Shown here: positions 1 to 64,000 of the stretch, one piece after another | How the letters are laid out: every line of letters starts with the position of its first letter | Position numbering within the stretch: the stretch's first letter is position 1 | NCBI RefSeq assembly: GCF_963675165.1 | Contig: NC_087382.1 | Coordinates: 930,001-994,000, forward strand | Direction of reading: 5' to 3' | DNA length: 64,000 nucleotides | DNA from: Halichondria panicea | Taxonomy: Eukaryota > Porifera > Demospongiae > Suberitida > Halichondriidae | Position numbers and translations under genes: made by a program | Notes under the pieces: generated by a model | The model's database searches: none | What the model saw: the letters and a program-made list of their open reading frames with translations, nothing else | What the model was told of the DNA's origin: nothing

Positions 1-544
1 AGGGGTAGCCCTACTTCTACGGTTGTTCAGTACCCACGGTAACAATTCCTCTGGGCTGGGCTAACTAGTTGAGCCACGCCTCCCAATTCTCAAGGCTAGG
101 TACATGTCTCTGTCTAGCTGCTTCTTCAGCTTCTTGCTCAGTTTTGTGGCTTAGAGAAAGGCCAGCTACTCAGGGGGAAGAGTCCAGATGAAAGTCTGGC
201 AGCCAGGTGACGTCCAAACGGTCAGTTATTCTTTCCACCAACTTTTTAATCTAGTCTAGTCCTGCTTGCACTGCTACTACTACTGCTGCCTACTGCTGCT
301 ACTCTTCCTAGCTAGTCAAAGGTTTCTTTTTTTTTTTTTTTTTTGTAACTGCATATGCACAAAGAGACATCAAAGCTTACATCAAAGGACACAGATTTTT
401 AGCCTACTTGACTGATAAGGCGGTTACCTAGACTACAGTTTGTTTGTCAGGGAGGAGCTCACATACAACTTCATCTAATTCATCATAACGATTCCTTACC
501 CATTGTTGTAATTTCTACAACAGATTGCCAAGGAAAGAGATAAT
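1..544. other. non-coding stretch, no gene seen
   Basis: No reading frame or exon pattern stands out. There is a CTG/CTA-rich patch around 268-306 and a T run around 326-344. The sequence leads directly into a dispersed repeat that starts near 545. Confidence 0.5.
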
Positions 545-681
545 TTGATATCTTTGGACACACCCTTTAATTATTCCTGTGGATGTAATGCGCATGCGCG
601 CTCATCCCCCATGTGTGAGAAAATAATATCCAAGATCCTCCTGGCAGAATCATCTTTGTCTTGAGAAGCCACAAAACACTA
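545..681 (-). repeat. left half of a dispersed repeat split by the 682-5954 transposon
   Basis: Read in reverse complement, this matches 30067-30230 almost base for base, including the GCGCATGCGC core, the ATAATATCCAAGATCC stretch and the GCCACAAAACAC just before the TA target. Small differences are a missing repeat of GATCC and a missing CTGGT. The other half of the same repeat resumes at 5957. Confidence 0.85.
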
Positions 682-1295
682 CAGTAGAACTTATCCGGCT
701 TGGCAGTTTTCTTGTTATCAGATCAGAAAATGGGCGTGTCCCTCAAACGCGCATGCGCGTTGCAGCTGTTACCATGGATACATGCCTGCTTATCTTCTGT
801 GCATGCTAGGGTCCGCAACTCAAAAAATCAATGTCAACTAATTCAAGTTTTTAGTGGTGCCATAGATAGTCCTAAATGGTAGCAATACACTTGCACTTAC
901 TAATCTCTCAGATCCTTAGCCTTTCTCCAGAAATTAAATTTTTTGTTTTGGGCTGAGGTCAAAGGTCGAGATTGGAATTACTGTAAATTCAAAATAAAAT
1001 TGAAATTAAACAATCTGAAGCAGATGATGTGTTATACTCCTTTGGTTATCGAATCTTCATCTGTTTGCAACTAAGAGGTGACAAATTTTTGCACATTAGT
1101 GTTGTAAATCTCATGCCTATCATATTTTTAGTTTAACAGACAGCTGTATTTACTGAACTATAGTAGTTACACACTTCTTAACGGGTATGCAGTAAGTACT
1201 AAGTCTACCTATTACCTGTACCAAATGTGAGTGAAATCTCCTGTTGCTGACTATCTCCTTGAACCAAACGTTTTTTGGTAATTTGCATTGTAAAG
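682..1295 (+). repeat. left terminal inverted repeat
   Basis: Complementary to about 5305-5954. Long nearly identical blocks include the stretch around 890-1010 (GGCTGAGGTCAAAGGTCGAG) and 1140-1225 (AACGGGTATGCAGTAAGTAC). Identity drops beyond about 1240. An indel-rich outer portion (700-800) shows the two arms have diverged since insertion. Confidence 0.88.
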
Positions 1296-1440
1296 AGAAA
1301 AACTAGTTTGTTTTGAACCCAGGACCCCCCCTGCTTCTAGTTTACTGCTCTTACCACTAAGCTATCACAACACCAACTATTTACTCCAATTTTGCAGACT
1401 AGAGTGTAGTCTCGACTGTCGATAATAACAATTTATTACA

Positions 1441-4400
1441 ATGGCTTCAAGACATGATGGTAAGAACCAGTATAATGTTTTATGCAAAATTTTTACTGCC
1501 TGTTTATCTTACAGATGGAGAATCCCTCATACGGTGCACTGATTGACTTTTTCCAAGCCGCAGAAATCGCTTGCGAAACTGGGAGTGCTAAACAATCAGT
1601 AGCTGAAATCCTTACTGAAAAGGTCACCTCACACTACCCACACGTCTCTATTAGCCGTCCAACTCGGTTTTTGGATACAGTAAAGAGATTGGCTGCACCA
1701 ACACAACCATCCTCCATTGGGGAGCAGAAATTGTTGGGCTCACCATTAAATACTTACCGTCGCAGGGTATGGTTACCCAGAAACAGGCATAATCAAGGTA
1801 AAAATGTAGATAAAATATAAGTATAATAATCATAGTCATGTTTATTGTATGTTGATGCAGCCTCCAACGTATTTCCGACAAATGTAAAGCAGTGTGGTGT
1901 TACAGAGAGTGTTTTCCAGAAAGCGTTTCTGCAATGCTTGGAAGGGCAGCAGGATTTGTGTTGGACTCTTACGAAACCGGTAACAGTTGGATTTTATAGA
2001 AATCTACATCACTATCTCCTACGGTGGCCACCTTCACGTTCAGCTACAAAAGCTACCAATAGGTAGGTTTTACCTTTTGGTTGATGTAAACTTTCAATCC
2101 ACAAAGATGTCGAGTCATCCTGATAACATCTATATGTTTGTGAAACGAGTAGTGGGATCGTGCAAGTTAAACGCAGAGCCCATGTATTATGGTAATACAG
2201 TTAAACAGTTGAAATTGTCCTATCAAGAAGATCTTGAGGCGATGTCTCAGAAAGTGTCCAAGCAAATAGATGTTTTGCATAAAATGAAGAGACAAGTGGA
2301 AGTTGCAAGCAAGGAGCTAGCTGCTACAAGACATACATTATCAGATGTTACAAATTAGCTTCAGAAAACTGTAAAGCAGCGTGATGCTGCACGTAAGCAG
2401 GCCTCTAGAAGTCAAAAGAAGCTTGAAGCGGTATGTTTAGACTCAGCATATTATGAAGAGGAAATGCTATTAAAGAATGATAGTTTGACTGAACTAATTA
2501 AATCTTTTAAGAGTAAAATGAAGTCACTTTCTGTTGCTGGTTCAGCTGTTGTTTCCGAAGAAGGCAATACATTTGAAACAAAAAATTGTAGTCAGGCTTA
2601 TACACCAATGGTTAGAGAACTCTACTATAAACTGCTTGCGCAGCAGTTGCCTCCTGCCAAAATTTCTAGCACAATTAGAGCTGTTCTCAAAAGCTTCTTA
2701 CCATCATTAGACGTTGATAAATTAAAGCTACCCGGAGAATCTTGCGCTTCTTACATGAGAAGAGAGGAACTTACAACTATAAATGTAGCTCATAATGCAG
2801 CTAATCTTCTAGAGTTTGACTGTTTGAATTTAAACTGTGATGGTACAACATTGTCTCAGAAGAAATTGCAAGGTGCTGCAACTAATGGTTCAGTTCTTTC
2901 AGTCAATGAGATTCCTGATGGAAGTGCAGATTCAATGATACTTGACATTTCTCGTGAGCTAGAGAAACTTAGAGATGTTGCCCGTGCATTACATTTTCCC
3001 GGTGCAGACAAAATCAACTGGACTCTGATCAGATCATCCACATCCGATTCAGCAGCAACACAAAAAAGATTTAATAAACTGGTTGAAGAAAAAAGAGATG
3101 TAGATCGAGAACGCTTTGGACCTGCTGGAGATGTAACTGAACTAATTGAGAACTTTTGTTGCATGCACCTCGGTGTTAATCTTCGGAAAGCGTTTTTTGA
3201 GAGTGAAAAATCACGCATTGATAATGCTTCGAGTGATGTTTTAGTTCACGAGTATTGCAAGTTACTAAGTAAATGTGGTGGAAAGCATGGCATACCTGAA
3301 TATGGTCATGGTGCAATCGCGTTTCCCGATTTTTTAGCATTAATGGCTTCTCAATCAGACCCAAGTGAAGCTACTTACTATCAGCAATGTGCAACAATTA
3401 AGTTGGATAGACAAGTTGGTAGCAGGTATTTTGTGACTGCTGCCAACGCTGGAAAAGTATATTTCCTTCGGGAAGCTTCGATTTGCTTTTTGAGATACAT
3501 TGGAAAGGAAAGCGGAAATAAACTGGAACAAAGTGTTATTCAAAAACTTCAAGATCAAGTTGAACTAGCCCATCTAAAAGCTGACGCAATAATGTTTCAT
3601 CATGTTTACTGTAATATGGTAATGCTTGCAAAATCGACTAACTTGAATAAGAATGTTCTTGACATGAACATACACTATTTAGAACTTCAAGCTTTTTTAT
3701 CTGAGGTAGAGCGTTATCCAGAAACAGCTATGGATCGAAACCATCAAATATTCTTATCAGAAAAGCGATTATATGGGAATGACAAGAATATTAATCATCG
3801 CCTGCATCCATCATATGCACCCATTGAAGAAGTAGTCTTTTCCAGCAATGAAACTGATGAGCGTCTCCTTCATCCATTGCTTTGTTCTGGTGCAGCAAAG
3901 ATGAATGCAAAACTTTCATCCTATGCCCAAAACCAGCTACCAGGCGGCAAGTATTGGAATCCTGCACCAGATGTAGCAACTGTTTTGAAGTCTTTGAAGC
4001 CTAACAATGATGTCTGTGAAAGTATCCTAGGTCTAAACGATTACCTGTCAACGGTAATGCCAAACTTGCATCAGATGTCTAAATCAAATCTAGTTCAGGC
4101 AAAAAAAAACAAGACTGTTCAATGGCTAGATGGTCTACCAAGTGATCAACAGCACAACATTGTTGAATTTGCAAGAAAGAGCCGAGTTCAAGTTAAAAAG
4201 GCATATGATAGCGCTCAAGAGGACAGGCAAAAACTCAGGCAAGAGAAAATGATCAGAGAGAAAAACCGCAGAGATGCCTTTCAAAAAAGAGCTGCTGAAG
4301 AAAAGGCTAAACTGTCAAAAGTACATTTGATAACAACAGGTGATGAACTGAAAGGTGCACTATTAGAAATTGATGAAGAGAGCATAACTGCTGCAAAAAA

Positions 4401-4791
4401 GGCCCCAAAAAAACGTGTATTACTCAGAGAACAAATTAATGTTCGGAAGAAAGTGTTTGAAGATAGTATTAATATTCCATTCTCAACTAGAGGGAAACAA
4501 CGACCCCTAACTGATATAATCAAAGACTTTTCTGCTCATTTGCTGCAGTGTGAAGGAACAAGTACTATGGATAATGCTAAGCACTATACGTTCGAGTCGC
4601 TAGTTGGGAGAAGAGTTAAACATTGTTTTGAAGTAGAAAATGAAGAGAGATGGTTCTCAGGAGTTGTTGTAAGTTATAATCCTACAACTCACTTACACGA
4701 AATTGTTTATGATGATGAAGAACACAGCTGCTTTTTTAACTTGCTAGAAGATCTCTCAAAAGGTGACTTACTGGTCGAAAATGATAATTGA
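1441..4791 (+). pseudogene. transposase-like protein with coiled coil, DDE-like core and Tudor-like tail; interrupted by a stop
   Basis: The likely start is ATG 1441 with a short first exon (donor after 1458), then exon 1515-1796 and a third exon from 1860. The frame is lost near 1980-1990, where either a splice is missed or a frameshift exists. The frame continues to 2358, where TAG 2356-2358 cuts a heptad-rich coiled coil that goes on in the same frame on the other side. The long open part, 2464-4791 (775 codons), has D at residue ~126 (NCDGTTL), D at ~195 (STSDSAATQ) and a CCMHLGVN motif near 232. That layout fits an RNase H-type transposase, but I cannot name the family. The last ~65 residues (VGRRVKHCFE...GVVVSYNP...EIVYDDEEH) look like a Tudor/Agenet-type barrel, which is usually a histone reader or other protein-binding fold. 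The region 560-640 is rich in Lys/Arg/Glu helices. Its location inside matched TIRs supports a transposition role. Confidence 0.75.
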
Positions 4792-4900
4792 TTTTTATAT
4801 AACATGTGCATGTATGTGATATTGTATGATTATTATTTAATTAACATTAATTTAATGTTATAATTAAATAACACACTAATACTTCTATAAGAAGTAATTA

Positions 4901-5144
4901 TTATAGTTGGTCCATAATCTCTTTCAAAGTAATTCGAGTTAAACTCATTTCCGTAAGTAATCTTTTTAATTCTTCTTGCAAGTGCAAAATGTCATCGTCT
5001 TGCTGTTTAAGTTGCAGAGACAGCTGACAAATTTTGAGTTGCACCTCATCTTCAAGGTTTTTTTGCATTGTACCTGGAACAGCGAGAAAAACAATAATAT
5101 TATAGTTTGCTTGGTAAATTCAACATACCCTCAATTGATGACAT
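4901..5144 (-). CDS. small two-exon coiled-coil protein, accessory gene of the transposon
   Basis: Exon 1 is 5144-5129 (ATG, then MSSIEG begins) and exon 2 is 5073-4901. The intron (5128-5074) has clean GTATGT and TTCCAG borders. Together they give 62 codons with no stop. Past the first eight residues the product is one continuous amphipathic helix (LQLKQQDDDILHLQEELKRL), so a coiled coil is expected. It converges on the transposase gene, whose stop is 110 bp away. I know no homologue. Its place between the TIRs and its coiled coil, like the one in the transposase, suggest a partner or inhibitor of the transposase, but that is inference. Confidence 0.65.
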
Positions 5145-5304
5145 GATCTGGCTTTAATCTGTAAAAAAAATTGTTACAATGTCACGTAGACGATAGTCAA
5201 CCTAATTCTACATGATTATAAAGCAAATTGCCTACCAATAAATTATCTTATACGCCTACTATCTACGAATAATTCTGGTAGCGACGTTAGTAGGTTCAAA
5301 TACA

Positions 5305-5954
5305 TTATAGCAAATTGTTTTGTTCACGTAGATGGTCAGTAACAGAAGATTTCGCTTAAATTTGGTACAGGTAATAGGTAGACTTAGTACTTACTGCATA
5401 CCCGTTAAGAAGTGTGTAACTACTGTAGTTCAGTAAATACAGCTGTCTTATCAAAACTATTAATGTGATAGCCCCAGATAGGCATGAGATTTACAACTCT
5501 AAGATGCAAAATTTGGCACAATGCTTCACCTCTTTAGTTGCAGACAGATGAAGATTCGATAACCAAAGGAGTATAACACATCATCTGCTTCAGATTGTTT
5601 AATTTCAATTTAATTTTGATTTACAGTAATTCTATTTAGCGCAATCTCGACCTTTGACCTCAGCCCAAAACAAAAAATTTAATTTCTGGAGAAAGGCTAA
5701 CGATCTGAGAGATTAGTAAGTGCAAGTGTATTGCTACCATTTAGGACTATCTATGGCACCACTAAAAACTTGAATTAGTTGACATTGATTTTTTGAGTTG
5801 CGGACCCTATGCATGCGCATACAACCATGTGGCACTGCTGTTTATCAATAAAGTGGGTGGATCAAGGCGTGGTTTATCTATTTGATTATCCGGCATATTC
5901 ACTTATCCGGCCTGCTTCTGGAACCAAGGTGTCCGGATAATCGAGGTTCTACTG
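5305..5954 (-). repeat. right terminal inverted repeat
   Basis: Mirror of 682-1295. It shares CCTATTACCTGTACCAAA, CCTTTGGTTATCGAATC and CGGACCCTA blocks in reverse complement. The outer end keeps a fuller terminal motif (CCGGATAATCGAGGTTCTACTG) than the left arm, which has lost some bases. Confidence 0.88.
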
Positions 5955-5956
5955 TA

Positions 5957-6085
5957 CCATATAACAATATAGATAACAATAAATTATGCATGTACACAGG
6001 TCTTTTCTTCTTAGTCTTAGATATTATATACACTGAACTACAGATCCTGGAAGAACACTTGTGGATTGATTTGGGTAGATCGAAT
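5957..6085 (-). repeat. right half of the dispersed repeat split by the transposon
   Basis: It continues the repeat from 681. In reverse complement it matches about 29990-30064, including the AAGAAAAGACCTGTGTACATGCAT block and CTGTAGTTCAGTGTATATAATATC. Confidence 0.8.
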
Positions 6086-6206
6086 ATTAAGAACAAAAAA
6101 TGCAACTGTTGCATGTGTTGCACCTGTTGCAGCCCCCAGGCCCAAGGAAGGGCGGCTGATTTATACTATGGGCGTGGTTTCCAGTCTAGCAACACTGCAC
6201 TGTACT

Positions 6207-6252
6207 TAGCCTCGACTCCAGCCCCTTGAACAACGGCTTGGAATCGAGGCTA
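6207..6252. mobile_element. 46-bp TAGCCTCG palindromic miniature element with 9-bp target duplication
   Basis: It begins TAGCCTCGACTCCAG and ends CTTGGAATCGAGGCTA, forming a near-perfect hairpin. CACTGTACT is present immediately on both sides (6198-6206 and 6253-6261). Ends and duplication length match the KDZ transposon at 11644-18628, so it is probably moved by that enzyme. Confidence 0.85.
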
Positions 6253-6261
6253 CACTGTACT

Positions 6262-7831
6262 GTGCAGGCAAATCCAACCCGTATGCAAAGGCGCTATATA
6301 TAACAGCTCGGAGTTTAATACTAACCTAGATTCCTTGCTCTAGACTAGTTAATAATAGAAAGTCAATCTGGCCAGCTATCCCACTAAAATGTGAATCGGA
6401 TCCTGTGCTCTATGTCAGTATCAGTATCAGAGTTCTCTGCCGGTAATACTGAATGTTTACCATGCAGATAAAGAGTGACCGGCTGAACGATGGTGACAAC
6501 GGATTATAATAATTATAATGCCACAAATCAAACATATTATGCATGTAATTATGACCATAACTGGGTAAATAGATAATAATAGTATATACCGTACAATTAG
6601 TTTTGGCATTATTCAGTTAATCACGGATAACTTTCCAGCTGGTGGATGACAGCTTGGACATATCCAAACTTGGCTCTCGAAAGGCAGCTCCTTCAAACCT
6701 ACACAGGTGTAGTGATACCATCGCCAGCATGAGTCAGCCTCACACCCGACCCACATGCGTTTTCCCTTCTTCGTAAATTTCCCTCCACATTAATTTTGCT
6801 GGCAGTGTTTCTCGTCTTCTGTATAATTATATACAGTAGCACAAAATATTAATGGGCATGGTGACGTGTGCATGAATAAAATGTTGCTGTTGAGAAAACA
6901 AATTACTGTGTGCATGACAGTGCATGCATGCATGTGTGCATGATTTTTACTTTCACGCTTGAAAGCAGAGGTACGTTTGCAAAAGCCATTTTTTAGATGC
7001 TGCTGTCTTGACCAAACCACATGATGGGTGGAGTTGGCTGAAAAAACGCTCTATGAAAAATGCGCCTCTCTACAAAATGCATCTCTCTACAAAATTCACC
7101 TCTCTAAAAAACGCACCTCTGTACAAAACGTCTCTCTACAAAATTCACCTCTCTAAAAAACGCACCTCTGTGCAAAATGTCGTTCTCTGAAAAATGTACC
7201 TCTCCAAAAATTGCACCACCTATTTTTTAAAACGCACCTCTCATAAAAAGCAGCACCAAAACGCACTAATGCATGCTGGTGGTATAATCATGCATGCATC
7301 CTCACATAATTTATATGGACTATGCCGGAAAAGTTACCTGGTATTTTCTTGAGTTTGATGACCGAGTCAACCACTTCAATAGCTATGATCTGTTGTTCTG
7401 CATGCATAATTTATAATAATGCATTCGAGCTCAACATTGACATACTATAATTATTATAGTCCGGTCACCCTATATAATGTACATAATGTATGCATGTATG
7501 TACATGTATTATTATAAGAATTATAAAATATAGGGACAGTGTCGCATGCAGTGGCCGCAATAGCAAGGTGGCTGCTTTAACAGCCTGCATGCATGCCAAT
7601 TAATTCGTGCCTAGCGAAACAAAAGGTATAATTATATATATAGAGAGGTGACCGTAATTCAAAGAGCCGAGAGTCTATACCGTATAGCGCGAAACACATT
7701 CTACAAAACGTCCACAAAATGGAACCTCCATTAAAAAATTATTGCTGTTATTTTGCACAATCGTGAAAACCTATAATTTATATAGATGCATGCATAATTA
7801 TAGCTGGTCCCGGCCGACCTATCTCACTTAC
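6262..7831. other. non-coding; degenerate short tandem repeats at about 7055-7250
   Basis: No exon is recognised. From about 7055 to 7250 a 16-20 bp motif of the form CCTCTCTACAAAATGCA recurs about ten times with substitutions, which gives spurious short reading frames. The rest is AT-rich spacer with many TGCATGCA words. Confidence 0.55.
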
Positions 7832-8443
7832 CAGGGGAGACTTTTTGCTGCAATTCAAGCATTGGGGGATCCTGATGTGGCCTTTGAGTAATGGATGAAA
7901 TGGAGGTCTTTTCATCTGCATCATGACGACTGCCCTCAAAATGTTTTTGTAGCTTTCTCGGTTTAATCTTGTGGCAGATTGGAGAAATTGATTGATTGAG
8001 AGCAGCCACAGAATGTTTGTTAATTGGAGTGCTAGTAAAAACTCCTCTTGGTGTCGGCAGAGCTCTCTCTTTTCTCTTCTTTTGAGGATTAAGTAGTGAG
8101 GAATGCTCAATAACGTCGGACCGTGTAGTAAACTCAACTTCATCATTGTCCGATGTAATTGGTGTGATCTGTTGAGAGGTGATCTGTTGAGAGGTGTGTA
8201 ATTCTGCCTCAGAACTTGAAGGTGATCCATTCAAAGAAAGTGAGAGGTGTGGTCTCGTGCATCGCTTCTTCTTGGGAGACCTACACAACTTGGCAGGAGA
8301 ATACAATTATTTCTTCAATGTAACTGCAGCTGTTTGCCTCACATTCCTGCTCTGGTGAGCCTCACGTGCAGGAGTTTGTTGAGAGGAGGATGCAGGAATT
8401 TGTTGAGAGGAGGATGCAGGAGTTTGTTTCAGTTCAGAGGAGG
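7832..8443 (-). pseudogene. exon of a basic Ser/Thr-rich protein of unknown function, one in-frame stop
   Basis: Read on the minus strand, an acceptor (TATATATAG at 8444) opens a frame that runs to a donor (CTG|GTAAGTGAG at 7832). The frame is broken only by TAA at 8309-8307. Upstream of the stop the codons follow a 24-bp tandem repeat giving TPASSSQQ-like units. Downstream are a basic cluster (SPKKKRCTR) resembling a nuclear localisation signal, QITSQQIT repeats and many Ser/Pro residues. Low complexity prevents family assignment. A nuclear regulatory protein is possible but unproven. Neighbouring exons were not identified. Confidence 0.45.
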
Positions 8444-8481
8444 CTATATATATATATAATAATAATGATGACTGCCATGAA

Positions 8482-8611
8482 TTAATTGCACATTAAAAAT
8501 CATGTACGAACAGACTGTCAGACAACTTACCATCCTTCCAAGGTTCGAGAATTGAACCCTCTACTTAACCTCATGACAGCAGAGCAAACATTTGCTTGGA
8601 TTTCCAGATGC
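8482..8611 (+). pseudogene. C-terminal fragment of a KDZ-family transposase
   Basis: Translation gives LHIKNHVRTDCQTTYHP and then TAEQTFAWISR. These match the N-H-x(3)-DC and AEQTFxW motifs near the C-terminus of Kyakuja-Dileera-Zisupton transposases. The same motifs occur in the copy at 15290-15450 (HFQNHVSPDCK and AGEQTFVWVHR). Homology stops abruptly where the CAACAGATG satellite starts, so the satellite has replaced the remainder of the gene. Confidence 0.7.
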
Positions 8612-9806
8612 AACGGTGCAACAGATGCAACGGTGCAACAGATGCAACAGATGCAACAGATGCAACGGTGCAACAGATGCAACGGTGCAACAGATGCAAC
8701 AGATGCAACGGTGCAACAGATGCAACGGTGCAACAGATGCAACGATGCAACAGATGCAGCGGTGCAACAGATGCAACAGATGCAACAGATGCAACGGTGC
8801 AACAGATGCAACAGATGCAACGGTACAACAGATGCAACGGTACAACAGATGCAACAGATGCAACAGATGCAATGGTGCAACAGATGCAACAGATGCAACA
8901 GATGCAACAGATGCAACGGTGCAACGGTGCAACGGTGCAACAGATGCAACAGATGCAACGGTGCAACAGGTGCAACGGTGCAACAGATGCAACCGTGGAA
9001 AAGATGCAACAGATGCAACGGTGCAACAGATGCAACAGATGCAACGGTGCAACAGATGCAACGGTGCAACAGGTGCAACGGTGCAACAGATGCAACGGTG
9101 CAACAGATGCAACAGATGCAACAGATGCAACGGTGCAACAGATGCAACGGTGCAACAGATGCAACAGATGCAACAGATGCAACGGTGCAACAGATGCAAC
9201 AGATGCAACGGTGCAACAGATGCAACAGATGCAACAGATGCAACGGTGCAACAGGTGCAACGGTGCAACAGATGCAACCGTGGAAAAGATGCAACAGATG
9301 CAACGGTGCAACAGATGCAACAGATGCAACAGATGCAACGGTGCAACAGATGCAACGGTGCAACAGATGCAACAGATGCAACGGTGCAACAGATGCAACA
9401 GATGCAACGGTGCAACAGATGCAACAGATGCAACGGTGCAACAGATGCAACGGTGCAACAGATGCAACAGATGCAACAGATGCAACGGTGCAACAGATGC
9501 AACAGATGCAACGGTGCAACAGATGCAACGGTGCAACAGATGCAACGATGCAACAGATGCAGCAGCGGTGCAACAGATGCAACAGATGCAACAGATGCAA
9601 CGGTGCAACAGATGCAACAGATGCAACAGATGCAACGGTGCAACAGATGCAACGGTGCAACAGATGCAACGGTGCAACAGATGCAACAGATGCAACGGTG
9701 CAACAGATGCAACAGATGCAACAGTGCAACAGATGCAACGGTGCAACAGATGCAACGGTGCAACAGATGCAACGGTGCAACAGATGCAACAGATGCAACG
9801 GTGCAT
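8609..9806. repeat. 1.2-kb satellite of two alternating units, 9 bp and 8 bp
   Basis: The array consists almost wholly of CAACAGATG (9 bp) and CAACGGTG (8 bp) in an irregular order. A rare variant containing CAACCGTGGAAAAGATG occurs at 8990 and again 285 bp later, showing a larger duplication step. Neither unit contains a stop trinucleotide in most frames, so several long open frames arise on both strands. These are not regarded as genes. Confidence 0.95.
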
Positions 9807-9815
9807 GCAATGCAA

Positions 9816-9975
9816 GTGATCATGCGTGGACAGAGGAGGCGCGGTGCAGCTCAGGCAATTAGCCTTTGAATAATTATCCGTCCACGTCGTATGTTTTTGC
9901 TGAGAGTAATCAAAGGGCTAATTACTTGAGCTGCACCGCGCCTGTCGCCTGTCGGACCTCCTCTGATGCGTGGAC
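9816..9975. repeat. imperfect inverted repeat after the satellite
   Basis: ATGCGTGGACAGAGGAGGCGCGGTGCAGCTCAGGC (about 9822-9857) recurs inverted at about 9926-9975 (GAGCTGCACCGCGCC...CCTCCTCTGATGCGTGG), with a loop of about 70 bp. It looks like a foldback element or a KDZ terminal remnant. Confidence 0.65.
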
Positions 9976-9988
9976 TTAGGCTAAGTCT

Positions 9989-10025
9989 TAGCCTTGATTC
10001 CATACACTCTAAGTAATCGAGGCTA
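9989..10025. mobile_element. possible TAGCC-type miniature element, degraded
   Basis: It starts TAGCCTTGATTCCA and ends TAATCGAGGCTA, resembling the other TAGCCTCG elements. The flanks share only a few bases, so no clear 9-bp duplication is visible. A further TAGCCTCGAATCC is present at about 10069. Confidence 0.35.
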
Positions 10026-10189
10026 CTTAAGTACCTCGATTACCAGGCCGCACTAGCTAGTGGGATGGATAGCCTCGAATCCTTGATTATACAGCCACAG
10101 TAATGGCGATCCCATGCAACGTGCTACTGTTGCATTTATGTGCGTACATAATTCGTGTGCCCATATCACGCCATATCTATGGAAGAATC

Positions 10190-10385
10190 AATTTTCTTCT
10201 TTCTTGAGGTCCTGGTAAGCCACATAATACAACAATACATGCATGTAAATAAGTCTTTTCTTCTCAGTGACTTTATATAGATAAGCTAACTTTAATACTA
10301 ATATAACACTCTAATACTTTTAAGCGAAAGCAAAAACATGGTGAGAGGCATTAGCACAGCGCCAGCTTGAACACTAGTTTCACGA
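10190..10385 (-). repeat. dispersed repeat, copy in minus orientation
   Basis: Matches 29761-29990 in reverse complement (CTTTCGCTCAAAAGTATTAG, GCCTCTCGCCATGTTTTTGC, AAGAAAAGACTTATTTACATGCAT). A shorter copy lies at 25215-25285. It is the same repeat family as the target of the 682-5954 transposon. Confidence 0.8.
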
Positions 10386-10447
10386 GCACTCAGGATGTCT
10401 TCAGAAGTTTGCTATAAACAAATAATTATTATATACATAATTTATAA

Positions 10448-10765
10448 CTCATATCCAGGTTCAGGGGCCGTTTTGCCACCCTTGGTAGTTTTTTACATAC
10501 CACCTCCTATGTGCACAAAGTGCTTCATGTGACACATAGCAACACGCTTAGTATTAACTCACATCCAGGTTCAGGGGCCGTTTTGCCACCCTTGGTAGTT
10601 CTTTACATACCACCTCCTATGTGCACAAAGTTCTTCATGTGACACATAGCAACACACTTAGTATTAACTCACATCCAGGTTCAGGGGCCGTTTTGCCACC
10701 CTTGGTAGTTCTTCACATGCCACCTCCTATATGCACAAAGTTTATGTGACACATAGCAACATACT
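10448..10765. repeat. minisatellite, three ~115-bp units
   Basis: The unit reads CACATCCAGGTTCAGGGGCCG, TTTTGCCACCCTTGGTAG, then CACCTCCTATGTGCACAAAG and GTGACACATAGCAACA. Three consecutive copies are seen; the third is slightly shortened. It sits in an intron or 3' flank of the SAM-domain gene. Confidence 0.9.
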
Positions 10766-10785
10766 TTACTCAAGGACAGAGTTAC

Positions 10786-11150
10786 CTGGCTCTGAACATC
10801 TCTGACGAACTTTCTCATTTTCAGCCTCACGATAGGTATAGGTACGAGAGCGGAAAACTCATTAAAGTCGTTTACTAACTCGACCAGGGCTTCGCCATCA
10901 ATATCATTTTCTGTAACAAGGACATTTTAAGAGTTTTGAATCTTGTAGCAAGTAGTAATAGGTAACAGGTAACAATTGCTAATGTGGTTGGCTTGCTATA
11001 CTTATATATCTAGTGTCAATTACTATTATTATAAAGTTAAAAAAACCTCTCATAATAATTACTACTAGAGACCTTACCTCTTATAGAAGTGTCATCTATT
11101 CCTCTTTCACAAAGGCGCTTACAAATCTCCTCAGTGGATAGAGTGTCCAT
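10786..11150 (-). CDS. SAM-domain protein, first two exons
   Basis: Exon 1 is 11150-11078 (ATG; MDTLSTEEICKRLCERG). Exon 2 is 10910-10786 (NDIDGEALVELVNDF, then IVRLKMRKFVRDVQ). The splice borders are GTAAGG, TTACAG and GTAACT, and the phase fits (73 + 125 nt = 66 codons). The helix pattern with C/W-L-x(3)-G-I, then ENDIDGEALVEL and the final LKMRK helix is that of a sterile alpha motif, an oligomerisation or RNA-binding domain. A likely further exon on the minus strand (about 10414 down to 10375, TSEDILSARETS) runs into a dispersed repeat. DNA just upstream of the ATG is taken up by two inserted elements, so the original promoter lies beyond 18638. Confidence 0.65.
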
Positions 11151-11160
11151 GGCCGACCAG

Positions 11161-11629
11161 TAGTCTCATGAATCAGCCGCCGTTCTTTTGGAACCACCGT
11201 CTGAGCACTCTTGTCATCGTTTTATGTGCCAAGACGGAATTCCGTCTTGACCAATCAAATTGCAGAAGTCCAGTCAGGTGATGAACTTGGAGGCAGCAAA
11301 GAACTGCACTTTGCTCAACGCATTTGGATAATCATTACGCATGCATTACGGATGGTAAACACTTTATACATAGAAGCTGCTACGAAGCATAAGCAAGGCA
11401 AGCAGGGGTCCTTGGGCACAGATTTAGCACCACAGCAAAACACAAGTAGAGAGAGATGCCTTCGCTTGGCGATTTGTATAACAATTAGGAAATATGTGTG
11501 GGCGTAAGATCACGATTTAATTACATTCCATTGGTTTTGTGAGCAATCAACATTCCATTTTGAAATGACTTCATGACAAGAGTGCTCAGACGGTGGTTCC
11601 AAAAGAACGGCGGCTGATTCATGAGACTA
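11161..11629. mobile_element. 469-bp non-autonomous element with ~65-bp TIRs and 10-bp target duplication
   Basis: The ends are TAGTCTCATGAATCAGCCGC and its exact inverse, continuing through TTCTTTTGGAACCACCGTCT to about 65 bp. GGCCGACCAG lies on each side (11151-11160 and 11630-11639). No transposase is inside; the one short open frame (11211-11507) is not convincing. A 9-10 bp duplication suits Mutator-like or KDZ-like elements. Confidence 0.88.
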
Positions 11630-12709
11630 GGCCGACCAGCTAGTAGCCTCGATCCCAGGCCGAGTTTTCGCTTTTATAACGGTTAGGCAAACAACTGGGC
11701 CTGGTACTAGTTGTCTGCGCATGCGTCAGTCGTTTGTCAGATTCTGACAAATGGATATTCTCGTTCACTTTCGTGACATTTATATTCGTGTACTATCGTG
11801 TACTAGAAGTCAGTTCCCGTTTTATCATTATTGGAATCGATTGGAATGGCTCTTAGCTGAAGCTTCTCTCTTCTCTGAAGCTTATTCTGAAGACTGAACA
11901 ACAAGGGAAGAGGTATAAAGCTTTGTCAAGCTTGTTAAGGTCAGATATTTTTGTGTGGGCCCTATGGCCGGCTATGCTATCCATTTGCTGTATCATTTGC
12001 GGACAAAAAAATCAACATATCAATTTTGTGAACAGGAAAATGATCACAATTTAAAAAAAGTATTACATCTATCTACAATCAAGCTGTGTATGTACCAGTC
12101 TCTGCCAACTATCTCCAAACTACCCTAGACTGTCTCAGATTTAGTTCTATCACCCCTGTCCCGAAAAGAAACTGCTATTCACCTCATATATCCCTGATTT
12201 TCAAGGTTGCTGCTCTTGAGAGGGGTTATTAAGCTCCAATAAAGCTTAGCAAGCCTTAAAGGCTTCAAACTACTGCTAAATAATAGTAAATCCTGACAAA
12301 ATCAGCTTTGAACAAGAAAACCTCTAGAAAACTAGATTATGAATGACAGTCCAATAAGTGGGCGGGGCTCACTTAGACTAGACGCACTATAGCTAAGTGC
12401 AGCCACATCCAGAGCTGTGCAGTGATGCTAGCGCTACTGCATGCTGGTCTATCTGGGACACCACAATACTCACATCTTCCATGTAGGAAAACTTGTATTC
12501 ATTGTTGTTTTTGCACTGAAAATCAGATTCACGCTATTAATTGTTGTCTCAGAGTCTGTATGGGCTTAAATTATTGTGAATCCCCAAAATGTGCCTCCTT
12601 CAATGGCAGCAGGGCTGTAACGAGCCCATGTTTTTTTTCCTAAATCGGCACCTATGCATTCTTTTACACATTAATTGATTACTAACTTTCATGCTTTAGA
12701 AGTCCAAAG

Positions 12710-12990
12710 GCTGCTTGTAGTATCCACATCTTAGTGAGAGTTTTATTAGCCCTAGGGCTTGAGGGCTTCTAATTCATGTAGAAACTAAACAGTGTCTAAG
12801 AATTTTATATCATAGTGTCTAGATGGATTTGCTCCTAGCCATGAATTGTTATCTAATCTTTGCTATACATGATTGTTACAGTACGTGTTTTCTAGTGAAG
12901 TACATGATTGTCTAGTACACAATTTTCTAAGTTGGATAGAACACTTCCTGTAACCAATCAAATTGCACTATTTATGGCTATAAGAACATG
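12710..12990 (+). repeat. dispersed repeat shared with the other KDZ transposon
   Basis: Blocks such as CTAGGGCTTGAGGGCTTCTAA, GTACATGATTGTCTAGTA, AAGTTGGATAGAACAC and AACCAATCAAATTG recur in reverse complement at about 51205-51430. The repeat is therefore present inside both KDZ elements. Confidence 0.7.
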
Positions 12991-13042
12991 CTCTAACATT
13001 ACATAGATAGTTTGTCTTCTAAACCTATATAGATCTGCAACA

Positions 13043-15720
13043 ATGTCCCTACTTCCATCTATAGGTGAAATATCTCAACAGCACAAACGTCGAAAATTAC
13101 AGACCTCTTCTCTTCTCTCTTCTTACGAATCACTGGCTTCGATCGACCTCAACACATGGAGCACACTCGATAAGTTGAGCAGAGAAGTGAAAGAATCTTG
13201 GTTGGTAGCTAGGTTTGGGTTTGTACTTGTGAATGAGGTGTGCCTTTTACTGCGTTCGATCTCTGGCAATGTTACTGATTCTGAAAAAAAAATATCTTGT
13301 GTAACTGTGACCTCTCTCTACCTGGTGTCCAACAGGAAAGTATAGAAATGGTGGCTGAATTTGTCGATAACCACTGCCCACACCTTGTACGATCTACTCC
13401 GAATAACTATACCCTCCATTGTTGACTCCACCCACAAACACCTGTTTTGACTGTGACCGACCATTGGTGTCTAATCATTCTTTCCATGTGAGTTTTTTAT
13501 TGGCTAAACTATTATTTTTATCCTAAACAATATTTTCAGATAAAGTGTTACTCTCTGAATGGTTTTGTTAAAGGAAGAAAGTGTACGCTAAGCTAGGTGT
13601 AAAGTTTGCAACATAACTTATAACTATGCTCACTTTGGAAACAAGTCTGAGAATGGATTCCGTATGTACCCCCAAACTCAAACATATGTTGAAGTGTCTG
13701 ACACCGTTTATTTTTCAAGGGATTTGTTGGAGTGGCAGTGTAGCCTTGCGTAAGTGAACACTGTTTAGTACTTATATAGCAAAACTGTTTCATGAATAAA
13801 TAATGTCCATCTCAACATAATTATTTGTCCTGTAGTAATCACTCTTGGGTTTCCTTTCAAGGGTTTGCTGAAAGTTACAATACTGCTTTAGAGATACTAC
13901 CAGATGAAGGTATAAATAGAGAAGCAAATAATTTATATCTAGATAAATAATGGTGTTCAAGTACAGAGCTTAGTCCCTATATTGTTGGGGAAGCCTTCTA
14001 TAATGGAGAAGTGGAGAATGAGTTGAGACGAGTCAATAAGATTGACTATCGTTTCCATAAAGACAGTGAGAGAGAGGAGTGTATGGAAAGGATTGAAGAA
14101 GTAAGGCGGCAATCTATATACCACCACAAAGAAGACACTTGTACTGCTGAATGCAAGAAAAGAGGTAATTATAGTGCATGACTGTATAATTATTATTGAA
14201 CCCAATAGATTGTGGTTCACTGTGGGTTACAGATGGAATTTGGAAGACTGTTTTCCCACACTGCATGTTCAAAGTTGAGGGGATGGATGGCAACTTATTC
14301 ATTTCCACAAACATTATAGTTACATTGTAATTTCAAAACCTTTGCAGCAAATCAGTGATGGAATTCCAGCTCTCAATTTACCTGATGTGTGTACAAACTC
14401 CCCAATTCGCAATAAGGCGTTTTGCGAGGAACACTGTCTTTTGCTACAGAATGAAGCTCCTGATGTGCCTATTGATCTGAGACAGTTTCTCAAATATTGT
14501 GGTGCTCAAGCAGTTGGTAATTTAAGATACAGTGGTACAATTATTTACTTACACGATTTAATTAGGAAATGAAGAGGAGTGTGAGGGTGACACTGATACT
14601 GTTGATGCAGTTGTGAACTCTATTAAAGTCAATACAAACCAATTTGGAACATCTGCTACCACCTCACAAGGTATATAATTATGTAGAATTCTCTATTACT
14701 TTTATTGAACTTTATCCTATAGGTACTGCAGCTTTAATTGAGAAGCATCCTGAACTAGTACGAAGTACTGTGCATGTATGATGACCCTAATGAACGAGTT
14801 TGCAGGAAAGATACGGGTAAATCCAAACGGTTGAGAAAGTGGTCTAGAGGGCACCAATTTGTCATCAGAGGGGGTGGTCATATTGACACTTGGCAACCAT
14901 TGTACAGGTACACGCCATGCATTCACATGACCCTTTTCCTGTATACAATTTAGCATAATAGCTACATTATACTGAACTGTAATAGCTAGTGCCTATAATT
15001 ATAAGTACTAATCCTCCACTGTTGACATGAATAGAAACTATGCATGTATAAAACAAATGCACTCTATATATAATTTATATACCTATATAGGTCTGAATCG
15101 CCATCACAAGTGTTCTTAATTTTGATTCAATGGCTGCTGTCTCTAGCTAAGTCTCGTGGTGGTATTGGGAAGCCTATCTCATTGGCCTATGACAACATGT
15201 GCAATTTAGCAAAGCTGAAGGCTGCTCGTGCTCCTCTACCATTTACTCTGCCATTGGACCGTTTGTGGCTTGATGTCAACAAAATCATCGATGTGTTTCA
15301 TTTTCAAAACCATGTGTCTCCAGATTGTAAATTAAAGTTTTCTCTTGCTAAACTGAAGAGCGAGAATCCTGACTTCAATACACAGGCTGGGGAGCAGACA
15401 TTTGTTTGGGTACATCGGTTTAGTCATATTCTGTGCTCAATGAACAAGGTTCACCACCTTTTTTATCTCCACCGAATGGTGTTAAGGCGAAACGAGTATA
15501 CCAGCAAGTGCTATTGCTAGAGGAAAAAAGCCAATTCTCCCAAAAGGAACTGCAAAGTAAAGTAAATTGTTTTGCAGTGCTTATACATGTGAATGTGTTG
15601 AGATATACATGCAGTCACCTAATTAGCAATTACTATCACTTTACTTTATATGATACCTATATATCCGACTAGAAAAACATTTGGAATGTGAAAAATTGCT
15701 AGGATTGGCCAGGGGAACCA
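13043..15720 (+). pseudogene. KDZ-family transposase gene, multi-exon, decayed
   Basis: The start is ATG 13043 (MSLLPSIGEISQQHKRRK). Later exons show the order expected of a KDZ transposase: a zinc-ribbon-like RCKVCNITYNYAHFGNK and VYFSRDLLEWQCSLA (13600-13745), NHSWVSFQGFAESYN (13837), DGIWKTVFPHCMFKVEG (14232), VCTNSPIRNKAFCEEHC (14385), RGGGHIDTWQPLYR (14867), AYDNMCNLAKLKAAR (15186), DVFHFQNHVSPDCK (15290) and AGEQTFVWVHRFSHILC (15385). The DG, YDNMC and GEQ motifs probably carry the D, D and E of the RNase H core. Lesions include an in-frame TGA near 13421, frame loss around 13590-13610, frame breaks near 14780 and a TAG after KCYC at 15518-15520. It lies inside matched TIRs, so it is the element's own transposase. 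Confidence 0.85.
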
Positions 15721-16479
15721 CAAAAAAGCGTGGAAACAAGAAATCCGACGAGAGCATAACTCCAATCCGTTACAACGTCATGAGCATGCAATACATAGTA
15801 TATAGACTGTGTTCCAGATCCATCTACCAGCTTCCATCCACCACATCATTCCATGCAGGTCACCAGTACGGTCCGTGCATGTTACTACGCATGGACTGTG
15901 TGTACCTGTGCTCAACACTGCATGTATTAGGAACATCAATTCATCACAAATCATCCTGATTATATGCCCGCACATTCCAAAATGGATGTATATATAATAA
16001 AACGATTGGTCATCACCCTACCAGTAAAAATTGCGTATTTATATTATATTGGCCGGGAAAACATGGAAAACTACCAGTACATGTGATTCATTGGCTATAC
16101 TGGTTGAAGAATCTACCCCAAAACCTACTCTATGAAACGGTAGAGAAAGTACAGGAATCTGTTGAAGGGAAGATGGACGGCAGGCTGGCGATGCAGTATA
16201 TATATGCTCTATATCTATACACGTTGTTTTATGTATTATGCATGTGTATATACAATCGAAATGAATGATATCTTGATACCATTGTGATAATAAGTTTTAT
16301 GGGGGAAGGGTGGTTTTTATGTAGTTACATGCATGCATGCATGCATGGCTATAATTATGGGGGGAAGGGCCGGGTAATTGTCTATATAATTATAATACCA
16401 GTGCATGTTATCATGAACATATTATACATTGACCGGGGTGCATGAGGGCCCTGCATGTGAGGTGCATGCATCATGGGGT

Positions 16480-17590
16480 TGCCAATAAAATTCTGTCAAT
16501 TGCATGTGAACGCTTATATACTAAATTTGTGATCATTCTGTCAATTGTGAACGCTTATATCAAACGTATATATACTATATTATATAATTATAGTATAAAC
16601 TAAAATTTAATTTGTGATCATTCTGTCAATTGTGAATGCTTATATCAAACGTATATACTATATTATATACAGTATAAACTAAATTTAATTTGTGATCATT
16701 CTGTCAATTGTGAACCCTTATATCAAACATATATACCATGGCATATATAGTATAAACTATATATAATTATAGTATAAACTAAATTTGTGATCATTCTGTC
16801 AATTGTGAACACTTATTTATATCAAACATATACTATAATATTATATATAGTATACTAAATTTGTGTGATCATTCTGTCAATTGTGAACGCTTAATTAATA
16901 TATATTATAAACGTATATACTATAGTATAAACTATTATAGCTATATATATATAGTATAAACTAAATTTGTGATCATTTTGTCAATTGTGAACGCTTATAT
17001 CAAACGTATATACTATATATATAATAGTATAAATTATAATTCGATATATATTATAGTATAAACTAAATTTGTGAACATTCTGTCAATTGTGAACGCTTAT
17101 ATCAAACATATACTATATATATAGTATAAACTAAATTTGTGTGATCATTCTGTCAATTGTGAACGCTTATATCAAACATATACTATATATATATATAGTA
17201 TAAACTAAATTTGTGAACATTCTGTCAATTGTGAACGCTTATATCAAACTATTATATATATATATATATTATACTATATATATATATATATATATAATAG
17301 TATAAATTATAATTCGATATATAAATATTATAGTATAAACTAAATTTGTGTGATCATTCTGTCAATTGTGAACGGTTATATCAAAAGTATATACTATATA
17401 TATATAGTATAAACTATAATTATATATAGTATAAACGAACGCTTATATCAAACATAATTCTAGTATAAACTAAATGTGTGAACATTCTGTCAATTGTGAA
17501 CGCTTATATCAAATGTATACCTTACATGATTCCACAAATAGAAACTAATTAATTTTGTGAACATTCTGTCAATTGTGAAGGCATAATAAT
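16480..17590. repeat. minisatellite inside the KDZ transposon, ~13 units of 70-115 bp
   Basis: Each unit contains TTTGTGATCATTCTGTCAAT, then TGTGAACGCTTATATCAAAC and an AT-palindromic spacer (GTATATACTATATATATAGT). Unit length varies mostly in the AT spacer. Such arrays are common in subterminal parts of large transposons. Confidence 0.93.
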
Positions 17591-18637
17591 AAAGGAAAAA
17601 TGTTGAATTTTCTACATAATATTACTTTCATGCAATAGAGATCTATATATGCATGTATTTATCATACACATAATGATTATAAATACGCTATAGATATACA
17701 CTATATTCATGTCTATCAGTTTGCATACATGGTAATAGCACTATATATAGGCTATAGAGAATTGGAGACAACTCAAGTTCAGGTAGATTCTTCACCATGC
17801 AGTCCTGATAGCATGCAGTAGATCTATATCATGATTGTGATAGTGTGATAGTATCACAATTTATGCCCCACCAAAAAACCGTCCACAAATCAAACAGTGT
17901 ATCATGCTATCAAGTCTTGTTCATGTTTGGCAAGAATGTAGGTAGACTATAGTTTCATCATTAATATGGTGGATCAAGTGAAGAGTGTGAGCTAGAGAAC
18001 TTGGTGCTGCCATCATCAGCTCGTCGACAATGACACTATAACCGAGAAATTTAATATGTATAGATCTACACGTATTTAAAATGTCTACTTCTCTGTTATC
18101 CCAACAGTGCTCCTCTTGGCTATACTAACGGACGAGACTGGACAGTTTGAGGTAAGGGTTTAACCGTCTTTGGTTTCTTTTAATATTGTCCTATACTCAC
18201 AGACACAGGACTGGAGTATGACCTGCTCATTCGAGCGTTGCTGGGTAGCTCAGAGAGAATCTATGTTTTCTCAAGCAATGAGTTACGAGTTGGGGCCTAG
18301 AATCAGAGAAGTCCAGCAGCCTGCTAAATCTTTTTGAAACGTAATTTGAAGGCATTCAATCATCCTGAAGTTGCCCTGGGTCACTGTAATTGTGCTGCAG
18401 CACAACTGGCAACTCCCCAGGCCTTTGTGAAGCAGCTCCCTATGTGCATCTTTTGTGTACTCACTCTGTGCATTTTCTGTGTACAAATTTCTATTATTGA
18501 TTTATTAAATATTTTTGCCGACCACAAATATACAATGAAAATTTGACGCATGCGCAGACAACTAGTACCAGGCCCAGTTGTTCGCCTAACCGTTATAAAA
18601 GCGAAAACTCGGCCTGGGATCGAGGCTAACCAGCTAG

Positions 18638-19362
18638 CTGTACTTTAGAAAATGCTTGTAGTAATACTGCAATCTGATAGGTCACTGAGAGGTCCATTAT
18701 TTCACTTATGGACCTGAGGTCTTCTAAGTAGGTCTATTATACTGATTATGCCTACAGGCAAGATGATGTCAAGATTAACTTGTATGGAACATGGCAACAT
18801 CACACAGTTTATGTTGAAGTCATAGTAACGATGATACAGTGCATCATTAAAAATTAATTTTTTTTAAAGTTTTGCGTTCTGCAGTGCCGCTTTGCAGCTT
18901 TTATCTCTCTCTTGCAGCTACAATAGCTAGTGCTCTAGTGCAGAGCTAACTACTATGACAATAGCAACTTTTTATTTGCAATGCGTGATTCTCAAGAAAC
19001 AGAAACTGCCTTCATCAATGTGAGTTTTTTTATGTAGACTAGCCAGAGCAAAGCTTTAACGTTGCTTGAGGCTTGTAGAAACTCTTGGTTTCAGAGTCTT
19101 CTTTGTGTTAATATAGCCTAGCTTGCTTAGCACTATTCTAAACCAGTTATAGGCCTCGTCAACGGTCACTATGGAGTTTTGAGACCCTCAGGTCTCAAAA
19201 CCCCATAGAGACCTTGGACTCAGTCTATAACTATTATGTAGAGCTTGCAGGTAGCCAGCTGTGCACGTACTGCGCATGCTCGAAATTGTCCCGTACCTTA
19301 GCAACCAAGCTGCATGCAGCTCCTCCCTCCTGGCCTGAGGCCTGAGGTCCTCAAAGCCTAAT
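18638..19362. other. intergenic; contains a repeated 5'-exon-like segment and a hairpin
   Basis: About 18910-19030 resembles 30270-30410: both have GCTAGTGCTCTAGTGCA-like sequence, then an ATG-led stretch (ATGCGTGATTCTCAAGAAAC) ending in a GTGAG donor-like site. At 19170-19207, CTATGGAGTTTTGAGACC and GGTCTCAAAACCCCATAG form an 18-bp stem. The function of neither is known. Confidence 0.5.
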
Positions 19363-22300
19363 ATGGCACAACAAAGAGAAGTCTACCGGTGTTCCATGTG
19401 CACCTTCGCTACTCCAAACTCAAACCACTTGCAGAAGCACATCTACACTGTTCATAGAGATGATCCAAACTTTCATGTTTACTGTTCATTTTGCAACAGA
19501 TCCTTCAAGAAACTTAGTGCATACAGAAAGCATTTGTTCAGAGGGTGTAAGGCGCAGCACACTATAGAAAGTACCTATGTCCAGGACGATGAAGATTCAG
19601 AGCCAGAAAATTTCGTCCAGCCCACTCTCAATGTAGATGAATCATGTACCAGTCAAAGATCTGAAGAAACTCACCTACAGTTAGACAAGAAGTGGCTCGA
19701 GGCACGTTATATCCTTGGATTGAAAGAAAAATACTCAATCACTCAAACTGCAATAGACCATGTGGTGTTGTCAACAGCTTCCTTGCTGTCGAGTGTTCTG
19801 GATTCTATTACAGCTGGTACTGGTGATTCTAGTTCGGACGAGGCACTTCTTTTGATAAAAAAAGGGTTGATGTTGCCAAGGATATGTTCGGTGGCCTTCA
19901 ATCACTTTATCTACAAAGGAAGTATTTCAGGGAAAATTTTCAGCTTGTGGTGAGTAAAATAGATATTGAGTAGCATCTTTAAAAATTGTTTTCTTACAGG
20001 AATCCACACCTGTCACTCTGGGATCTCACCTTGAGTGGAAAATGAGGAGGGTTCGGAAAAAGGCTGTACGAATGTACGATAGATTTACTACATACCACTT
20101 TTAAAGTCCCTCAAGGTGAGTCTTTTGAATCAATGTGTATACCATAATAATGTGTTATCAAAATAGGCTTTACAAAGAAAAAACGACATTCAGGAGGAGG
20201 TCGATACAGACTATCGCATGCATGGTGTCCTTTGCGACGTTATGGACGGAGCATATGCCAAGGGAGCATCGCAGACGAATGAGTTACGGCTTGCATTCTA
20301 CCATGATGAGTTAGAGGTAGCCAATCCGCTTGGCTCACGCAGGGGAAAGCAAAAGCTAGGTAATTATGATTATAATGTATACATGTAAGTGTTGTTATAA
20401 ACACTTTTTCAGCTGTTTTCTATTGGACGTTATTAAATGTACACCCTGCCCACCGATCGTCAATGAAGTACATTCAGCTTTTAGCAGTGATTAATGCGAA
20501 CGTTCTCAAAAAGTATGGTATCGACCGAATATTATCCTCTGCTGTCAAAGATTTGAAAACTCTAGGCTCTACTGTGAGTTTATAATTATTGCACATCAAT
20601 ATTAAAAATCCTGATACGTTCAGGGAATAACTGCAGGGGCGGATCCAGGATTTAAGAAAGGGGGGTTCTTTCTCGCGGACAAGAAATTCACCCGGCGCAC
20701 AGCGCCGAATTTTTGAAGACCACGCCCCCTTTTGACGTGCCACGCCTACTAATTAATCACTTTCTACCTTAGAAAAATTTGTAACACAGGAGAGATGGTT
20801 TTGTGACTGGAGGAGAGATAGTACGTGGTGACCCCCAATGGAAAGACAGACGGTGATGGCTGGTGAAGAGGAGACTTGTAGAACTTAACCATCAATTTAT
20901 TAATGATTATAGCAATTATTATACATGTAAGTATGCAGTGTCATTCAATATGCAGTGCCATGCACTCTCCCTTACCTGAAACTTTTCTCTTCTTAAACCA
21001 AGGATTCATGGCTAGATATAATAATTTATCACTTGACCACGGTGCAAATCAATTGGCTGCAGTAGCCAGCCCCACTCTCTATTTGTTATGCAGAGAGAAC
21101 CAGCCCCACCCTTTTATTATGCAGAGAGAACCAGCCCCACCCTCTACTTGTTATGCAGAGAGAACCAGCCCCACCCTTTTATTATGCAGAGAGAACCAGC
21201 CCCACCCTTTTATTATACGGAGAGAACTTTGTACGACTTTGTCAGTACAGTTAGCTAGACTTAGTAATGTCAAGACTAGCTGGAAGGGTAGTTCGTACGA
21301 ACCCAACGAACTACCTCTGGATCCGCCCCTGAACTGTACAATGGGGTGATAGCGAAAAGCAATTGAAAGGTTCTTTGCTGGTGTATCTTGCGGATACCCC
21401 GGCAGCAGGTGTGGCTAGTGGCTTCAAAGAGGGTGTAGGTGGGGCTTACCGAGGCTGTCGAACATGTATGATCACCAAACAGGAACTCTGTCAAAAGGTG
21501 AACTGTATGGCATTATCATAGTATATACGCATACATACAGGAAACAGACATTAATTGACATATCCATGCATTGATATAGCTCCAGTGTGATAAGTTACGT
21601 CCTAGGAGAATTAAACAACATCTCACCTACTGTGAGTTAGTCGACAGTGACCCTTCTTTCTCAAGACAGTTCGGAGTGAATGGTCTCAGTATTTTACACG
21701 AAGCACCTGGATTTGATGTTTGTTCGTGCTTCCCTCATGACATAATGCATATCATATTTGAGGGTGTTTTGCCTCGTCATATAAAAGCATTGGTTCGTTA
21801 CTGCATCTCTCAGAAGCGATTTTTCACTCTACAACAGCTTAATACCCAAATTTCGATTTTCAAGTATGGGTACAGTGAAAAGATGAATAAGCCTCGACCT
21901 ATCGATAGAGATCACCTGACTGCAGAGGACAAAAAGATTGTACAATCAGGTAATTAATTTGTTCTACATGAATCCATACAAATAAATGCATGCATGTATG
22001 CATGCGTGCTCCTTTGCAGCATCGCAAATGTGGTTGCTAGGACGGCTTCTTCCGCTTATGGTTGGTGAATTTGTTCCTAACGATGATCCTCACTGGATCT
22101 GTTACTTGGGGTTGTTGTCTGTTATGGTTCTGTGCACAGCATTTGAGTTTACGAGCGATTCTATAGAGACTCTACAACTATCAATAGAGGACTACCTTCT
22201 CAGATATAATCAACTCTATCCTAACTCGATCGCCCCAAAGTTTCATTACCTGCTTCATTTACCAACACAAGCTAGACTGTAAGTTGCATTTGTCTTAGTC

Positions 22301-23083
22301 AACGCGTTTTAGGTGTGAAAACTGTTTGCACACAAACACGTATAATAATTATGCTACCTTTTGTAATGATACAGGTTTGGCCCCCTTCGTCATCAGTGGT
22401 GTATGCGCTTTGAAGCGAAAAATTCGCAGCTGAAACAGTTTGTGGGAAAGAATTTCAAAAATCTCCCCAAGACTATAGCGGAACGGCACCAAAATTACAT
22501 GTGCATGCACCTGTTACCTTCTCCTGGAGTGGAAAGGACCAATTTCCTATATAGTGGTGATGAAATCCACAAAGGTAATCTTAATTGAGATATTTATTTG
22601 CGATAAATGTTGTTTTTTAGTTGACGAGTATCCCCTTGAGAGCTTCCACCCGTCACAGTTGAAAGCTATCATAATGACAACGTTTCCAAATAAGCTGTTT
22701 TTACCTGTGTAAGTGATTTTACAGTCATAAAACCTTAATAACTGGACTTGTTCTGCAGTAGTTCTTGTGTAAAATGTCTAGGACAAGAGTTTCGCCCAAG
22801 TGGAGTTATCTGTTTGAAAAAACCTGAGGATACAGACTACCCAATCTTTGGTGAAATCAGGCATGTTGTTGTTGTCCGAGACTCAATATATGTTGCTGCT
22901 CAACTTTATACAACATTAGGTTTTAATTACCATTATTACAGCTATGAGGTGTGCTTAGACAATACTTACTCGGTTGTTCTTGTGAGTCAATTAGCGTTAT
23001 ACCAAGTACTTCACAAGTACACCATTAATTTACAAACACTGATTGTTGTGAGGTCATGTGACCATATAGAATTTTTTGTTTAA
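19363..23083 (+). pseudogene. C2H2 zinc-finger transposase-like gene, ~10 exons, frameshifted and interrupted
   Basis: The product begins with two C2H2 fingers (CSMCTFATPNSNHLQKHIYTVH and CSFCNRSFKKLSAYRKHLF). Later exons give VDTDYRMHGVLCDVMDG (20190), ELEVANPLGSRRGKQKL (20310), IQLLAVINANVLKKYGIDRI (20472), AYRGCRTCMITKQELC (21447), CSCFPHDIMHIIFEGVLPRH (21727), ASQMWLLGRLLPLMVGE (22020), PKFHYLLHLPTQARL (22236) and HQWCMRFEAKNSQLKQF (22393), ending at 23083. This order matches a family of large uncharacterised animal transposase-like proteins with the NPLGS, DIMHxxxEGVLP and CMRFEAK motifs, which I know only as unnamed loci. D and E in MDG, ADT and FEAK could be catalytic. Frameshifts are apparent near 19848 and about 20083, and a 698-bp element interrupts the exon at 20634. 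Confidence 0.75.
20634..21331. mobile_element. 698-bp insertion with CAGGGGCGGATCC inverted ends
   Basis: Both ends read CAGGGGCGGATCCAG inward. AACTG is duplicated at 20629-20633 and 21332-21336. Removing the element and one AACTG restores the coding frame (GITVQWGDSEKQ...), so the boundaries are firm. The ends resemble hAT elements, although hATs usually duplicate 8 bp. Inside, a ~32-bp unit (GCAGAGAGAACCAGCCCCAC) repeats five times between about 21085 and 21225. There is no transposase. Confidence 0.85.
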
Positions 23084-23583
23084 TAGCAGTGATGACAAGT
23101 GTATAATAATTATACTGTTATGATTGTTAAAATGATGACATATACGCAATATATAGAAAATAATACTGAATGACATAATTATTATACGTACAATACGATA
23201 GACTAGAATTTAATGGGTGTCACATGCACTTGCACCCATGCATATAGGTGCATAAGAATGAAAGGAGTGTTATTACAGCACCCCAGCCCCACTCACTTAA
23301 AGTTTGTGTGAGGTGCTGTCTCAGCACCCATGCATGCATGCATTGTTATATATAAGTGGTACATCACAGATAACATACTTATAATTGTTATAATTATAGG
23401 TAGCTTTTCCAACGTCGTTGCAAATAAACAAAGAGTTATTTTATATGACCCACTTGCATGTAATTTTAACATACATACAAGGTATGTTTGACTCACTTAC
23501 CGGGTACACTTTACCCATCTTCATTTAACATACGGGTTACTAGTAGTATAATTATAGAATCACTGTGTGATACGATTAGAGCA

Positions 23584-24974
23584 ATGGCTAGTCCAGCTAA
23601 TTACGAGTTTGTAGACAAAGCACTAGAAGATCATCAATGCACTATTTGCACTAACATTCTAACGGACCCAGTACTGACGGATTGTTGTGGACAAGATTTT
23701 TGCGATGGCTGTCTAAATACGTGGCTACAGAGGCAAAAGACATGCCCACATTGTCGAGAAGCCAACTTCAAGTTTATTGTAGATAAACGAATGAAACGAG
23801 CCATCGATAGCTTGAAGATCTACTGTCCTAATCGCTCCAAACGGTGTGATAAAATCACTACACTGAGTACATGCAATCAACATCTCGAGAAATGCTTGTT
23901 TGTGGAGGTATCATGCACTATAAAATGTGGAGAAATAATGCTACGAAAAGAGCTTCAAGATCACGAGGACAACAAGTGCCCAAATCGCCTGGTACGATGT
24001 CAATATTGCAATACAGAGGGGATGCACAAAGAAATAACAGCCAAAAGTCACTTGGACAAATGTCCACTATTTCCTATTTCTTGCCCCAACAATTGTGAGC
24101 ATGAGAAAACACAGCGCAAGAATTTAACAGATCACCAGAAGGTGTGCCCTCTTGAGCCAGTGAAGTGTCCTTTTTTTGAAGCTGGGTGTAGTACAGAAAT
24201 TATTCCACGAAAAGATATGGCAGCACATAAAGCATCAAACACAGAGCACCACCTGGAGCTAGTGATGACAGAGACTGTTACACTCAAGCATAAGGCTAAC
24301 AAACTTGAGCAGGAGGCTAAACAGAAAGCGAGCAAATTTAAGCAGGAGGTACATTCTGAAAGAGAGGCCATGAAACTTGAGACTAAGACTACTAAAGATC
24401 AGCTACAGCAACTCTCACGCAAGTTTGATGGCCTAGCATCTTGTGTAACTAAGCAACTAGGCACCATTGATTCTAACCCAAAAGCAGCTATCAAGATCAT
24501 CAAAAGCTCTCTAGAGACAATGACCACAATGCTAGCACCAGATCACAAACCATACTACCTACCGCTAGTCAAAGAGTCGGAGTATAGAGCTCGATCAGCT
24601 TCATTCTACATCAAATCTGGCTACAAAATGTACGTGGGCAATGATGGACACGATAATTGCACTGTATACTTGGAGCAAGGTGAACACGATCACCGACTAA
24701 AGTGGCCCATGCCTAAAATGGAAATTGAACTCAGTACTACAGAGAATAAAACCCTGTATACTGCACCAGTTGTAACCTCACAGTGAACCGACTAGATGGT
24801 GATAGAATAGAGCAAGATATCACCAACCCATTCTCACCTGCAACTGTTTCCCATTTAGGAACCCATTTAGGAAGCGTTCTAAGAAACTTCGTATTCTTGA
24901 GATTGAAGGATCACTATTGTCCAAACAATATAATTATGTCCAGACTGTACAGCAGATATAGGGTAATTAAATAA
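23584..24974 (+). CDS. RING/TRAF-like protein, copy 1, 3' end frameshifted
   Basis: The start at ATG 23584 (MASPANYEFVDKAL) is chosen because the other copies begin MASPVNYEFVDKVP at the equivalent place; an in-frame extension to 23488 is not conserved. The order is RING-type finger (residues ~17-56, CTICTNIL...CPHC), three to four TRAF-type zinc fingers (~70-215), coiled coil (~225-300) and a reduced TRAF/MATH-like C-terminus (FYIKSGYKMYV, HDHRLKWPMPK). The main frame stops at 24784-24786. Comparison with copy 3 shows the missing tail (TVNRLDGDRIEQ...VFLRLKDHY) encoded one frame over at 24783-24974. TRAF proteins act as ubiquitin-ligase adaptors in receptor signalling. The usual zinc-binding His of the RING is Gln here (CCGQDFC). 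Confidence 0.85.
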
Positions 24975-25009
24975 TTGCATGTTAGTTACTTTTTTAGTGA
25001 TATGTTAGT

Positions 25010-25190
25010 TGTACCCCGGCAATCATTGTTTATTTACAAAACAGAAGCCCAATACATAATTATACTTCTGATCGAATGTGAGTTTAAATTTACATAAGTC
25101 ATGGTGTCCATGCATGCATGCATGGTAATCATTAGAGGACTCTACTGGTCTTGACTGGTTGAAACTGAAAGATAAGAACAATACTCAGAT
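25010..25190 (+). repeat. TRAF-array 3' spacer, copy 1
   Basis: Shares TTTATTTACAAAACAGAAGC, GGTAATCATTAGAG and TGAAACTGAAAGAT with 27766-28330 and 43268-43560. It is part of the duplicated unit that follows each TRAF-like gene. Confidence 0.8.
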
Positions 25191-25971
25191 ATTCCAACAC
25201 TACTATATAACGAGTGTTACAAGCATGCGCTTGCTAATGCCTCTCGCCATGTTTTTGCTTTCGCTCAAAAGTATTAGAGTGTTATAGAAGAGGTAAATAA
25301 TTTGCAATGTGCTTTAATTGTTTCACAAGAAATGTGTGTCCACAGTTAATATATAGTGTATACTGATCGTCTTAAATGGCCTGTAGCCAAACAGTGGGAG
25401 CAAACCTTTATCAATTATAGTCATGCAGTAGTCTGTGAGATATTAAAGTACAATTCAATCACAGAATTCAATCAACAATACTGAAGCAACTGCATGTTAT
25501 TTAAATGGCCTGTAGCTAAACAGTGCAAAGGCACAGAGTAAGAGAGAATTTAATCACAGACAGTAGTATAGCGCAGACAGTATAGAGTAAACAATGGAAC
25601 TTCGAACAACACGGATTTTCGAACGATTTAGCACCACGGTAAGCAAAAACAAACAGCGATATGCAGAATCTGACCCTACACAAGCCAACTTACATGCCTT
25701 ATGCACCTATCAATGTCAGTCCCCACTACCCCCCTGCGGGGCATAGTACTATAGCTTGACATCTACAAGCTCACACGGATGTCCTGTGAGGGAGTAATTA
25801 TTGAGACCAGTATTATAATTATGCTATATTGCATGCATGCATGTACACTTGACTTTTTAGGACCACATTCAATGTGTGCAAACCTTAAAGAGAGAACCTT
25901 AAATACTAACTTCAATCACTTATAAAAATTATGTCTTGTATAGTAATGAGTTGGCACATAAAAAGGAACTA
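25191..25971. other. spacer with a dispersed repeat and an upstream duplicated segment
   Basis: 25215-25285 is a short copy of the GCCTCTCGCCATGTTTTTGC repeat. The segment CTCACACGGATGTCCTGTGA at about 25770 recurs before copy 3 at about 44210. No gene is seen; a short ATG-led frame ending at GTAAGC (25594-25640) resembles a transposon end more than an exon. Confidence 0.5.
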
Positions 25972-26129
25972 CAGTGGAACCCCTCTATATAACGAACACC
26001 TTTGGGGAACAATGTTTTGGCCTTTATATACAGAGGTGGCCTTTGTTGAGAGGTACTGGTCATTTGGGACCTGGCCGTTACATAGCAGCTGGCCTTTAAT
26101 CTGAGGTGGTTGTTAACAGAGTTCCACTG
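25972..26129. mobile_element. 158-bp pogo/Tigger-like MITE, TA target
   Basis: It begins CAGTGGAACCCCTCTATATA and ends AACAGAGTTCCACTG, flanked by TA at 25970-25971 and 26130-26131. It is too short to code and is inserted upstream of TRAF-like copy 2. Confidence 0.75.
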
Positions 26130-26288
26130 TATTTTGTCTATAGAATGTGTACATACCACATGATTACGCATGCATCAAATCCCTTGGGCTTTTAAAACCA
26201 CAACTAAAAGTCTAAGGGAGATACGTAACCTTCAGTACATGTGTTTAGTAGCATAATTATAGAATCACTGTGTGATACGATTAGAGCA

Positions 26289-27650
26289 ATGGCTAGTCCA
26301 GTTAATTACGAGTTTGTAGACAAAGTACCGGAAGATTATCTCTGCACTATTTGCACTAACATTCTAACAGATTCAGTATTGACGGATTGTTGTGGACAAG
26401 ATTTTTGCGAGGGCTGTCTAAAAAAGTGGCTACAGAGCCGGAAGACATGCGCACATTGTCGAGAAGCCAACTTCAGGTTTATTGTAGAGATAAACGAATG
26501 AAACGAGCCATCGATAGCTTGAAGATCTACTGTCCTAATCGCTCCAAACGGTGTGATAAAATCACTACACTGAGTACATGCAATCAACATCTCGAGAAAT
26601 GCTTGTTTGTGGAGGTATCATGTACTATGAAATGTGGAGAAATAATGCTCCGAAAAGAGCTTCAAGATCACGAGGACAACAAATGCCCAAATCGTCTAGT
26701 ACTATGTCAGTATTGCAACATAAAGGGGATGCACAAAGAAATAACAGCCAAAAGTCACTTGGACAAATGTCCACTATTTCCTATTTCTTGCCCCAAAAAT
26801 TGTGGGCATGAGAAAATACAGCGCAAGAATTTAGCAGATCACCAGAAGGTGTGCCCTCTTGAGCCAGTGAAGTGTCCTTTTTTTGAAGCTGGGTGTAGTA
26901 CAGAAATTATTCCACGAAAAGATCTGGCAGCACATAAAGCATCAAACACAGAGCACCACCTGGAGCTAGTGATGATACACTTAAACAGAAGGCTGAAAAA
27001 CTAGAGCAGGAGGCTAAACAGAAAGCGAGCAAATTTAAGCAGGAAGTAGATTCTGAAAGAGAGGCCATGAAACTTGAGACTAAGACTACCAAAGATCAGC
27101 TTCAGCAACTCTCACTCAAGTTTGATGGCCTAGCATCTTGTGTAACTAAGCAACTAGGCACCATTGATTCTAAGCCAAAAGCAGCTATCAAGAACATCAA
27201 AAGCTCTCTAGAGACAATGACCACAATGCTAGCACCAGGTGACACACGATACTACCTACCACTAGTTAAAGAGTCAGAGTATAGAGCTCGATCAGCTTCA
27301 TCTACATCAAGCCTGGCTATAAAATGTACGTGAACATTGATGGACACGATAATTGCACGGTATTCTTGGAGCAATTAAGGTGAACACGATCACCGACTAA
27401 AGTGGCCCATGCCTAAAATGAAAATTGCAACTCAGTTCCACAGAGTATAAAACCCTGTATAGTGAACCAATCTGCACCAAATAATTATAACCTCACAGTG
27501 AACCGACTAGATGGTGATAGAATAGAGCAAGATATCACCAACCCATCCTCACCTGCAACTGTTTCCCATTTAGGAGGAGTTCTAAGAAACTTTGTATTCC
27601 TAAGAGTGAAGAATCACTATACTACTCTTGTCCAGAAGAAGGTATGATAT
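26289..27650 (+). pseudogene. RING/TRAF-like protein, copy 2, pseudogene
   Basis: Highly similar to copy 1 over its full length and promoter, including TATAGAATCACTGTGTGATA just upstream. Lesions relative to copy 1 are: two extra bases (GA) near 26487 that shift the frame after the RING; a ~10-bp deletion near 26975 before the coiled coil; a one-base loss near 27300 (TTCATCTACATC); and further indels at 27370-27480. A complete product cannot be made without correction. The RING again has CCGQDFC in place of the His-containing motif. Confidence 0.88.
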
Positions 27651-27765
27651 GATATGAAATGTCCAGAGTATCTAATGGACTCGGATGACTGAAGATTAGA
27701 CGCAGCGTCATGAACTCAGTCAACAATTAAATAATTTACTATAAGTTACTTTTTATACAGTTTAT

Positions 27766-28420
27766 TTACAAGACAGAAGCCCAACACATACTTTATAGAT
27801 AGAGGTGCATGATTGGGAGTTTAAATGTACATGCACAATTAAGTCATATAGCCTCGTTCCCAGGCATTACTTTTTCTTGTTCTTGTCTGTTCTCAATATG
27901 TATAACACGTTAAACTGCTTGCCAATTTAAAGTCTATAATTATGGTCATGCATATATCCACCAGTTACACAAAGTTTATTAGAGATCGAAGTGGGCAGTC
28001 CAATATCTCAACGTCTACCTGTCCACGCCCAATTTTACCCTTCTATCACCCTTCTACTGTCACGTGACGTCGCATACTAGGCTCTCCTTTTTCTTAACTT
28101 TACCTCTATTCTTCTTTATTCCTACCGTATTTTATCTTATTGAGCGATGTGACAAAGAACAGAAAAGAAAAAAGGAGAGACTAGCTGGGAACGAGGCTAC
28201 ACAAGTCATGGTGTCCATGGTAATCATTAGAGTACTCTACTGGTCTGGACTGGGTGAAACTGAAAGATATAAGAACAATACTTGGGGAAGAGATACCAAT
28301 ACATGTACTACTATAGGACCACAATGACAAGTTGAATGTCATCCTCTCTACTAAACCAACCTCTAGAATACGCTTTCACTATCGATAATTATAGTCAAAA
28401 TCTAAGTAAATACACACGAT
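27766..28420 (+). repeat. TRAF-array 3' spacer, copy 2, with an insertion
   Basis: Collinear with 43268-43560: ACAGAAGCCCAACACATACT, GAGTACTCTACTGGTCTGG, GACCACAATGACAAGTTGAA and AACCAACCTCTAGAATACGC. It is interrupted by the TAGCCTCG element at 27849-28199. Confidence 0.85.
27849..28199. mobile_element. 351-bp TAGCCTCG-ended element
   Basis: It starts TAGCCTCGTTCCCAGGCAT and ends AGCTGGGAACGAGGCTA. It interrupts a spacer that is continuous in other copies, and AAGTCAT occurs on both sides, though not perfectly abutting the ends. It contains no transposase; the 87-codon frame at 28064-28327 runs out of the element and is not supported. Confidence 0.75.
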
Positions 28421-28716
28421 CCTTGCCAGAACGCAATATAGTTAGATCGCAAAGGGTCAAATTTTCTGCTGTTTTGGCTCATTTGCATAGGTTATAAAAA
28501 GGTATTAATCGTTCGGATTTTGATGGCACTACAGCAGTTTTTTAAGAGACCACCATTGTCTAACGGTTTGCAGTCAGACCTCGAAACCAGAGCTGTACAT
28601 AGTTTACTAGTTGTAGATTATACGGTCATGCATTGTAGCTAGCTGTTTAGAACCTTCTGTCGATACGAGAGAGAGAGTTCGAAGAATTGTGGCTATATTC
28701 GAACTAAATCTGTTCC
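28421..28716. other. no gene seen
   Basis: Plain AT-rich spacer without repeats or exon signals that I can recognise. Confidence 0.4.
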
Positions 28717-28789
28717 AATATTTGAGTGTTTGGCCCTGTCACTCCGTTGAGACTCTCAACGGAGTGACAGGGCCAAACGCTCAAATATT
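28717..28789. repeat. 73-bp near-perfect foldback
   Basis: AATATTTGAGTGTTTGGCCC...TCCGTTGAGA is followed directly by its inverse (TCTCAACGGAGTGACAGGGC...CAAATATT), with arms of ~35 bp and one mismatch. No flanking duplication is evident. Confidence 0.9.
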
Positions 28790-29012
28790 ATATTATATGA
28801 AAGCTTTTTGCTGGCCGTGAGTTCAGACTTGAATAGAGCTCTACCTATAGTCTCTACCTAGGTACTATCAGCTTAGTGCTCTGAGCCGCTGTCCTCGAGA
28901 ACAAGCGTTCGAAAATAGAACGTGTAATCATATCATCGATAATCAGTTGTTTATTCTAATTTACTGAAGTTCACCTTCTGCATACTGGGGAGGTATTGCT
29001 ATGTAGGAAGTG

Positions 29013-29074
29013 GTGTGCGTGTGTGCGTGTGCGTGTGTGCGTGTGTGTGTGTGCATGTGTGTGTGTGTGTGTGT

Positions 29075-29106
<32 letters not shown>

Positions 29107-29107
29107 A
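29013..29107. repeat. (GT)n microsatellite
   Basis: GTGTGCGTGTGTGCGTGTGC-type run of about 95 bp. It produces a spurious Cys/Val open frame. Confidence 0.95.
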
Positions 29108-29262
29108 GGCAATGTTATAGTACTACATGTACTAGAGTGAATATTACAATCTTTCGTGCAAGTGCCCCAGAAAAAGTTGTTTTGGTAAAGATGGATAATG
29201 TAGAAAGCTCATATCAAGCAACTGTGTGTGTCTGGTAAAGGGTCATCACACGCACAACTCAC

Positions 29263-29356
29263 CAACGAGTCCCCTAGCTGGCTTATGTGGTTACTGGAGA
29301 GGTCCAATTCCCTCAGGCTGTCCCACACAAACGAAGTAGAGTCATCACCTCCACAC
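29263..29356 (-). CDS. leucine-rich-repeat exon
   Basis: On the minus strand an acceptor (TGTATTCAG) and a donor (TTG|GTGAGT) frame 94 bp encoding DSTSFVWDSLRELDLSSNHI and SQLGDSL. LRELDLSSNHISQL is a textbook LxxLxLxxNxI leucine-rich repeat. The parent gene is not assembled; exons at 32231-32563 on the same strand may belong to it. The remainder probably includes further short exons I could not resolve. Confidence 0.55.
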
Positions 29357-29760
29357 CTGAATACACCAACACACATCAGAATTTTGTTATAAATTATTAC
29401 ATAACGTTTTTGTTGTATAGAGTGTTGGGTCTACATAATAACACATAATTATACAAGCACATCGGAGTTTGGTTGTGACAAAGTTCCAAACTTTAGCCGG
29501 AAACCGGTGGCCTTTTTTCTCTCCCTATTAAACTGATTACTCACTTTAACAATTGTTTACTAATCACCACAAACCCACTACCTTATGTTGTCATGGAAAC
29601 ATTTTTGGTGTTGCTTATTCATTCACCTACACAATGGTATCAGCAGATTTTGTTCCAGTCATACATTTAAGTACAACTACTCACACATTTTTGGTATTCT
29701 ACTCGATGCACTGTATAATCTATACTAGGTCAATTTATTCCAATCTTAATTAAGATATAA

Positions 29761-30230
29761 AACTAGTGTTCAAGCTGGCGCTGTGCTAATGCCTCTCGCC
29801 ATGTTTTTGCTTTCGCTCAAAAGTATTAGAGTGTTATCTATAATGAATTTTATATTAAAGTTAGCTTATCTATATAAAGTCACTGAGAAGAAAAGACTTA
29901 TTTACATGCATCTATTGTAAGTTATTATTTTTTGTATTATGTGGCTTACCAGGACATCAAGAAAGAAGAAAATTGATTCTTCCAGGATCTGTAGTTCAGT
30001 GTATATAATATCTAAGAAGAAAAGACCTGTGTACATGCATATTGTTATCTATATTGTTATATGGTAGTGTTTTGTGGCTTACCAGGCCCTCAAGACAAAG
30101 ATGATTCTGCCAGGAGGATCTGGATCTGGATCTTGGATATTATTTTCTCACACATGGGGAATGAGCGCGCATGCGCATTACATCCACAGGAATAATTAAA
30201 GGGTGTGTCCAAAGAGATCAATTTTACAAA
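29761..30230 (+). repeat. dispersed repeat copy containing the empty target of the 682-5954 transposon
   Basis: Reverse complement of 545-681 plus 5957-6085, joined at one TA (30065-30066). The left part (29761-29990) also matches 10190-10385. It therefore preserves the pre-insertion state of the repeat carrying the transposon. Confidence 0.9.
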
Positions 30231-30439
30231 TGGCTACTGTACTGCTAGCTAGCTGTTTTAACAGATATTTTCTGAGTATTGTAGCTAACAAAAAGCTAGC
30301 GCTTTAGTGCAAGGCTAACTCATATGTTGAATAGAAAGTTTGTGCGGACAGATGATGCTATGAAAGATTCTGAAGAGACTGCAACAGCCTTCAATGTGAG
30401 TCAAACTAGCCATAACTCGAGAAAGAAGCTTTAGTTTGC

Positions 30440-32230
30440 TAATCCACGAATCAAAATCCAAGAGAACGTGGCTAGAAGCCTATAGAAGCTGTTAGTTTTC
30501 GTCGCATTGTAACCGTTGAGCAGTTATAGCTGGAATACACACACACACACACAGACAGACACACACACAGTCAGCTTTACCGTATCCCTCGTGCGGCTAC
30601 GCCTCGAGGCATAACTACTCAATATTCTACTCTCTAGACTGGATGCACTGTATAATTGATCAAAACACCATGGCACCATGCATTAGATAGACCTCCCTTA
30701 GAAGCTAATGTAACCAAGGGGAACCTCCAACAAAAGAAAGTACAGTTATGTGTAATACAGTTATGTCATCCTCAGAACACAGTGATTTCCTGGTTTCCTA
30801 GACAGTGGCTACCAGCCAGCAGTACATTACCTTACTCTGAGTTCAAAGACACTGATAATTTGCAGTACAATACCTGTCATGACAGCCCCAGCCAAATGCT
30901 ACAGCATTCAAAATCTAAACTTGGCTATAACATAATTATGAAATATATACCCAAAGAAAATTGACTACAATAATTAAATTCAGACATAGACATTTTTTTA
31001 TTATATAGCGATCACCCTAGGGCAATGGCTACAATAGAGAGGTGGTCTGGTTGAAGGGGATTATACTCTAGTACAATTACATTGGCCTCATTCGTTACTA
31101 TGTACGTTAAAAATGAAACATGTGCAGTTCAGTTGCTATGCTATATAGAAGTGATTCTAAATATGCATGATATACAATGAAGCCTGTCTTGTGTTGAGGT
31201 CACGCTAATAAGTGGGTCTAATGGGGCCCTAAACCTCTATTCAGCCAGGCAACCTCTCCATTACAGCCCCAATGCCATTACAGCCTCACTGTTGGTCTGC
31301 TGGAGGGTGGCTACTACAGACATGTACCCATCCCCACTTCAATCACACTTCCATTAGCAACACATCTATAGAGCCTATAGCTTGGGGTTACATATTATCG
31401 CTAAGTGACCACCACAATCAATCAAAGCCACAGGCACTCTGGCAATTGGCTATAGGACAATGGCTTAGGCTGACACACCCCACCAGTGATACACAGGTGA
31501 CCGCCTTTACAGTGAATCTTGTATATAGTGGTGGCCCTGGGGCAGACTAACAGTGGTTGTAACAAAGAGGTGGTCTGCTAACACATGTACATGTATGGAG
31601 AGACTTTGGGGCCTGGCTGATGGTGACTACCTTGCTAGGTGAACTGTTAACAAGCCTGGGAAGCTATTTGGTATACACGTACAGTACCTAGCAACTATCT
31701 GATAATTAAGAAATCCACGAAGTGCAAATTTTCCATGGCAACTAGACAAACATGTACGCATTATTATGGTTTAATTTAAACCGGTAATAGAATAATTATA
31801 GTAAGCTACACAACACAGGGTATACCTTAAACAAAAGATACTGCCACTCACATCCTGGGAACTCAACACCATCACATTGACAACAACACACCCTGATCAT
31901 CACTTATCAACAACTTAGGGTTATAACAAAGGTGCATCTTATCACTGCCTTCAAGGCAGAGGTTTTGGAACTAAGGTTACTCATGCATTTAAAGTTAAAT
32001 TTAACTTGTAATGATGAAAGTGATATACAAGTCAAATCAAGTATATCATCATTAACGTGTAGACCCGTGTAATTAGCATGGAGACTAGTAACTGTGTTAT
32101 GATTACATGAACATCTCACCCGAACTTTGACCTCCAGTGGTTGTGTATAGTATATAGCGTAACAGAGATACAGTCCGGCCAGTTTAGAGTTGCCTGGGCC
32201 GTCCCTTTTGGTCATGTGACTCATGCCCAC
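30440..32230. other. no gene recognised; CA run and MITE-like spacer
   Basis: A (CA)n run lies at 30538-30570. Around 31190-31640 there are phrases such as GAGGTGGTCTGGT and GTGAATCTTGTATATAG, typical of old pogo-like miniature elements, but no clean ends were found. Reading frames here (30656-30964, 31272-31550, 31907-32230) look random. Confidence 0.4.
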
Positions 32231-32563
32231 TTATAGCAGCTTGTGGATGACCTCGATTAGTGTGAGGTTGGAGCTAGTCAGAACCTTGTCACTGCACAGC
32301 TCTGGAATACTGCACAAAAGCAAGCACACACAACATGACACAATAGCTACTAAATATCTTGGGGCAGGTGCATTCATAATTCAGGAATGAAACTCTTCTA
32401 CTATTATTTTAATAATAATTACTTACTCTAAGTTATCTAAACGAAGCACCACATTCATTTTTGTATCCATATGGTCACCCTCTACATGTATAATGCCATG
32501 TTTAATGGGCCCCAAAATCTCCATAGCATGTGTTGGAAGGTAAAGGGACCTGGCCAGGTGGTG
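32231..32563 (-). CDS. last two exons of an unidentified protein
   Basis: Exon 32563-32427 follows TAATTACAG and ends at GTAAGTA; it encodes HHLARSLYLPTHAMEILGP and DHMDTKMNVVLRLDN. Exon 32309-32231 follows TTTTGTGCAG, keeps phase across the junction and encodes IPELCSDKVLTSSNLTLIEV before TAA at 32233-32231. The LTSSNLTLIEVIHKLL pattern hints at a leucine-rich repeat region. The family is not recognised. Upstream exons beyond 32563 were not found. Confidence 0.4.
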
Positions 32564-34302
32564 CTGTAATTAGAACGATGGTAGCTAGCTGTGGTAGCAG
32601 GCCACCTCTTTGTTACATACCACAAGATATTTTCAACTTATGCTGAACATTATGGAATTGTATGTGTTACCTAATAGAGTGTACTTATAATTGTCATGAA
32701 TAATTATAGCCCATACGTTTTTTTCTCTTGTGTTTTGTATGCTAGCACATTGTGATTACCGGAACCTTGATACTTAACTCATTGTGTAAAAGTATATTCA
32801 TTATATGTAGCATATTGTCCTCTATTATATAAATAAATGCTAATTCGAAAAAAGGGCCTGATATGTATTATTGCACATGTGTCATCTGCATGGGGAATCT
32901 TGGTAATACTCAATGGCCTGCACAGCACATTGCACTCAAGAATTCCAACACAATGCGTGTTACCATACAGTGAATAATTGTGGGTCATTGAGGCTATGCA
33001 AGTGATTATTAGTTACTTTACGGAATCCTACGTACTTGGTCTATAGGTTATTTTAAATAGTCTATCACAGTGTCAATACATTATTTGTGCATGGGTTTAG
33101 AAAATACAAAAAAGCTCAAGAGTCTTTAATGGTGCACTAACCCTAATTTAATTCCCATTCATCTGTTGCATTCAGAGTCACATGTATATACAACTAGTAT
33201 ACTGAAAGTAAGTAATTTCACATTGAGGTCATGCTAACATAAATTATAAAACTTATCTCGGACTTGATATTGGCTGCTGAAACCCTGTATATGCTTGCAT
33301 ACATTATTAGTAGATATCTTGACAATGTATTGGGGAGGCTATTAAACTTTTGACTTAGGAAGTACATGCAGGATTGTATGGTCTGATAGACCGTTTGTGG
33401 TTGTGTAATACATGCATGTAGTCACCTCAAACACAACAGAATGGCTCTTAGAGTTAGCTCCAGGCTTCAGTCAAAATAAGTATTATTATGTGGGTGTGCG
33501 TGTGTCAATGAGAAAATGTGACCCACTACTATGCTAATGCCAGTAAGCAATTCATGCATGCAAATTAAGTGCATGCATAGGTACAGTATAAGGGGACTGT
33601 GGGTTTCATTGGCCATTAAGTTAAACCATAATAACTATACGCATGCATGCTTCGATTCACCACATATATTACACAGAACTGTGATATTTAATATAGCAAT
33701 TAAAGTGGAAGCCTCAGCTAATTAATGGACAATCTAAGGGCTGTGGATGGTGTGAATCCATGCAATGTTGCTATACCGTAAAGAATCCATGCAAGGCCTG
33801 CATGTGAATGGGGTAATCTATACATAATTATACCAGCCATACATACACTCTAAAGTGGTTCTTCTGTGATATATACATGGGGAGGGGGGGGGGTGAATCC
33901 ATAAGCATGCATACCGTATTCCTGTGCATGTTATTATACCAAGGGGGTATGAAAGAAGAGAGGGATGGGACACTTTTTTGTATACGCCCTTGTTATTACT
34001 ATACACATGCATGGGGTGGCTGTAAAGTGAAAGCTTCAGCTAATGGACAATGAATTGGATCCAAGGCCTACATATATGTGAATGGTGTGAATCCATGCAA
34101 TGTTGTTACCACTGCAGCTGCAAAGGGGAGGCTTGGCTAATGGACAATGAATTTGATCTAAGGGCTGCGAATTGTGTGAATCCATGCATTGTTATGTTAC
34201 AGTCATTTTAGTAAAACTTGCAATATTTTGTGTAACTTGGCTGCAACCACAGTAGTAACCACAGAAAGGACATGATTATGAATGTAATTAAACTATGCAG
34301 TA
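32564..34302. other. no gene seen; short interspersed repeats near 33710-34200
   Basis: A phrase close to TAATGGACAATGAATTTGAT, then GTGTGAATCCATGCAATGTT, recurs at about 33725-33770, 34042-34110, 34137-34190 and, in part, at 36735. These are fragments of one small repeat family. No exon signals stand out. Confidence 0.5.
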
Positions 34303-34309
34303 GCAAGAC

Positions 34310-35846
34310 CATAGATGTAGGAGAGAGGGATTGGAAACGGAAGTGGGCCTCGGAAAACATCCGCGCCTCGCTTTCTTGTCTTCTTTTCTTGCCTCAAATG
34401 ACGTCATTGCATAACTACTCAATCTATGATTGCATAAGCGGTGAAAGAAGAGGGAAAGAGACACAATCAACAGTGCATTGGTACATGGTAATAGTAAGGA
34501 GAATGTGCAGAGCTAGTGGTATTGGATACTTGTTTCACAGTAGATATAAAATCATCAGAGGATGCGAAATTGTGAATGTATTTGTGACTGTCAGAGGCTT
34601 CTCTTTTGCTGCCAACTTAATTAAATGAAAAGGAAAACCATCAAGAAGTCCACTAGTTTGAGGCAATAACCATGATCATTCATACGACAAGATACATAAT
34701 ACACCATGTAACTTTCTTAATAATTGTTTTCACTTTTAATGAATCAATTGTACGAAGTTTCTAGGCTGGTGAGCGCACATTTCAATTTCCAATTCATTAA
34801 GTATAATTACATACACTTGGAGACAGCAAAACACTCCACAGCACTGCCAGTTGCTTTCTAAGTGTAAAACGAGTGGGATCAAACCGAACAACATTAACAA
34901 AAACTTACACGATAAAAATGATTATTACAGCTATAATTATGATTAGTTTAGCACTCTAATCAGACAGTCTTAGATGGAGAGAAGCTGGTGAGGTATACAA
35001 GGGTGTATATATAGCCGGAACAGCCGATAACATTTACGAGGGCGGTGACGTGTAGGGGTGTAGAGAGGAGGGGTATTCTTCTGTCTTCTTTTCTTCAGCG
35101 TACTCAGTAAGTTTTGGCTTGCGAGGTATTGCTATATAAAATATAGATGAAACAGCATTTGTAGTAGTTAAATATCTCGGGCCTACAGGCCCTTCACCAC
35201 AATCTACTACCGGGCCAATAACAATTATGAGGTAAAAATAGGTGACTACACATTCATGCACACAAAAGCTATACATCCACCTGATCCAAAACTAATGCTC
35301 TTGGGGTGATCACCAATCATAAGGGAATGTATGCCTAAAATTAAAATTTCTGTAACGCTTAGCGTATTCCCAAAAAAGGGATCTTTAGTGGTGCTCTTTA
35401 ATTCAACTTTTTTCTAGCACTAAATTCTACCAGCTGATGTATGACTAATTTTCTTTGGCTTTGGGTGATACCACATGATTTACCAACAAGCATATTGAAG
35501 TATACGACCTAAACATTAATCATTTCAGAGAAAAAGGGATAAATGTGTACAATACAAGACTAAACTTACCTAAATTCAATGAAGAAGATAGTTGCAACGG
35601 TAAATAGAGCTTGAATAATGGTTATTCACTATCTATATAAAGCACAGTTGCACTGGATACTGGAAAACTTGACAGAATACTAGTGACAACTCATAAAATC
35701 CTAGATTTGCAATAATCTCAGTTACCCGCGAAGTTCCTGGGAAATAGATTAGCCCTCATTAAGCGAGGCGCGGATGTTTATCGAGGTCATATGTGAAGTA
35801 CATTGAAATCTACTTCCGTTTCCAATCCCTCTCTCCTACATCTATG
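34310..35846. mobile_element. 1.54-kb element with ~65-bp TIRs
   Basis: It starts CATAGATGTAGGAGAGAGGG and continues ATTGGAAACGGAAGT; the inverse lies at 35810-35846 and, further in, CGAGGCGCGGATGTTT matches 34358-34372 inverted. GCAAGAC flanks both ends (34303-34309, 35847-35853). No transposase is visible. The AGGGATTGGAAAC core is shared with the ends of the 56491-60269 element, so the two may be related. Confidence 0.75.
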
Positions 35847-35853
35847 GCAAGAC

Positions 35854-36346
35854 CAAGTCAAATATCAGTTATGTAACAGCAAGCATGACTTCAGCGCAGC
35901 CTCAGAAACAGCTCCATATGCCAATGAAACTCAGTTGAGAATAGTTATTTAATTTACCTTATACCCATTATAAATATTTTGCGAGTTTCCCTATAATTAT
36001 ATACATCCCAGGGTGGCAGTGTCAGTGTTGTAGGCTAGTGGAGAAGGGAAGCAATATGCATTACTGCATGCTGAAAATAAGTTACATGGGTATAATTATG
36101 TATATTTAGTGTTATCTCGAAATTAATGAGAACCCTGGACACTTATACAACATTCTCTTCATTGGCATGTTTGAGCTGTTCTCTGAGGCTGTGCGAAGTC
36201 ATTATGGTGTACAGTGTACATGCAGTGCAGAAAAACTAGTGCTTGCTGTTAGATGCTTAATGGTATTCATAATCATTTATGTGGCTACAACTGTGGTTGC
36301 AGCAAAGTTTATCAGAATAATTATTGCAAGTTTTACTAAAATGACT
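35854..36346. other. no gene seen
   Basis: AT-rich spacer. The 78-codon frame at 36167-36403 lacks domain features and overlaps a foldback arm. Confidence 0.4.
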
Positions 36347-36713
36347 GTACTGTGTTTTGCAAGTTGCTTGTCATTGTGCACAGTAAATGGGCGTTGTCTA
36401 TAGTACTACTGTGGTTACTAGATTTAATCAGGAATGTGCTGACCCATAACTTTCTTTATGTCCTCTAATCTCTACCTGCTCTTTTAGTGCACTTCTATAA
36501 CTAAAACAACTCCCATACTGGCTCAATCAATGAGGTATAGCAAGTCAACAGAGTACTGCATGTGCATATACACTAACAGCTTAGCTAACTAAGTTAGCAA
36601 ATTAATTTTTTTTGCTGAATAGACATATTCACTTTACTACAGACTCAGTAGTACTATAGACAACGCCCATTTACTGTGCACAATGACAAGCAACTTGCAA
36701 AACACAGTACCAG
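36347..36713. repeat. inverted repeat, ~62-bp arms with ~235-bp loop
   Basis: ACTGTGTTTTGCAAGTTGCT...GGGCGTTGTCTATAGTACTA (about 36347-36410) reappears exactly inverted at about 36645-36710. It is probably a foldback element. Confidence 0.85.
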
Positions 36714-39020
36714 CTGCAAAGGGGAGGCTATACTAATGGGACAATGAAATTTGATCTGGTTGTGTCTAGAAATTGTCAGGTTTCTCTAAACTGCACTGGT
36801 AAGAAGTTGTAGTGGGTAGATTTTCACAAAAAGAAACTCGCTTGCATTAGTGAAGCATGTAATTAAGGTTGGCTTGGCCTAAAGGGTTGTTGGTATCATG
36901 TGTAATTCAAGTGATTAATTGGGGGAATGTTAAACCCAAGCCCAAGAAGGGGCTCAGTTGTAGTCTCAGTCATAGATACATGTACGTACAAGAGTGTGGA
37001 TACTTATGATAGCATTCTTGAAAAGCCTATAGTAGTCTATATGTATACATGCATGTATTGTATTTGCATGAAATATATTTCAAGAATGCTTGACTGACTG
37101 CATAATTATATACATGCATGTAAATTACTTTGATCGGGGGGGGGGGGGGGGGGTATGCCTCAATGAGTGTCTGAAAAAGGAGTTTTTCAGTTTGGCTCTA
37201 TATGCTTTCCACCTGTAATAAAGTGTCAAGTTAAATACTACTCTTGGAAAAGGTCAACAACAGAAACTGATAATGAAACTGATAATGATAACAACAGATT
37301 GCAGATAATAATTCTTTACATAACAGATAATGATAAGAACAGAAACTATATTCATTAATCTAATTATGGTTTTGCTGTTTGGCACCGCAATCAATCAGGA
37401 GTGCATGAATTGGAGTACATATTCATGCACTCCTGCTGCAATCCACTGTAGGGAATTTTAACAAAACAAGTATACATTGGGGACTGCTTTCTCCATACTG
37501 CATGGGGAGGTATTGCTATTATAAATTATTTGTGGTACGGTCAACACAACTCTGCACGGTGAAAATAATTGGCCAGACACTATTTTTGGGTATGGCTTCA
37601 ACGAGACTATAATTACCTCTTTCTTAACATACGAATAGTTCGTGAATGGAGCATACTGATGACCACTGTAGCTATACAATAATTATAGCTAGGTTATAGT
37701 ACATGTAGCTATATTGTGCTGTTTTTGGCTTCTTAAACAAACACACCTGCATGTGTTTTTATGGTCCTATACCATCTGCTAATTTGATTTAATAGATAAT
37801 GCACATGTTAATTTCATTACATGAATACGTGCTAGATGCATGACGGAAAATCTGCTGATAGGCTATATATAGAACCAGTGCTTTTATGGTCCTATTTGCA
37901 TGTACATTATACATGAACACGCCTTGATAGAATGAGTCAGCAACTCTTCGGTATATAAGAAGCGGCTTATATAGCTGAATCAGATATCCCCGAGCTAGCT
38001 ATATAGTATGTAAAGTCAAAATTTAGCCTACAACACAGCAAAGTAAACAGCAAAAACAATTATGGTAAGCCGGCCAGGCCATGCTTATTGGAACCTGCAT
38101 GAGTATATATAATAATTATTATACCTTTGTTTAATAGTATATGTTACATAATCGATAATGCATGATAATTATCACTAAAGCTAGAGAGCTATGTATCGTA
38201 TTAATTATTATACTGCATGCATATAGTGGTCATCATGCAAACAGTAAATGACTAACTCTTGTGAATGTATGTATAAAAACTTAAGGCATTTTTATGGGTG
38301 ATGAGGTGCAGTAAAAACCTACTGCCATTGCAGCCAAGATCTGTTGGGATCCATTAATTGGTATACTATAATCCTAATTGTTTGTGTATAAGTGTCTCTA
38401 ATTTAACGATTACGCTTGAAATGGTACATAGTGATACTAGTTATGCATCATGCAATGCATGCAGAACAATTATGATTGAAGCCTGTCCTTGCAGGGTCCT
38501 CCGTATATTAAAAGCCAATCAGTATAAAATTACCCAAATATTCACAGGTAGAATTCACTGTTTAGCTCATATTTTGCTGGTATTATAAATTCTGCTCAAG
38601 TTGTGAAATTAATGTTATTCATAGCGTTTTTAATTACTAAGTCTTGCAAGTCGTTTTAATTAGATTCATTGCATTTTCCAATTATCTGCTAGTACACATT
38701 TTTGTTACTTTACTCTCATTTGCAGAAATAGCAGAAATTAATACCCGCGAAATTAGTCAAAATAGCTATAATAATACGAGACAAGGTTAGTGAAAATACC
38801 GTATATAGCGGGTAATTTTGGGGGGATAAAATATTCGTGGTTGAGCAGTATTTAGCCATTTTCTGGATTTATTTTTGTGGTTGCTGGCTTGCACTGCAGG
38901 TAAAGGTAGCTTCATTCATGGGTAAAATTTCATGGTCAGACCTTCAAGCACGAAAACCACAAATATTTTGCCCCACGAAAATTACCCTCTATACGGTGGA
39001 CAATACAAGGATTGGGGTCC
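36714..39020. other. non-coding; G run and small hairpin
   Basis: An uninterrupted run of about 18 G is at 37137-37154. AGGAGTGCATGAAT and its inverse form a hairpin at 37397-37434. Otherwise AT-rich spacer with TGCATGCA words and no recognisable exon. Confidence 0.5.
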
Positions 39021-39024
39021 GTCA

Positions 39025-39059
39025 GGTTAGGGTTAGGGTTAGGGTTAGGGTTAGGGTTA
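39025..39059. repeat. interstitial telomere-like TTAGGG repeats
   Basis: Five to six tandem copies of GGTTAG/TTAGGG precede the 121-bp tandem array directly. A complementary CCCTAA run occurs at 40857-40880. Confidence 0.93.
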
Positions 39060-39061
39060 GG

Positions 39062-39960
39062 CTTTATCCAGGGTCCTCCCCGAATCTCAAATCCAAAACT
39101 GGGCGTGGTCAAATTGCATGTTTGAGACATAGCTAGGTTTATAGTGAAAACTATAGCCAAGGTCCTGGACAATACAAGGATTATGGTCCGTCCAGGGTCC
39201 TCCCCAAGCCTCAAATACAAAATTGGGCGTGGTTATGCATGTTTTGAGACATAGGTTTATAGTGAAAAACTATAGCCAAGGTCCTGGACAATACAAGGAT
39301 TGGGGTCCGTCCAGGGTCCTCCCCAAGCCTCAATTACAAAATTGGGCGTGGTCATGCATGTTTTGAGACATAGGTTTATAGCGGAAAACTATAGCCAAGG
39401 TCCTGGACAATACAAGGATTGGGGTCCGTCCAGGGTCCTCCCCAAGCCTCAAATACAAAATTGGGCGTGGTCATGCATGTTTTGAGACATAGGTTTATAG
39501 TGGAAAACTATAGCCAAGGTCCTGGACAATACAAGGATTGGGGTCCGTCCAGGGTCCTCCCCAAGCCTCAAATACAAAATTGGGTGTGGTCAATTTGCAT
39601 GTTTTGAGGTATATAGGTTTATAGTGGAAAACTATAGCCAAGGTCCTGGACAATACAAGGATTAGGGTCCGTCCAGGGTCCTCCCCAAGCCTCAAATACA
39701 CAACATTGGGCGTGGTCATGCATGTTTTGAGACATAGGTTTATAGTGAAAAATTATAGCCAAGGTCCTGGACAATACAAGGATTGGGGTCCGTCCAGGGT
39801 CCTCCCCAAGCCTCAAATACAAAATTGGGCGTGGTCAAGTTGTATGTTTTGAGACAAGGTTATAGGTCCAAGGTCCTGCCAGGAAGCCGAAGTTCAACCT
39901 GACAAATGTACATGTTATGAGACAAGGCCCTGGACAATATTGGAATTGGGGTTCACCAAG
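39062..39960. repeat. tandem array of ~121-bp units, seven full copies plus partials
   Basis: The unit includes GTCCAGGGTCCTCCCCAAGC, CAAAATTGGGCGTGGTCATG, TTTTGAGACATAGGTTTATA and GCCAAGGTCCTGGACAATAC. Copies are nearly identical, so the array is young. Degenerate copies continue beyond an insertion, at 40612-40800. Short frames on both strands are produced by the unit and are not genes. Confidence 0.95.
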
Positions 39961-39985
39961 GCCCCCATGCATGCAGGGTCATCAC

Positions 39986-40597
39986 TAGTCTTGGTCCCAG
40001 GCCGATTTGAACAAAGTTACTAAATACGGCCTGGTATATTAATTGTATCTGGGCGTGGCAGGAGAAGCAGAGATCGATTCGCACTTTGTTTCTTGTCATA
40101 TTTCCCCGTTTAAGTATAATATCGTAATTTAACTCCGTGCATGTGTGCTCTTAAGTACTAAAATCTAGCCATAGTAGATTATCTAGCTAGCTAGCTACAG
40201 CAAGTTTAATTAAGTTACATTGTCTTGCTGAAGTAAGAAGGCCTCGCTCTCATTGCAAAACAGGCCCAGGCTTTCAAGCTCTTGTCAGAAGGAAGAAACG
40301 TCTTTGTGTCTGGTTTTCACATGGTATGGCAAGTCTCTCGCTATCAATTGCTGCCCTTTGTGATGGACTATACAAGCTAGTAGGTATAGTACCAACACTG
40401 CCTGCCCTTGTCGACAGGTGTGTTGTTCCTATTCTTACAAAATCTCTCTGCTTTTGTTGTTGGTTGACCGTTCCTAACCACGACCAAATACAATCAACAC
40501 CAGGCCACGACCAGATACACACCCAGATACAATCAACACCAGGCCTAGTTGGCGGCCTAGCGTTATTTTAGAGACAACTCGGCTGGGAACGAGGCTA
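39986..40597. mobile_element. 612-bp TAGCC-type element inserted in the tandem array
   Basis: It begins TAGTCTTGGTCCCAGGCCGA and ends TCGGCTGGGAACGAGGCTA. GTCATCAC and GACATCAC flank it, an 8-bp match with one difference, which fits an old 9-bp duplication. Internal 81-codon frames are not supported. Tandem-array sequence resumes after it. Confidence 0.75.
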
Positions 40598-40856
40598 GAC
40601 ATCACCAAATGCTAAACTTGATCCAGGGTCCTCCCCATGCAAAATTTTCGGTCCAACAAAATTACATGTCAAGGGTTATAGTGAAACTATAGATCCATAG
40701 CCAAGGTTTGGATAAGGTTTGGACAATACAAGGATTGGCCATGGGTCCACGGTGTCCAGGGTCTTCCCTAAAGTTTAAATTCTGCCCCACATTGGTTAAA
40801 TAATGGGTTATGAGCCATATAGCTAGTGCATGGAACTAGCAGCTCCACCATGCAGG

Positions 40857-40880
40857 GTAACCCTAACCCTAACCCCATTC
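40857..40880. repeat. telomere-like CCCTAA repeats, inverted relative to 39025
   Basis: GGTAACCCTAACCCTAACCC, with the strand opposite to the TTAGGG run at the other end of the array. Confidence 0.85.
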
Positions 40881-41122
40881 AAAACCTCAAATATAATTAT
40901 GGCCCGAGATAATTATTTGGCCATGCGACATAATTTTATGTTATAAAAGGCAAATTGTGTGACCCGGCCAAGACCCTGCATGAACAAGACAAAATAAGAA
41001 TTTGATTCGATGATCTCCTACACCCCCAGAAGTTGAATTGTTTAAGAGTGCATGAATAATAATTATATTGTATACTAGATCTATTATATTCCCTGATTCC
41101 CTCTTAAATTGATTTTGAATAG

Positions 41123-42478
41123 GATAATGGACCTGGATTGTGCTTTGATCTCATTGATGTCACAAAGGATGACAGGCTAAAGTCTATAAAAATTCTGATC
41201 GAACACATCAAGAAACTTGGGAAGGACTGGCTCTACATATACATAGGGAAAACACATATAAAAGGCAACAAATTAAAACCATTCGACAAGACAAACCAAG
41301 AAACGTGGGATTTAAAAGCAATACAAAATAGAAAAAGTGATCACTCCATAAATAAGGGGTTGACTAATCTAACAGTGATAAGTGTAATCACTAATGCAGA
41401 AGTTCCAAGTCATAGCTTGCTCCAAACTAGATCTATAGAGCATAATATTCTCATGAGTATTGAAGAGCAGTATGCCCTGAGTCTCGAAAGTGAGATAATA
41501 AATCAACTAAGATTTTCAGATTTTGGAGCTAAATTAGTTAATGTGACATCTAACGCTGGAAATTTGAAGAAAAAAGATTGTGATGGTTTCGTAATTTACA
41601 TGGCTTATGGCAATACACTTTCAGAAGCATATATATGTACACTTAGTCTACCAATCACACCTTGTGAACTCACACCTATGTCCACAAGTATCCCACTTAT
41701 TTCTTCAAATCAAAGCTATGAATTTGAAGACATAACACCAGTTAATTCCCCAGGCAGCATTATACACAATGAAGAAGTCATGACACCACCAAAAAGTCAG
41801 CAACAAGCTACAATAACAACTCTGAAAAGTGACTGTGCAGAATTTACAAATACTTCACCACTGACACATTGTGACTCAAGACAAGAGCAGAGCCTCAAAT
41901 TTCAAGACATGACGCTAGTTAATTCCCCAAGCAGCAATACGCACAAAGAAGTCACAGCACCCGTTTTTCTACCACCAGTACTAACTGATGATCTTAAAAC
42001 TAGTCAGCATACTGCAACAAGGTTTACTAGGAATATTTCTGAATCACCACAAACAAGTTTGTATGCACACAATTCGTCGGTCACAAGTAGTAGAAATCAC
42101 CGTAGATCAAAGTGTGAAAAACAATATGCTAAGCAAAGACATGAAACAACACCATACCAGCGCAAAAGGTCCACAACATCAGTTGTGTTCTATGGCATAG
42201 ACACTGGACAAAGTACAGATCATTTCTATGATAGGAAACGCGCTGCCTACAATCAAATTAGACGTATTGTGAAGAAACTACCACAGATTGATACTAATGA
42301 CTGGAAAGACGCAAAATTATGGACTGAATCTATGACACTGCTTGGCAAAAAGTCACATTATCCGGTACGTTGTCCGGTATGTATTGATTTTCATTCAGAA
42401 CAAACAGCAACAGAAATCTTAAACAATAACAAGTTATTTCGTTATCACAAAATAGGAGTAAAACCTTTCAATGCGTAG
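41123..42478 (+). CDS. exon with GIY-YIG-like segment and long Ser/Thr-rich tail
   Basis: The exon opens after TTTTGAATAG at 41122 and stays open to TAG 42476-42478 (451 codons). The N-terminal coding exon is upstream and not identified. Residues ~30-130 contain WLYIYIGKTHIKGNK, then R and H about 40 residues on, and QTRSIEHNIL with a Glu. That is the spacing of Y-x-YIGKT, R, H and E in GIY-YIG endonuclease domains, though GIY itself is replaced. The middle (~200-330) is Ser/Thr/Pro-rich with a repeated SYEFEDITPVNSP / SLKFQDMTLVNSP unit. The C-terminal ~110 residues are basic, ending with a CPVC knuckle. A role in a mobile element or a nuclear nuclease is possible; certainty is low. Confidence 0.55.
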   Translation, partial: DNGPGLCFDLIDVTKDDRLKSIKILIEHIKKLGKDWLYIYIGKTHIKGNKLKPFDKTNQETWDLKAIQNRKSDHSINKGLTNLTVISVITNAEVPSHSLLQTRSIEHNILMSIEEQYALSLESEIINQLRFSDFGAKLVNVTSNAGNLKKKDCDGFVIYMAYGNTLSEAYICTLSLPITPCELTPMSTSIPLISSNQSYEFEDITPVNSPGSIIHNEEVMTPPKSQQQATITTLKSDCAEFTNTSPLTHCDSRQEQSLKFQDMTLVNSPSSNTHKEVTAPVFLPPVLTDDLKTSQHTATRFTRNISESPQTSLYAHNSSVTSSRNHRRSKCEKQYAKQRHETTPYQRKRSTTSVVFYGIDTGQSTDHFYDRKRAAYNQIRRIVKKLPQIDTNDWKDAKLWTESMTLLGKKSHYPVRCPVCIDFHSEQTATEILNNNKLFRYHKIGVKPFNA

Positions 42479-42759
42479 AACGGATTCTTTTGAACAGTGC
42501 TATAATTATTACATGTACATGCTAAGGAAAAAATAGATTGTAATTTGCTTTTTATAGCTGTTTTAGCAATGCTTCACTCGTGTTCAATATATAGTTATAC
42601 ATATTATTATATAATTATGCATGAAGAGTTGGAAAGAGAGGGATTAATAGCTAGCTATATACAGTTCATTGAATGTGAACATTTAAGCAAGAAAAAAATA
42701 TGCAGCCCTGCCTCATCATAATTATAAGACCCACCTCTCTAGTTCTCTGGCCACCAATG

Positions 42760-43146
42760 CGGTCCTCAAGTGGTCATCCAGACCTATTAAAAGGGTCAAA
42801 AGAGACGTGTGGTTGTATCAGAGCAGATTGGGATTCAGTTAATGTGGAGCTATTGTACAGATTCGAACACCACACACTCTTTCACTGACGTTGACTCGGC
42901 TCTATCCCAGTGGAAAAACTCATATTTCAGTTCTCAGTTGACACATCCCTGTCTCTACTCGCAAACATATCCCTAACTGAGATTATTAAATTTTGTTTAC
43001 TTCGTAGCAGGGATTGCAGTCACTCCCATGCCAAAGCCGATTCCACTTGGTCAAAGTTTCGCTCTCTCCGAAATCGCTCAGTTGCTGCAGTTTTCGGGCA
43101 GCTAAGTGGGCTTTCCTACTTGAAAGAGCATGGGCAATATAATTAA
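42760..43146 (+). pseudogene. LINE reverse-transcriptase ORF fragment (linker region), frameshifted
   Basis: Frames overlapping here give KETCGCIRADWDSVNVELLY, TDVDSALSQWKNSYFS and DSTWSKFRSLRNRSVAAVF. These phrases are typical of the stretch between the endonuclease and the reverse transcriptase of non-LTR retrotransposons. The three pieces lie in different frames with deletions between them, so this is a dead fragment. Confidence 0.65.
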
Positions 43147-43267
43147 GTCACCCAATTAGGAATTTTGGTCAACTTACCATGCGCTGTCACTAACTAAGCA
43201 GCATATACATGCAAGAGAACAACTCGCGGAGAGGGAAACATTCCTCTACAAACCAGGATATGTTATA

Positions 43268-43560
43268 CACAATGATTGTTTATTTACAAAACAGAAGCCC
43301 AACACATACTTTATAGATGGAGATGAATGGGAGTTTAAAATAAACTTATGTACACATGGTGTGTCCATGGTAATCATTAGAGTACTCTACTGGTCTGGAC
43401 TGGGTGAAACTGAAAGATAATATAAGAACAATACTTGGGGAAGAGATGTGCTACTATAGGACCACAATGACAAGTTGAATGTCATGCTCTTAACATAAAC
43501 CAACCTCTAGAATACGCTTTCACTACCGTATATAGATCTAGTCAATATCTTTAGTGACTA
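43268..43560 (+). repeat. orphan TRAF-array 3' spacer
   Basis: Nearly identical to 27766-28420 minus its insertion, but no TRAF-like gene lies before it. It marks a lost or moved array member. Confidence 0.85.
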
Positions 43561-44594
43561 CTGTACAGTTGACGTACACAAGGTTGAACAACAAACCACA
43601 ATGACCAAATGCTCCTCACAATGTACACTATATAATGGACTTGCCTTGTTGTTGGAACAGCTCGGCCAATTCCTCAGTGTATACATATTCTACTGTACTT
43701 ATCTTGTTGATAAAATTATTGTTGGTACATCTATGTGCGTATCTTGATCCCTAAATGACTATGATTAGATTTCAGCTCCCTCCACTGGACACAACATCAA
43801 TCCTCTGTACAGCACTGTAGCCATGAGTTCCATCATAACACAGAGTCGGCCTCATGGGGTCTAGACTACCATGATCGCGATCGTTAGCTAATAGTGCAAT
43901 AGGTTAGGCTGAGCAGCCCCAGAGCAGCCCCTCCCCTAGCTTCAATACAACAGCAACAACTAGTGATTGTGATAATAAAGGAGATAATTAAAATGCAGTT
44001 GAATCAGACAAGATATCGCAATGCTATAGTCTAGCATGTCCACATGCACAAACCTAATTAACTAGATACTACGTCAATATGTCAATGTTCATAGTAGATC
44101 CTGATGGTACACTTGCTGTGTACTTCTGCTTCTTGCATGCTTGGTATCTTCTCACCTCACACACATGCGCATAGATCTACTCTGCTCAGTCCCACTCTGC
44201 TGACACTAGCTCACACGAATGTCCTGTGAGGGAGGATTATACCAAGATTGAGGAAGAGACACACCTCTCTATAGCACTACTTTCAACTACACCATATTGT
44301 TATACAGTGAAACCTGTCAAATGACACAGAATTTAAAAAGTGATATGAAAATGAGGAAATGCGTCTAATTTTAATCTTCTCAATTGCGGACAAAATCACT
44401 TTTGTGTGCCTATAAAATTAATAGGACCTTCAAACAAAAGGTTTAAGCACTTGTAAAAATGTGTTACTCCTAAAGGAACTAGTACATATCACATGACTCC
44501 TCTGGCCTACACAAACTGACCTTATACCAAAAATTCTTGAGGCTTAAAACCACAGAAGACTCAGAGAGATAACACTTTCAGTACTATTAGAGCA
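43561..44594. other. spacer upstream of TRAF-like copy 3
   Basis: It contains the CTCACACGAATGTCCTGTGA segment (44212) also seen before copy 2. Just before the gene is GAGGCTTAAAACCACAGAAG, similar to 26189 and 45981, a conserved proximal upstream block. No other gene is seen. Confidence 0.5.
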
Positions 44595-45842
44595 ATGGCT
44601 AGTCCAGTTAATTACGAGTTTGTAGACAAAGTACCGGAAGATCATCAGTGCACTATTTGCGCTAACATTCTAACGGACCCAGTACTGACCGAATGTTGTG
44701 GCCAACTTTTTTGTGATGGCTGTCTAAAAAAATGGCTACAGAGGCAAAATACATGCCCACATTGTCGAAAGGCTAACTTCAATAATATGGTAAATAAACG
44801 AATGAAACGAGCCATCGATAACTTGAAGATCTACTGTCCTAATCGCTCCAAAGGTCGTGACAAATTCACTACACTGGGTGAACGAAATCAACATCTCGAG
44901 AAATGCTTGTTTGTGAAAGTGAAATGCAGCGAAAATTGTGGAGAAAGAATGCTACGAAAAGAGCTTCAAGATCACGAGGACAACAAATGTCCAAACCGTC
45001 GGGCACGATGTCAGTATTGCAGCAAAGAGGGAATGCACAAAGAAATAACAGCCAAAAGTCACTTGGACAAATGTTCACTTTTTCTTATTTCTTGCCCCAA
45101 CAATTGTGGACATGAGAAAATACAGCGCTGGATCTTAGCAGGTCACCAGAAGATGTGCCCTCTTGAGCCAGTAAAGTGTCCCTTTTTTGAAGCTGGGTGT
45201 ACGAAAATGATTTTCCTAAAAAATCTGGCAGCACATAAAGCATCAAACACAGAGCACCACCTAGAGCTAGTGATGGCAGAGACTGTTACGCTTAAACAAA
45301 ATACAGTCAAGTTAGAGCAACTCTCACTCAAGTTTGATGGCCTAGCATCTTGTGTAACTAAGCAACTAGGCACTATCGATTCTAGCCCTCGAACACAAGC
45401 AGCTGTCAATAACATCAAAAGCTCTCTAGAGACAATGACCACAATGCTAGCACCAGGTGACACACGATACTACCTACCACTAATTAAACAATCACAGTAC
45501 ACCGCTCGATCAGCTTCGTTCTACATCAAACCTGGCTACAAAATGTATATACATATTGATAAAGGAGATGATTGCAAGGTCTTTTTGGAGAAAGGTGAAC
45601 ACGATCACCAACTAAAGTGGCCTATGCCTAAAATGAATATTGAACTCAGTACTAAAAAGAACGAAATCCTGTGTACAGCAACAATCTGCACCGACAGATG
45701 TTGTGGCATTACGGTGAACCGACTAGAGGGGGACAGAACAAAGCAAGCCATCATCCAAGACAAAGAGTTCTATCTTCTAGGTCGAGCAGTTCCTCCAAGA
45801 GACTTTGTATTTTTAACAGTGATAGACCACATGCACATGTAG
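44595..45842 (+). CDS. RING/TRAF-like protein, copy 3, intact
   Basis: 415 codons without interruption, apparently a single coding exon. RING-type finger at ~17-56 (CTICANILTDPVLTECC...CPHC), TRAF zinc fingers ~70-215, a shorter coiled coil than copy 1 (about 35 residues missing after KLEQ) and a complete C-terminal TRAF/MATH-like part ending VFLTVIDHMHM. The C-terminal part is reduced compared with ordinary MATH domains (~100 against ~150 residues). The His expected in the RING is missing here too (CCGQLFC), so E3 activity is doubtful; adaptor function is more plausible. This copy shows where copies 1 and 2 are damaged. Confidence 0.9.
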   Translation: MASPVNYEFVDKVPEDHQCTICANILTDPVLTECCGQLFCDGCLKKWLQRQNTCPHCRKANFNNMVNKRMKRAIDNLKIYCPNRSKGRDKFTTLGERNQHLEKCLFVKVKCSENCGERMLRKELQDHEDNKCPNRRARCQYCSKEGMHKEITAKSHLDKCSLFLISCPNNCGHEKIQRWILAGHQKMCPLEPVKCPFFEAGCTKMIFLKNLAAHKASNTEHHLELVMAETVTLKQNTVKLEQLSLKFDGLASCVTKQLGTIDSSPRTQAAVNNIKSSLETMTTMLAPGDTRYYLPLIKQSQYTARSASFYIKPGYKMYIHIDKGDDCKVFLEKGEHDHQLKWPMPKMNIELSTKKNEILCTATICTDRCCGITVNRLEGDRTKQAIIQDKEFYLLGRAVPPRDFVFLTVIDHMHM

Positions 45843-46039
45843 TGTGTAATGCCATTACTAATGCATGGAGAGAATATATACCTTTAAGAAATTAATGTCA
45901 ATAGGGACATATGTATAAAAGTTATTGTTCCTTGTTAAGGATCATACACACAAACTGCAATTGACCTTTTACAATTCTTGAGGCTTCTAAAACCATAGTT
46001 AAAAACCTAAGGAATTTCAGTACACTGTGCCTAGTACAA

Positions 46040-46165
46040 TTAGAGTATTGGGTATTTTAGTGCTGTTCATTACGAGTATTATAACAAAGTACTAGAAGAT
46101 CAATCAGTGCACTATTTGCACTAACATTCTAACAGATCCAGTTACTGACGGAATGTTGTTGTGAA
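46040..46165 (+). pseudogene. RING/TRAF-like remnant, copy 4
   Basis: After an upstream block resembling the other promoters (45981-46035), the sequence matches the first ~40 codons (TTACGAG...AAAGTACTAGAAGATC...TGCACTATTTGCACTAACAT) with indels, and ends at the GACGGAATGTTGT stretch. The rest of the gene is missing. Confidence 0.8.
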
Positions 46166-46750
46166 CAACGTTATTGAATTGCAAGTTATTCACTGATCTA
46201 CATATAATCTTTTGTGTAAGATGATGGTATAAGTTTACTAAACACATATGCACAGATTATACAAGTTAGTATGCAAAACTGAATTTTCATGTCTATTGTT
46301 GCATTTTGAGTGGGCAGATCAAAGGAAACACTGTGCCAATATCTGCCATATCCCTTTACCGGTCAAAATGTTGTGAATGTTGCATGATATTGGATTCTGT
46401 GGCAGATTGGATAGTATCATGAATGCGATTATCCTTTGATGTTCTGCTGAGCTGTTCAATTAGGAACTTAAAAAAAAAAAAAGGTTTAAAACAAGCTATA
46501 CAGCATATGTAGGACTGAGTAGTATCCATTGGTAGACCCTCTGGACTATCTTGGTAGCCATAGAATATTTTCGAAGAGGAAGCAGCAAGCCATTTGTGTA
46601 CACAGGCACTTCACAAGTGGACACAAGCTCTACAATAGTCTACATGCTTGCTAAGCAGCTTAGTTCACCAGAGTGCAGCTTTTAAAGGCCACACATACTT
46701 CCATCGAGGCAGCAGCAAGGCGTAAAATCGATGGTTAGTTTGTGCACAGC
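46166..46750. other. no gene seen; left flank or end of the KDZ element
   Basis: An A run at 46470-46481 and moderately repeated GCAGCAGCAAG words are present. The exact left boundary of the transposon that follows could not be placed. Confidence 0.4.
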
Positions 46751-46967
46751 CATCACCCCATTCGCATGGGTCAGCACTGGTTAATAGTAGTCTTATGGTC
46801 AGCATTGGCACTGCATGTAGTCAAGGCTGGTTATAGTCAGATCACTTGACCTATGAACTCAAGATATACCACAGCACACGGTTTGCACTGCACTGCACTA
46901 CTCACTGGACTGGACAACGCAGCTGGTTGGTACAAGGTGGAGAGTAGTGCTAGTGATCAGTAGAATC

Positions 46968-48431
46968 ATGACTTCCCGAACAGTGATCACAATATCCCAG
47001 AGAGAATTTCTTGTGAGGAAATTTGAAGAAGGGATGCACAGTTGTGGACAGAACACTCTGAATGCTCGACAAGCTGCTGCTACTGCGACTGGCTTGACAT
47101 TAAATACTATAAACGTGAGATTGACCTGTCAACATTGGTATCAGGATGATGTATACATGCAGTCTCTAAAATTGAGTCTGGTCGTGCTATATGCGATATG
47201 CTCTATAGTCAGTATGATATAGTCAGGCTAGTCACTGTGTGCACATTGCTAGTCGGCTAGTCTGTATGTACGTTGCTTAGTAACAGTATTGATCATAGTC
47301 AACTGGTTAGTTACCTTGTAGACTGACGTCACGTGACCAAAATTGCAGAAAGCGCAATGCTTTCTTGGCATATATGCGCATTCTGCTAAACTGTTTTAGG
47401 ATCTTTTTTGAACATAAGCAGTCACTTAGAGATGTAGAGAGTATTAAATTTTGTATATGTAGAAAGTAATTGTGTATAGGATTAGCACAATCATATTTAG
47501 GAAAGGTTGAAGATCGGGATAAGTTGTAACAGTTATGTCGACTTTTTAAGGAGTCTTGAGCTTGCTTGTGGCTTTACCTTGGACGCCTTAGACTTCTTTT
47601 TAGGTATGCGGTCCATATCTGATACCTATACGTCAAAAATGTACATTGTCACTAACAAGCTGTCATCAAATACATGCATTTGTAATTAAACTTCGTCTAG
47701 CCCCTATATACAATTAATTTCTAGCTATTCAAATACTCTCTACATCTCTTACCGTCTGCTTATGTCCAAAAAAGATCCTAAAAAATTGCCAAGTAAGCAT
47801 TGCGCTTTGGACAGCAATTTTGGTCACGTGACCAGTTAATTGCGTTTTACCTCTGCCTTTCTACTAGCATTCGCGTGAGAGTTGAGTAAATTACCAGTAT
47901 ATTGATCGTAGAGTCAACATGGTTTATATTATCAAGGATTAATAAATAGAAAGGGCATGCAACAGCTTGCGAGCAAAAACTGTAAGTGCATGGGTGGTGG
48001 AATTTACTGGAAAAGTACAAACTACTTCTGATTTTGTGTAAAGTACATGTGCAGATACCTATAAAATAAATTGAATGCAGTTTTGCTCGCACATTAAACT
48101 AATAGTGAGTTGCATGCCCTCTTCTCTTTATCAGCCCTTGCAGCTAATTAAGGTACAGATGTTTCACCCTGTACACATCACCTGCTGTAAAGACTAGCAG
48201 TATTGATTGTAGTCAAGCATTGGTTACTTTTAGGCTGTAGCCTGACACATGTAGCTACTACTTGGTAGTAGCATTGATTGCAGTCAATATTGGTTATGTG
48301 TATACACGCTGCCTTAGTATTATATGGACTTTAATTGGTAGTATAGTATTTGTAACATGTACATGCAGTCGGTATTGGTTACACATGAGATGGCTTTAGC
48401 TTTGTCCAATTATTTAGTCTGGGATCATTAA

Positions 48432-48481
<50 letters not shown>

Positions 48482-50099
48482 TGCGTGCGCGCGCGTGTGT
48501 ACGTGTGTGTGTACGTGTGCGCGTGTGTGTGTATGCGTGTGTACATGTGTGTGTACATGTGGGTCTGTGTGTGTTGTGTGCGTACAGCAACATACACACT
48601 ACCAAAACTAAATACGCACATGCATACATGCAGTATTGGATAAACAATCACAAGAAACGGCACACCAGCTCTCATTGTGACACTGTTCCTCGTGCTAGAA
48701 CTAAAAAGCTGTCCACACGTAGGAAATTAAGGTAGGCCTCTGGCTTTAATGTCTTCAGTAAAGAGTTTCACAAACAACAAGGTACGTAGATTTATGGTGG
48801 ATAGTTTATTTTAATGACATGCATGCCGTATATAAAAGTTGTGCATTCACTCACTATTCAGCAAATGCACGATTATATTAGATCTCAAAGGGAAGACTCT
48901 CTCAGATAAATCAAAATTGATGGCAGAGGCTTGGAGAAAAATCAGCACTGCTGATAAGGAAAAGTACAATGCAGTAGCAAACGATATTGAGGGTAGCAAT
49001 GAGGAGGAGGATGAGGAGGAACTAACGCCGGAAAAGAAGAGGCAGCTCATTGTTCGGGTTGCTAAGAGACATCAGGGAGATGTAGGTGTTGTGAGTACTG
49101 TATGTGCACGTAGACGGCACATATAATATTGTATTTTATCACCTAAAATTAATTTTGTGAACATAATTATTATGATGTTGCGACAGGTCCAATTTATGCG
49201 AGCTAAGGAAATAATTACTTTTACTATGAGGCGGGCTTATAAATGATATAATGCCTATAATGTAGACAACACACTAAACCCTAACATGTGGCTATAATTA
49301 CGTATACCTTGTGCACTTATACAGGCCAATCTGCTGCAATCACTTGGTTGTGAGATGGCTACAATGATGTTTGTTGATAAAAAGTGTGGGAACCACAGAT
49401 GGGAAAAAATTTCTTCAATCTCACCCTGCAATCCTGTCATCCTTCAGCTCCTACTTTCTGTATGGTAAGGCTTTATAAGTAAATGTAATGTAGATACCAT
49501 TATTTGATTACGTAAAACTGATTGCTTTGTGTGCACGACAAACTGTACACCTCGTTTCTCTAATTATTACCACAGATGACCTGTCCAAGAAACAATTTGC
49601 TACCCCAGCCACTGCAGCCTCGGCAAGTACAACCAGTCTCAACACAAATTCCAGCTCATTCAATGTTACCTCAACAAACGCAAACCCAATCAACACCACC
49701 TCATCTACTACATCCAAAGCTGTTATTTCCACTGTGAAGAAATCAACTACTAAAACTACAACCAAAGCAACACCTTCTGGAATCTTGTCCAATCAAGCTA
49801 TTTCTAACACTGATACCGTCAGTACGATTTTTATGAAAGGCAGAGATGGAAGTATTGTTGCGACAGGTACAGTGCTTCCTGGTGTACATAAAACCATTCA
49901 TGGTCGTCCTTGCCAAAAAGATTGTGAAACGCTTTCCGTTGTGGATGTTGTACAAGTTGGTGCTGAAGCTTGGTTTGAAGATGCTTTTGGGGAAAATAAA
50001 TTGAGCACAGGGATCATCGTGGAATGGCCGAGCAGTATGATATCAAACGTAGCTGATGTCTCCCCACTTCATACAAGAACTAATCGCAAACGTAAATAA
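46968..50099 (+). CDS. homeodomain-like plus HMG-box protein, five exons, accessory gene of the KDZ transposon
   Basis: Exon 1 (46968-47114) encodes MTSRTVITISQREFLVRKFE and, after RQAAATATGLTLNTIN, joins exon 2 (48634-48781) in phase to give INYWINNHKKRH. That is the third-helix pattern of a homeodomain. Exon 2 then gives ASGFNVFSKEFHKQQ, which continues into exon 3 (48882-49090; DLKGKTLSDKSKLMAEAWRK, ISTADKEKYN), a complete HMG box split by an intron. TAG at 48733-48735 breaks the frame between the two domains. An acidic stretch (EEEDEEELTPEKK) follows. Exon 4 is 49325-49464 (ANLLQSLGCEMATMMFVDKK); its phase does not join exon 5 cleanly. Exon 5 (about 49575-50099) is Ser/Thr-rich with a C-terminal globular part (HGRPCQKDCETLSVVDVVQV). 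Both domains bind DNA, so a role in recognising transposon ends is inferred. Confidence 0.7.
47331..47840. repeat. foldback element in the intron of the homeodomain/HMG gene
   Basis: GTCACGTGACCAAAATTGC, AAAGCGCAATGCTT, TAGGATCTTTTTTG and ACATAAGCAG appear in order at 47331-47430 and, inverted, at about 47755-47838. Arms are ~150 bp, ending in the palindrome GTCACGTGAC. The loop has a meaningless 60-codon frame. Confidence 0.85.
48434..48585. repeat. (GT)n/(GTGC)n microsatellite
   Basis: A pure GT run, then GTGC repeats, a GC-alternating centre (48486-48496) and mixed GTGTAC units. It gives spurious Cys/Val and His/Thr frames. It lies in the intron of the homeodomain/HMG gene. Confidence 0.95.
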
Positions 50100-50519
50100 C
50101 CAGCTGACTATAAAACTACTATGATAATTGTTATAATTATTGTATATACAATTGTAATAGGAATGGTAAAGGTTTCCTTCCATTTTATTCGCGATTCTAT
50201 ATTCTCTCTATCTTGTGTACTGCATGTATACGTAAGTAAGATTACGTTATTATTGTTTGTACGTACGTATATAATTATGTATGTTACAATTGTATGTATG
50301 ACATAGATAATAATTTATGTCCGAGTTTAGGACTATATATATAATTGTCAAAACTATATGCAGTTCATATTCATATAATGTTGTCACTTTAATTATGCAT
50401 GCGTGCGGTTGACTTATAATAGCCTTGACTTCAATTTATAAAAGGCATTGATGTTTAAGAAATAATGACTGCCTATAGCTAATTAATTAAAGTGTGATTA
50501 ATAAATTATTAATTAAAGT

Positions 50520-53500
50520 ACATAAAAAAGATAAGTGTTCAATTGTCCACGTCAGAATCATCATCACTACTACTGTCTGTACAAATAATATCAGTAACGG
50601 AAGGGTAATCATGTTCATGAATTAATTTGACAATTGTAAAAAAATGAACCATCTGGACCTAATAAGCTCGTATCAGGTAGCTCTACAGTATGATACTGGT
50701 TAACTGTTCTGGAAAACGTAATTAAATAAGATTCGCAAAGTAATAATCTTCGATGCAAAAGGTTAAGGCAACCTTTCTGAAACAGAGACAGACTATCAGA
50801 TGTGGCGATATCCTGTATATGACGACTTATTACGGAATGCTCGTATTTCAGGTTGTTGGCAACAGTATTAATTTCTTCCATTATCATCTTCACTTCTTCC
50901 GTTGCCCTTTCCTTCATATTACACGCTCTCACAACTTTTATCCACAAATGAATGGGAATGGTACAATTTCCAGCCGACGCGACCTCCAACGTAGACAATT
51001 CTTCCAAATTGGAAACTGTCTCCCAATTCAAATTGGCTGGCAGATGGTATGCTACTCCTTCAAATTGATCATGACGCATACCATTAAATCTGCTCACTGT
51101 TCGTTTCAGCGTACTCGTACTTGATGATATCTTCTTTGCAAGGCGTGCAGCAATCGATTGACCATCTGTAACATAGTACATAGATCATGTTAGCATGCAT
51201 ACATACTACAATCTGATTGGCTAAAGGTAGTGTTCTATCCAACTTAGAAAATCATGTAGATCAAAATCTGATTGGCTAGAGAATCATGGTTGCTATAATA
51301 AAAATAAAATTAATGCTTAGACACTAGCTGTTTAGGAAGTTTCCACATAATTTAGAAGCCCTTAGGGCTAGTAGAACCCTCACTACGTTCGGGATACTAT
51401 ACAACCAGCTCTTTGGGCTTCTAAATCATAATTATTACTTAACTATTATTTATATAATTACATGATTGTGCTGACTAACATTCTTACCAGCGTATCTCGC
51501 TTTGGTAGATATTAAAAACCTACGCTCGCGAGCAATATGAAGGATATTCTGAAAGGTTTTGTGACGTTGCCCGAAACCTGTCAAAGTTTCATCACGATTT
51601 TGATACAATCATCTGATAATTAATGCTCACTCAGATCAGTTTGACTCCTTGCGAACAGCCCGTGTTGTTGTTTCTGCAATTGTTCAGCTGATGACTCCGT
51701 CAGTGTACCTGAAGGTGCAATATAAAAGTGCACAAAATTCACAAACTTTATTCTTGACTACGTCTAACCATTTGACTCATTGATTAGCTTTGATAAGTCC
51801 TCTGTTGCACTATGTTGAGTGTTTTGGGCGTTCTTCAGCCTTTTGACTAACGATGCCCCTACGTATACAAGAGTTAGCACTTTTTTTCCCTTTATGCAAA
51901 GCATACATAGGTGCATACCAACTAGTGCTGAGAGCTAATATTAATTAAGGTAGCCCTAACATAAAACAAACCTAGATTAAGACGTACTCTTGATGCATAA
52001 TAGAGCTGAGGTAAGGACATCAATGCGATGAGATGGTCGCATTTCTTTGGTGGATTTAGCAAATCTTCTTAGATATGACCACAGTCTCTCCATAGCTTCA
52101 CCATCAGTAAGTCCGCATCCAGTTAGGACTCTAGGTGAATATGTCAGCTACATGTATAATACAACAGTAAGTTATTAACACACAGCTTTGGCATCTTTCT
52201 TCTTACCTGACAGAATGCACAATGCCCATAGACATGAAAAATTGGCACTCCTAATGTTGTCTTTTCTAACATGTCAAGATGTCCACGATTCTGGAGAAGT
52301 AATCAAATATGAGTGCATACTAATTAAGATTAGATCTGACTATTGAGACACAAACCTTCAGATGAGTTTCGAGTAAGCAGGCAATATCATACAGTAACAA
52401 CAGACACTTGTCACCCTTGTTTTGGTGTGCCTTCTTTAGCAGGTACACAGGATATGCTAGTCTAGATAATTAAGATACAGAATACCTTAATTTTTAACAA
52501 TGCACCATGTATGCTCTTTTTGAAAACCTTAATGTTACGTACATACCTTTCTCCATGCTTCATATTCAGAAATCTTTGGGGAAACTCATGACGACAGATG
52601 CTTCCAAACACGGCAGTTTCATCTAGAGCTGCGTACCTTGATTTGGAGCGCAAAGTGTCTCCAGCGAGGAACTCATGACACCCCTAATGCCAGGATAAAA
52701 TTAACTGAGTGAAATGTGCTAAAAGTCTATTTAATTACATCCAAATTGTATAGCGCAGGTTTTCACACTTGACCAATTAAGTATAACGCTAAAACCTTAC
52801 CTTGTCGATTATCTGGCCAAATGTATCATAATCAGCAACAAACTCATCTACTGCTTGCTGTTCCTCAAAGAATACACCAGAGAAGAGTGGTGGTCGAACA
52901 CTAACACCAGCAGACTTTTTCCGACATAGTCCAAATACACCATCCATGGATATAATTTGAGTTCCATTGCTCTGCACGTAAAAGGTAAGTATAGGCTGCC
53001 AGAGTCTAATTGCTATAACAAAACCACAAACCTGAGGACAGGCAGGGCAGATAGCTGTAGTGTTCAAGTCAGGAGACAAAAATAGAAGACAGTCGAGTTG
53101 ATATCATTCTGTTGAACCTGAATGTTAATGTGAATATGTCGTATTATGTTCTTTCACAATTAATATACCCTACCTATATTCTTCAAATGCATCAATCATG
53201 ACAGGATAGATCTTCCGGAGCTATAGAAGAATAAACAGATTAAAACAACTGACAATTAAAAGTGTGTACCTCAAGCGATTGCTGACGCATGCAACATGTA
53301 CACCTCATCAGTGCGCAACAATTAATGTATAATTATAACCGACATCAAATTCACATACTTGTTTGCTGATATCTCTTCCAATTTTGTATTCAAGAGAACG
53401 ACAAAAAGCATCGACACCAATACACCCTTCCAGCAAAAGTGACTCCATCCATAGTAGCAGATCCTGATGAAATGCTAGGGTGGGAGTTGCTGGTGTCGCT

Positions 53501-54368
53501 GGCCACATGTTATGCCGCACAAGAGTAACAGCCTCAGGCTCACACTTGCAGAAGGTTACGCACACACAATGCTGGAAACCTGTAAGTCATTGGATTCTTA
53601 GACACAGGCTATATCAGTGTAGTTAAACAAATACCTTTAGGGTCAAGACAAACAACTTCTTTTATGTAAGTTGTACAGCAACAATGAAGTGCTGGAAAGG
53701 TTCTCGACTGCTTGAAATAGTATGGGTGAAGCATTCCATTCTGTAAAATCAGATCGCATGCATTTAATAATCACAAAAATGTACAGCAGTATGTTTGATT
53801 AGTGCATACTTTCCAGAGAAAAGGTCGATGAAAAATATTTGTCAGAGAGTGTACTGAGTCCACATGGTTGGCACAGTAGTATGCCTGTGGTCCACAATCC
53901 CGGCAAATTGCAACAGCGGGTTCTTTACACTCGGCACACACAGAACAAGGGGAAGGAATTCCGGTTTCTACACTGGCGCGTAGCAACTGGACACGCACTT
54001 CAGCCCAGTTGTCAGCAGAAGTGTCGCTTCTCATAAGCACTTGAGCTCACCGTGTCTGGAAAAGTGGTGTCATCCTGCCCCGAGCTCTCTGGATCATGAT
54101 CATGCCACTCACTACTGATTAATACATCTGGAGAGTCGCCACTGATAACATCAGTAGGCCTGCTCGCTCCATGTACATCTACTTCTTCAGCTTCATTTTT
54201 ATCACTGGAGAGGAACCTAGTACTGCTGGAAGAATTAACAGAAGAGGATTCTGGCACAGCAGATAAAGAGAGAGACTTTTTATGCACAGCACGACGTTTT
54301 GAAGGAGATACTTCAAAGTAGGAGATAGATTGAGACTTAGGCTTCACACTTATCCTTCTCTTGCTCAT
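50520..54368 (-). pseudogene. KDZ-family transposase, ~15 exons, mostly intact
   Basis: Start ATG 54368 (MSKRRISVKPKSQSISYFEV), Ser-rich and acidic, then a cysteine cluster (CSVCAECKEPAVAICRDCG, YYCANHVDSVHS; 53812-53950) of the CxC2/B-box-like type that precedes KDZ cores. Exon junctions I can place: 53810, 53740-53635, 53579-53359, 53220-53174, 52971-52801, 52683-52547, 52456-52356, 52290-52208, 52147-51972 and from 51165 on. Core motifs: HNMWPATPATPTLAF, CPACP, MDGVFGLCRKK, LLYDIACLLETHLK, GVPIFHVYGHCAFCQ and GLTDGEAMERLWSYLRRF. These hold the presumed D, D and E. The C-terminal exon is helical (NWETVSNLEELSTLEV) and ends in an acidic tail. Lesions: probable frameshifts near 54050 and 53085, and one in an A7 run at 50638-50644 that separates the last ~30 residues (HEHDYPSVTDIICTDSSSDD). 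Confidence 0.88.
51205..51430 (-). repeat. dispersed repeat in a transposase intron
   Basis: Reverse complement of parts of 12710-12990 (TGTTCTATCCAACTTAGAAA, AGAAGCCCTTAGGGCTAGTA). ATCTGATTGGCTA also repeats twice inside it. Confidence 0.7.
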
Positions 54369-54570
54369 GGCCGGCCAGCTAGCTAGCTATAGAATATAGA
54401 TCTACTGATTCTGCGGAGCTAGCTCAGTGCACCCATAGATAAAAGAGCTCGCTACTTTAGATTAAACTCGGTATAGACTATAGTCAATAGTCACTACTGC
54501 ATGCTTTGCAGCTTACATGCTGACCTTAAGACTACTATTATCCAGTGCTAACCATGCGAACCCCCTGCAG

Positions 54571-55692
54571 CCATTGACCCACGCCCATCTCCAGATTGTG
54601 TGCGGCTGAACGGGAAAGGGTTATGGCACAGGTCAAGCCGTGAACTGTGCCACTATCTGGATACTGGCATAGCGTGGCTTAAGTGACCTAAAGCCCACCC
54701 ACCACGCAGTAACCTGAAACGGTTCCTTTTATAGTATAACACCGTTGTAGTTACTAGTGGTTTTCATTAAGTATATTCATGACTTCCTTGAACCATCACA
54801 AGCACACGTAACATAATTAACAATCACTCTTTTGGACAAATTTGATTGAAAGTGCGGTTCTCACAGTTGTCAAAAGAAATTTTATTCGGATTTCCAGAGC
54901 TAGTGAGTCTGCTAGTCAGGGGCGTACACAGGGTGGTGCTTAGGGTGCTCCAGCACCCCCATCCAGACTCTGGTGCTCCAGCACCCTATCCAGACTCAGA
55001 GAAGCTCAAGTAGATAGTTCAACCATCACTGGCTGGCTAGAAGGAAGCTACACTTATTGCAGCTATCTACAGCTTAATAGTGATAGTTACAATAACTTTA
55101 TACCAGTTAGATCTAGCTAGCTAGCTAAGCTGGCCTAAAAAACTTACTTTTCTTCGATCGTCTGGGTAAAGAGTGGGGAGGGGCTCAATAATAAGGCTAG
55201 GCAGCAGGAAGTGGTTTGCTGTATCAAACACATAGAACACTTGAGCTTGCTTCACAACATGCAGCACAACAAGGTTCTTGGATCCAGGTACATAAGGTAC
55301 ATGAATGTATCTAGTATAATTATATAATTAAGCCTACATGTGTACAATAAATTAATAATAATCAATGTTTGCAATGTAAACTACAAAGTCTCTTTTCCTC
55401 AACATCAAGGTACTGGTGGTCATACTTTGTACGCTGCCTGTCACCTCCTGGTAAGCTGATCAATCTTTTAGTGGCCTGAAAAGAAAAGAATCAAGACTGT
55501 CGTCAGATCAAGCAAAGGAACAAACGTTTATCATCACTTACACTTCTACATTTACACAGAGACTAGACTAGACATGATTGCATTGACATTTGACATACCT
55601 TAAGAAGAGTTGGCTAGAGTTTGCCATCCCAGGCGAATTGAGCTTCTGGTCATAAACATTCTTGACTTGCTGATGGCACTGTACTGTTGTAC
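54571..55692. other. no gene seen
   Basis: GCTCCAGCACCC recurs twice at 54947-54990. Otherwise spacer without exon signals. The 89-codon frame starting 55610 runs through a miniature element and is rejected. Confidence 0.4.
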
Positions 55693-55752
55693 TAGCCTCG
55701 ACTCCAGCCCCTTGAATAGTGTGTCTTTCTCAGCGGCTTGGAATCGAGGCTA
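55693..55752. mobile_element. 60-bp TAGCCTCG hairpin element with 9-bp target duplication
   Basis: It begins TAGCCTCGACTCCAGCCCCT and ends GCGGCTTGGAATCGAGGCTA. CTGTTGTAC is present exactly at 55684-55692 and 55753-55761. It is close in sequence to the 46-bp element at 6207, with 14 additional bases in the loop. Confidence 0.9.
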
Positions 55753-55879
55753 CTGTTGTACGTACTGTCAGTACTGTGCACCATCTAGAAAACAGTGGGC
55801 GTTGCCGACAAAAGGGGCGTGGCCCCGAAAGTGGGCGTGGTTTAAATTTTGCGGCGCGCGCAATGAGCACCTCCATTGA

Positions 55880-56361
55880 CTGAATCCTAGGATCGCCCCT
55901 GCTAGTCTCTTCTTCTTCGAAGTCCCGTTTAGAAGAACAAGCAATGATATCAGACACTGACTGTTTCTGTTCCATGGAAGTACGTTCATACACTCGTAGA
56001 CCTTTTGTACTGCGATGACCAGTACGTTCAGCTATTAACTTCTCTGGAACATTTGCAGCAAACAATCGTGTGGCCCCAGTAGCCCGCAGACTGTGATTTG
56101 TTTTTCCATATAATTATGCCAACTTGCCGCACAATTAGTCACGTTTTGAAGTTCCTGGTGCTTCACTCGCTTTGCTAGACGTGGTTTGGAGACATAGGAC
56201 AGTGCCTCAGTGCCTAAAATGAGTTTGTCAGGAGGTATGGCATCCCAGTCAATTTTTGCTGCATCTTTTTCGGCTCGCAACATTATGGAGGTACTTACTA
56301 CCTCTTCCCAGTCGTCGAGATCTTCAACCGTTACATCAGAGAAATCCAAATCTAGAGCCAT
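55880..56361 (-). pseudogene. tyrosine recombinase (Crypton/integrase-like) remnant
   Basis: ATG 56361 opens an exon (MALDLDFSDVTVEDLDDWEE...) that runs to about 56100. It then shifts frame into NHSLRATGATRLFAANVPEK, LIAERTGHRSTKGLRVYERT. This holds H-x-x-R, GHRS and a Tyr, which are the C-terminal catalytic motifs of tyrosine recombinases. The N-terminal half of the catalytic domain (first Arg) is absent, so a deletion or an unseen intron joins the two. After SVSDIIACSSKRDFEEEE the frame enters a repeat (CCACGCCC-rich). Such genes are found in Crypton elements and domesticated relatives. This copy cannot be functional as seen. Confidence 0.6.
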
Positions 56362-57105
56362 CGCTCATATAGTCATAGCTCACTAGCACTAGTAGCTGGA
56401 CTGGTTGCAAGATAAATCTAGTTTCTAAACTAGTTTCGCAAGCTTTTGCAGACCATATATGGATACAGGATGCAACAAATTAGTTGTTACACCAGAGATA
56501 CAAAAGAAAGGGGATCGATTGGAAACGAAATTTTTGCGAAATTTTTGCGTGAAGCATTCCGTGTTATAGGGCGTGGCTAAAACTACAAAGGATTATATTT
56601 ATAGTCAGCATGCTCATTACCTGTCTTGACTCCTCTACAATGTGTTGTACATAGAAACAGATCATTTTTAATGTTGAAAAGTAAAGAGGATTTAGCTCTA
56701 AAACAATGAAAAAGTCCAGTAAGCCACGCAGCCACTATCACTAGACAAATAAATGCTATACAAGAAGGAATAGCCCTTACTATGAAGTCGTGGGAGGGAC
56801 AGGCCTGTGGTGTGTCTAAAAGTAGACTATACTAAAGCAGTTTGAAGGACTATACTGCAAACGTTTATGAACAGTACAGCTCATCTATAGCATGAAACCA
56901 TCCTATATAGCACTTAGATACATAATAACCAAGTCAAGCAATGTCCTTTGCTGTTTTGACTTCACAGGAGGGGCAGAGAAAACTTGACATAGAGTAATTT
57001 AAGCTAAACTCAACAAAAATTGGAAACAGAGTAAAGACAACGAACTTAGAGCTTGTCAGTGGTATAAGCTTACTTTTCTTGAGTACCTCCCAGCCCCTGA
57101 GTGAT

Positions 57106-59040
57106 TGCTACACAGCCAAAAATCCACGGGGCGTGTCAGGTCCGTTACATGTCCGTTACAGGACGTTTACCACATCCTGATACGGGACCGTTGGGTAGAC
57201 ACTACTAAACAGGCCGTTCACATACAGCCTGTAAACAGCCCGTACAAACGGCCTGTATTCAGCCTGTATCATACTGTTCTCATGCACAATTTAATAAGCT
57301 AGTATCATGCTTCAAAAGGTCACAATTCAAAGACAAAGAAGACAAGAACAAGATATATTAATTTCTGTTCAGCTACATTATATAATTATGTCTCTCATTA
57401 TCATGTCCGTGTCTTCACATCCCACGGTGGCACTGCAGATAAAAACAACCAGTTGAACCGTACGTTAACGCCACATAAGTATACTAACTTACTGTATTTA
57501 TATTCGTCTTGATTTTGTGCAGATACACAAAGATTGACTCTGAGGAGAAGAGGCTGGGAATTATACAAAAAATACACCACTGCTTACCGGCGTACTATGA
57601 AGTCAGTGAACAGCTTGAAGGGCCGTTCTTCATCTCCGAGATAGCTCGCCAGCTGTACACTAATAATACTTATTCACATAGATTAAACTAAGTTGCTTAC
57701 CAGGCAATTGTTGCATTCTCTTTATCATTCGTCTAAAAACTTCAATCTATGAGGCATATAATGCATCACCAAACACATACAAAATAATGGCACTTACCTA
57801 ACACATCCAGACTCCAACTCGGCATGCCAATAAAGAAATCTATTAAATAACATGTGTAACGAGTGCTAAAGATGAAAACAATAAACAAACCTTGAGTTTT
57901 GCAACATCTGAATAAGAGATAGGAGATTAAAAGAAGAACACCACTGTGAATAATCTTACCGGCGTACTATGAAGTCAGTCAACAGCTTACAGTGTGCTGT
58001 ACACATTACAAGGGCTCTTTTTCATCTCGAAGATATCTCGCAACTGTACACCAATACGCTATTCACACAGATTACATAGTTGCTGAATTTTCTTACCAGG
58101 AAACTGTTGCTTTATTTTTAGTTCATTCTTTTGACAACATCTAGTGTCTACAGAAGCAATAACGTATCACAAAACACAATAGAACAGTGGCACTTACGTA
58201 ATTAGTCCAGACTTCAACTCGGCAGCATTATCTAAAGTCAATTTGATCGCATGTTTAATATGTGAATGCTAGTGAAAGAGAATAACAAACCTGGGAGCAT
58301 TCTTCAACACCTCTTTATCAAAAGTGAAAAAACTTCAGATGGGAGCCTACGATGAGGAGGATTATTTCAAAAAGGAAGCAAAACGAAACGTTTACCTTGT
58401 AAAATTGGCCGGTGTTCCAGCTTCAAAAGTCCATAACAACGTGCAAACCTGAATTTATAAACATACAGTAGAGGTGAAATTTACAGACCTTTGCTGCCAA
58501 CTACACTAGAGGTCAAATTCACTACAGATTTTAAATAGCTGTGGAACTAGAGGAACACAAACTGCTATGAGAAAGTTCAATAAAAATAATATAACTGTTA
58601 TAATAACATGCTGCTACAGCTTCACCTTTTTCTGTTCACAGGTAGACTAATAGTAATGGACTGTATAGTCCTCTTTAAGTTGTCTTTTTGGACCAGCAGT
58701 TCCTCTTGTGACAAGCAGCAGGATTTTTTCTTAGAGCTCTGTCTGTCTCATTCTCTTTTTGTAGTCAGGTGACGTCATCCTGCCCCAAGCTAGCGCATGC
58801 GCATAAGCTACAGCTGCAACAGCCTGTAATACAGGACGTGGATGCTACGCCCTGATACAGGCCCGTATCCACGGGCTGTAAACAGGACGTGGGCTAAAGT
58901 CCTGTTTACAGCCCGTGAGAACGGCCTGTATACAGGACGTGGGTGGGCTACATCCTGTATACAGGCCGTTCACGGGGCCGTAACGGCCCGTTTTCAACTA
59001 ACGGCCTGAAACGGACCAGTGGATTTTTGGCTGTGTAGTG
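57106..59040. mobile_element. 1.94-kb non-autonomous CACTA/EnSpm-type element
   Basis: The right end, inverted, reads CACTACACAGCCAAAAATCC; the left end reads TGCTACACAGCCAAAAATCC. GAT flanks both (57103-57105, 59041-59043), the 3-bp duplication normal for CACTA elements. Both ends carry clustered subterminal motifs, ACGGCCTGTA, TACAGGCCGT and ACAGGACGTGG, in both orientations over 57130-57275 and 58820-59015, the hallmark of this group. No transposase. Confidence 0.88.
57520..58240. repeat. tandem duplication inside the CACTA element, ~370-bp unit
   Basis: GGCGTACTATGAAGTCAGT, CATCTCCGAGATAGCTCGCC and CCAGACTCCAACTCGGCA (57588-57830) recur diverged at 57960-58220. The first copy follows a TTTTGTGCAG acceptor and has an open frame (KIDSEEKRLGIIQKIHHCLP, GPFFISEIARQLYT). 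It could be a captured exon, but no family is recognised. Confidence 0.6.
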
Positions 59041-59043
59041 GAT

Positions 59044-60226
59044 AGGAGAGCTAGAAACAGTTGAAATACAACCAGAGTACGGTCAAAACAAAAATAATCG
59101 CGAGTGCGAAATCATAACGCGGAGTGCTTCACCGGATGCCAGTCCTTTTACACAGGGCGTGGGCGGTCCATATCAAAACATTTTGTCAAATGAATGTAAA
59201 AAATATGTAAAAGTTGTCATCAAACATTTAATCTACAAGTATACAAATGCAGTAAAAAGTGAGACAAAAACACACAATTTGTACTTCAAACACTAAAACA
59301 GAAGGAATTTTACCTAGAAATAATTTTAGTTTGCTCTCTATTGTATAATCTAGCTATTACTCTTTCCAATGATACCTCACATGCAGTTTCTACATGAGCT
59401 GCATACAGTGTTTTTCAGGTTTGAAATATAACAGTGATGACAGTTTTACCATTGAATTGCAGTAACTGAAAAGGGACTGTCCCATACTTTACATCATAAA
59501 TTTTTGTGGGAAGGGTATTTACCTTTAGTTCGGTGCTAGGCAGCACAAGTAATTCCTAAGGATTCATATGAATGTGGGTTGCCTAGTTTCCTGTTAGTGT
59601 TAAGCAGCGTTAATTTTGCATAAGTGCATGTAAGTAGAGCTAGCTTAAGTTTATTGTGCCAGCTAGACTACTGTATACCTACTGAAGATGACAGATCAGC
59701 CCAAGTAACAGCCAAGGTATACTACTGTAACATAGAGCTGATGTTAAGTTTCCAAGACAAGCAAGGCAAAGCAAAGACAGTGCCCAGGAACTGAAGAAAG
59801 CCCCTGAAAAACTCTCTCCTGGTGGGATTTACCGACACTGACGATCCATCAAGAGATAGTTAACATATATATATCGGATATGATGATGAGTAGAGTAATT
59901 ATGAATGGAGAGAATAGCTGGTAGACTTGATGGACTGGATGAAAGTCCGAACAGTGACACTGATAACTGATTACAGACTTAGTGTATTCTCTTTTTCATT
60001 GTATTTTGAGTTAGGAACCAAGATTAAAGTATAATCTGGTCTGCAGAAGAAAGGTACAGATGCTAACTTGAATCTATGCTACCTTGTTTGCTAATTACAC
60101 TGCAGTACTTTTATTATTTATTATGAAGAGGAAATTAATGACAAATAAATGACAAGTTATGACACGAAAACGTCACAATTATTGAGTGGGCGATAACAAT
60201 TTTAATTTGACATTTCACATTGCAAT
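59044..60226. other. no gene seen inside the 3.78-kb element
   Basis: AT-rich, no long frame, no inverted structure that I can see. Confidence 0.4.
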
Positions 60227-60287
60227 GTTTTGATATGGTTTCCAATCCCCTTTCTTTTGTATCCCTGGTTACACCCAGCACTCGTGC

Positions 60288-60380
60288 GCACATGGGATAT
60301 ATTGGCTCAGTAGTGCCGTTTGCCCTCGAGGCCTGCGGCCCTCGGGCCTACGTCACTACTGAGCCAATATATCCCATGTG
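60288..60380. mobile_element. 93-bp foldback element with 10-bp target duplication
   Basis: CACATGGGATATATTGGCTC-AGTAGTG is mirrored exactly at 60354-60380. GCACTCGTGC flanks it at 60278-60287 and 60381-60390. The loop contains GAGGCCTGCGGCCCTCGGGC, itself a GC palindrome. Confidence 0.85.
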
Positions 60381-60390
60381 GCACTCGTGC

Positions 60391-60954
60391 ATGTGTCACA
60401 ACTATAACTTATTATGGAGGTCACTCTTGTATGTGTAGACCCACAGTACAGCTGCTGTGATAAGGTTTTACCACAACCCAACTATTTGATTGAGCATTGA
60501 TTAACAGTAAAACTTTGACGAGCATTATATTTGGCAAATGACAATTAACTGGTGATTTTTTTTTGCCATTTTTTGGCCATTCTATACTGCGCATGTGCTG
60601 TTGAACTTGATATAGGCCCAGAATGCATGGTTTAGATGCGTAGAGCCGGAAGTGGCTCTTCTTTGTAGGGAGAGGGGGCTCGAGCTGTTTTGCAGCAGTG
60701 GAGTGGGGTGGGGCTGTTTTGTAGTAAATGCATGAAAGTGGTCCCAACATCATTATGCGTCAAGCCATTCGCCCATGTATTGTTGAAGCTTCAGATACTG
60801 GACCAATAACTGCATGAAGATATCTCTACAGGGATTATTCTCTATTGTGTAGAATGTTTTGTGAAGTTATATATATGCAAGCATGCATGCATGCACTCGA
60901 TCAGAACGTATACTCGTATTATAATATGGTTCCGTACAGAATGTCACTAAATGA
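60391..60954. other. no gene seen
   Basis: Spacer. The minus-strand 110-codon frame at 60421-60753 has no domain features. Confidence 0.4.
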
Positions 60955-61560
60955 AAAAAGTGCCCAAGTATATAGGAGAGCTTTAATGCTCGTCGGCACT
61001 ATATCTCTCCTATATACTATGAAGCATTTTTATAATGCATGTGCATTAAACAATTTCCCCAGGTATATAGAAGAGCATTAATGTCCATTGGCATTAAAGC
61101 TCTCCTATATACTATAGGAAACATTTAATGCTCGGCACTAAATCTCTCCTATATAATAATATGGGATATGCTTTATGATTGAGGGCACTAAGTCTCTCCT
61201 ATAATGATATGGGATATGCTTAATGCTCGGCACTAAGTCTCTCCTATAATAATATGGATAATGTGTAATGATTGAGGGCCGTTTATATTACTTTAGGAAG
61301 GATGCAATGCCCCTCGCATTAAACCTTTCCTATATATAAGATATGACTATAGGAATGATTTGGTGTGCCCAGCACTAAAGCTCTCCTATAATAATATGGA
61401 CAATGCCTAATGTCTGGGGGCACTAAGTCTCTCCTATGATAATATGGGGTACGCTTAATATTAGCCTCGATTCCAGGCCGATTAAAATATTTTAATCGGC
61501 CTGGAATCGAGGCTAGCTTAATATCTGAGGGCACTAAGTCTCTCCTAAATAACTATAGGA
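60955..61560. repeat. degenerate tandem array with inverted sub-motifs
   Basis: About nine units of 55-75 bp built on GGCACTAAGTCTCTCCTATA and TATGGGATATGCTTAATG. The first units contain a palindrome, TATATAGGAGAG...CTCTCCTATATA. A 54-bp TAGCCTCG hairpin has inserted in it. Confidence 0.85.
61462..61515. mobile_element. 54-bp perfect TAGCCTCG palindrome with 9-bp target duplication
   Basis: TAGCCTCGATTCCAGGCCGA TTAAAAT is followed directly by its exact inverse with no loop. GCTTAATAT is duplicated at 61453-61461 and 61516-61524. The ends are nearly those of the KDZ transposon at 11644 (TAGCCTCGATCCCAGGCCGA). Confidence 0.93.
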
Positions 61561-61662
61561 GAGAATTTATCCTGTTTGCACTAACAACAATCATTAATTA
61601 TGCTTCAAATTTGTATGGTGAAGAAGGGACAATTTAACTTATTAAACTATCAATGTCAAAAA

Positions 61663-62184
61663 CTAATCAAGGCATAGTTCAAGAGGACGTCTTGCTTTCT
61701 TTGTCAGGGCACATGCAGGGAAAGGTAGAAAGCTTTCCTGTGTCAAGCAGCTGAATATGTGTCCTCGCATCTCCTTCTGGTTAAACAGCAAACTCGAAGG
61801 ATCTTCCCCGTATAACAATGACACACAAAAGGCGATTGCAAAGCACCCACAGTCCTTGCTGCCCTTTTGGCGCTGTACATATGGTCTTTGTACCAGGCAT
61901 TTTCCATAGAGCGACAGCATCTGCTCTTTTAACTTCAGGTCGAGCTCCTTTGGCAGAAGGGAATCGAAGAGGAAGACGATGCCACTGCTAAGACTTGACA
62001 GTGTCCAATGACCAGAAAAATTGTGAAAAAACATAGATTTTTGTTGGGCGGCTTTAAGAGATCCTGGAAGTTGGGCAAGGAGAGCTGTCTGAGGATCTGG
62101 AATACCAGGGAATTGCTTTGATAGGGTGTTTAGACAAGCATCCATGTGCTTGTCAGTGAGTAAGCCTCCTTTCAGTAGTATCGA
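61663..62184 (-). pseudogene. Ulp1/SENP-like C48 cysteine protease, C-terminal exon
   Basis: Open from 62184 to the stop at 61663 (TAG on the minus strand). It begins SILLKGGLLTDKHMDACLNT. It has SGHWTLSSL (His), VFLFDSLLP (Asp), RQKGSKDCGCFAIAFCVSLL (Gln and Cys), the H-D-Q-C layout of Ulp1 proteases that cleave SUMO or related modifiers. The C-terminal helix region (MRGHIFSCLTQESF) is complete. The N-terminal part is missing: the LTR at 62186-62335 abuts the coding sequence, so the gene was probably cut by the retrotransposon. Such proteases occur as host genes and as passengers in animal transposons. Confidence 0.75.
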
Positions 62185-62185
62185 C

Positions 62186-62335
62186 TGTAATATGCTCTAG
62201 AATCACTAGGTCTCATAAGATTCATAAGATATAATCAATCACTTTTAGTCCAGAACACATGTTATTACATAACTCAACATAAGCCATTACATCACTATAT
62301 TGTAAGCTATAAATACAATAACCAATACTACTACA
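62186..62335 (-). repeat. 3' LTR of the Gypsy retrotransposon, ~150 bp
   Basis: On the minus strand, a polypurine tract (AAGAAAGGGAGA, 62347-62336) is followed by TGTAGTAGTATTGG and ends GCATATTACA, i.e. TG...CA. The second LTR is outside the window, so length is provisional. Confidence 0.6.
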
Positions 62336-62367
62336 TCTCCCTTTCTTAGTTCACTGTTCACCTAGGA

Positions 62368-64000
62368 TTATTTCCATGTTGGTTCGTATCGAGTAACAGG
62401 ACGTGTTTGTCTGCCACTTCTCCGAGGAGTCTGTGTGTCCGTTTGAGTTTGAACTTGACTGTCGGATTCTGTCTGATTCTCAGATGTTTCTCTTTGCAGA
62501 TTTATCTCAACTAGATTCCTTCTGTTTCTCCTATAGGTTCCACCTGGAGTGAGTACTGTGTAGGATCTTGGAGCTACTTCTTCGTCTACTATAGCTTCCT
62601 CTTCTCGATCAGGTAGCCAAACCGTATTTCCTGGTATCAATTGAGATAACTCTCTAACTCCGTAGTGTTGATCGAATGTGTGCTTCTGTTTTGCTCTCTG
62701 TGTCTCTTCTTTGTGTTCCAGAGACTCCACATTTGGGACCATCGGTTTCCTCATTTCTCTCGTTATCGGAACTGTTGTTCTGAGTTTTCGATTCATCAAG
62801 AGCTCCGCTGGACTATACCCATTTTTGAGTGGTGTGGTTCGATAAACCAATAATGCTAAGTATGGATCCTTCTCTTTCTTGAGTAGATTCTTTAGCGTTC
62901 CTATAGCTCTTTCTGCCTCTCCGTTACTTTGAGGGTGGTACGGACTTGACGTAACGTGATGAAATCCAAAGTTGTTAGCAAACTCTCGGTAGAGTCCTGA
63001 GCTGTACTGGGGTCCATTGTCTGACACTACCGTTTCGGGTATTCCATGTCTTGCAAAAATGCTTTTCGTGTGTCGCATTACTTCCTCTGTGGTTGTCTGT
63101 TTGAGTCTTGCAATTTCCATGTATCTCGAGTAATAATTGACAATCATCAAATAGTTTTCTTTCTTCCATTCGAATAGGTCAGTGCCTACTTTTTGAAATG
63201 GTAGATCCGGAAATTCTGAGGCAACTAGCGGTTCTGCTCTCTGCTTTTGTAGTTTACAACATTCTGGACAGCTTCTTACGAGCTCTTCCATTTGTTTAGA
63301 CAAGCCTGGCCACCAAACTGACACACGTGCTCGTTGTCTGCACTTCTCTATTCCCTGGTGACCTTGATGTAGCTTATCTAACATCTGTAGTCGCATTTCA
63401 GCTGGTATTAAGATCCTGTTTCCTCTCATCAGAATGCCGTTTTGTACTGACAATTCTGCAGCAACTTGGTAACATTGCTTGAGGGATCCTGTAAGTTGGT
63501 GTTTATCTGGCCATCCTTGCAGGCAATACTTTTTGAGTTGTTGACATGTTTCATCTTGGTTCTGTTTCTCTTTAATTTCTTCTAGGAGTTTATCTGACGC
63601 CGGAAGATGTTTCAAAACCATCTCTATATACACGTTTCCCTCTGCCTCTAGGTCGTGATTGTCTTGCATTGGATTACCGACTGGTGCTCTCGACAACATG
63701 TCTGCTACTATTAGATCCTTTCCAGGAACATGAGAAATAGTGTAGCAAAATCGCATCATTCGAAGTCGGAATCTTTGCACTCTGAGGGGTAATTTGTCCA
63801 ATGGCTTAACACTGAACAGGGGGACTAGTGGCTTGTGGTCAGTCTGGATGTGAAAGTCCATGCCAATGAGATACTCCGAATACCTTTCACTCGCCCATGT
63901 AAGTGCCAATGCCTCCTTTTCTATCTGTGCATATCGCTGCTCAGTAGGAGTCATCGATCTTGAGATGTATCCAATCGGTTTGAGATTCCCATCTGCTTGT
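62368..64000 (-). CDS. pol: Ty3/Gypsy polyprotein: RNase H and integrase (5' part beyond the window)
   Basis: The frame is open from the window edge to the stop at 62368. In order: RNase H (QADGNLKPIGYISRS, IEKEALALTWASERY, IQTDHKPL), a linker, the integrase zinc finger (HQGHQGIEKC...CPECCKLQ), the integrase core with TDLFEW (D), VVSDNGPQYSS (D) and HPQSNGEAERAI (E), and a C-terminal basic region (RRNRRNLVEIN) with a Gln/Thr-rich end. No chromodomain is seen. RNase H before integrase is the Ty3/Gypsy order. No stop or frameshift occurs over 540 codons, so the element is young. Reverse transcriptase and gag must lie beyond 64000. Confidence 0.95.
   Translation of the reverse strand, partial: QADGNLKPIGYISRSMTPTEQRYAQIEKEALALTWASERYSEYLIGMDFHIQTDHKPLVPLFSVKPLDKLPLRVQRFRLRMMRFCYTISHVPGKDLIVADMLSRAPVGNPMQDNHDLEAEGNVYIEMVLKHLPASDKLLEEIKEKQNQDETCQQLKKYCLQGWPDKHQLTGSLKQCYQVAAELSVQNGILMRGNRILIPAEMRLQMLDKLHQGHQGIEKCRQRARVSVWWPGLSKQMEELVRSCPECCKLQKQRAEPLVASEFPDLPFQKVGTDLFEWKKENYLMIVNYYSRYMEIARLKQTTTEEVMRHTKSIFARHGIPETVVSDNGPQYSSGLYREFANNFGFHHVTSSPYHPQSNGEAERAIGTLKNLLKKEKDPYLALLVYRTTPLKNGYSPAELLMNRKLRTTVPITREMRKPMVPNVESLEHKEETQRAKQKHTFDQHYGVRELSQLIPGNTVWLPDREEEAIVDEEVAPRSYTVLTPGGTYRRNRRNLVEINLQRETSENQTESDSQVQTQTDTQTPRRSGRQTRPVTRYEPTWK

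Follow-up and report, generated by a model that had tools for sequence, protein, structure and literature searches.

The interval 11644-18628 of the window (the whole stretch of 64,000 nucleotides of Halichondria panicea DNA analysed here) is a composite, in which a KDZ-like transposon jumped, at a later time, into a non-coding element of ~1.06 kb with TAGCCTCG ends. We propose a model, to which we give a probability of about 0.6 as a whole, in which TAGCCTCG units would be non-autonomous, MITE-like DNA transposons that duplicate 9 bp (rarely 8 or 10) on insertion and are mobilised in trans by a non-KDZ transposase, with Mutator (MULE) as its most likely type. Larger units would lose their cores when the two ends become joined, with little microhomology at the junction; the resulting end-only hairpins (25-106 bp) would retain their duplication, and at least one of them, a 58-bp palindrome, would probably have transposed as such. 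The interval 11644-18628 is one ~1.06-kb member of these units, subsequently hit by the KDZ-like transposon.

Four TAGCCTCG units in the window and a nested transposon

An earlier note on this DNA described four TAGCCTCG...CGAGGCTA structures flanked by exact 9-bp duplications, and all four are present. The largest, 11644-18628, spans 6985 bp between TAGCCTCG...CGAGGCTA ends, carries the exact 9-bp duplication ACCAGCTAG, and is given below in its parts. The window contains 13 copies of the motif TAGCCTCG, where shuffled sequence would give 0.43. When units of 25-700 bp were placed in it at random, an exact 9-bp flank repeat arose by chance in 1465 of 2,000,000 trials. The features are as follows.

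6207-6252 (no strand): 46-bp TAGCCTCG hairpin; duplication CACTGTACT at 6198-6206 and 6253-6261
11644-11981 (+ strand): left part of the ~1.06-kb outer TAGCCTCG element; 85-bp terminal inverted repeat at 11644-11728; duplication ACCAGCTAG at 11635-11643
11982-17903 (+ strand): nested KDZ-like transposon, 5922 bp; ends CATTTGCTGTAT.../GATACACTGTTT...; 8-bp duplication ATGCTATC at 11974-11981 and 17904-17911
13592-13753 (+ strand): open frame, CxC5-like (KDZ-associated cysteine cluster); PF18718 at 24.5 bits, below the 26.9 cut-off
15074-15520 (+ strand): open frame, KDZ-like transposase core; no Pfam match in the window copy itself
17904-18628 (+ strand): right part of the outer TAGCCTCG element; inverted repeat at 18544-18628; duplication ACCAGCTAG at 18629-18637
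27849-28199 (no strand): TAGCCTCGTTCCCAG pair, 351 bp, without recognisable duplication
55693-55752 (no strand): 60-bp TAGCCTCG hairpin; duplication CTGTTGTAC at 55684-55692 and 55753-55761
61462-61515 (no strand): 54-bp perfect TAGCCTCG palindrome; duplication GCTTAATAT at 61453-61461 and 61516-61524

The hairpin at 55693-55752 matches that at 6207-6252 in its arms and differs from it at the tip, and the palindrome at 61462-61515 corresponds to 28+28 nt of the ends of a ~0.55-kb family described below. The pair at 27849-28199, probably an older relative of these units, shows that an exact duplication is not universal among TAGCCTCG pairs of the window.

The two 85-bp arms of the outer element are 99% complementary, and its left part closes with the 8 bases ATGCTATC (11974-11981), a target copy that belongs to the nested insert. 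Two further KDZ-like copies, L001 and L003, ~96% identical in the main aligned blocks, align with 11982-17903 with sharp edges; they have the same ends as the window insert and their own 8-bp duplications, CGATTCCA and GGTTGATT, so that the duplication is an exact 8 bp in all three KDZ-like copies having both edges. No TAGCCTCG end pair encloses L001 or L003. The outer element without its insert measures 1055 bp and aligns over its full length, at 91.7-96.5%, with seven elements (L093-L099, 1075-1095 bp); six of the seven carry an exact 9-bp duplication of their own. As to the coding capacity of the insert, L004, a related copy, gives 34.1 bits for the CxC5-like domain, and the KDZ Pfam match stands at 22.2 bits in L003 and 24.0 bits in L004, both below the 26.6 cut-off.

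The earlier note had labelled the whole of 11644-18628 a KDZ element, which is wrong given an insert with its own ends and an outer element that exists without it, and had raised the idea that a KDZ transposase moves the hairpins. An autonomous KDZ transposon that moves them and makes their 9-bp duplications would account for a KDZ-like gene enclosed by TAGCCTCG ends and a 9-bp duplication, an arrangement seen at one place. The separate ends and 8-bp duplications of the insert, the other fetched KDZ-like copies without an enclosing TAGCCTCG pair and the seven insert-free outer elements refute this reading for the window copy and leave it very improbable in general. Likewise, the hairpins are no guide to KDZ end recognition, as had been hoped, because the KDZ-like segment is a separate, nested transposon with other ends. 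A second KDZ element in the genome has ends CACCCCATTCGCATG.../CAGGGGGTTCGCATG..., and KDZ-type duplications in the genome are 8 bp in three copies and 7 bp in one, whereas TAGCCTCG units have different ends and mostly 9 bp (an exact 8 in 1 of 96 sites). According to PMC12730594, KDZ transposons (Zisupton, Dileera, Kyakuja) likewise have duplications of 7-8 bp; in this genome KDZ ends differ from TAGCCTCG, and the link between the two is the nesting in one window element. A nested insertion can thus wrongly make a transposase look like the mover of a MITE family, and a comparison of duplication lengths within one genome, here 7-8 against 9 bp, can reveal such false links.

Copy number, target duplications and larger families

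A genome-wide search for inverted pairs returned 980 TAGCCTCG-N24-54-CGAGGCTA pairs and 156 with N0-23, against 0 matches for a reversed control motif. The exact 21-bp end, searched for in prokaryote contigs as a test for contamination, gave no match there. We fetched 50 of the 980 N24-54 places, 26 of the 50 N0-23 places listed (156 in total), 27 of 28 separate 58-bp loci, all nine ~100-bp pairs, eight ~1-kb ends and, from 100 listed of 422 motif rows, 6 paired and 34 single motif loci. The 130 elements fetched collapse to 96 independent sites; this tally leaves out L110 and L112, each with a mutated end, L100, whose right end was not located, and 31 of the 34 single-motif loci, where the piece held only one family end.

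Among the 96 sites, the duplication is an exact 9 bp in 63, 9 bp with one mismatch in 9, an exact 10 bp in 3, a near 10 bp in 1 and an exact 8 bp in 1, and 19 have none. A 9-bp duplication is therefore found at most sampled sites, as the earlier note expected. The 63 exact duplications are 63 different 9-mers; in a control that swapped flanks between elements, 26 of 100,000 combinations matched exactly over 9 bp. When rows were left uncollapsed, an exact 9-bp repeat was present in 31 of 76, and 16 others stood at 3, the reason being a 50-bp unit, its duplication mutated, that rides in many copies of one host repeat.

Larger TAGCCTCG members fall into two families, one of ~1.09 kb whose terminal inverted repeats measure 85 bp, and one of ~0.53-0.72 kb (the ~0.55-kb family) with a palindrome within its ends. 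The ~100-bp hairpins keep 41-55 nt from each end of the former, and the 47-, 54- and 58-bp hairpins match the ends of the latter. Judged by these alignments, the short hairpins are end-only derivatives of the ~0.55-kb and ~1.09-kb elements, which agrees with the earlier description of them as transposon derivatives consisting of nearly two ends alone, with ends common to a larger element. The smallest units are shorter than the 46 bp then proposed, since 25-bp units with an exact duplication lie on contig C1 (L065, 9 bp; L080, 10 bp). Among the matches listed for the exact 37-bp end (100 of 884), we found 39 adjacent end pairs, with 22 rows unpaired; 28 pairs measure 1053-1097 bp, nine 90-106 bp, one 1227 and one 1733 bp, and no spacing above 1733 bp suggested a longer autonomous partner among them. 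Twelve host-repeat groups in the 96-site set never mix long and short forms, a result biased by searches that targeted short forms.

Candidate transposases

MITEs, usually 50-800 bp long, resemble the TAGCCTCG units in being short and non-coding, with inverted ends, a duplication of constant length, high copy number and larger relatives sharing their ends; unlike MITEs, many TAGCCTCG units are almost coreless, 25-106 bp long, with end joined to end. Merlin elements, which have GG-type ends and 8-9 bp duplications, were considered as movers and rejected on the loci inspected: four copies have GGTTAGG/GGATCA ends and an exact 8 bp, whereas TAGCCTCG ends differ and duplicate mostly 9 bp. In the Merlin survey (24 PF12762 matches, 8 loci inspected), four loci had resolved GG-ends, two had weaker ones and two had no resolved ends; Merlin-type L186 and L188, with weaker ends, show the 8-bp repeat CTAATTAG.

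We give a Mutator-type mover of TAGCCTCG units even odds. The duplications of TAGCCTCG units agree with the 8-10 bp, mostly 9, of MULEs, and among the superfamilies resolved in this genome 9 bp comes from MULEs only, in the two copies with resolved ends (L086, L189); a third copy, L084, has one mismatch in 9. The two MULE families with resolved ends start with CGCTGTG, not TAGCCTCG, and loci L081-L083 hold the 3' edge alone within the piece. No MULE gene was found between matching TAGCCTCG ends with a duplication in the 19 inspected of 31 PF10551 loci, nor any autonomous TAGCCTCG element in these and 8 of the 24 Merlin loci (5-7 kb pieces), so that the autonomous element with better matching ends that the earlier note had envisaged as a refutation did not appear in the loci inspected.

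The mover could instead belong to a non-Mutator superfamily, unsampled or extinct in the genome, that makes 9-bp duplications, which we hold to have slightly less than an even chance. The missing TAGCCTCG-ended MULE among the loci inspected favours it, as do the seven frames of the ~1.09-kb element, which gave no Pfam match, and the 85-bp inverted repeat of that family, shorter than the >100 bp typical of MULEs according to PMC5225508. It is opposed by the restriction of resolved 9-bp duplications to MULEs and by the mixture of duplication lengths, 9 bp at most sites and 8 or 10 at some, which resembles that of Tm1, a Mutator/Foldback family of root-knot nematodes. According to PMC3169594, Tm1 has duplications of 8-10 bp, mostly 9, inverted repeats, and MITE-like members as its commonest form; it differs in its end motifs, internal tandem repeats and transposase-coding member, and its MITE-like members are typically <0.5 kb, whereas many TAGCCTCG units are <60 bp, with no coding member found. 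Muta1, an active MULE of Aedes aegypti, is described in PMC5225508 as having 8-9 bp duplications, a palindromic terminal motif and many non-autonomous derivatives with truncated inverted repeats; unlike TAGCCTCG units it has 145-bp inverted repeats, tandem subterminal repeats and an autonomous 3.2-kb element. According to the same source, 2 of 14 mosquito MULE families have inverted repeats <60 bp. Among the publications listed, which included PMC12730594, PMC4455052, PMC12595863, PMC3169594 and PMC5225508, with Repbase and subscription papers outside the scope, we found no prior description of TAGCCTCG elements.

The 58-bp palindrome

Mobility of palindromes of 46-60 bp, if real, would mean that a eukaryotic cut-and-paste transposase needs little more than its two binding sites as a substrate, and the natural series of end lengths in this genome, from 25 bp to 1.1 kb with duplications intact, would map the end bases required. 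One identical 58-bp palindrome occurs at 14 independent sites, with an exact 9-bp duplication at 12, and another at 9 sites, with one at 8 (20 of 23 sites for the two sequences); these loci were gathered by similarity to L016, so that the identity of their letters is partly selected and their differing flanks are not. The 58-bp sites L049 and L109 have no good duplication. For one 58-bp insertion, clean empty sites are present in L128-L130. From these empty sites and the repeated occurrences we infer that the 58-bp unit probably moved as such.

The main rival is that all short hairpins arose in place, from a ~0.55- or ~1.09-kb insertion followed by core deletion through slippage or end joining, and that short units never moved, a possibility we regard as rather doubtful. 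Copy-by-copy loss fits the ~100-bp hairpins, whose tips differ in all nine and whose junctions overlap by 0-3 bp (with one 3-bp gap), and the 47-bp forms are compatible with deletion between 8-bp direct repeats. Furthermore, the commonest 58-bp sequence has the same unequal ATTCC/ATTCA arms as the parent L142, and the AATCC/AGACC arms known from other parents also flank the 58-bp centre; since it occurs between two distinct arm pairs, this centre must have formed more than once. Collapse in place does not readily account for identical 58-mers at 14 and at 9 independent sites, nor for the abundance of the 58-bp centre, the commonest single form when counted by pattern, which with about 92 matches and a 2-bp junction overlap outnumbers the 47-bp form with 30 matches and an overlap of 6-12 bp in copies fitting parents. 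In the host repeat of L016, moreover, the 58-bp unit is present in two copies and the other listed copies look empty, with no long form among the 40 of 459 candidates scored in a search regardless of length.

We consider it unlikely that a fully palindromic 58-bp unit, two ends of ~29 nt with nothing between, is mobile in an animal-type genome as an extruded hairpin or by end pairing of two copies; one of these routes would be required because 58 bp, judging from DNA stiffness, is too short and stiff for ordinary looping. Were it so, the stretches of end retained once the core is gone, 41-55 nt for the ~1.09-kb family and about 29 nt for the commonest form of the ~0.55-kb family, would reflect the length of each end gripped by the transposase.

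Abundance and target duplications of the TAGCCTCG units

The four structures singled out in the earlier note (6207-6252, 11644-18628, 55693-55752 and 61462-61515) were located correctly, and each carries an exact 9-bp repeat. The window holds 13 copies of TAGCCTCG against 0.43 expected. In the genome (G000, 131 Mb, 39 contigs; the window is C6:930001-994000), TAGCCTCG is followed by CGAGGCTA at a spacing of 24-54 nt in 980 cases and of 0-23 nt in 156, while both patterns read backwards gave 0. That first observation is confirmed and widened.

The same note had proposed tabulating the duplication length, and when 130 fetched elements were grouped by their flanks into 96 sites, an exact 9-bp duplication was present at 63, every 9-mer being different. 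The other sites showed 9 bp with one mismatch (9), exact 10 bp (3), near 10 bp (1), exact 8 bp (1) or none (19); swapping flanks between elements yielded an exact 9-bp match in 26 of 100,000 trials. By class, the exact 9-bp duplication was found at 38/51 sites of hairpins of at least 40 bp, 9/22 of hairpins below 40 bp, 4/9 of the ~100-bp class (with exact 10 bp in 2 more), 5/6 of the ~0.55-kb class and 7/8 of the ~1-kb class, the window element included. Symmetrised 9-mers prefer G at the first and C at the last position (60/126 each). The surroundings of hairpins 6207-6252 and 55693-55752 are alike and CACTGTACTG-rich, possibly reflecting one host repeat or a target preference.

A composite element at 11644-18628 and other KDZ-like sequences

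The interval 11644-18628 is a composite of two elements. Two related genomic copies, L001 and L003, align with window positions 11979/11982 to 17903, at ~96% across the first 3.9 kb and with lower, patchy identity in the AT-rich repeats farther on; L002 matches partially. None of the three is enclosed by a TAGCCTCG end pair with duplication, L003 having a single unpaired exact TAGCCTCG, over 1 kb beyond the matching segment. The 8-bp sequence found at either edge of this insert is ATGCTATC in the window, CGATTCCA in L001 and GGTTGATT in L003. The insert is thus a KDZ-like transposon, with ends and an 8-bp duplication of its own, that is nested in a different element. Once the insert and one ATGCTATC are removed, 1055 bp of outer element remain and align in full, at 91.7-96.5%, with the seven elements L093-L099 (1075-1095 bp). 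Six of these are flanked by exact 9-bp duplications of their own (ACTATTGCT, GCAGACTCT, GACATAGCA, AGTAAGTAT, GTTGCATGC, CTCATTGCC), whereas L099 has none. The proposed link between KDZ transposase and the TAGCCTCG units is refuted by this nesting.

By sequence, the insert (11982-17903) may be called KDZ-like. Its window copy matches CxC5 alone (24.5 bits, under the 26.9-bit cut-off), the related copy L004 scores 34.1 bits for CxC5 and 24.0 for KDZ, and L003 22.2 for KDZ, both KDZ scores lying under the 26.6-bit cut-off. Relatives of its transposase frame occur on other contigs at 95-97% identity, and further KDZ genes in the genome, one of them in the window, gave 53 exon matches. Two further elements lie in the window:

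11161-11629: element of 469 bp; inverted repeats perfect over 57 bp (TAGTCTCATGAATC), duplication of 10 bp (GGCCGACCAG)
~46754-54567, minus strand: second KDZ-bearing element with CA-ends, 7-bp duplication CAGCCAT and PF18758 matches at 52010-52956

One end of the second KDZ element was found again in L006, with an interior 97% identical. Its CA-ends and 7-bp duplication are Kyakuja-like; excerpts of PMC12730594 give 7 bp for Kyakuja and 8 bp for Zisupton and Dileera. A KDZ-like gene remnant at 8486-8610 is continued by repeats of the GCAACGGT/GCAACAGAT type, whose ~1.2-kb array is open in several frames (together 8486-9862).

Origin and possible movement of the hairpins

Judged from their sequences, the hairpins are ends of parent families joined without the core. 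Two larger parents are visible, a ~1.09-kb family, whose exact 37-bp end occurs 884 times in the genome, and a 0.53-0.72-kb family (L141-L146; example end TAGCCTCGAATCCAGGCCGATTAAAATACGGCCTGGT) with a palindrome within each end. Among the first 100 listed of the 884 occurrences, 39 end pairs comprise 28 of 1053-1097 bp, 9 of 90-106 bp and two of 1227 and 1733 bp, with none at 107-1052 bp. The nine ~100-bp hairpins, no two of which have the same tip, retain 41-55 nt per end; the two ends overlap by 0-3 bp or, in one hairpin, are 3 bp apart. The 58-bp form keeps 30+30 nt and the 54-bp form 28+28 nt, each with a 2-bp overlap; in the 25-bp forms L065 and L080 the ends meet in a 4-bp overlap, CGAG, and the 47-bp form is the expected product of a deletion between CGGCCTGG or CCAGGCCG direct repeats. 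The 46- and 60-bp window hairpins and the 55-bp L017 belong by their common arms to a further subfamily, but each has another tip.

Short units could be long elements shrunk in place, as suggested by the uniqueness of every ~100-bp tip and by the unequal ATTCC/ATTCA arms of the parent L142 at most 58-bp sites. The 58-bp centre arose more than once, because it is also found between AATCC/AGACC arms, which are those of L141, L144 and L145. Against shrinkage, 58-bp units occupy 26 independent sites in the sample, and the 9-bp duplication is exact at 22 of them. One 58-mer is letter-identical at 14 sites (12 exact) and a second at 9 (8 exact). In the host repeat searched via L016, two copies contain the 58-bp unit and other copies show abutting matches, as for an empty site; L128-L130 are clean empty sites with a single GTTAAAGGT. 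The 47-bp form has the longer deletion repeat, yet is rarer (30 matches) than the 58-bp centre (91 and 92 matches on the two strands). We consider it probable (about 0.65) that the 58-bp perfect palindrome itself moved, a good case though not a closed one, and do not extend this to the units of only 25-46 bp. The L016 host repeat also harbours a 28-bp unit flanked by an 8-bp duplication; the diverged copy L131 lacks this unit, and its site is 3 bp off a perfect empty site. The remaining interest lies in the transposon derivatives reduced to their ends, which form a large natural series reaching down to 25-60 bp with duplications intact.

Candidate transposases and nested insertions

Transposase matches in the genome number 31 for Mutator-like elements (MULE, PF10551) and 24 for Merlin (PF12762). 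Because 8-10 bp is given as typical of MULEs in excerpts of PMC5225508 and PMC3169594, duplication length indirectly favours a MULE as the source of the transposase that would act on the TAGCCTCG units in trans. Here, MULE duplications are 9 bp in L086 (AATAATTAA) and L189 (ATATTTCTA), and 9 bp with one mismatch in L084; Merlin-type ones are 8 bp (L181, L182, L184, L187). No TAGCCTCG ends were found around the transposase genes at 19 of the 31 MULE and 8 of the 24 Merlin loci (5-7 kb pieces), and the partner may instead be of another kind, either lost or unsampled.

Insertions also lie within or beside one another. The TAGCCTCG element at 11644 is inserted at the edge of the 10-bp duplication of the 469-bp element, which may represent a sister family, since TAGTCTC resembles TAGCCTC. 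Inside the MULE L086 (2163-2264, contig C17), TAGCCTCG hairpins of 57 and 36 bp occupy a single site, where the 9-mer GCAACTTCC is present three times; the MULE's sister copy L084 has the 36-bp hairpin alone and the 9-mer twice, and the same target seems to have been hit by a second insertion. A further nested case is the TAGCCTCG pair 1093 bp apart at L182:1419-2511 (contig C7), within a Merlin-type element (667-3492) with the 8-bp duplication GCCAGGTT.
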